Below, in pieces: positions 1 through 26,252 of a DNA stretch of 26,252 nt; position 1 is the first letter of the stretch; each line of letters begins with the position of its first letter. Made by a program: the position numbers and the translations under genes. Origin of the DNA: a virus; the IMG/VR virus record IMGVR_UViG_3300033148_002527, positions 1-26,252 of that record; one strand, written 5' to 3'. The notes under the pieces are model-generated. The model was not told the origin of the DNA. It worked only from the letters and a program-made list of their open reading frames with translations, and did no database searches.

Positions 1-33
1 CTGGTGAAATGAAGCGGTGAACCGGAGGGGTTG

Positions 34-843
34 ATGAGCAACACGTACTTTCAAGGTGACCGGGGATATTGGGACGACCCCGACTACAAAACAGCGGAGC
101 AGAGATTGGTCTACGCAATGCTCTGGCAATCTCGGGACACTGACATAGTTGGGCTGCACACGAGAAATGATGAGCTGGATGCACGCTTTCGGTGCCACAT
201 TTCACTCAAAAAGTTCAGGGAAACACTGAAAGAACTCGAAAAGATGGACAAAATTCAGATTTTCGACGCCTACATTTGGATCAAAGCGGCGATCTGGCGC
301 AATTTGAACAAGGGGAAGTGCTCAGACAACCAGGTGCGGGGAGTTTTGTTCCGGTTAAGTGGGGTCCGAGATACGCAGATCGTACGCAGTATAAAGGCAT
401 ACTATACCCATAGGTATGGGTATGCAAAGGGTCTTGGACCCATTGTTTCGGTGAAACATAGGGTATGTACTGAATCTGAATCTGAATCTGAAACTGTCTC
501 TGAATCTGGAACTGAAACTGCTGCGCCGGCAAAAGCCGTCGCCCCGACTAAAGCCGAACAAACGGATGCGGAAACAAGACTCGCCGTGTCGGATATGATC
601 GTCAACCTCTCAGGAGAAATCAGACAGACCCGAGCAGGAAGTCTGGCCGGGATGTTCTGCAAGCTGATTCAGGACAAAGCCTGTCACGTAAACTTCGCTC
701 CTGATGAAATCGTGAAGGCCGCCAGGATTGAAATCGGCACGGCCCGGACAGACAAAGCGATCGGTGGACGATTCAAACGCATGGAAATATATACACCGTC
801 AGACTGGAGTGTCTTGGCGGGGAAAGTGAGGAAAGGACGATGA
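34..843 (+). CDS. Phage replication initiator-like winged-helix protein
   Basis: This 269-residue protein has an N-terminal region (about 1-130) rich in short helices and aromatic residues that reads like the winged-helix domain of phage replisome organisers (DnaD/lambda O type). A low-complexity Ser-Glu/Thr-Glu linker follows (about 146-162), then an Ala/Lys-rich stretch and a helical C-terminal domain (about 180-269). That layout of DNA-binding domain, linker and helicase-loader-binding domain is typical of phage initiators that open the origin and recruit DnaB. I chose ATG at 34 over TTG at 31 because GGAGG at 24-28 lies 5 nt upstream of it. The gene contains inverted and direct repeats that could be its own origin. 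It overlaps the next gene by ATGA. The family is inferred from architecture, not from a diagnostic motif; it could instead be a general winged-helix regulator. Confidence 0.5.
   Translation: MSNTYFQGDRGYWDDPDYKTAEQRLVYAMLWQSRDTDIVGLHTRNDELDARFRCHISLKKFRETLKELEKMDKIQIFDAYIWIKAAIWRNLNKGKCSDNQVRGVLFRLSGVRDTQIVRSIKAYYTHRYGYAKGLGPIVSVKHRVCTESESESETVSESGTETAAPAKAVAPTKAEQTDAETRLAVSDMIVNLSGEIRQTRAGSLAGMFCKLIQDKACHVNFAPDEIVKAARIEIGTARTDKAIGGRFKRMEIYTPSDWSVLAGKVRKGR
372..389. repeat. Two direct TACGCAG repeats, 11-bp period
   Basis: TACGCAG occurs at 372-378 and again at 383-389, one 11-bp step apart, inside the replication-initiator-like gene and just upstream of a perfect inverted repeat. Copies in helical phase are typical of initiator-binding iterons. 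Two copies alone could be chance. Confidence 0.35.
404..423. repeat. Perfect 9-bp inverted repeat within the initiator gene
   Basis: ATACCCATA (404-412) and TATGGGTAT (415-423) are exact reverse complements separated by GG. The element lies in the coding sequence near the boundary between the putative DNA-binding domain and the linker. It could be an initiator-binding site or an origin hairpin. A 9-bp perfect dyad inside a coding region is unlikely to be incidental, but its function is inferred. Confidence 0.55.
470..518. repeat. CTGAAT hexamer array encoding the Ser-Glu linker
   Basis: Eight consecutive hexamers starting with CTG run from 470 to 517: four are CTGAAT, two CTGAAA, and CTGTCT and CTGGAA one each. 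They encode the acidic Ser/Thr-Glu linker of the initiator-like protein. Lambda places its origin iterons in the equivalent part of gene O, so the array may act as DNA as well as linker code. Replication slippage creating simple linker repeats is the plain alternative. Confidence 0.6.
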
Positions 844-1304
844 CCCTCTCCCACCGTCAACACCGTGGCCCGACCGGGCAGCGCAAGGCAGCGCAGAAAC
901 CGGACGCCGAGATTCATATTCAGAAGCGGTTGGTGAAACATCTACTCGAACAGGGATTTGTGGTGGCCGAGGAAGTCGATCGGGGAAACCGGATTGTCGA
1001 CGTGATGGCCCTGGATAGACAGAACAACATAAATGTTTTCGAGGTTAAAGTCAGGGATTGGCGGTCCGCGCTCAAGCAGCTACGACGAACGTCTGCTGAT
1101 TGGAAGTTTGTTGTCATGCGGGAAAAGAAACTACGGGATTCGAGCCTAAAGCAAATCCGCGCGGAGGGCGTTGGATTACTATTCGATCATGGCGGTGGCG
1201 CGTTCACGGTAATTGAGTCGGCTGATTTTACAGGTCTCACCAACGTCGCCCGCCGGACAGCAATCGCGGCGATCAAGAGGAATCAAGTCAAGGAGGAGGA
1301 ATGA
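840..1304 (+). CDS. PD-(D/E)XK nuclease-like protein
   Basis: A 154-residue protein. Its central part reads like the core of a PD-(D/E)XK nuclease: an early glutamate (E43 or E44 region), then IVDV with the metal-binding aspartate, a short turn, and a strand FEVKV supplying the E-x-K pair, followed by a helix (WRSALKQL). Small single-domain proteins of this kind occur in phage replication/recombination modules as Holliday-junction-resolvase-like or restriction-fold nucleases. The N-terminus (about 1-22) is basic and probably disordered. The start ATG overlaps the previous stop (ATGA), so translation is coupled to the initiator-like gene. Substrate and cleavage chemistry cannot be read from the sequence. 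A non-catalytic member of the fold remains possible. Confidence 0.55.
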   Translation: MTLSHRQHRGPTGQRKAAQKPDAEIHIQKRLVKHLLEQGFVVAEEVDRGNRIVDVMALDRQNNINVFEVKVRDWRSALKQLRRTSADWKFVVMREKKLRDSSLKQIRAEGVGLLFDHGGGAFTVIESADFTGLTNVARRTAIAAIKRNQVKEEE

Positions 1305-1564
1305 CAGAGAAAATCAAGTACGGGCTGAAAGCATGGGGCCAGTTCATGCTATTAACAGCGTTCTGTACTCTCATCGGCGTTGTGGCAAGCTCAATTATTG
1401 TCTGGAAGACTCCGCCTGAAGAGCAGGCGACGGCGGCTGGCAACAGAATGAAAGTTCATTGGTACGTTCCAGTGGCACGCGACACCATCCACGACACGAT
1501 CTGCTGCGTTCCGGTGCCGTGGCGAATCATTGATTCGTTGAGAGCGATCAGAGGCACACAATGA
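1301..1564 (+). CDS. Small single-pass membrane protein
   Basis: An 87-residue protein with one clear transmembrane segment at about residues 14-34 (MLLTAFCTLIGVVASSIIVW) after a short basic N-terminus. The C-terminal tail of about 50 residues would lie outside the cytoplasm (N-in by the positive-inside rule) and carries a CC pair. It has a good ribosome site (AAGGAGGAGG just before ATG) and overlaps the upstream gene by ATGA and the downstream gene likewise. I do not recognise the family. Its place in the early operon fits superinfection exclusion or a membrane-linked replication role, but that is a guess. Confidence 0.6.
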   Translation: MTEKIKYGLKAWGQFMLLTAFCTLIGVVASSIIVWKTPPEEQATAAGNRMKVHWYVPVARDTIHDTICCVPVPWRIIDSLRAIRGTQ

Positions 1565-1944
1565 GCATGAACATCCACGAGGCGATGGAAGAATTGAAAA
1601 GGTGCAATACTTCCTTTGAGGCCTATGACGTCATCAACGAACTCTACGAGAAGGCGAAGGCGGTGGATGAGTTCTTTGCCTGCTATCCCATCGGTGCCTT
1701 GACGCCGGTTCTTGTGGAACTTCGTGAATTTATGGCGCATCAGCGCGAACCCCAGCCCAGGCGCCTTGGGCGACTGAAGGAGATCAGAAACAGCGTAGCT
1801 AGTATGAGACTCCGTTGCCCCACGTGTCATTACCAGAGGATAAAAGTGGACGTTCTCGACGCGCTGATCGCAGAGGAAGAGGCTGTCCCGAACAGGAGAA
1901 AGGAGGCGAATGATAATAACCCCGATCAATCAATGAACCCTTAA
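1561..1944 (+). CDS. Hypothetical protein with a single CxxC knuckle
   Basis: A 127-residue protein, mostly helical in character, with a charged N-terminal region (about 1-60). A lone CPTCH motif lies near residue 88, which could hold metal if the protein dimerises or pairs with another CxxC protein. The C-terminus is polar (NDNNPDQ) and probably disordered. It starts at an ATGA overlap with the membrane-protein gene, so it is the fourth and last gene of the coupled early operon; no stronger ribosome site is visible. I do not recognise a family. Confidence 0.6.
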   Translation: MSMNIHEAMEELKRCNTSFEAYDVINELYEKAKAVDEFFACYPIGALTPVLVELREFMAHQREPQPRRLGRLKEIRNSVASMRLRCPTCHYQRIKVDVLDALIAEEEAVPNRRKEANDNNPDQSMNP

Positions 1945-1980
1945 TCGCTAACACCTTCCACCCGGAGGTAACACTGAGAA

Positions 1981-2088
1981 ATTAAAGGGTAGTCTACGAA
2001 AGCAGTAGATTTTCAGCTAAACAAAGTCCTTTGATGTCGTGGCGTCCCGGGATGAACACCCCCGGGGCGCTGCCTTAAACAGGCAGGG
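1981..2088 (+). promoter_or_regulatory. Candidate structured RNA leader (four hairpins)
   Basis: Four stems can be drawn in order. P1 pairs ATTAAAGG (1981-1988) with CCTTTGAT (2028-2035), one G-U pair. Inside it, P2 pairs AGTCTAC (1991-1997) with GTAGATT (2005-2011) around a 7-nt loop, one G-U pair. P3 pairs GCGTCCCGGG-type arms, 2042-2051 with 2061-2070, around a 9-nt loop. P4 pairs CTGCCT (2070-2075) with AGGCAG (2081-2086) around TAAAC; P3 and P4 compete only for base 2070. The P4 3' arm overlaps the purine-rich AGGCAGGG (2081-2088), the probable ribosome site for a GTG start at 2096, so the fold could gate translation. It matches no riboswitch class I know. A packaging-site role is an alternative, since terminase genes follow. 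Confidence 0.45.
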
Positions 2089-2095
2089 TCCGGCA

Positions 2096-2266
2096 GTGGG
2101 TAAGCGCAGACAATCAGCAAGCGACAGATTGAAAGAAAAGATCCAGGAATGGAAGGCCGAGGGCTTGCCGAGCTATGTCGTAATTAAACGGGCGCGTCGG
2201 TATAGATTTAGGGCCGATCAAATTTGGGCACCAAAGACAATCCGTAATATGTACTACGACAAGTAG
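2096..2266 (+). CDS. Small basic hypothetical protein
   Basis: A 56-residue, strongly basic protein starting at GTG 2096, with AGGCAGGG about 7 nt upstream. The frame is open back to a GTG at 2039, which would give 75 residues. The upstream start has no ribosome site and would lie inside predicted hairpins, so I prefer 2096. The sequence (K/R-rich helix, then VVIKRARRYRFRADQIW) suggests a small nucleic-acid-binding protein. Codon use and composition resemble real protein, but the length leaves doubt. It is isolated between the early operon and the promoter for the terminase genes. The family is not recognised. Confidence 0.45.
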   Translation: MGKRRQSASDRLKEKIQEWKAEGLPSYVVIKRARRYRFRADQIWAPKTIRNMYYDK

Positions 2267-2317
2267 TTAACCCCTCATTTTTATGCCCGATTTGGGCCAC
2301 TTTCTTGACCTCAGCTA

Positions 2318-2346
2318 TTGACAAGTGAACACTTGTGCAGTATAAC
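2318..2346 (+). promoter_or_regulatory. Near-consensus sigma70 promoter for the late genes
   Basis: TTGACA at 2318-2323 is a perfect -35 box. It is followed by a 17-bp spacer and TATAAC at 2341-2346, which matches five of six -10 consensus bases. Transcription would start near 2352-2354, about 30 nt before the terminase small-subunit ATG. This is the best promoter seen in the window, and it lies in the only sizeable non-coding gap before the long late gene run. Confidence 0.75.
2321..2336. promoter_or_regulatory. Operator-like palindrome in the promoter spacer
   Basis: ACAAGTG (2321-2327) and CACTTGT (2330-2336) are perfect inverted repeats separated by AA. They overlap the end of the -35 box and fill most of the -35/-10 spacer. 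A dimeric HTH protein bound here would block or remodel RNA polymerase, so this is a likely repressor or late-control operator. The binding protein is not identifiable in the window. Confidence 0.65.
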
Positions 2347-2382
2347 GGGTTAGAGAGGTGAAGATTTGTCACAGATTGACTT

Positions 2383-2937
2383 ATGGCAAAGAACGGAAAA
2401 CTAAACGGTGAAGCCGAAGACCTTGTCAACAAGATGCTTGCGTTGGGCGAGTGCTCAACTGAGATCATCGCGGCTGTCAACGAGCGATTCAAAGTCAGGG
2501 TCACGAGACAAGCAATCAGGGCGCGAGCGCACAGAGACAAGGCGAAGATCGACGCCCTACGCCAGAAGCTCAACGAGAATCTGGAAGAGCACTTTCCCCT
2601 GGCGAACCTGTCGCGGCGCATGGCTGAGTATCAGAAGCTCTTTCGCCGGGCGGATGCAATCATCCATGAGACTGTCGACCTTCAGGCCGAAGTCGACCGG
2701 GCTGTCGCTCGTTGGTGTGAGCAGAACGCCACTCGGAAGATCAAAGGCAAGCTCAAGCTCACACTGGAATCGAACAGCACCATCCGAGAGTGCATCGAAA
2801 CCAAAGTCAAAATCCTCAAGCAAGTCCACGATGCGCTTGAGCCCTTACGTGTCGCTGGTCCTCGTGGTTCTGACGGTGACGCTATCAATTTCACCTTCAC
2901 CATGCACGGCGGCAATGGCGACCGACCAAAAGACTGA
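2383..2937 (+). CDS. terS: Terminase small subunit
   Basis: A 184-residue protein directly upstream of and overlapping the large terminase gene. Residues about 12-50 look like a helix-turn-helix of the kind that binds the packaging site. The middle (about 55-150) is long, charged and helical, as in the oligomerisation core of small terminases. The C-terminus contains a short GNGDRP-type tail that may contact the large subunit. The ATG at 2383 is the first start after an in-frame stop (2377-2379). Its ribosome site is poor: GAGGTG at 2355-2360 is too distant. Function is inferred from position, HTH and size; small terminases diverge fast, so homology is not directly shown. It overlaps the large-subunit gene by 23 nt. 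Confidence 0.7.
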   Translation: MAKNGKLNGEAEDLVNKMLALGECSTEIIAAVNERFKVRVTRQAIRARAHRDKAKIDALRQKLNENLEEHFPLANLSRRMAEYQKLFRRADAIIHETVDLQAEVDRAVARWCEQNATRKIKGKLKLTLESNSTIRECIETKVKILKQVHDALEPLRVAGPRGSDGDAINFTFTMHGGNGDRPKD

Positions 2938-4255
2938 GTTTGTTTACAAGCGCCCGTGGCTGTATCCAAAGCAAGCGGAGTTTGTTGACTGTCTCGCTCG
3001 GTACGTGATTGTCGAGGCAACCACCAAAGCCGGAAAGACTGTTGCGCTGCTGGTCAAGCAGGCTGAGGACTGTATGTTTCGTGGCGGTCTCGGTTACAAC
3101 TACTGGTGGGTTGCGCCCGTTGCTACTCAGGCCAAGATAGCCTTTACCCGAATGAAGCATTGGATCAGCGAGTCGACATTACCCCGCGACGCCTTTACCT
3201 TCCGAGAACAAGAGCAAAGCATTGTCTGGCCGAACGGGACCAAGCAGTGGTTCAAGTCAGGCGAAAAGCCCGACAACCTTTACGGCGAAGATGTCCACGG
3301 CGCAGTGATCGACGAGGCGACGCGACTACGTGAGGAATCCTGGTACGCTGTCCGATCAACCCTGACCGCCACGAAGGGTCAGGTTCATATCATCGGCAAC
3401 GTGAGAGGCAAGAAGAATTGGGCTTACAAGATGGCGCGTCGGGCTGAGTCCGGCGAGCAGAACATGGCGTACTTCAAGCTAACGGCTTGGGATGCTGTCG
3501 AGGCTGGTGTGCTTGACCAGGCTGAGATTAAAGACGCACAACGAGCACTTCCAAAGCACGTTTTCGATGAACTCTATCTAGCTATCCCATCTGACGATGG
3601 CGGTAATCCTTTCGGACTTGACAACATCGCGGCGTGTAGCCGCACCACCGGACTGGCATCGGGACCAGCTTCTTGGTACGGCATCGACTTGGCTAAAAAG
3701 AAAGATTGGGTTGCCGTCGTCGGTTTGAATATGCTCGGCCAAGTCTGCGAACTCTATCGCTGGCATGGCAACTGGGGTCAGACGAAAGAGAAGATTCTAA
3801 ACGTCGTGGGTACGACACCGACACTCGTTGACTGCACTGGCGTAGGCGACCCGGTCGTCGAGGAATTGCATGAGAAGCGCGGCAACGTCGAGGGCTACAA
3901 TTTCAGCCTCCAAAGCAAACAGCATCTCATGGAAGCCCTGGAATCAGCGATTCATCAAGCCGAGATCGAATACCCCGACAAGGAAGATCACACACTCGGC
4001 TGGCTCCAGAAGGAACTTGAAGATTTCGAGTATGAGTACACCCGGCTGGGCGTTCGCTACTCTGCACCCGAAGGCCTCCACGACGACGGCGTCTGTGCTC
4101 TGGCTCTGGCGCAGTGGTGCAGACTGCAAGATCCCGGCCCGGTTAGGATCAAAGCAGGCAAGCCAAATCGTGAGAGTGACGAATTGACGCGCAGGCACAA
4201 TCGGGAATACACGGCAGAAGACTTTGACCGGATAGATATGAGGGTAGCGGCATGA
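2915..4255 (+). CDS. terL: Terminase large subunit (packaging ATPase/nuclease)
   Basis: A 446-residue motor protein that drives DNA into the prohead and cuts it. An adenine-binding YPKQ motif lies at 17-20. Walker A ATTKAGKT (35-42) and Walker B GAVIDEA (129-135, with D133/E134) mark the ATPase. The C-terminal RNase-H-like nuclease has candidate metal ligands D258 (GIDLA), D306 (LVDCTG) and D390/D391 (HDDG). The length and order fit complete Mu-like or Terminase_6-type enzymes. The frame is open upstream to 2408, but that extension only shadows the small-subunit gene; ATG 2915 gives a normal N-terminus and a 23-nt overlap typical of coupled terminase genes. The next gene overlaps its stop by ATGA. 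Confidence 0.93.
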   Translation: MATDQKTEFVYKRPWLYPKQAEFVDCLARYVIVEATTKAGKTVALLVKQAEDCMFRGGLGYNYWWVAPVATQAKIAFTRMKHWISESTLPRDAFTFREQEQSIVWPNGTKQWFKSGEKPDNLYGEDVHGAVIDEATRLREESWYAVRSTLTATKGQVHIIGNVRGKKNWAYKMARRAESGEQNMAYFKLTAWDAVEAGVLDQAEIKDAQRALPKHVFDELYLAIPSDDGGNPFGLDNIAACSRTTGLASGPASWYGIDLAKKKDWVAVVGLNMLGQVCELYRWHGNWGQTKEKILNVVGTTPTLVDCTGVGDPVVEELHEKRGNVEGYNFSLQSKQHLMEALESAIHQAEIEYPDKEDHTLGWLQKELEDFEYEYTRLGVRYSAPEGLHDDGVCALALAQWCRLQDPGPVRIKAGKPNRESDELTRRHNREYTAEDFDRIDMRVAA

Positions 4256-4449
4256 GAATCAAGACCAGACACAGGCGCAGTTGTTGGGAATACCTCAACC
4301 GGCTCAGGATGCATCACGGAATAGCAAGGCGAGTCAATGACATCGTGAGCGAATTGACGCCCCGCGAACGAGCGGCGGCTTGCATTTCAGCGATGCGGCA
4401 AGCGGGAATGACCTGTGATGAGTTGGCGCAGAGGGTTAGGTGCGCATGA
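4252..4449 (+). CDS. Small basic protein, HTH-like
   Basis: A 65-residue protein starting at an ATGA overlap with the terminase stop and ending at a similar overlap with the next small gene. The N-terminus is very basic (MRIKTRHRRS). The C-terminal half ends in AGMTCDELAQRVRC, which could be the last two helices of a small helix-turn-helix. I do not recognise the family. Position between terminase and portal is a common place for small phage accessory proteins. Confidence 0.5.
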   Translation: MRIKTRHRRSCWEYLNRLRMHHGIARRVNDIVSELTPRERAAACISAMRQAGMTCDELAQRVRCA

Positions 4450-4562
4450 GCGGCGCCCTGATTGTGATAAGCGTAATCGCCGCCATCCTCTTTGGGGTTG
4501 TGTTCTTGTGCATCGGACATCTAGCCGACCTGATCGACACACTCGAACGGAAACTGAAATGA
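4446..4562 (+). CDS. 38-residue membrane miniprotein
   Basis: A very short gene: ATG at 4446 overlaps the previous stop by ATGA, and its TGA at 4560-4562 overlaps the portal ATG at 4559 in the same way. The product is one hydrophobic helix (residues about 4-24, ALIVISVIAAILFGVVFLCI) followed by a short amphipathic, charged tail (LADLIDTLERKLK). The tight coupling on both sides is the main evidence that it is translated. Possible roles are holin-like, membrane accessory, or just a coupling cistron for the portal; none is shown. Confidence 0.6.
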   Translation: MSGALIVISVIAAILFGVVFLCIGHLADLIDTLERKLK

Positions 4563-6661
4563 ACATCATCAACAAAGCCAAGAGCTTCATCAACAAGCAG
4601 AAGATTCCCGCTACTCCGATCACCCGCGAAGTCGCCCCGACATCGTCACTGGAAAGGCTGAACGCTCTCTATTTCGACAAGGTGCTCGAAAACAAAGACC
4701 CGGTGCTGCGGTACGAATCCAACGGCAAAGGCTACGATCTCTATTACGATATGCTTGGCCGTGACACCCACATCAACAGCGTTGTGCATACCCGGTTCCA
4801 CGGTGTTGCTGGTCTAGAATGGGATGTCATGCCCTACGATCCTGAGGACGCAACGGCGGTGAAGATAGCAGAGTTCTGCTCCCTGAAGCTGAAGCAACTG
4901 GAACGACTCCACCACGTACTGGCGCAGATGGCGCACGGCGTTTTCTTCGGCTATTCTGTCGGTGAGATCATGTGGGATGTCGACTTTGACGGCTCCTGGA
5001 TTGTCCGGCAGATTCGCAGTCGGCATCAGAAACGCTTCAACTTCAATGCTGAGGGTGATCTGTGCATGAAGGACACCGCCGGTTCCTTCAAGTCAAAGCC
5101 TGTGCCGCCTTACAAGTTTGCGCTGCTACAGCACAACACTCAGGGTGAAAATCCATACGGCACGCCGTTGGCGATGGCAATCTTCTGGATGTGGAAATTC
5201 AAACTGGTGGCGCTGAAGTACGGGCTTGTCGGTCTGGAGAAGTTCGGACTGCCGTCGATTGATGGTGCATACAAGGGCACCCCTGAGGATAAGAAGCTCG
5301 ATGAGGTGGAGGCACAGATCGCGGCACTCCGATCAACCAGCTCCGTCTTGCACTCGGACAACATCGAACTGAAGCTACTGGAGGCAACACAGAAGGCAGG
5401 CATGGCGCATTGGGATGCGGCCCGGTTCTTCAATCAGGAAATCTCGACGATGGTGCTAGGCCAGCCGCTCACCAGCATGGAGGGGCAGAAGTCCGGCGCT
5501 CGCTCGTTGGGTGAAGTCCACGAACGGATTCAGTCTGACATTCTGGCTTCTGATTCACTGCTGGTCATGCATACTTTCAACAAAGACGTTATCAAGCCGA
5601 TGGTCGCTTTCAACTTCGGTGAGCAGCCGGACTATCCGATATTCACGCTGAAGTACGAAACGGGGGCAGACCTTGACGCTTTGGCTAACCGCTACAAAGT
5701 CCTCTACGATATGCGCGTCCCGATCACGATCAGGCAGGTGCTTGAGCAGTTCACGATCTACGAACGCGAAGGTGACGAACCGATCCTTGAGGCACCGCAA
5801 TTCGGACTCCTGCCGGGACAGGGTGAAGAAGAGGAGCCCGAAGAAAGCAAGTCAAAGCCGAAACAGGCGAAACCGGCCAAGTCCGCCAAGAAGGAAGAGA
5901 ATCAGACTGAAGGTGACGACGGCAGGGTCAATCTTGCCGAGAAGCCCGGAGCCTGGAAGAAACCACCGGAAGGCGTCAAGCAGATCGTTGCCGGGGCCAG
6001 CCTGAAGGTGCGCGAGAGATTCCGGCGGAAACTTCAGGCCATCTATGGTGACCTACTGGAAGAACTGGCCCACAACTTCGTCAACAACCCTGACGGCATC
6101 AAGGATATGCTCGACGACATCATCGAAAAGGAATTCCGGCACGAGTTGGCAGGACCGATGACCGATGCGGTGGAGGATACGATTAGGGCGTCGGCGATAG
6201 AGATGGCGGGTCAACTCAAGATGACCTTCAATCACAAGGTCTTTAAGTCGCTGACGAAGTCTTACGTCAAGCAGTGGGGTTACGACAAGGGCGTCATGGA
6301 CGGGATGCGCGACACGCTGAGAAAGATTCTCGGCGAGCAGATCGACAACGTCCTGGCATCCGGCGGCAGTCTCGACGACATGGTCACTGCGCTCCGGTCA
6401 CAGTTTAGCGAGATGTCATTGGCTCGGGCGCAGACGATTGCTATCAGCGAAACGCAGCGAGCCGCCAATCATGCCGTGCTTCAAATGGCGAAACGGTCGA
6501 GCCGGAAATTAGAAGCATGGTTTGTTGGGGATCGGGACACTTGTGATATATGCGTTGGTCTGAGTGCCCGAAACCCGTGGTCGATAGATAAGGCTCAGGC
6601 GGAGGACTATCCGCATCCGAATTGTGATTGTCAGTGGATAATTACGGAGGCGAAGAAATGA
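4559..6661 (+). CDS. Portal protein fused to MuF head-morphogenesis domain
   Basis: A 700-residue protein. Residues about 1-420 resemble Mu gp29/DUF935 portals, which form the dodecameric DNA gate at a capsid vertex. A highly charged E/K/P linker follows (about 422-457). Residues about 460-700 resemble the Mu gp30/SPP1 gp7 minor head domain, ending in the characteristic metal-binding-like cluster C662-x2-C665 ... H686 ... C689-D-C691. In Mu the two proteins are separate genes, so this is a fusion; no stop or frameshift interrupts the join. The start at 4559 is set by the ATGA overlap and gives a portal-like N-terminus; an upstream extension in frame back to 4415 only overlaps two coupled small genes. 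Proteins of the MuF type enter proheads and, in some phages, the host cell. Confidence 0.85.
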   Translation: MNIINKAKSFINKQKIPATPITREVAPTSSLERLNALYFDKVLENKDPVLRYESNGKGYDLYYDMLGRDTHINSVVHTRFHGVAGLEWDVMPYDPEDATAVKIAEFCSLKLKQLERLHHVLAQMAHGVFFGYSVGEIMWDVDFDGSWIVRQIRSRHQKRFNFNAEGDLCMKDTAGSFKSKPVPPYKFALLQHNTQGENPYGTPLAMAIFWMWKFKLVALKYGLVGLEKFGLPSIDGAYKGTPEDKKLDEVEAQIAALRSTSSVLHSDNIELKLLEATQKAGMAHWDAARFFNQEISTMVLGQPLTSMEGQKSGARSLGEVHERIQSDILASDSLLVMHTFNKDVIKPMVAFNFGEQPDYPIFTLKYETGADLDALANRYKVLYDMRVPITIRQVLEQFTIYEREGDEPILEAPQFGLLPGQGEEEEPEESKSKPKQAKPAKSAKKEENQTEGDDGRVNLAEKPGAWKKPPEGVKQIVAGASLKVRERFRRKLQAIYGDLLEELAHNFVNNPDGIKDMLDDIIEKEFRHELAGPMTDAVEDTIRASAIEMAGQLKMTFNHKVFKSLTKSYVKQWGYDKGVMDGMRDTLRKILGEQIDNVLASGGSLDDMVTALRSQFSEMSLARAQTIAISETQRAANHAVLQMAKRSSRKLEAWFVGDRDTCDICVGLSARNPWSIDKAQAEDYPHPNCDCQWIITEAKK

Positions 6662-6912
6662 GTGCACAAGTAGAAGCGATTTGCCCGAAATGCCGGGCCG
6701 TATGTGACATCTGGCACAACAACATTGAGGTCGGCGCTGACTTAAAACTGACTACTGGCGCGGGTGAGTGCCACGTAATCCCGCCAGAGTATCGGATTAC
6801 GTGTCCGCAGTGCGGCACTCAAGGCGAATACGTCGACGTCGAGGCGCGAGAGGCCATCGACAAATTCAACTCTGGTCGCTTGACGTCACGAGTATTGAGG
6901 GCGACGGCATGA
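6658..6912 (+). CDS. Zinc-ribbon protein 1
   Basis: An 84-residue protein with two CxxC knuckles, C9-P-K-C12 and C49-P-Q-C52, separated by 36 residues: a classic zinc ribbon. The remainder has a short C-terminal helix. ATG 6658 overlaps the portal-MuF stop (ATGA) with GGAGG about 8 nt upstream, so I prefer it to an earlier in-frame start at 6628. It is followed at once by a second zinc-ribbon gene. Likely a small nucleic-acid-binding or structural protein; no specific family recognised. Confidence 0.65.
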   Translation: MSAQVEAICPKCRAVCDIWHNNIEVGADLKLTTGAGECHVIPPEYRITCPQCGTQGEYVDVEAREAIDKFNSGRLTSRVLRATA

Positions 6913-7115
6913 TCGACTCCGGTCCTCATACAACGATGGTCGAGAAAGCACCTTACGCAGCAATGCACGATCTGCGTTGCGTTCGCTGCGGGAAAATCTT
7001 CGGACAGACCATCGGGCTAAGTAACCGGGTCACCACATGGCATGAGGGAGATATAGGTTTGAAAATCACCTGTCGGAACTGCAAGCATGACAATCATGTA
7101 GTCTCCGGCAGCTAA
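6909..7115 (+). CDS. Zinc-ribbon protein 2, Com-like
   Basis: A 68-residue protein with C24-V-R-C27 and C55-R-N-C58 knuckles and a closing HDNHV segment. The pattern LRCxxCGK ... LKITCRNCxxxN resembles Mu Com, the zinc-finger protein that binds mom mRNA and switches on its translation. It starts at an ATGA overlap with zinc-ribbon protein 1. No mom-like gene is visible next to it, so a Com role is only suggested by pattern. It is the last gene before the terminator-like hairpin, which makes an RNA-binding role there worth considering. Confidence 0.5.
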   Translation: MIDSGPHTTMVEKAPYAAMHDLRCVRCGKIFGQTIGLSNRVTTWHEGDIGLKITCRNCKHDNHVVSGS

Positions 7116-7167
7116 GACAACATTGAGCGCCTAGAGCGCCTTAATACGAATTCGAGTAGAGACCCAC

Positions 7168-7214
7168 GAGGTCCGCAACCTACAGCAGTGTAGGCGCGGG
7201 CCTCTTTTTCTTTT
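7168..7214 (+). terminator. Intrinsic terminator/attenuator before the capsid genes
   Basis: GAGGTCCGC (7168-7176) pairs with GCGGGCCTC (7196-7204) with one G-U pair, and inside it CCTACA (7179-7184) pairs with TGTAGG (7189-7194) around a GCAG loop. TTTTTCTTTT (7205-7214) follows directly. This is a textbook rho-independent terminator on the + strand. The protease ribosome site (GGAG 7215-7218) begins at once after it, leaving no space for a new promoter, so read-through or antitermination must feed the capsid genes. Confidence 0.85.
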
Positions 7215-7226
7215 GGAGATATGACA

Positions 7227-8291
7227 ATGGCAAAGTTCAACCCGGATGAATGGATCGGCATTTGCAGGGCAGGGAAATACCACTGGAGCGCATGGGCACA
7301 GAAGCACATGGCGGTGATTACCGAAGATGACATCCGCGACATGGCTGACGGTTACGACCCCAAGCATTACCGAGCACCCTTGACAATCGGACATCCTGGT
7401 TGGTTCTCGCCTGAAGACGCCGCGCATGGCTGGATTTCTGAGGTCAAGGCGGCTGGTGGTGTCCTCTACGCCAAGTTCAAGGAGATGTCAGAGGAAATCC
7501 TAGACATGATTGAGGCCGGGAAGTACAAAGCCCGCTCAATCGGCATGACGCCCCGCGAGTACACCGAGACGAAGCTGCCCGTCCTCCACCACGTCGCCAT
7601 TCTCGGCACGAGCAACCCTGCCGTAGCCGGACTGCGCCCGACATTCGCTGACCACAACCCGAAATCAATTACCCTCGATTACCCTGAAAACGCAGAAAGT
7701 GAGGCACTCGGAACAGACAACGACACCCACTCTCACCAATCCACCACTGACACCAAACTCAAAGAGGACACAAATATGTCTGCTGAGAAAATCGCAGAGC
7801 TCGAGCGCCAGATCAAAGAACTGAGCGCCCGGCCTGATATAACCGCTGCCGAGCTGGCGGAGTTGCGCGACAAGGCGGCAAAGGCGGATGAGTACGCCAA
7901 GACCGTTGCCACGCAAGCGGCTCAACTCGGCGAGCTCGCCAAAGCGAAGGCTGACGCCGATGTGGAGGCTTGTTTCAAGGGCATCCCGCCGTCGATCGCC
8001 ACCGACCAGCTCAAGGCAATGGCGCACGCTATCGCGCTCAAGGGCGACGAGGCCGAATGGGAAACCTTCTCGGCTCAGTACGAAGAGCTGCGCAAGAGCT
8101 TTGCCAAAGTGCTGAGCGAGCACGCGCCGGAGAAGCCCGGGGATACGAAGTCGGAGACCGACCTGCACGAGAACGCAACCGAAGACTCGGTTGACCTCGA
8201 CGCCAAAGCCAAAGAGCTGATGGCGAACGACAAGAACCTGTCTTATCGGGCTGCCGTCTCACTGGCCGCCAAGTCGGGGGGGGATGTCTAA
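7227..8291 (+). CDS. Prohead protease, Mu gpI-like, with scaffold C-terminus
   Basis: A 354-residue protein with an N-terminal protease domain (about 1-150) resembling Mu gpI. Probable catalytic residues are H56 in LTIGHPGW and S104 in KARSIGM. An acidic, low-complexity linker (about 155-183) leads to a coiled-coil, Ala/Glu/Lys-rich scaffold-like half (184-354). It would trim scaffold and other head proteins during capsid maturation. ATG 7227 is preferred over ATG 7221 because GGAG at 7215-7218 lies 8 nt before the former and only 2 nt before the latter. The stop overlaps the decoration gene (TAATG). An internal start at 7776 probably makes the scaffold alone. Confidence 0.85.
   Translation: MAKFNPDEWIGICRAGKYHWSAWAQKHMAVITEDDIRDMADGYDPKHYRAPLTIGHPGWFSPEDAAHGWISEVKAAGGVLYAKFKEMSEEILDMIEAGKYKARSIGMTPREYTETKLPVLHHVAILGTSNPAVAGLRPTFADHNPKSITLDYPENAESEALGTDNDTHSHQSTTDTKLKEDTNMSAEKIAELERQIKELSARPDITAAELAELRDKAAKADEYAKTVATQAAQLGELAKAKADADVEACFKGIPPSIATDQLKAMAHAIALKGDEAEWETFSAQYEELRKSFAKVLSEHAPEKPGDTKSETDLHENATEDSVDLDAKAKELMANDKNLSYRAAVSLAAKSGGDV
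7776..8291 (+). CDS. Nested scaffold protein (internal in-frame start)
   Basis: Within the protease gene and in the same frame, ATG 7776 is preceded by AAAGAGG (7761-7767) at an ideal 8-nt spacing. It would give a 171-residue protein beginning MSAEKIAELERQIKEL and consisting of the coiled-coil half of the parent. Mu gene I and its nested Z product, and lambda C/Nu3, are organised this way, with the short form acting as the assembly scaffold. The start sits exactly at the border between linker and coiled coil, which supports it. Translation from this start is inferred. Confidence 0.75.
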   Translation: MSAEKIAELERQIKELSARPDITAAELAELRDKAAKADEYAKTVATQAAQLGELAKAKADADVEACFKGIPPSIATDQLKAMAHAIALKGDEAEWETFSAQYEELRKSFAKVLSEHAPEKPGDTKSETDLHENATEDSVDLDAKAKELMANDKNLSYRAAVSLAAKSGGDV

Positions 8292-8671
8292 TGGCACTAG
8301 ATGAAGGCAATCAGGGCGCACTTGACCTCACCTTCAAGGCTGATGCGGCATTTGCCACCATGTATGTCGCGGTCAAGCTCGACACCTCCAACGAGGGGCA
8401 GGTCAGCTTGGCGGACAACGGCGAACAAGCTATCGGCATCTTGCAGAGCACTGCTGCTGCTGCGGGTGATCCGGTACAAGTTCGCGTTGCGGGCACCACG
8501 GTCGTCAAGGCGAACGCTGCGTTTGCTATCGGCGCAGTATTGAACTCGGCTGCTGCAACCGGCAAGGTCGACGACTCCGGCAGCACCGAGTATTCCATCG
8601 CGGTGGCGCTCGAAGCCGCAACCGCGCAAGACGATGAAGTCAAAGCCCTCATTCGTGAGAGCTACAAATAA
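8291..8671 (+). CDS. Head decoration protein (DUF2190-like)
   Basis: A 126-residue, Ala/Val/Gly-rich beta protein lying between protease/scaffold and major capsid genes, the usual place for capsid cement proteins. The pattern of short strands, with segments such as DNGEQAIGILQ and AGDPVQVRVAGT, matches the DUF2190 type seen in Mu/B3-like and other phages, which trimerise on the capsid surface. Its ATG shares a base with the upstream stop (TAATG), so expression is coupled to the protease/scaffold gene. No strong ribosome site is present. Confidence 0.75.
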   Translation: MALDEGNQGALDLTFKADAAFATMYVAVKLDTSNEGQVSLADNGEQAIGILQSTAAAAGDPVQVRVAGTTVVKANAAFAIGAVLNSAAATGKVDDSGSTEYSIAVALEAATAQDDEVKALIRESYK

Positions 8672-8682
8672 GGGGTAATGAG

Positions 8683-9696
8683 ATGTCAGTAAAAGGCACA
8701 TTCCATGATTATCATACCAATGTGTACCTGACGGGTCATTATCTCAGGTACACGAATCCGGGCATGATTGCGGACATCGTTTGTCCGCGTGTTCGCGTTC
8801 AGAACGCCAACGACAAGTATCCCGTTTGGGACAAGAAGAACTTTAAGCTAGTCAACACTCTCCGGGCCGACAAGACGCCGTCGGGCGAGTTTAAGCGTGG
8901 CTGGAGTGACGGGACTTACTCTTGCGAAGAGTACGCCCTCCACTACATGGTCTCGCAGAAGGAACGCGCCAACGCCGATTCGCCTGTCGATCCCGAATTC
9001 GAGTTGCTCGAAGAGGTCGGTGAAGTCATCGACCTTGACCGGGAAGACCGTGTTCACACTCTGGCTTCTGCCAGTGCTTCAGTTGCTTCTGCCAACAAGA
9101 AGACGCTTGAGCAGGGCAAGGAGTGGAATCAGGAGACCTCCAGCAGTGCCAGAATCTTCAGCGACATTGCCTGGGCGAAAGGTCAAATTTGGGCGGCAAT
9201 TCGCAAACGCGCCAACTGCCTGATCCTGCCCTACGAAGACGCCCTGAAGATCAGCGAGAACCAGCAAATTCGAGACCGGCTCAAAGGTATCGACTACAAG
9301 CAGGTCACGCTGGCGGGTCTGCCCTCCAAGATCGCCGGTCTTTGGGTGATTGAGGCGGGCGCTGGCTACAACAGTGCCAAGCAGGGTCAGACGGTAGACA
9401 TCGCGTCTGTCTGGACCTCGGGCACGGCATACGTCGCTTACATCGACGGTCTGAGTCCCACCGATGATCTTCTCGACGGCGGTAGCCCTTACCGGCTTAT
9501 CAACCGCGAGAAGCCACAGGGGTCAGCCAACAAGTTGACGTGGATCCGCACGTTCGACTGGAAGGGCCGCACGGTCCGCCAGTGGCATAAGGAAGAGCTT
9601 GCCAGCTCTGACGTTTACGAAGTGGCCGAGCAGGGCATCGACGAGGTGCTCATCACCAGTTCGGCTGCCTGTAAATTCTCAAACACGATCGCATAA
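8683..9696 (+). CDS. Major capsid protein
   Basis: A 337-residue protein immediately after decoration and protease/scaffold genes. The N-terminal part (SVKGTFHDYHTNVYLTGHYLRY) and the central region, including a long acidic/helical segment near EFELLEEVGEVIDLDRED, resemble major capsid proteins of the uncultured-phage group that use HK97-fold shells. AAGGGG lies 7 nt before the ATG, a strong ribosome site for an abundant protein. Assignment rests on position, size and general pattern; no catalytic or signature motif exists for the family. Confidence 0.8.
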   Translation: MSVKGTFHDYHTNVYLTGHYLRYTNPGMIADIVCPRVRVQNANDKYPVWDKKNFKLVNTLRADKTPSGEFKRGWSDGTYSCEEYALHYMVSQKERANADSPVDPEFELLEEVGEVIDLDREDRVHTLASASASVASANKKTLEQGKEWNQETSSSARIFSDIAWAKGQIWAAIRKRANCLILPYEDALKISENQQIRDRLKGIDYKQVTLAGLPSKIAGLWVIEAGAGYNSAKQGQTVDIASVWTSGTAYVAYIDGLSPTDDLLDGGSPYRLINREKPQGSANKLTWIRTFDWKGRTVRQWHKEELASSDVYEVAEQGIDEVLITSSAACKFSNTIA

Positions 9697-9709
9697 GGAG
9701 GCTGACAGC

Positions 9710-10189
9710 ATGAAACGATTCATTTCTATTCTGATCCTGTTGGTGGCCCTCCTGCTGCCTGCCCACGCTTTCGGGTGGGTGATGGACTTCGTGCAAGAGG
9801 ACTCGCTGTCCATCGACACCTTCCACGTGTCGGACGACGATGATGTCGACACTTCAAAGACGCTGTCCTTTGCCGATATTGGCCTCAATGATCTGCATTT
9901 CCAGGTCTGTATGTACTCCGACTCAATCGAGTGCGTCGTCTGGTTCCAGCAGAATATCTGGCCTGACACCACCTGGGAGGCCTACCACTGGGAGACGGTT
10001 GACTCGATTATCTTCACCGGATTGTCTGCCGTGACTTGCTCGCTCTGGACTCCGGTTTGTGACGTTCCCCCGGAAGAGTGCCGATTACTCGTTGTTGGAC
10101 GCGCAAACAACAAAATCAGCACTGGCGGCGCTTACGGGGGTACTGCGGCGATTATCAGTTACTTCCGGGAAGAGCGGGACGCCGACTGA
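9710..10189 (+). CDS. Exported protein inside the head operon
   Basis: A 159-residue protein with a clear Sec signal peptide: basic MKR, hydrophobic core (about 4-16) and an AHA cleavage site after residue 20. The mature part is rich in aromatic and acidic residues with several cysteines (C-rich near 110-135), so a disulfide-stabilised beta domain is likely. GGAGG 8 nt before ATG 9710 is the best ribosome site in the neighbourhood. The stop overlaps the next connector gene (TGATG). An upstream in-frame start at 9599 lies inside the capsid gene and was rejected. I do not recognise the family. Candidates are a head fibre, a superinfection-exclusion protein or an inserted accessory gene. Confidence 0.75.
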   Translation: MKRFISILILLVALLLPAHAFGWVMDFVQEDSLSIDTFHVSDDDDVDTSKTLSFADIGLNDLHFQVCMYSDSIECVVWFQQNIWPDTTWEAYHWETVDSIIFTGLSAVTCSLWTPVCDVPPEECRLLVVGRANNKISTGGAYGGTAAIISYFREERDAD

Positions 10190-10662
10190 TGTCGACCTTC
10201 TGGTGCACAGTCGCCGACGTCGAGGACGTGCTGACGTTCCTGCAAGGCGCGAGTCAGACATCCGGGCAGATTCAATCCCGGATTGTCTCGGCCCGTGACT
10301 ACATCATTCAGGAACTCGGCTCGTTCTTCTCGACGACCGAACTCGACACTTGGACCGACGAGAATTCCGTACCTCCGCAAGTGCGGCGGCTTGCCACAAT
10401 GGAGGCCGCCGCCCGCTTTCTGCAGGAATGCGTAGACGGTGAGTCGATCGGTGACCGGGCCTGTAAATCCTACGGGTTTCGGCGCGAAGTCGACACGACC
10501 ATCAAGCGCATCCGGGAAGGCGAGCTTGTCATTACGGAATCCCGTACCGACTCGACTCCGGTCTCGGCTCAGGATGAATCGTTTCGCGTTTCGACTCACG
10601 GCACCGATCCGGTGGGTGAGGACGACATGATGAAACGATTCTCCGGGGAGACTCAGACGTGA
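10189..10662 (+). CDS. Head-tail connector/adaptor (gp6/Mu gp36-like)
   Basis: A 157-residue protein whose first 90 residues look like the helical bundle of DUF1320/HK97 gp6-type connectors (VADVEDVLTFL ... IQSRIVSARDYIIQEL ... VRRLATMEAAARFLQE). These form a ring below the portal. The C-terminal part (about 105-157) is polar and probably flexible. ATG 10189 overlaps the upstream stop (TGATG), and the frame is also open earlier, within the exported-protein gene. The next gene starts at an overlapping GTG. Position between capsid and tail terminator supports the call. Confidence 0.7.
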   Translation: MSTFWCTVADVEDVLTFLQGASQTSGQIQSRIVSARDYIIQELGSFFSTTELDTWTDENSVPPQVRRLATMEAAARFLQECVDGESIGDRACKSYGFRREVDTTIKRIREGELVITESRTDSTPVSAQDESFRVSTHGTDPVGEDDMMKRFSGETQT

Positions 10663-11162
10663 AGGGGCAACTGTACCGCCAGCATCGGCGCACGGTCAAG
10701 GATGTCTATGACAATGCGACGAGTGGTCGCCTGGAGCGTCAATTGGAGACGATTCAGGTTAAAATCCAAGGCCATTGCCGGGAACATCACAGATGGCAGA
10801 TCCGCACCGGGGCGCTACAGGAGTCAATCGGCTATGAAAAGCCGGTCCGGACGCCTGAAGGTGTGACTGGTGTGGTCTATGCCGGCGGGCCGTCGCGGGT
10901 CAAATACTCCTATGATTACGCTCGGCGCAAGTCTTCGGGCAAGCGCCGCCGAATGTCACGACTGGTTGACGGCAGACGTACCCGCGTTCGTCGCGGCGGT
11001 CTGGTTTGGGTGAACTATGCTCAACACGTCGAGAACAAGGGCTATCCGGTGCTGAAGCAGGGCATACGGCACTATAAGCGTCAGATAACCCGGATGTTTC
11101 GTGACGCCTGTAAGATTCGGCGTCTTGGGCCTCGTGGGGGCAAGGGAGCGAGGATTATATGA
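10659..11162 (+). CDS. Head-tail/tail-completion protein, HK97 gp10-like
   Basis: A 167-residue, strongly basic protein starting at GTG 10659, with GGGGAG 8 nt upstream. The middle has TGALQESIGYE and the later VWVNYAQHVENKGYPVL, which match the pattern of HK97 gp10-like neck proteins (substrate TGxLxxSI and the YAxxxExG loop). These join the connector to the tail. The C-terminus is exceptionally Arg/Gly-rich (RRLGPRGGKG), possibly contacting DNA in the neck channel. It overlaps both neighbours by 4 nt. Confidence 0.7.
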   Translation: MKGQLYRQHRRTVKDVYDNATSGRLERQLETIQVKIQGHCREHHRWQIRTGALQESIGYEKPVRTPEGVTGVVYAGGPSRVKYSYDYARRKSSGKRRRMSRLVDGRRTRVRRGGLVWVNYAQHVENKGYPVLKQGIRHYKRQITRMFRDACKIRRLGPRGGKGARII

Positions 11163-11590
11163 TTGACGGGTATGCCATCATGCAATCCTTCAAGGAGCTG
11201 CTTGACGCCGACGCGACGCTCAACACTGCGCTGGGTTCAAGGCCGGGCAACAGCAAGATATTGCTCGGTGGTACTTTGCCGAGCGACTGTAGTCTGCCCT
11301 TGATTTTAATTCACGATCCGATCTATCGACCGGAAGCCCGTCGGAACGACGGCGAGTTCGATCAAGAGGTCACCATCTGGAACGGCATTCGCTCGGACGG
11401 GATGGAGGACTTTGAGAACATCTACTCGCTGACGCGCCAGGTCGTCGACTTGCTTTCCGGTGGTCGCATCAAGACAACGACAACCGTACTCTCCAGCCTT
11501 CGCCTTGTTGAGGCTGAGTCCACCACCATTGTTGGGAGGTCTTCGGTTAAAGTCCTGCACTTCATGGGGCTTGCCGGAGACGTGAGTTAA
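11159..11590 (+). CDS. Tail terminator protein
   Basis: A 143-residue protein in the slot between the HK97 gp10-like gene and the tail tube, where the DUF3168/gpU type tail terminator normally sits. An N-terminal helix (YAIMQSFKELLDAD), strands with LPLILIHDP, and a later helix near the end (VVDLLSGG) fit that family. It caps the tail tube and fixes the tail-head joint. ATG 11159 overlaps the upstream stop, with GAGG (11150-11153) 5 nt before it. Homology is inferred by context and fold pattern. Confidence 0.6.
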   Translation: MIDGYAIMQSFKELLDADATLNTALGSRPGNSKILLGGTLPSDCSLPLILIHDPIYRPEARRNDGEFDQEVTIWNGIRSDGMEDFENIYSLTRQVVDLLSGGRIKTTTTVLSSLRLVEAESTTIVGRSSVKVLHFMGLAGDVS

Positions 11591-11606
11591 TAAGGAGATA
11601 CGCCAA

Positions 11607-12095
11607 ATGGCAACTGACAATACGAAACTTTACTCGGGCCTCATTACTAGCCTGTCGATCGGTGGTGCTGACATCGGCCACACCGGAGGCAAGGCAGTGC
11701 TGGCGATGGAATCCGAGACCGTGGAACTGCGAACCGGGCAGAGCCATTCAAAGGTTGCAACCCTTCTCCGTGCGAGATCGGCGACCCTTTCGATTGACCT
11801 GCTTGAGTTCAGCGTCCAGAATTTGGCCTATGCGCTCGGCCAGCCGTCGACTTCGGTTGTCGGCACGACCTACCTGAATATATCAGACTCGGCACCGGAC
11901 AGCGTCGAGGTTATTCTGGTGGTCGAGAACGAGCGGTCGGGCCGGACCGATACCTGGAAATTACCTGACTGCAAGTTGCAGGGTTCAAGCGCGATCACCT
12001 ACGACGCTGAGAGTCAGGGTAGCTTGCCGATCGTGTTCGATGTGTTTCCCGACTCGTCTAATTCGCTGGGCTTCCTGGTGCAGGCAGATACCTAA
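11607..12095 (+). CDS. Major tail tube protein
   Basis: A 162-residue beta-rich protein preceded by AAGGAG 9 nt from ATG. The beginning (ATDNTKLYSGLITSLSIGGADIGHTGGKAVL) and alternating strands with VELRTGQ and VEVILVVENER fit siphoviral tail tube proteins, which stack as hexameric rings round the tape measure. It lies directly after the tail terminator, as expected. The next gene is a glycosyltransferase rather than the expected chaperone, so the tail module is interrupted here. Confidence 0.75.
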   Translation: MATDNTKLYSGLITSLSIGGADIGHTGGKAVLAMESETVELRTGQSHSKVATLLRARSATLSIDLLEFSVQNLAYALGQPSTSVVGTTYLNISDSAPDSVEVILVVENERSGRTDTWKLPDCKLQGSSAITYDAESQGSLPIVFDVFPDSSNSLGFLVQADT

Positions 12096-12097
12096 TC

Positions 12098-13105
12098 GTG
12101 GTATTCCTGCACGAAATAAGAGGATTAAGTGCTCGGACCGGGTACGGTGGCGCGTTCCAGGCATTGTACTATGCGCTCATGAAGCTGTATCCGGGTCGTG
12201 TTATCTCTCATCCTTTCTTTCGTCTGACGGGCAAGCCCGAAATCGACTGCGATGTCTTTTTCGGGCAGCCCTATAATCGGTTCCTCGACGATTTCGAGCG
12301 GCGCCACTGTGAGCACAAGGGCATCTTCACGATGTACGAGTCAGAGCGGATTCATCCTGAGTTCATCTATCATATCGAGAAGTACTTTGACTTTATCATC
12401 GTGCCGACGCGCTGGTGTCAGAAGGTGTTCGAGCAAACCTTTCCCGATCATCCGGTCTATCTCTGTCCGCTCGGTGTCAATCCCGACATCTACCCGATGT
12501 TGCATCGACCGCTTGACCGGCATCCCTTCACGTTTCTCTGGCAGGGATTCGTTGTCAACGACCGCAAGCGCGCGGATCTGGTACTACGGGCATTCAAGGA
12601 GCTTGACCTGCCGAATAGCCGGTTGATTGTCAAGTACCTGCCGGACATCAGCAAGAGCAAGATCAAGCACATTCTCTCAGACTCAAAGATCACCATGATC
12701 GGCGAGCAATTCAGTTTCCCGGAAATGCTGAGTCTCTGGCAAGAATGCGACTTCGGTGTCTTTCCGTCTGAGGGCGAAGGCGTCGGCCTGATTCCACTTG
12801 AGTGCATGACAACGGGTATGCCGGTAGCGATTGCCAACAACACCGGGGCGGCTGACTACTGTGACAATCGTTACAACTTCCCGCTTGAGTGCAAGGAAAC
12901 GGCTGACTCCTATTTTCAGGACGGCAGTCGGTTTGCGGTTCCGACGCTGGAGGCAATCAAGACGGCGATGTCAAAGGCTTACCACGAAAGGGCTGCGGTT
13001 CAGCGTCGCGGCAAGGCTGCGGGTAGCTGGATTCGGGCCAACCATACAAACCGCCATTCGGCGCAGAAGTTCATGGCAGTAATCGACGAGGTGATGGGGT
13101 CATGA
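12098..13105 (+). CDS. GT4-type glycosyltransferase (GT-B fold)
   Basis: A 335-residue enzyme. The N-terminal half has the GYGGAF-type acceptor/donor loop (near residue 15). The C-terminal half carries the GT4 hallmark E227-x7-E235 in EGEGVGLIPLE, followed by a glycine-rich substrate loop (ANNTGAADY). A glycine-poor LWQGF segment near 145 begins the second Rossmann domain. It transfers a sugar from a nucleotide or lipid donor with retention of configuration; donor and acceptor are unknown. Start GTG 12098 is 2 nt after the tail-tube stop with no good ribosome site, so it relies on coupling. An alternative GTG at 12129 is out of frame. It is co-transcribed with tail genes, which suggests virion protein glycosylation. 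Confidence 0.85.
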   Translation: MVFLHEIRGLSARTGYGGAFQALYYALMKLYPGRVISHPFFRLTGKPEIDCDVFFGQPYNRFLDDFERRHCEHKGIFTMYESERIHPEFIYHIEKYFDFIIVPTRWCQKVFEQTFPDHPVYLCPLGVNPDIYPMLHRPLDRHPFTFLWQGFVVNDRKRADLVLRAFKELDLPNSRLIVKYLPDISKSKIKHILSDSKITMIGEQFSFPEMLSLWQECDFGVFPSEGEGVGLIPLECMTTGMPVAIANNTGAADYCDNRYNFPLECKETADSYFQDGSRFAVPTLEAIKTAMSKAYHERAAVQRRGKAAGSWIRANHTNRHSAQKFMAVIDEVMGS

Positions 13106-13869
13106 CGGCAGTTGCAACAGTGATACCGGTTTACAACGGCTATCGTGGCCAGGAAGAACCGACGTGGCTCAGGGCGGCGCTGATGTCTGCCGTTAATACC
13201 GATTTCCAGGGCATCCATGAAATCATCGTCGTCAACGACGGCTCGACCGACAAGACTGGTCTCTGGCTTGACGATCATGTGGCCATGCTACCGGATCGCA
13301 GCAACGTCTTTATCAAATGGGCGACGCATGAAAAGAACCTGGGCGCGGCTGCTGCGTTCAATCGCGGTGTCGAGATTGCCGGCGAAGATAGTTATATCGC
13401 CCTGCTCGGCTCCGATGACCTCAGTCACCCCGACCGGATAGAGAAGCAAGCCGCATTCCTCGACGAACACCCCGACATTCCGATGGTCGGCTGCTACTAC
13501 GATACCATCGACGCCGACGGTAATCTGATTGAGACCGCCGACACCATGCCGACCGACCCGGCTGATATTCGCCGCTGGCTCTATGCCCGACGTTGTGACA
13601 TCGGCGTTCCGATGTTCCGGTACTCACTCTGGCAGGAACTCGGCGGCTTTGACTCCAAGAACTTCCCGACCAGAGCATCAGACTACGATTTCTATCTACG
13701 GACGGTTGAGCGGTACGACATCGGGCTCATACCCGAAGTGCTGTACTTCGTGCGGCTTGGCGTGCCGCGACTGTCCGACGACAAGCATGAGCACATGGAA
13801 TCGGCCTATCGCGCCGTGACTCTCTCAAGAGACAGAAGACGACAAACCAGGAGGACTAAAGACAAATGA
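13102..13869 (+). CDS. GT2-type glycosyltransferase (GT-A fold)
   Basis: A 255-residue enzyme with all the usual family-2 landmarks: the N-terminal strand and loop ATVIPVYNG (5-13), EIIVVNDGSTD (40-50), NLGAAAAFNRG (79-89), the DxD-like pair D105-D106 in LLGSDDLSHPDR that binds metal and nucleotide sugar, and a GGFD motif later. It inverts configuration using a UDP- or GDP-sugar. The tail after residue 235 is basic. ATGA overlap with the GT4 gene makes the two a coupled pair. Both are inserted between tail tube and chaperone with no promoter of their own. Confidence 0.88.
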   Translation: MTAVATVIPVYNGYRGQEEPTWLRAALMSAVNTDFQGIHEIIVVNDGSTDKTGLWLDDHVAMLPDRSNVFIKWATHEKNLGAAAAFNRGVEIAGEDSYIALLGSDDLSHPDRIEKQAAFLDEHPDIPMVGCYYDTIDADGNLIETADTMPTDPADIRRWLYARRCDIGVPMFRYSLWQELGGFDSKNFPTRASDYDFYLRTVERYDIGLIPEVLYFVRLGVPRLSDDKHEHMESAYRAVTLSRDRRRQTRRTKDK

Positions 13870-14360
13870 CAGACGAACTCAAAATTTTAGGTGAACAGCC
13901 GCGACTTGTGCGGCTCGCCGACAAGGTGCAATTGCATCTCTACCCGCCGACCCTGGCGCGGTTGCAGGAGGTCATTGAGGCGGCCCTGAAAATCCCGGAC
14001 GCATTCAAGGCGCTGGAAGATAAAGACATTCGGGCCAAGATCGACGACGGCGATGACAATGCGCTGGCGAAGATGCTTGCCGACCTCATAACCGATGTCG
14101 GGGCAAAGGCGTTCCCGGTGCTGCGGATAATGTGCGCAGATCGCGCAGGCGAAGTCAACCCGGAACTCAAGGAAGACAACTTCTGGCTTGAGCAGGTCAC
14201 CACATCGGCAATCACTGAACTGGTGACGGTCTGGATCGGACTGACCCGGATCGACGAAATGTTAAAAAACGTGGGCAGGCTCACGGGGATGATGGCGCCA
14301 AGCCGTTCACGTGGGCCGGTTTCGTTGCCGTCATCGCCAAGACGTTCGGTTGGGAGCTGA
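13866..14360 (+). CDS. Tail assembly chaperone, short form (gpG-like)
   Basis: A 164-residue protein directly upstream of the tape measure gene, where lambda-type chaperone G lies. The first 135 codons form a helical domain; the last 29 residues in this frame are Ser/Arg/Pro-rich and look like an out-of-frame tail. GGAGG at 13850-13854 is 11 nt before the ATG, which also overlaps the upstream stop. Most ribosomes would end here; some shift at 14264-14270 to make a longer product. Chaperones of this kind coat the tape measure during tail assembly and are not in the virion. Confidence 0.8.
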   Translation: MTDELKILGEQPRLVRLADKVQLHLYPPTLARLQEVIEAALKIPDAFKALEDKDIRAKIDDGDDNALAKMLADLITDVGAKAFPVLRIMCADRAGEVNPELKEDNFWLEQVTTSAITELVTVWIGLTRIDEMLKNVGRLTGMMAPSRSRGPVSLPSSPRRSVGS

Positions 14361-14503
14361 GTTACATCATGCATGGGATTTCCTTTCCAGCCCTGTTGCT
14401 GCTGCTTGACGGCCTGCCCAAGTATGACAGCAAGGCGAAGGCCACGACAAGCGACGGTGATTTCGGTGATTTAGCAAACACCCCGGAGTTCAAGAAAGGC
14501 TAA
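13866..14503 (+). CDS. Tail assembly chaperone, -1 frameshift product (gpGT-like)
   Basis: Reading shifts -1 after codon AAC (14268-14270) and resumes at CGT 14270. The new frame is open for 77 codons and stops at TAA 14501-14503, four bases before the tape measure ATG. The joined product is 212 residues. Its extension is ordinary protein (FTWAGFVAVI, GWELSYIM, then a hydrophobic helix), unlike the composition of the 0-frame tail. This is the G/GT organisation used by most long-tailed phages, where the T extension binds the tail tube protein. The whole arrangement is read from sequence; the efficiency is unknown. Confidence 0.88.
14264..14317 (+). promoter_or_regulatory. Programmed -1 frameshift signal
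   Basis: The slippery heptamer A AAA AAC (14264-14270) is in the correct phase for simultaneous -1 slippage. Seven nucleotides later a stem begins: GGCTCACG (14278-14285) pairs with CGTGGGCC (14310-14317), eight pairs including one G-U, closing a 24-nt loop. Spacing and stem strength fit a ribosome-stalling element. In E. coli A AAA AAG slips better than A AAA AAC, so host lysine/asparagine tRNAs may matter. Confidence 0.88.
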
Positions 14504-14506
14504 GCA

Positions 14507-17305
14507 ATGTCTTCACGCGGCCACATAGTCGATTATCTGCGATACAAGCTCGGCCTCGACGACACCGATTTCAACGCCGGAGCAGTGCGGACTGAGAAGC
14601 GAATCGGTGGGCTGACCGGCAAATTCAGCAAGCTAACGAAGGTCATCGGTGCTGGTGCGGCCGCTCTCGGACTCTGGAAACTTACCGATTTTATCAAAGA
14701 CGCGACCCTGACGGCTGCTCGGACGGAAGCGCTCGGCACCATTGTTCAGCAGGTCGGTCAGGCTGCGGGATACTCAGCCGGGTACATCGAGGACGTTACC
14801 GAGAAAATCAAGGCGATGGGTATCACCACCCAGGTCGCCCGGACATCCATTGTCCGATTCATTCAGTCTGAGCTTGATCTTGGCCTGGCTGCGAAACTGG
14901 CGCGAACGGCTCAGGACTTGGCCTCCATTTCCGGCCAGAATTCATCACAGGCACTTGAAACCTTCATACAAGCGATTGCGGCCATGCGGCCGCGACTCCT
15001 GAAGCAATTCGGCATCGTTGAAGACCTGAACGTGCTCTACGCGAGAACAGCAAAGGAGTTGGGCAAGGTCTCGACTCAACTTACCGAGCACGAAAAGAAG
15101 ATGTCCCTGATTAACCGCATCTTCGAACAGGGCCGCAAGGTCGCCGGATCGTATGAGGCGGCAATGGGCGACGTCGGCAAGCAGTTGACGTCACTGCCCC
15201 GATATTTTGAGGAATTGCAGAATGCGATCGGTAAGAACTTCCTGCCGGTGTTGGGTGAAGGCGTTTCGATTCTGACCAAATCACTCAAGTCGTGGCGCGA
15301 ACTGCTGACCGATGACTTCACTCTCATGTCGGAGAAGATCGTCAAGAGCGAAGTCAAGATGCTCGCGCTCAAGGACAAGCTACCGGGCCTCGTGGCTGAG
15401 TTTGAAGCACTGCGCGACAAGACAGGACGGACGGCAGAAGAGACGGTCAAGCTGTATGAGATTCAGGACAAGATCGACACGTTGGCGCCGGGACTGATTG
15501 AGGATATAAACGCCGAAGGTATCGCCTACGCTCTGACCGGCGAGTCACTCAAGGACTACATCGACGAATTGGAGGTACTGAACGAATGGCGCAAGGTCGC
15601 GCAGCAGTTCGACCGAAGTGCACAATTCGCGGCACTTCGGGATGAACTCACGTATCTCAATGAGCTTAAAGACATTCTTACCGGCTGGGAGGGGCACTCG
15701 CCGCTTCTCGAAGAGGCTACGCAGGGTACGGCCCACCCGCTCTTCACCTATGAGCAGCTAATCGACCGGATCAAGGAGATTGGCCGGGAAATGGCCACGC
15801 TGACCAAAGAAATGGAGGAGGACGGCGAGGTCGCAAAAAGCACATTCAAAGCCGGCTCTGACGGCGCGAAGGAAATGTCTGACAAGCTCAAGGAGTTGAT
15901 GCACGACGCCAAGCTGAAGATCGTTCCCGACATCGAATTCCCCGGCATCGACAACCTCGACGATATGCTGGACGATCTGGACACTCAGTTTGCCACCGGA
16001 TTTATCGACGAGGACACGTTTAGGCAATCCCTCAAGGCAATTGAGGATCTGCTTTGTGACTTCGGCTTCAGGTACACAAAGGAATGGCTGAAGATTCACC
16101 GCCGTCTTGTCTCAATCACCGATGAGACGACCACATTCATCAAGCAGGATTGGGAAGAGGTCGCCGATGACATCACCGAATTCCTCGGCGGTATTGAATG
16201 GTCAACCCTCGACGATATGCCCGACAAGTGGGGCGACGCTGCGGACTCGGCTCGGAACTACGGGTATATCCTCTCTGGCCTTCTAGCCAACTCGAATGAG
16301 CAGGCGGCACAGTTGGTTGACACTTTAGCCAATGCCTTTGCCGGATTCGCTGAAGGCGGCCCGCTCGGATTCGTCTCCGGTTTCGCCTCAGTCTTTCAGG
16401 GCATCATCGACGTGCTGACCAGCTCCAATCGGGAACTTGTCGCGTCACAATATGATCTGCGAATGTCAATCGTTGACTGGATCGACGCGGTTCAGGCAAT
16501 GACGGTCAAGGAGCAGACGGCGGCTCAGCAGTTGTTGGAGGATTGGGTTGCTGAAGGACCGGAAGGCATCGGCGGAATGTCGTCAACAGCCTATGAGCAC
16601 CTACTGCCGATCTGGACTGAAATGCTGGCGCAAGTCGGTATCGCTGTGCCGGACGGCATAGCCCAAGCCGATTTCTGGAAGTGGCTGAATGACACCTTGC
16701 AGGGACTTGACATCACGGTCGCCGATCTGGGCGCAGCTTTCAGCGCCTCCAACATGGCCGAATTCAGCAACGTCTTAGTCGACACCGCGAATCTGACTTA
16801 CCAGCAAGGCGTGAAGCTGATCGAGTATTGGGCGGAAATCTTCGATCTGACCTATGAGCAACAACTTGAACTCTACGGCATTCTCGGTGACGCGCTTGAA
16901 TCAAGTGGAAACATCACTTGGGATGAGCGAATGGACATCGGGACCAAAATGGACCGCTTGATCGAACTCGCCGAAGAGGAAAAGGCTGCCGGCGGCAACG
17001 AGCAAACGCAAATTTCCCGGTCAATCGCCAAGATTACCGAGCGCCAGGCCGACAGCCTGGTCGCGCTACTCCAGACGATAGATTTCAACATTCGTGACAT
17101 CGGTCAACAGATTGTGGATAAGCTGTCGGAATTCCTGAACACTGGCGGCGGTCTGGCTGCCCCGGCACTGGCTGGCGGCGGAACTTCGGTCACCTTCACC
17201 GGGGACTTCCATTTCAACAATCAGAGCGCGAAAGAGGCGGCGGCTGGTCTCGTTTACGAGGTCAACAACCAGATTCGGGCTCAAGGTAGAGTGTACGTGC
17301 AATGA
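14507..17305 (+). CDS. Tail tape measure protein
   Basis: A 932-residue protein, the longest gene in the window, right after the frameshifted chaperone. It is mostly helical, with long charged coiled-coil stretches (about 270-500) and a small-residue hydrophobic segment near 40-62 (TKVIGAGAAALGLWKL). It sets tail length; at about 1.5 angstroms per residue it predicts a tail of roughly 140 nm. A glycine-rich patch precedes the C-terminus, which ends in a beta-like segment. ATG 14507 has AAAGG about 10 nt upstream. No peptidase or lysozyme domain was seen. It overlaps the distal tail gene by ATGA. Confidence 0.88.
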   Translation: MSSRGHIVDYLRYKLGLDDTDFNAGAVRTEKRIGGLTGKFSKLTKVIGAGAAALGLWKLTDFIKDATLTAARTEALGTIVQQVGQAAGYSAGYIEDVTEKIKAMGITTQVARTSIVRFIQSELDLGLAAKLARTAQDLASISGQNSSQALETFIQAIAAMRPRLLKQFGIVEDLNVLYARTAKELGKVSTQLTEHEKKMSLINRIFEQGRKVAGSYEAAMGDVGKQLTSLPRYFEELQNAIGKNFLPVLGEGVSILTKSLKSWRELLTDDFTLMSEKIVKSEVKMLALKDKLPGLVAEFEALRDKTGRTAEETVKLYEIQDKIDTLAPGLIEDINAEGIAYALTGESLKDYIDELEVLNEWRKVAQQFDRSAQFAALRDELTYLNELKDILTGWEGHSPLLEEATQGTAHPLFTYEQLIDRIKEIGREMATLTKEMEEDGEVAKSTFKAGSDGAKEMSDKLKELMHDAKLKIVPDIEFPGIDNLDDMLDDLDTQFATGFIDEDTFRQSLKAIEDLLCDFGFRYTKEWLKIHRRLVSITDETTTFIKQDWEEVADDITEFLGGIEWSTLDDMPDKWGDAADSARNYGYILSGLLANSNEQAAQLVDTLANAFAGFAEGGPLGFVSGFASVFQGIIDVLTSSNRELVASQYDLRMSIVDWIDAVQAMTVKEQTAAQQLLEDWVAEGPEGIGGMSSTAYEHLLPIWTEMLAQVGIAVPDGIAQADFWKWLNDTLQGLDITVADLGAAFSASNMAEFSNVLVDTANLTYQQGVKLIEYWAEIFDLTYEQQLELYGILGDALESSGNITWDERMDIGTKMDRLIELAEEEKAAGGNEQTQISRSIAKITERQADSLVALLQTIDFNIRDIGQQIVDKLSEFLNTGGGLAAPALAGGGTSVTFTGDFHFNNQSAKEAAAGLVYEVNNQIRAQGRVYVQ

Positions 17306-18846
17306 GTTATCCGGCAGACATAAAGATCAACGGCGTCGATGTCCTGAATGACTACGGCTACTATGTCACGGCGGTCGACGGCATCGGACCGATTCAGTCG
17401 GTCAAGCGCGACTTTGGCTTCAGCCCGGGCTCGCTGGCCCCGTCACGCCAGCCTGAGACGATTCAGCCGCGCAAGCTGACGATCAAGGGCATTATCAACC
17501 AGAACAGCAACGAGAACTTGGACCACTACATTGAAGCTATCGGCGCTCTAGTCGGCTGGTACAACGACCGCTACCGGGAAGCGACGATCACAATCAATCA
17601 CTTCCAGGCTGACGGCTCTCTGTCGGGTTCTGGTGACGGCATGACCTGTCTTGTTGTCGTCGAGTCGATGGACGTTAAGCCGATCGGTCCGGCCTTCACC
17701 GCATCGGCAGCGCACGTCACCGTGACCTTCCGGGTGATTCAAACTATCAATCACTGCGGGGGTGTCAGCAACGAGGATACCATCAGTCTTGGTGCCGTCT
17801 ATTGGGAAGACACGTCGGCGCTTCACGGGGCGATCAATCTGGTCTCTAAGATTGAGGCAACATCCGGCACGATCTCAAGTCCGAGCATCTACTGTTGCGC
17901 CATCTCGGAAGAGTTCACCGACGTTTTCGGCACGGCAACAGAGACCGGAACACATCCGGTTGAAGAGGGGGCGCTTGGAACTCCGGCCCTGTCGTTCACT
18001 GCTGGCGGCTCCAACACTCTCAAGTTCCCGACCTTTGCCAACCTACCCGTCGCCGGTACGGAAGAGATCACGATATTTATCAAGTTCAAGCGCAACTTCA
18101 CGGTGGGTGACGGCAATTATCACGTCCTGCTGGGCGACTCGAACGGCACGGGCGGCCTCTGGATTGGCGTTATGAACAACGGCACGTCCGACTTGCTGTT
18201 TACCAACGGCACCGAAAACGTCTCAGTTAGCGGCTCAATGGTCCGGGCTGATTTCTGGAACTATCTCGTCTGCCGTCAGTCTGCGAACAAGATCGACATC
18301 ACCCTCAAGACGCTCTTCGGTGGTGAACTCAGCGACGAAACCGCCAGCCCGTCAGCGTTTCCTAGTCCGGGCTCCTATTTCTGGGTCGGCACGGCATCAG
18401 GTGGCTCCTACCGTTCCGCTTGCATCATCGACGAGGTGGCGATCTGGAAACATCCGCTTTCGGATGATGCGGTGACGGCGCTACTGGACCGCGACGACTG
18501 TGTCGACCGCTTTATGATCCGAGACTATTTCACTCAAGACCTCAACAAGCGGCTGACCTTCCTGCTCGACTTCACGAAAGGATTCCAGGCCATCGCCAAC
18601 CGGGGCGCATGGATAGGCAACACCGCCTCCATTTCGACCAACCATCAGTTGATTGTCGACTCGGACCGCCGGACGATCAAAGACCTCAACATGACCGACC
18701 TGGCCCTGACTAACCGGATGTCGACGCTCTATCCGTACCCCGACTACGGTGTGCAGTTCCCGGTTGTCGAGCGATACAACAAATGGCAGGTGACGGCAGC
18801 CGCAATGAAACTGCACACCGCCTATATGCCGCTCAGGAGGTTGTGA
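17302..18846 (+). CDS. Distal tail protein with LamG-like domain
   Basis: A 514-residue protein in the position of the distal tail (Dit) ring. Residues about 1-155 fit the Dit N-terminal region, with strands starting SYPADIKINGVDV and a helix YIEAIGALVGWYNDRY. Residues about 223-397 form a concanavalin/LamG-like jelly roll (LKFPTFANLP ... ITIFIKFKRNF ... GLWIGVMNNG ... ACIIDEVAIWKHPLSDDAV), typical of carbohydrate-binding insertions. The last part returns to a Dit-like beta segment. The domain may bind host surface glycans. The start overlaps the tape measure stop. Confidence 0.75.
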   Translation: MSYPADIKINGVDVLNDYGYYVTAVDGIGPIQSVKRDFGFSPGSLAPSRQPETIQPRKLTIKGIINQNSNENLDHYIEAIGALVGWYNDRYREATITINHFQADGSLSGSGDGMTCLVVVESMDVKPIGPAFTASAAHVTVTFRVIQTINHCGGVSNEDTISLGAVYWEDTSALHGAINLVSKIEATSGTISSPSIYCCAISEEFTDVFGTATETGTHPVEEGALGTPALSFTAGGSNTLKFPTFANLPVAGTEEITIFIKFKRNFTVGDGNYHVLLGDSNGTGGLWIGVMNNGTSDLLFTNGTENVSVSGSMVRADFWNYLVCRQSANKIDITLKTLFGGELSDETASPSAFPSPGSYFWVGTASGGSYRSACIIDEVAIWKHPLSDDAVTALLDRDDCVDRFMIRDYFTQDLNKRLTFLLDFTKGFQAIANRGAWIGNTASISTNHQLIVDSDRRTIKDLNMTDLALTNRMSTLYPYPDYGVQFPVVERYNKWQVTAAAMKLHTAYMPLRRL

Positions 18847-18850
18847 GGCT

Positions 18851-20932
18851 ATGCCTGAGACGACCTTTCATCTCTACGACATCACCAACACCACTCGGCT
18901 GGCGATTCTCGGTAGCGTGGTCACGGCTGAAGAGATTGAGGAACTGCTGGGCGTTCACACTCTGGAACTGACCGTCGACGCCAAGAATGCCCGACGCGAG
19001 CAGCAGGCCGGCAGCTACCCGGAAGACGACCACCTTGACGACATCGCCCTACTGCAAGCTCAGAAGTATATCCGGGTCTACTACGGTCACGACGGGTCGT
19101 ATCGATCGTTCATCATTCGCAAGGTTCAGAAGCTCAAGGGCGAAGATGAATTCCTATTCAGCGTCCACTGTGAGGCGAAGAAATACGCTCTGCTCGATCA
19201 GGTCGTCAACAAGGCGGCTGAATACTCGCAACTGTCGGCGGCTGACTTTCTGACCATCGTTTTCGCCGACGTCAGCGGCTTTTCGGTCGGCACCAATCAA
19301 GTGCCGTCTACCGAACTGCGCGACGTGGTGCTGGCGAAACCTACGATTCAGGAGGCGCTTGCCTACCTGCACAGGACTTGGACGACGCTGTCCGGGTCAA
19401 CCCTCTATCGGTACTATCCGACAGTAACCGAGGCGGGTGTTGTCAACATCATGCGAGAGGACAACATCGGCTCGACAATCGAAATGCCGCAATCGTTCAA
19501 CCATTCGATCAAGCGGATTGCCAAGAGCGACGAGGCTCCAATCAATCGGGTGTACTGCTCCGGTCTCGGCAACGATGTCAAGTACAGCGACAATCAGAAA
19601 ATCCAATCCGCCTCAGCCGGTTCATATCTCTACTATGGCGGCGGCTCTGAAACATATTACCTCTATGACGGCAATCCGGCCAACACCGACCGGGTAGCCT
19701 TTGACTCCTATATATCACTGCTCTTGATGTTTATGGCGACGTGGTCGGGCGCTCCGGTGGGATCATTCACGATCGAGGCGACAGTCACGGTCAAGAACAG
19801 CGTCGGCGCCACTCTTTACACGCGGGTCTTCGATTGCCAGGACATCCTTGCGCCGAACGTCTACTCGCTGGAATGGCTCGACATCTATATCGGCGACCTT
19901 GAGGACGTGCAGCGGATCACTCTTGAGTGTACGAACTACACAGTCAGCGGCGGCGGGGCGATCACCAGCCCCTATGTCCGCAATCTCGGCCACTGGTATG
20001 AACTGGCGCCGAACGACCCCTACGTTGAGGATGCGGCCTCTCAGTCAACCTATGGCATCGTCTCACACTCGGCGCAGAACAACAAGCATCCGAAAGTCAT
20101 TAACGAAATCCGCAACTATAAGCTCGACGGCGGCTCGGCCTATACCCACATTGACGCGAGTCTGTCCGGCACCTACGGTGCTGGGCTTGCGACGATATTT
20201 ACCGCGATCGGCGCCAACACGTTTGCCGAGAACACCAACCCGCTCTATATCATTCACGGCAGCAAGAGTCAGCGAGTAACCAACCTGACGGCAGCCGGTG
20301 TGCACCTATCCTCGAACTGCAACGTCCGGCTAATCGGCGGCGTCTCTTATGTATTCTTGATAAATCTCTATGTGGTTTCCGGTAGCCTCAAGATTGCTAT
20401 TTACGACAACTACACTTACGCCTTCGGCTCCATGATATTTGAAGCCACGACACAAGGCGCCGGCTGGATTCAGCTCGTCAGCGACACCCCATTCGGCCCG
20501 GATGAGACCTGTTTCTGTGACCTCGTCATTACGACTGAAAGCAAGGTCGCTGACTACTATATCGACTCATTCCAGATAGCCCGGTCAACCGAAGAGGTGC
20601 CGTTCTATCTGGAGAACTCAGCCGACGCGCTGCTGGACGAGGCGAACCGGATCCTCTATCGCAATAAGGATCAGCACACATCCTATGAGGTTGACATCAA
20701 CGACTTGGCCCGGATCGGTGTTGATTACCGGGAATTCGGCTTTGACGTCGGTGACACGATTTGGCTGCTGGACTCTGCGGCCAACCTATCCGACACGCTC
20801 CGGGTGTATCGGCGCGAGTCCGACTTGCTCGACCCGAGGCGGACGCGGCTGTTGCTGTCTGATCGGATGACAAACCTGACTGACATAATCTCGCTTATAT
20901 CACAAAACAGAACCTTGAGAGGTATCGCATGA
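18851..20932 (+). CDS. Tail-associated hub protein (Tal/gp27-like)
   Basis: A 693-residue protein following Dit. The N-terminal 350 residues match the general layout of hub proteins such as Tal/gp44-type, which form the trimer closing the tail tip: a beta domain, a helix-strand region near SQLSAADFLTIVFADVSGFSV, and a MREDNIGSTIEMPQSFNHSIKRI segment. Residues about 270-400 and 430-580 look like beta-sandwich or carbohydrate-binding insertions. The C-terminal 100 residues return to the hub (DINDLARIGVDYREFGFDVGDTIWLLD). AGGAGG at 18835-18840 is 10 nt before ATG. No peptidase motif was found. Confidence 0.7.
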   Translation: MPETTFHLYDITNTTRLAILGSVVTAEEIEELLGVHTLELTVDAKNARREQQAGSYPEDDHLDDIALLQAQKYIRVYYGHDGSYRSFIIRKVQKLKGEDEFLFSVHCEAKKYALLDQVVNKAAEYSQLSAADFLTIVFADVSGFSVGTNQVPSTELRDVVLAKPTIQEALAYLHRTWTTLSGSTLYRYYPTVTEAGVVNIMREDNIGSTIEMPQSFNHSIKRIAKSDEAPINRVYCSGLGNDVKYSDNQKIQSASAGSYLYYGGGSETYYLYDGNPANTDRVAFDSYISLLLMFMATWSGAPVGSFTIEATVTVKNSVGATLYTRVFDCQDILAPNVYSLEWLDIYIGDLEDVQRITLECTNYTVSGGGAITSPYVRNLGHWYELAPNDPYVEDAASQSTYGIVSHSAQNNKHPKVINEIRNYKLDGGSAYTHIDASLSGTYGAGLATIFTAIGANTFAENTNPLYIIHGSKSQRVTNLTAAGVHLSSNCNVRLIGGVSYVFLINLYVVSGSLKIAIYDNYTYAFGSMIFEATTQGAGWIQLVSDTPFGPDETCFCDLVITTESKVADYYIDSFQIARSTEEVPFYLENSADALLDEANRILYRNKDQHTSYEVDINDLARIGVDYREFGFDVGDTIWLLDSAANLSDTLRVYRRESDLLDPRRTRLLLSDRMTNLTDIISLISQNRTLRGIA

Positions 20933-21198
20933 GCACAGTTACTTACACGATTGACGATGTCGGGAAGCGGGCAGACGACGATTATTTCTGTCAGTTCACA
21001 ATGACCGACGACAACGGCAACCAGACCGCCATGATCCGGTTCCCAAAGGACACGACGCCGGAGCAATTGCACGTTGCCCTTGAAATGGAAGCCGAGAAGT
21101 GGGGCAAGCGAACCGTCTGGCTCGAATCGCTTCAGGACTTGAAGGGCCAGAGTTTCGAGGTTGACGTTGTGGGCGTCGGGCCGGGGAATCCGAAATGA
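20929..21198 (+). CDS. Small hypothetical tail-module protein
   Basis: An 89-residue acidic protein that starts at an ATGA overlap with the hub gene and ends at a similar overlap with a membrane protein gene. It looks beta-strand then helix then strand (TYTIDDV ... FCQFTMTDDNG ... PEQLHVALEMEAEKW ... FEVDVVGVG), consistent with a small globular fold. I do not recognise it. Location suggests a tail-tip accessory. Confidence 0.55.
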   Translation: MSTVTYTIDDVGKRADDDYFCQFTMTDDNGNQTAMIRFPKDTTPEQLHVALEMEAEKWGKRTVWLESLQDLKGQSFEVDVVGVGPGNPK

Positions 21199-21491
21199 CC
21201 ACCAGCAAGGGCCAGCCGGTGAACCTGAATGGTGGAACGATCCCGCTCAGGACAGTCGTCGCCATAGTCGGCGCGGTGGTGCTGATTGCGACGGCAGTCG
21301 TGGCAAACGTGACTTACATCGGCGACAAGGCGGGCGCAGCCATCACCGTCCACGACCGTTGTGCTGACAGCCATCGCGACATCAGGGTTGAAGTCACGAG
21401 CCTCAAGACGCGAGTGCGGGTAGTCGAGGACTCGGTGCTTGTGATATTGCGGAGACTGGAGGACAAGTTAGATGGACACGACAAACCATAA
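21195..21491 (+). CDS. Membrane protein with coiled coil (candidate spanin or lysis accessory)
   Basis: A 98-residue protein with a membrane segment at about residues 20-40 (TVVAIVGAVVLIATAVVANV) and a C-terminal helical region with heptad spacing (RDIRVEVTSLKTRVRVVEDSVLVILRRLEDKL). An N-terminal anchor plus an external coiled coil is the layout of inner-membrane spanins such as lambda Rz, and resembles other lysis accessories. It overlaps the next small membrane-protein gene. No outer-membrane lipoprotein partner was found in any frame here, so the lysis role is a suggestion. Confidence 0.5.
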   Translation: MTTSKGQPVNLNGGTIPLRTVVAIVGAVVLIATAVVANVTYIGDKAGAAITVHDRCADSHRDIRVEVTSLKTRVRVVEDSVLVILRRLEDKLDGHDKP

Positions 21492-21606
21492 ACCGGATTA
21501 CGAGGCCAGGATCGCAGTCGGCTTGATACTGCTGGTCCTGTTCGTCTTCGTTTTCGGCTTCACTGAGATTCATAAGGCGGTGCCGCAATGTCTAACCGGA
21601 ATCTGA
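21472..21606 (+). CDS. 44-residue membrane protein (candidate holin)
   Basis: ATG 21472 has GGAGG (21458-21462) 9 nt upstream and runs to TGA at 21604-21606. It overlaps the previous gene by 20 nt and the fibre gene by 19 nt. The product has a short polar N-terminus, one strong hydrophobic helix (residues about 14-30, IAVGLILLVLFVFVFGF) and a short tail. Size and place next to another small membrane protein suit a single-span holin or antiholin, but many phages have unrelated proteins like this. Confidence 0.5.
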   Translation: MDTTNHKPDYEARIAVGLILLVLFVFVFGFTEIHKAVPQCLTGI

Positions 21607-24161
21607 GCCTGATAATCCTACTGCTGTCGCTCCTGTTTGCGGTCAGCATCTCCTATGCCGTCAACGATCCCGACCGGGTGCCGGTGGTGCATGAGTCGGA
21701 CACCTACGGCGACACTGCTCTCTACGCCAACGGCGATACTCTGTATATCGTTATGACCTACGTCACGCCAAGCGGTCACGATACCATCCGCGTAGTCGCT
21801 CCGGTCACAGTCACCGGGCTGGTGACGACTGACGGGATTCACTTCGGACTCGGCACTCCGATAACGATTGACTCGGCACTGGCCGATTCAGTCTATTCCG
21901 CCAAAGGTCGCTTTGCCGGCAATCTCGGCGCAGAAGGTGATTCGTCCTGGCGGCTGATAACCGTCGACACTCTCCGCACCTATGACGGCAACGGAATCTT
22001 TATCGGCGAAGGCACGACGAAGGTTCTTGAGACATTCACGGATTCGATCATCGCGTTTCAGCGTGTCTTTCTCGGCACGGGCTCAGACGACTCCAGTTTC
22101 ATCACAAAGAAGTATGCCGATGATAACTACGCCAGCGCAGAGGCCGCAGACGCCGACTCGATCCGCAACGTCGAGGTCACCGATGCGACCCCCACTGACG
22201 GCTATGTCCTGAAGTATGAAGCCGATTCCAGCCGGATATTGTGGGCTGAAGATGCCACGGGCGGCGGCGGTGCTTCTGACTCTGATTGGCAAGCGATCGA
22301 AGTCGATCATATCAACCCCTACTCCGGTGACCACATCTTTCTCGGCGATTCATCAGACACGGTCATGGCGACGTTTGCCGATTCGATGCTGTTCTGCGTT
22401 ACCTATCTCTTCAAGGGCGCGAATGAGGCCGATTCGATGCTGGCGACGTGGCGGGCTGCCAAGTCTCTGATTGGTGACAGCGTGGCGACTCATTGGGCGG
22501 TCTTCACCGATACGGTCGAGGATTACCGGGAAGCGGTAAACGACACGACCCAAGCGCATTGGGATACCTGGGTACAGACTGACGAAGAGATTCAGGATTT
22601 GATTGGCCTGATGCTGACCGGCAATACTGAAACCGGGATCACCGTCACCTATCAAGACGGTGACGCTACGATTGACTTTGAGGTTGACGTCAAGGTCTCT
22701 GACTCTACGGCGGCACTGGCTGATTCAGCAGATGGCGGGGCAATCAGATCCGAAACTTCCAAGCTGGCCGACTCGACAAGCGGCGGCGCTGCTCGTGCCG
22801 AAGTCTGCGGGGAGGCTGATTCAACTGACGGCGGTGCAATCCGAGCTGAGACAGCAAAGGTCGCGGATTCGGCAATCACAGTCACAGACGCTAAAGTGAC
22901 GGCAGTCGGTGACACTGTCTACCAGCCGCTTGAGGCGACACTGACCGACATCGCAGACGGCACGATCAATGAGAATCTTGTCAATACGGCGAACCCGTGG
23001 GCTGATAATGAGGTTGCCAACGACATCACTATTGACAACGCGACGTTAGCCGACTCTGCCAACGGCGGCGCGATAAGGGCTGAAACGTGCAAGGAGGCTG
23101 ACTCCACAGATGGTGGTGCGATTAGGGCTGAGACAGCAAAAACAGCTGACGATGCTGATACCGCAGGTACAGACATTGCCGCTATGCGAACGGGTATCTA
23201 TGCCTCAATCTATGCTGAAGCCGATCTGTTTGCCTATATAGAGAGTACGGTGGCGGTGATTACTCTCTCTGACTCTGCCGATGGCGGGGCAATACGTTCC
23301 GAGACTTGCAAAGAAGCGGACTCAACGGATGGCGGCGCAACTAGAGCTACGACAGCCGCTACTGCTGACACGACTGATGGCGGCGCAACTCGCGCAGAGA
23401 CATCCAAACTGGCTGACGACGTTGACACTACTGGCACTGATATAGAGGCTGCCCTTAATAAGCGACTTCGGAATGACGACGACGACACCCTCGACGGTTC
23501 CCTGCGGGTCAAGGGGACCCTTAACGTCGATTCAATCGCTGGCGACGACGGTTCTCTGGTCTTAAGCGACGGCGACGGGATCACAATCGGCGCATCGGAG
23601 ATTTCGTTCACTAAGCCCATTGATATTGACACCAGTGCGTTTGACGACAGCATCGTGGTCTGGGCTGATCTCGGTATGTGTACCGGGCCGGTCGCTGCTG
23701 GTAATGATTCGTCCGACACCGATTCCCTGACCGTTAAGGTTGTTCACAACAGCTATGGTAACGCTCTGGCGGTGATCGGGTGCAACTGGGCGACCAATAC
23801 GAATATGCACTTTATCTGGTCGGTGCCGAAACCGGAGAAGGCCGACTCGCTGATTGCCGTCTACGCCAAGATACGCTGTACTCAGAACGCGGCAGCAGAC
23901 GCTTATCTCGCCATGTACCTTTTCGAGAACGAGTGCGACAGCGCGGCCAATAGCTTTGCCTACGCGGGCATCGACTCCGACAGTGGACATACAACGGCAG
24001 AGGACGTGCTCGTCCTGACGGCTGATGAGGCTGACGCCTTCCACGACTTCCACGATAGGGCGGTGATTCATGCAGTCGGTCGTATCATAGAAACCGATAG
24101 CCATGCTGACACTTTGTTCATCAATGAACTGTGGACGGTCTGGCATAGGAGCCGTTACTGA
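21588..24161 (+). CDS. Repeat-rich tail fibre/adhesin with signal peptide
   Basis: An 857-residue acidic protein. Residues 1-24 form a textbook Sec signal peptide (basic NRN, hydrophobic core, SYA cleavage site), most unusual for a tail fibre. The region to about 370 has beta-strand segments with fibre-like phrases such as TDGYVLKYEADSSRILWAED. Residues 378-608 contain eight copies of a 16-residue ADS-x-DGGAIRAET repeat. A TLDGSLRVKGTLNVDSI segment near 630, typical of trimeric adhesin shafts, leads to a C-terminal globular domain. It follows the tail hub and small membrane genes, as fibres do. Roles are receptor binding or a secreted adhesin. It overlaps the downstream peptidase gene by TGATG. 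Confidence 0.75.
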   Translation: MSNRNLSLIILLLSLLFAVSISYAVNDPDRVPVVHESDTYGDTALYANGDTLYIVMTYVTPSGHDTIRVVAPVTVTGLVTTDGIHFGLGTPITIDSALADSVYSAKGRFAGNLGAEGDSSWRLITVDTLRTYDGNGIFIGEGTTKVLETFTDSIIAFQRVFLGTGSDDSSFITKKYADDNYASAEAADADSIRNVEVTDATPTDGYVLKYEADSSRILWAEDATGGGGASDSDWQAIEVDHINPYSGDHIFLGDSSDTVMATFADSMLFCVTYLFKGANEADSMLATWRAAKSLIGDSVATHWAVFTDTVEDYREAVNDTTQAHWDTWVQTDEEIQDLIGLMLTGNTETGITVTYQDGDATIDFEVDVKVSDSTAALADSADGGAIRSETSKLADSTSGGAARAEVCGEADSTDGGAIRAETAKVADSAITVTDAKVTAVGDTVYQPLEATLTDIADGTINENLVNTANPWADNEVANDITIDNATLADSANGGAIRAETCKEADSTDGGAIRAETAKTADDADTAGTDIAAMRTGIYASIYAEADLFAYIESTVAVITLSDSADGGAIRSETCKEADSTDGGATRATTAATADTTDGGATRAETSKLADDVDTTGTDIEAALNKRLRNDDDDTLDGSLRVKGTLNVDSIAGDDGSLVLSDGDGITIGASEISFTKPIDIDTSAFDDSIVVWADLGMCTGPVAAGNDSSDTDSLTVKVVHNSYGNALAVIGCNWATNTNMHFIWSVPKPEKADSLIAVYAKIRCTQNAAADAYLAMYLFENECDSAANSFAYAGIDSDSGHTTAEDVLVLTADEADAFHDFHDRAVIHAVGRIIETDSHADTLFINELWTVWHRSRY
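22719..23411 (+). repeat. 48-bp coding repeats in the fibre gene (8 copies)
   Basis: Copies start at 22719, 22767, 22815, then 23049, 23097, then 23268, 23316 and 23364. Each encodes 16 residues of consensus ADS-T/A-DGGAIRAET-x-K-x. The three clusters are separated by unique sequence that carries shared phrases (TGTDI near each second and third cluster end). Nucleotide copies have drifted, so this is old amplification plus duplication, not recent slippage. The Ser/Thr content makes it a plausible glycosylation or shaft region. Confidence 0.9.
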
Positions 24162-24859
24162 TGCCCGGCAAGCTGATTGACATAGGCCGGGCCGGTGACA
24201 TCATCACCACTGCGCCCAAGTTTCCGCTGAAGCGGCACCTAAAGCCAAAGCAATATCCGCTTATGGTCGCACAGCGTGGAATTCAAGCGTTCCAGTGGCT
24301 CAAGTTCCTGTTCTCCGGGGGGCCGAAATCAGACACTCATGTTCTGACTCTGACATCACCGACTGCGCTGGTGCACTGGACATACCCGCAAGCAAAGGCC
24401 GAGCCTGTCCACATCCTTGAGGGACAGCACATCCGACTGTGGCGTCCGATCCATTATGAACTATGGAAACACAATGAGGCGCTCGATACGTTCTGGCGGT
24501 TCCTCAACAATGCGGTCGGCGATAAAGTTCAGGGCGACTATGACGAATCGGAGTATCTCCGGTTCCTGCTCAGTCTGGCCCTAGAAGAGCCGGTCAAGCT
24601 GGCAATCGGGCCTACTGCAAGCGGATTACTTGGCAAGGCCAGAAAGATGATCGGTCTCGGCGGTGGTCATGTCTGTTCAACTGGAGCGACAGCCGTCAAT
24701 ATCCATCTCAACTTGCATCACCCCGACATCGTGCCGCGCTGGTTCCGCAAGAAGAGCGGCGGCCATTTGTTGGCAGAAGATGTCAGCCCGGCACACTTCG
24801 GGAATTGGCAGCCCCGCGACTTCAAGTTGATTCTGGAGGATAGATGCGTAAAGCTCTAA
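24161..24859 (+). CDS. Permuted papain-fold (NlpC/P60-like) cysteine peptidase candidate
   Basis: A 232-residue protein. The N-terminus has GDII (12-15), an entry strand common in permuted NlpC/P60 proteins. H60 in SDTHVLTL is the likely catalytic histidine, E81 lies after the following strand, and C172 in HVCSTGATAVNI is the likely nucleophile in the C-terminal helix, an H-before-C order that marks the permuted form. YDESEYLRFLLSL (127-139) matches the conserved helix between them. Such enzymes cleave peptidoglycan peptides or lipid amides, so this may be the lysin or a cell-wall-opening enzyme. No signal peptide. TGATG overlap with the fibre gene. Catalytic triad assignment is by pattern. 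Confidence 0.5.
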   Translation: MPGKLIDIGRAGDIITTAPKFPLKRHLKPKQYPLMVAQRGIQAFQWLKFLFSGGPKSDTHVLTLTSPTALVHWTYPQAKAEPVHILEGQHIRLWRPIHYELWKHNEALDTFWRFLNNAVGDKVQGDYDESEYLRFLLSLALEEPVKLAIGPTASGLLGKARKMIGLGGGHVCSTGATAVNIHLNLHHPDIVPRWFRKKSGGHLLAEDVSPAHFGNWQPRDFKLILEDRCVKL

Positions 24860-26252
24860 TCATCCTACTCCTGCTGACCGCTACGGCGTGGGCGGGGACC
24901 ACAACGGTTGTTGTTCCGGCTGAATTGATATGCGATACCGACATTATGATGAACGCGACCGGCACCAACACGGGAGCGGCTACCCTGTCGTATGTCAAGG
25001 GCGTTAGTAATGAATTCCGTTATCCCTTGCTGTGGACTACCGGACTCGACACACTGAAAAACCTGGGAGACGCCGTTGTAACTTCCGCAACCATAAGCCT
25101 GTATGCGTCGTCTGTGGTTCATAGTGGTGAAGTTAATATGTATGAGAACTACAAGCCCGTCACCACGGAAGGGAAGGGGCAGGTATTGCAGGATTCTCTG
25201 CATATCGGTGGCGGTCCAACATGGCGGCGGTTTAACCGCCCCGCGCTTACTGTCGATACGTCTGATTTGCCAGCAAGCTATGAGATCACCACTCTAACGC
25301 CGATCATGGACCAAGGTGCCTGTGGCAGTTGCGGTCCGGCGTCTGCCGTTGATAATGTGCAGATGCAGTATCTTCTCGACGTGTTTGAGGGAGAGCGTTT
25401 CCAGAACAGCGGCGACAGCAGCGGAGCCGATAGGGCGGGGTTGCCGTCTCCGCAGGGAGAGGATGATCTTGATGTCACCGTGACAATCGCTGGCTGGTAT
25501 TCTTTCAAGATCGGTGACGAGTGGGCTAACCGGAGAGATTCCATTGACTGCGTTGTGCAACATTGGGGGTCGGTAATTGGGTCTCTCAAGGTGACTGATG
25601 TGAGGTTCCGGTATCACTGGAAAGATGGTGGGGACGGTTTGGGGACAGAGGAAATCGACACCATCCTAATGAGTTCCGATTCAATAGAAATCTCATCCCT
25701 GTCAAGCGACAACCCGACAACGGTATGGAATAACACGGACAGCTTGCTTCTTGATGATGATTACCGTACCACCTTGATCCGGTGGGTGAACGTACACAAC
25801 TGCATAGACGTTGGCGACACTATTCAGCCGGACAGTCTTATCTTATCATCCGTAGTAATGGACATAAGCGTCTCCAATGTATACTCAACAAATCAGCCTG
25901 CTATAGCCGCCCTGGAGGGATTCAAGCCCTGGATTCCCGCCGATGTCTGCTGGCGGTATTGGGATGACAACAACTCGTATCGCTGGGGTGAGTGGGGCTG
26001 CAACAGGGGCAATTTCCCGGCTCTCTCGTGGGCGCATCCGATGGTCTGTGTTAAGGAAGACAGTACCGGCTGTGACGGTGCCTGGGCGCACGAAATTTTA
26101 GGCTACATGACTCACTACTGGATCACATCGGAGGATAAATTCAAGAGTACTGGCGGGGATACAATGACCTGCCCCAACGACTACATGAGCGCGGAGACGG
26201 ATTCGGTATTACAGTTGAACACATTCTATCTTGTAAGTACTGCATCACGGAA
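24844..26252 (+). CDS. Exported protein with papain-like CGSC motif (partial, runs off end)
   Basis: An open frame of 469 codons from ATG 24844 to the window edge with no stop. GGAGG (24835-24839) lies 4 nt before the ATG. Residues 1-17 are a Sec signal peptide with an AWA cleavage site. Residues about 20-125 resemble a DNRLRE-type beta domain (Asp-rich start, then DAVVTSATISLYAS). Residues 153-168 contain TPIMDQGACGSCGPAS, matching the papain oxyanion Gln (Q157) and nucleophile (C163) region, with Trp after Cys replaced by Gly. A second DNRLRE-like region lies at about 300-350, and AHEILGYMTHYWI near 416 resembles the papain histidine strand. It may be an exported adhesin or peptidase. The C-terminus lies outside the window. 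Confidence 0.55.
   Translation, partial: MRKALIILLLLTATAWAGTTTVVVPAELICDTDIMMNATGTNTGAATLSYVKGVSNEFRYPLLWTTGLDTLKNLGDAVVTSATISLYASSVVHSGEVNMYENYKPVTTEGKGQVLQDSLHIGGGPTWRRFNRPALTVDTSDLPASYEITTLTPIMDQGACGSCGPASAVDNVQMQYLLDVFEGERFQNSGDSSGADRAGLPSPQGEDDLDVTVTIAGWYSFKIGDEWANRRDSIDCVVQHWGSVIGSLKVTDVRFRYHWKDGGDGLGTEEIDTILMSSDSIEISSLSSDNPTTVWNNTDSLLLDDDYRTTLIRWVNVHNCIDVGDTIQPDSLILSSVVMDISVSNVYSTNQPAIAALEGFKPWIPADVCWRYWDDNNSYRWGEWGCNRGNFPALSWAHPMVCVKEDSTGCDGAWAHEILGYMTHYWITSEDKFKSTGGDTMTCPNDYMSAETDSVLQLNTFYLVSTASR

Follow-up and report, generated by a model that had tools for sequence, protein, structure and literature searches.

Assembly of tailed phages is, in the textbook account, a cytoplasmic process, and annotators read phage signal peptides as belonging to lysis, exclusion or moron genes. 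The DNA analyzed here (hereafter the window; positions 1–26,252 of IMG/VR record IMGVR_UViG_3300033148_002527, from an uncultured tailed phage) raises the question why three phage proteins, one encoded next to the capsid gene and two behind the tail genes, should begin like precursors of the Sec pathway.

The proteins starting at 9710, 21588, and 24844 (all on the plus strand) carry N-termini of the Sec/signal peptidase I type, each with a basic n-region, an uncharged hydrophobic core, and within some 17–24 residues, small amino acids at −3 and −1. Signal peptide 1 (MKRFISILILLVALLLPAHA; 9710..9769) is followed by FGW, signal peptide 2 (MSNRNLSLIILLLSLLFAVSISYA; 21588..21659) by VND, and signal peptide 3 (MRKALIILLLLTATAWA; 24844..24894) by GTT. 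The combination of basic start, hydrophobic core, and AxA-type site (AHA, SYA, and AWA) given for all three in a preliminary description of this DNA was confirmed. Signal calls were made with our own rule-based scorer at a cut-off of at least 6.5; the three N-termini scored 8.65, 7.55, and 7.49, respectively, and the reference proteins OmpA and DsbA 7.75 and 7.48. With the same rule, 9 of 2380 shuffled N-termini (0.4%) and 3 of 1517 internal Met windows (0.2%) reached the cut-off. Given a rate of 0.4% per gene, finding three in a set of some 29 genes would have a chance probability of about 2e-4, and chance hydrophobic N-termini were rejected as an explanation. The sole further window gene to score, an ORF of 87 aa at 1301–1564, has a long hydrophobic stretch and looks like a plain membrane segment.

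Shine-Dalgarno-like sites were found upstream of all three starts (TAAGGAGG for 9710, GGAGG for 24844, and a weaker AAGG for 21588). The ATG at 9710 was preferred because a longer, TTG-started form would overlap the capsid gene. Wrong start codons were likewise rejected. A lipobox with Cys at +1, as in T5 Llp, is absent from all three window proteins, and none of 83 signal proteins, those of the window included, has a second membrane segment (KD19 > 1.8) after the cleavage site.

The 21588 gene directly follows the tail genes. These encode two proteins without signal peptides, a LamG-bearing tail protein (17302–18846; PF13385) and a Prophage_tail protein (18851–20932; PF06605), which presumably form a conventionally assembled tail tip (17302..20932, plus strand). 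As judged by homology and repeats, the mature 833-aa product of the 21588 gene (21660..24161, plus strand) is a repeat-rich, fibre-like protein: it contains 16-aa repeats, and its residues ~370–620 share homology with fibres from numerous phages (lowest E, 6e-36). Inside it lies a shared fibre module, QPLEATLTDIADGTINENLVNTANPWADNEV (22923..23045, plus strand), which an alignment shows and for which 31 viral and 13 MAG loci were retrieved. The central module gave no match of note against cultured phages, and a second tip-domain profile did not match the window fibre.

One signal-less gene, encoding a 232-aa protein without Pfam or PHROG match (24161..24859, plus strand; from the ORF list), separates the 21588 and 24844 signal genes and overlaps the start of the latter. 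The predicted exported protein behind it (24895..26250, plus strand) is open at the contig end and carries the papain-type stretch DQGACGSC (within residues 150–178), with matches to Pfam PF00112 (E = 4e-7) and to the cysteine proteinase PDB 6p4e (E = 0.0015). Both the oxyanion Gln and the nucleophile Cys of QGxCGSC are present; Gly stands in place of the papain Trp after the Cys, and the catalytic His and Asn were not identified in the available 469 residues, the ORF running off the contig. Structure prediction for the mature protein was of low confidence. Because of the papain-type stretch, the 24844 product is better described as a secreted protease-like protein, its ORF being open, whereas the earlier designation as a fibre stands for the repeat-rich 21588 product with its module common to phage fibres.

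To see how general the signal is, we used 31 complete fibre-like ORFs from unrelated IMG/VR phages, chosen by the central module of the 21588 protein regardless of their N-termini. A signal peptide was scored in 25 of them, compared with 77 of 440 other genes (Fisher p = 5e-13); the remaining six were borderline or lipoprotein-like. The preliminary description had named homologues starting downstream of the hydrophobic segment as a refutation; instead, the related fibres have signal peptides of their own. Gln occupied position +1 in 6 of 24 fibres (25%, against a downstream background of 3.2%; p = 9e-5) and in 22 of 111 cases among all signal genes. Such a Gln is the signature of the Bacteroidota signal peptidase ‘Q rule’, and because it is enriched, cleavage by signal peptidase is probably real, as far as sequences can indicate. 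The enrichment behind small-x-small sites also bears on the possibility that the segments are uncut membrane tethers, hydrophobic docking segments, or artefacts of wrong starts. Apart from the weak Shine-Dalgarno site of the 21588 gene, which would suit a misplaced start, the evidence points the other way: ribosome-binding-like sites precede all three genes, the n-regions are basic, and the feature is conserved throughout the family despite differing sequences. We therefore consider this possibility very improbable.

The contigs bearing module fibres carry terminase, portal, capsid, and tape-measure genes according to PHROG scans, which were used instead of a PF03354 terminase profile that found no match over the record set. 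The fibres match PHROG tail-fibre and virion-structural families, and their genes occupy the fibre slot behind the tail genes. Signal genes cluster, with 51 adjacent pairs against 20.6 expected (maximum 33 in 2000 shuffles). A lineage baseline attempted with the tail gene of one such phage (L014) returned that gene only. The window fibre resembles these IMG/VR fibres (L005–L041) in its homologous module (LTDIADGTI/NTANPWADNEV), its signal peptide, its large repeat-rich body, and its fibre slot; unlike them, the window combines one fibre with one papain-like protein, split by the signal-less gene. The idea that a prophage had been recruited, or domesticated, for secretion was rejected, since the trait is shared by numerous phages that belong to different lineages and possess terminase, portal, and capsid genes.

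Cultured analogues are provided by the marine Cellulophaga phages phi10:1 (gp091-095) and phi19:1 (gp101-104), both Assiduviridae, in which the relevant genes lie consecutively; they follow the tail module, a position shared by the window's 21588 gene. Signal peptides are found there on fibre and pectate-lyase-like proteins, and on none of the head, tape-measure, and core tail proteins. Eight fibre-module proteins with signal peptides, four in a row in each phage (gp091-094 and gp101-104), are recorded as virion proteins by the RefSeq note ‘experimental MS/MS proteomics’, this note being the whole of the record and particle preparations being liable to include soluble contaminants. The same ~660-aa lyase body as in this set occurs without signal peptide in phi4:1 and phi14:2, where it is MS-verified too. 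Further comparable phages with signal-less fibres are phi38:1, phi12:1, B40-8, 11b, RAP44, P2559Y, and HTVC033P, in addition to phi14:2 and phi4:1. The link to the window is one of architecture and position, without sequence homology: against cultured phages, tblastn with the three window proteins gave chance-level matches only, and none to phi10:1 or phi19:1. The +1 residues also differ, with Bacteroidota Q-rule sites in the Cellulophaga phages as opposed to F, V, and G in the window.

Between Cellulophaga fibres with unrelated bodies, the signal peptide and some 23 mature residues are 88–93% identical and form the best conserved part. This is relevant to the idea that secreted bacterial adhesin or lyase genes were acquired whole, the signal being mere baggage, with most of the quickly folding fibre protein remaining in the cytoplasm for normal assembly. 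The module does occur on bacterial MAG contigs (Omnitrophota, for instance) in proteins that bear signals, and the domains of the cluster mates (beta-helix, NosD, LamG, and malectin) are of kinds that secreted proteins of bacteria typically have. Yet almost all members, although from unrelated phages, have retained the signal, the +1 Gln is maintained, and the N-terminus is conserved even where fibres have been swapped. Since this indicates selection rather than baggage, such an origin without function appears improbable. Oxidative folding as a motive for export is unsupported, because exported proteins cannot be told apart from the rest by their cysteine content.

Alternatively, the proteins might be exported without ever joining a virion, acting in the periplasm or at the surface of the host by blocking or trimming receptors, or by modifying the outer membrane of lysogens. 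Progeny would thereby be spared re-adsorption to debris and other phages would be excluded; T5 Llp acts in this way. Real signal peptides are compatible with this, the papain-like 24844 protein could be such an enzyme, and lipobox-like sites occur in a few module fibres (L010, L011, L030, and L041, as well as L027 by eye). Signal peptides following the Q rule in phage genes of P. gingivalis, whose function is unassigned, have been read likewise as marking possible outer-membrane modifiers (PMC10367356). These phages (proposed Nixviridae) resemble the window phage in being tailed and in encoding several Sec-targeted proteins adapted to the host signal peptidase; their signal genes were not tied to fibres or virions (PMC10367356). 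Lambda Lom, an outer membrane protein with a signal peptide, is encoded between the tail spike and tail fibre genes (PMC12309495); it is a beta-barrel, whereas the window proteins have neither a match to such a family nor a lipobox. Against a purely non-virion role stand the eight such proteins recorded in particles of two phages, the fibre slot with its tail-fibre family matches, the lack of a membrane anchor in the 83 proteins, and the same bodies serving as virion proteins in signal-less phages. We regard it as possible but unlikely, and the earlier suggestion that the products coat the host surface is weakened, given the missing lipobox and second membrane segment.

The signal architecture, its conservation across the family, the clusters of signal genes that follow tail genes, the +1 Gln signature, and the virion record of the analogues are best explained by appendages that leave the cytoplasm through Sec and become attached to virions outside it, probably at lysis (probability roughly 0.6). 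This suggests that some tailed phages export receptor-binding parts from the cytoplasm before the virion is complete. Among the readings offered in the preliminary description, decorations added outside the inner membrane have the strongest support, with signal-bearing architectural analogues recorded by MS/MS in phi10:1 and phi19:1 virions, and the view in that description that export of fibre-like proteins is both real and unexpected finds support. By analogy, the three window proteins would be made as Sec precursors, pass the inner membrane, and be cut by signal peptidase I of the host. No signals occur on head, tail tube, tape measure, and tail-tip core, whose assembly presumably follows the usual cytoplasmic route. 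Once cleaved, the exported proteins would be soluble and acidic; they may gather in the periplasm (with a monoderm host, outside the cell) and join virions when lysis brings both together, the new N-terminus created by signal peptidase serving as the docking end. To this set the 9710 gene could contribute a small appendage, and the 24844 gene a surface-active enzyme. We give even odds to the broader proposal of a widespread group of tailed phages, infecting environmental bacteria, whose virions are not completed in the cytoplasm: receptor-binding fibres, lyases, and small appendages associated with the capsid or tail would be Sec-exported, cut, and docked in this way.

If true, phage assembly would gain an extracytoplasmic step for which the Sec pathway and signal peptidase of the host are needed. 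Were fibres routinely exported, the host-range proteins of many uncultured phages could be recognized by their signal peptides, and the signal peptide itself (e.g. through the Q rule) would hint at the phylum of the host. Cultured Cellulophaga phages offer a means of testing this. A search of one literature library yielded no account that treats signal peptides of fibre modules as a class, and such peptides go unmentioned in the main text of the paper on the Nekkels and Ingeline phages.

The virion role of the 9710 and 24844 products is the weakest part of the proposal, because neither has relatives: Pfam, PHROG, cultured phages, and IMG/VR yielded none for the former, and an IMG/VR search none for the latter or for the tail-tip and terminase proteins. 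The 9710 gene had rightly been placed in the head operon, as the major head protein gene (8683..9696, plus strand; phrog_1005, E = 1e-41) lies directly upstream, with 13 bases between the two. Its predicted mature exported protein of 139 aa (9770..10189, plus strand) is probably all-beta, judging from a single-sequence AlphaFold model with eight strands and low confidence (pLDDT 48); fold searches with this model returned nothing significant. Unlike the window, phi10:1 has no signal gene behind its capsid gene. In two of the IMG/VR phages (L007 and L028), a signal gene also lies right behind the capsid gene, and that of L028 is a stand-alone copy of a tip domain from signal-bearing fibres (E = 2e-9).

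The linear record of 26,252 bases contains a tailed-phage late region with genes encoding terminase (2933-4255), a portal fused with a Mu-F type head protein (4559-6661), a protease (7221-8291), a head scaffold/decoration-like protein (8291-8671), the major head protein (8683-9696), and the tape measure (14507-17305). Downstream follow a tail-region protein carrying LamG (17302-18846) and one of Prophage_tail type (18851-20932). Two further genes lie inside the structural operon at 12098-13869, between the gene at 11607-12095 and the tape-measure region: one encodes a glycosyltransferase (phrog_2170, E = 9e-24), and the other, judged by eye, resembles a family 2 glycosyltransferase.

As proposed in the preliminary description, ORFs begin at 9710, 21588, and 24844. 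Their products, a small head-operon protein, a repeat-rich fibre, and a papain-type protein, start with classical n-h-c signal peptides, ending in AHA, SYA, and AWA. The ORFs are preceded by Shine-Dalgarno-like sequences (TAAGGAGG, AAGG, and GGAGG, respectively; the second is weak). N-termini were scored with a self-written rule (positive n-region, uncharged core, and -3/-1 rule), whose scores are not on the same scale as those of published predictors. Six of six known secreted E. coli proteins passed, and two membrane proteins scored as well (LacY 4.8, FtsH 5.8); scores below ~6 therefore cannot tell signal peptides from membrane anchors. The three window proteins scored 7.5-8.7. Since a score of 6.5 was reached by only 0.4% of N-termini after shuffling and by 0.2% of internal-methionine windows, three signal genes among ~29 are not a chance result (~2e-4, binomial reasoning). 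Near the window start, an 87-aa protein with one membrane segment (1301-1564) was also scored by the rule, though it is more like a plain membrane protein.

Relatives of the fibre were retrieved by its central module, QPLEATLTDIADGTIxENLVNTANPWADNEV, without using the N-terminus. On other viral contigs, 25 of 31 complete module-bearing ORFs scored at least 6, compared with 77 of 440 other genes on those contigs (Fisher p = 5e-13). Four fibres lay just below this cut (L013 5.6, L015 5.5, L025 5.97, L031 5.94); also under 6, that of L008 has a hydrophobic signal-like start lacking a basic residue, and that of L027 has, in our reading, a lipobox-like site further inside. Because the contigs hold terminase, portal, major head, tape measure, and baseplate genes, they represent phages. 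Matches to PHROG tail-fibre or virion-structural families were obtained for several of their fibres. The signal peptide is thus a family trait of module-bearing fibres; homology between the window and the surveyed fibres is limited to the module.

Within the module, LTDIADGTIxENLVNTANPWADNEV (~30 residues) is 50-88% identical across unrelated phages and MAG contigs (Omnitrophota, others), far better conserved than its flanks, and may be a mobile segment of fibres. It also occurs on five contigs (L044, L045, L046, L051, L053) from a single MAG (nzgw509), with signal-like, partly lipoprotein-like starts in three of their module ORFs. In the window fibre, imperfect 16-residue repeats (ADSxDGGAxRAETxK; 22734-23400) flank the module on both sides.

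Signal genes occurred in runs of 2-7 behind tail or portal genes, with 51 adjacent pairs versus 20.6 expected (maximum 33 over 2000 shuffles). Cluster mates contained beta-helix, NosD, LamG, and malectin domains. A second membrane segment was absent from all 83 signal proteins, which were strongly acidic (net charge per 100 residues -8 versus -1.5) and should therefore be soluble once cleaved. L008 also encodes, among its structural genes but apart from the fibre run, a 785-aa protein (1190-3547) with a clear signal peptide; it had no PHROG match and no relative among cultured phages.

For the 9710 product, no relatives were found. In L007, however many bases apart, a signal gene (4889-5467) comes directly after the capsid gene (3699-4874); in L028 the same pair lies at 7413-7886 and 6420-7355. 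The L007 product is a paralogue of a signal protein beside the fibre of that contig (E = 2e-9), and the L028 product is a stand-alone copy of a tip domain ending signal-bearing fibres (E = 2e-9); head- and fibre-operon signal genes of these contigs hence appear to form one class, to which the 9710 gene may belong by analogy.

Gln occupied position +1 in 6 of 24 fibre precursors (3.2% downstream, p = 9e-5) and in 22 of all 111 signal genes (again versus 3.2%). This is the 'Q rule' of Bacteroidota signal peptidase I, previously reported for proteins of P. gingivalis phages (PMC10367356), and the predicted cleavage site is probably in use. A hydrophobic docking helix would need no Gln behind a small-x-small site, which disfavours reading these N-termini as such helices. 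At +1 the window proteins have F, V, and G, which leaves room for a host outside the Bacteroidota.

Cultured Cellulophaga phages offer the key analogue. In phi10:1 (host Cellulophaga baltica), the consecutive products gp091, gp092, gp093 (pectate lyase), and gp094 (tail fiber) each have a signal peptide with Gln at +1 and the RefSeq annotation 'experimental MS/MS proteomics analysis'; the likeness to the window is one of analogy, as nothing is homologous. Products gp101-104 of phi19:1 are likewise signal-bearing and MS/MS-annotated, with +1 Gln clear in gp102 and gp103. Two scores fell below 6 (phi10:1 gp092, 5.6; phi19:1 gp104, 5.4). No signal peptides were detected in the tested tail proteins of either phage or in the phi10:1 capsid protein. 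The same arrangement was present in phages of two additional families, namely phi19:3, phi13:2, and phi46:3 (Pachyviridae) and Ingeline_1 (Duneviridae), and in Nekkels_1. The trait was absent from phi38:1, phi12:1, phi14:2, phi4:1, B40-8, 11b, RAP44, P2559Y, and HTVC033P, and is therefore optional even within Bacteroidota phages. The gp093 body (~660 residues) recurs at 44-50% identity, without signal peptide, in phi4:1 and phi14:2, where it is a virion protein too. Among gp094 relatives, the signal peptide and ~23 mature residues are 88-93% identical where the bodies differ; the simplest reading is a swappable head, i.e. an export signal followed by a putative docking segment starting at the cleavage site.

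Signal-bearing fibres are thus a recurrent variant of phage fibre biology, undescribed in the literature searched. The analysis shows the signals, their recurrence and clustering, the +1 signature, and the recorded virion presence of the analogues. In the inferred scheme, signal peptides would be cleaved, and the exported proteins would be stored in the periplasm and join virions at lysis, docking through the mature N-terminus. The window phage may follow the same scheme. Of the preliminary description, the signal peptides are confirmed, and the interpretation offered for the export of fibre-like proteins is supported in part. The main rival explanation is that some signal proteins act in the host envelope instead of virions, a role that would suit the few members resembling lipoproteins as well as the papain-like product. 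The latter (24844-26250, open at the contig end) has a split C1 motif: a QGxCGSC stretch at residues ~150-178, with Gly in place of Trp after Cys, is separated by ~200 residues from another, weakly papain-like stretch near 395-439.
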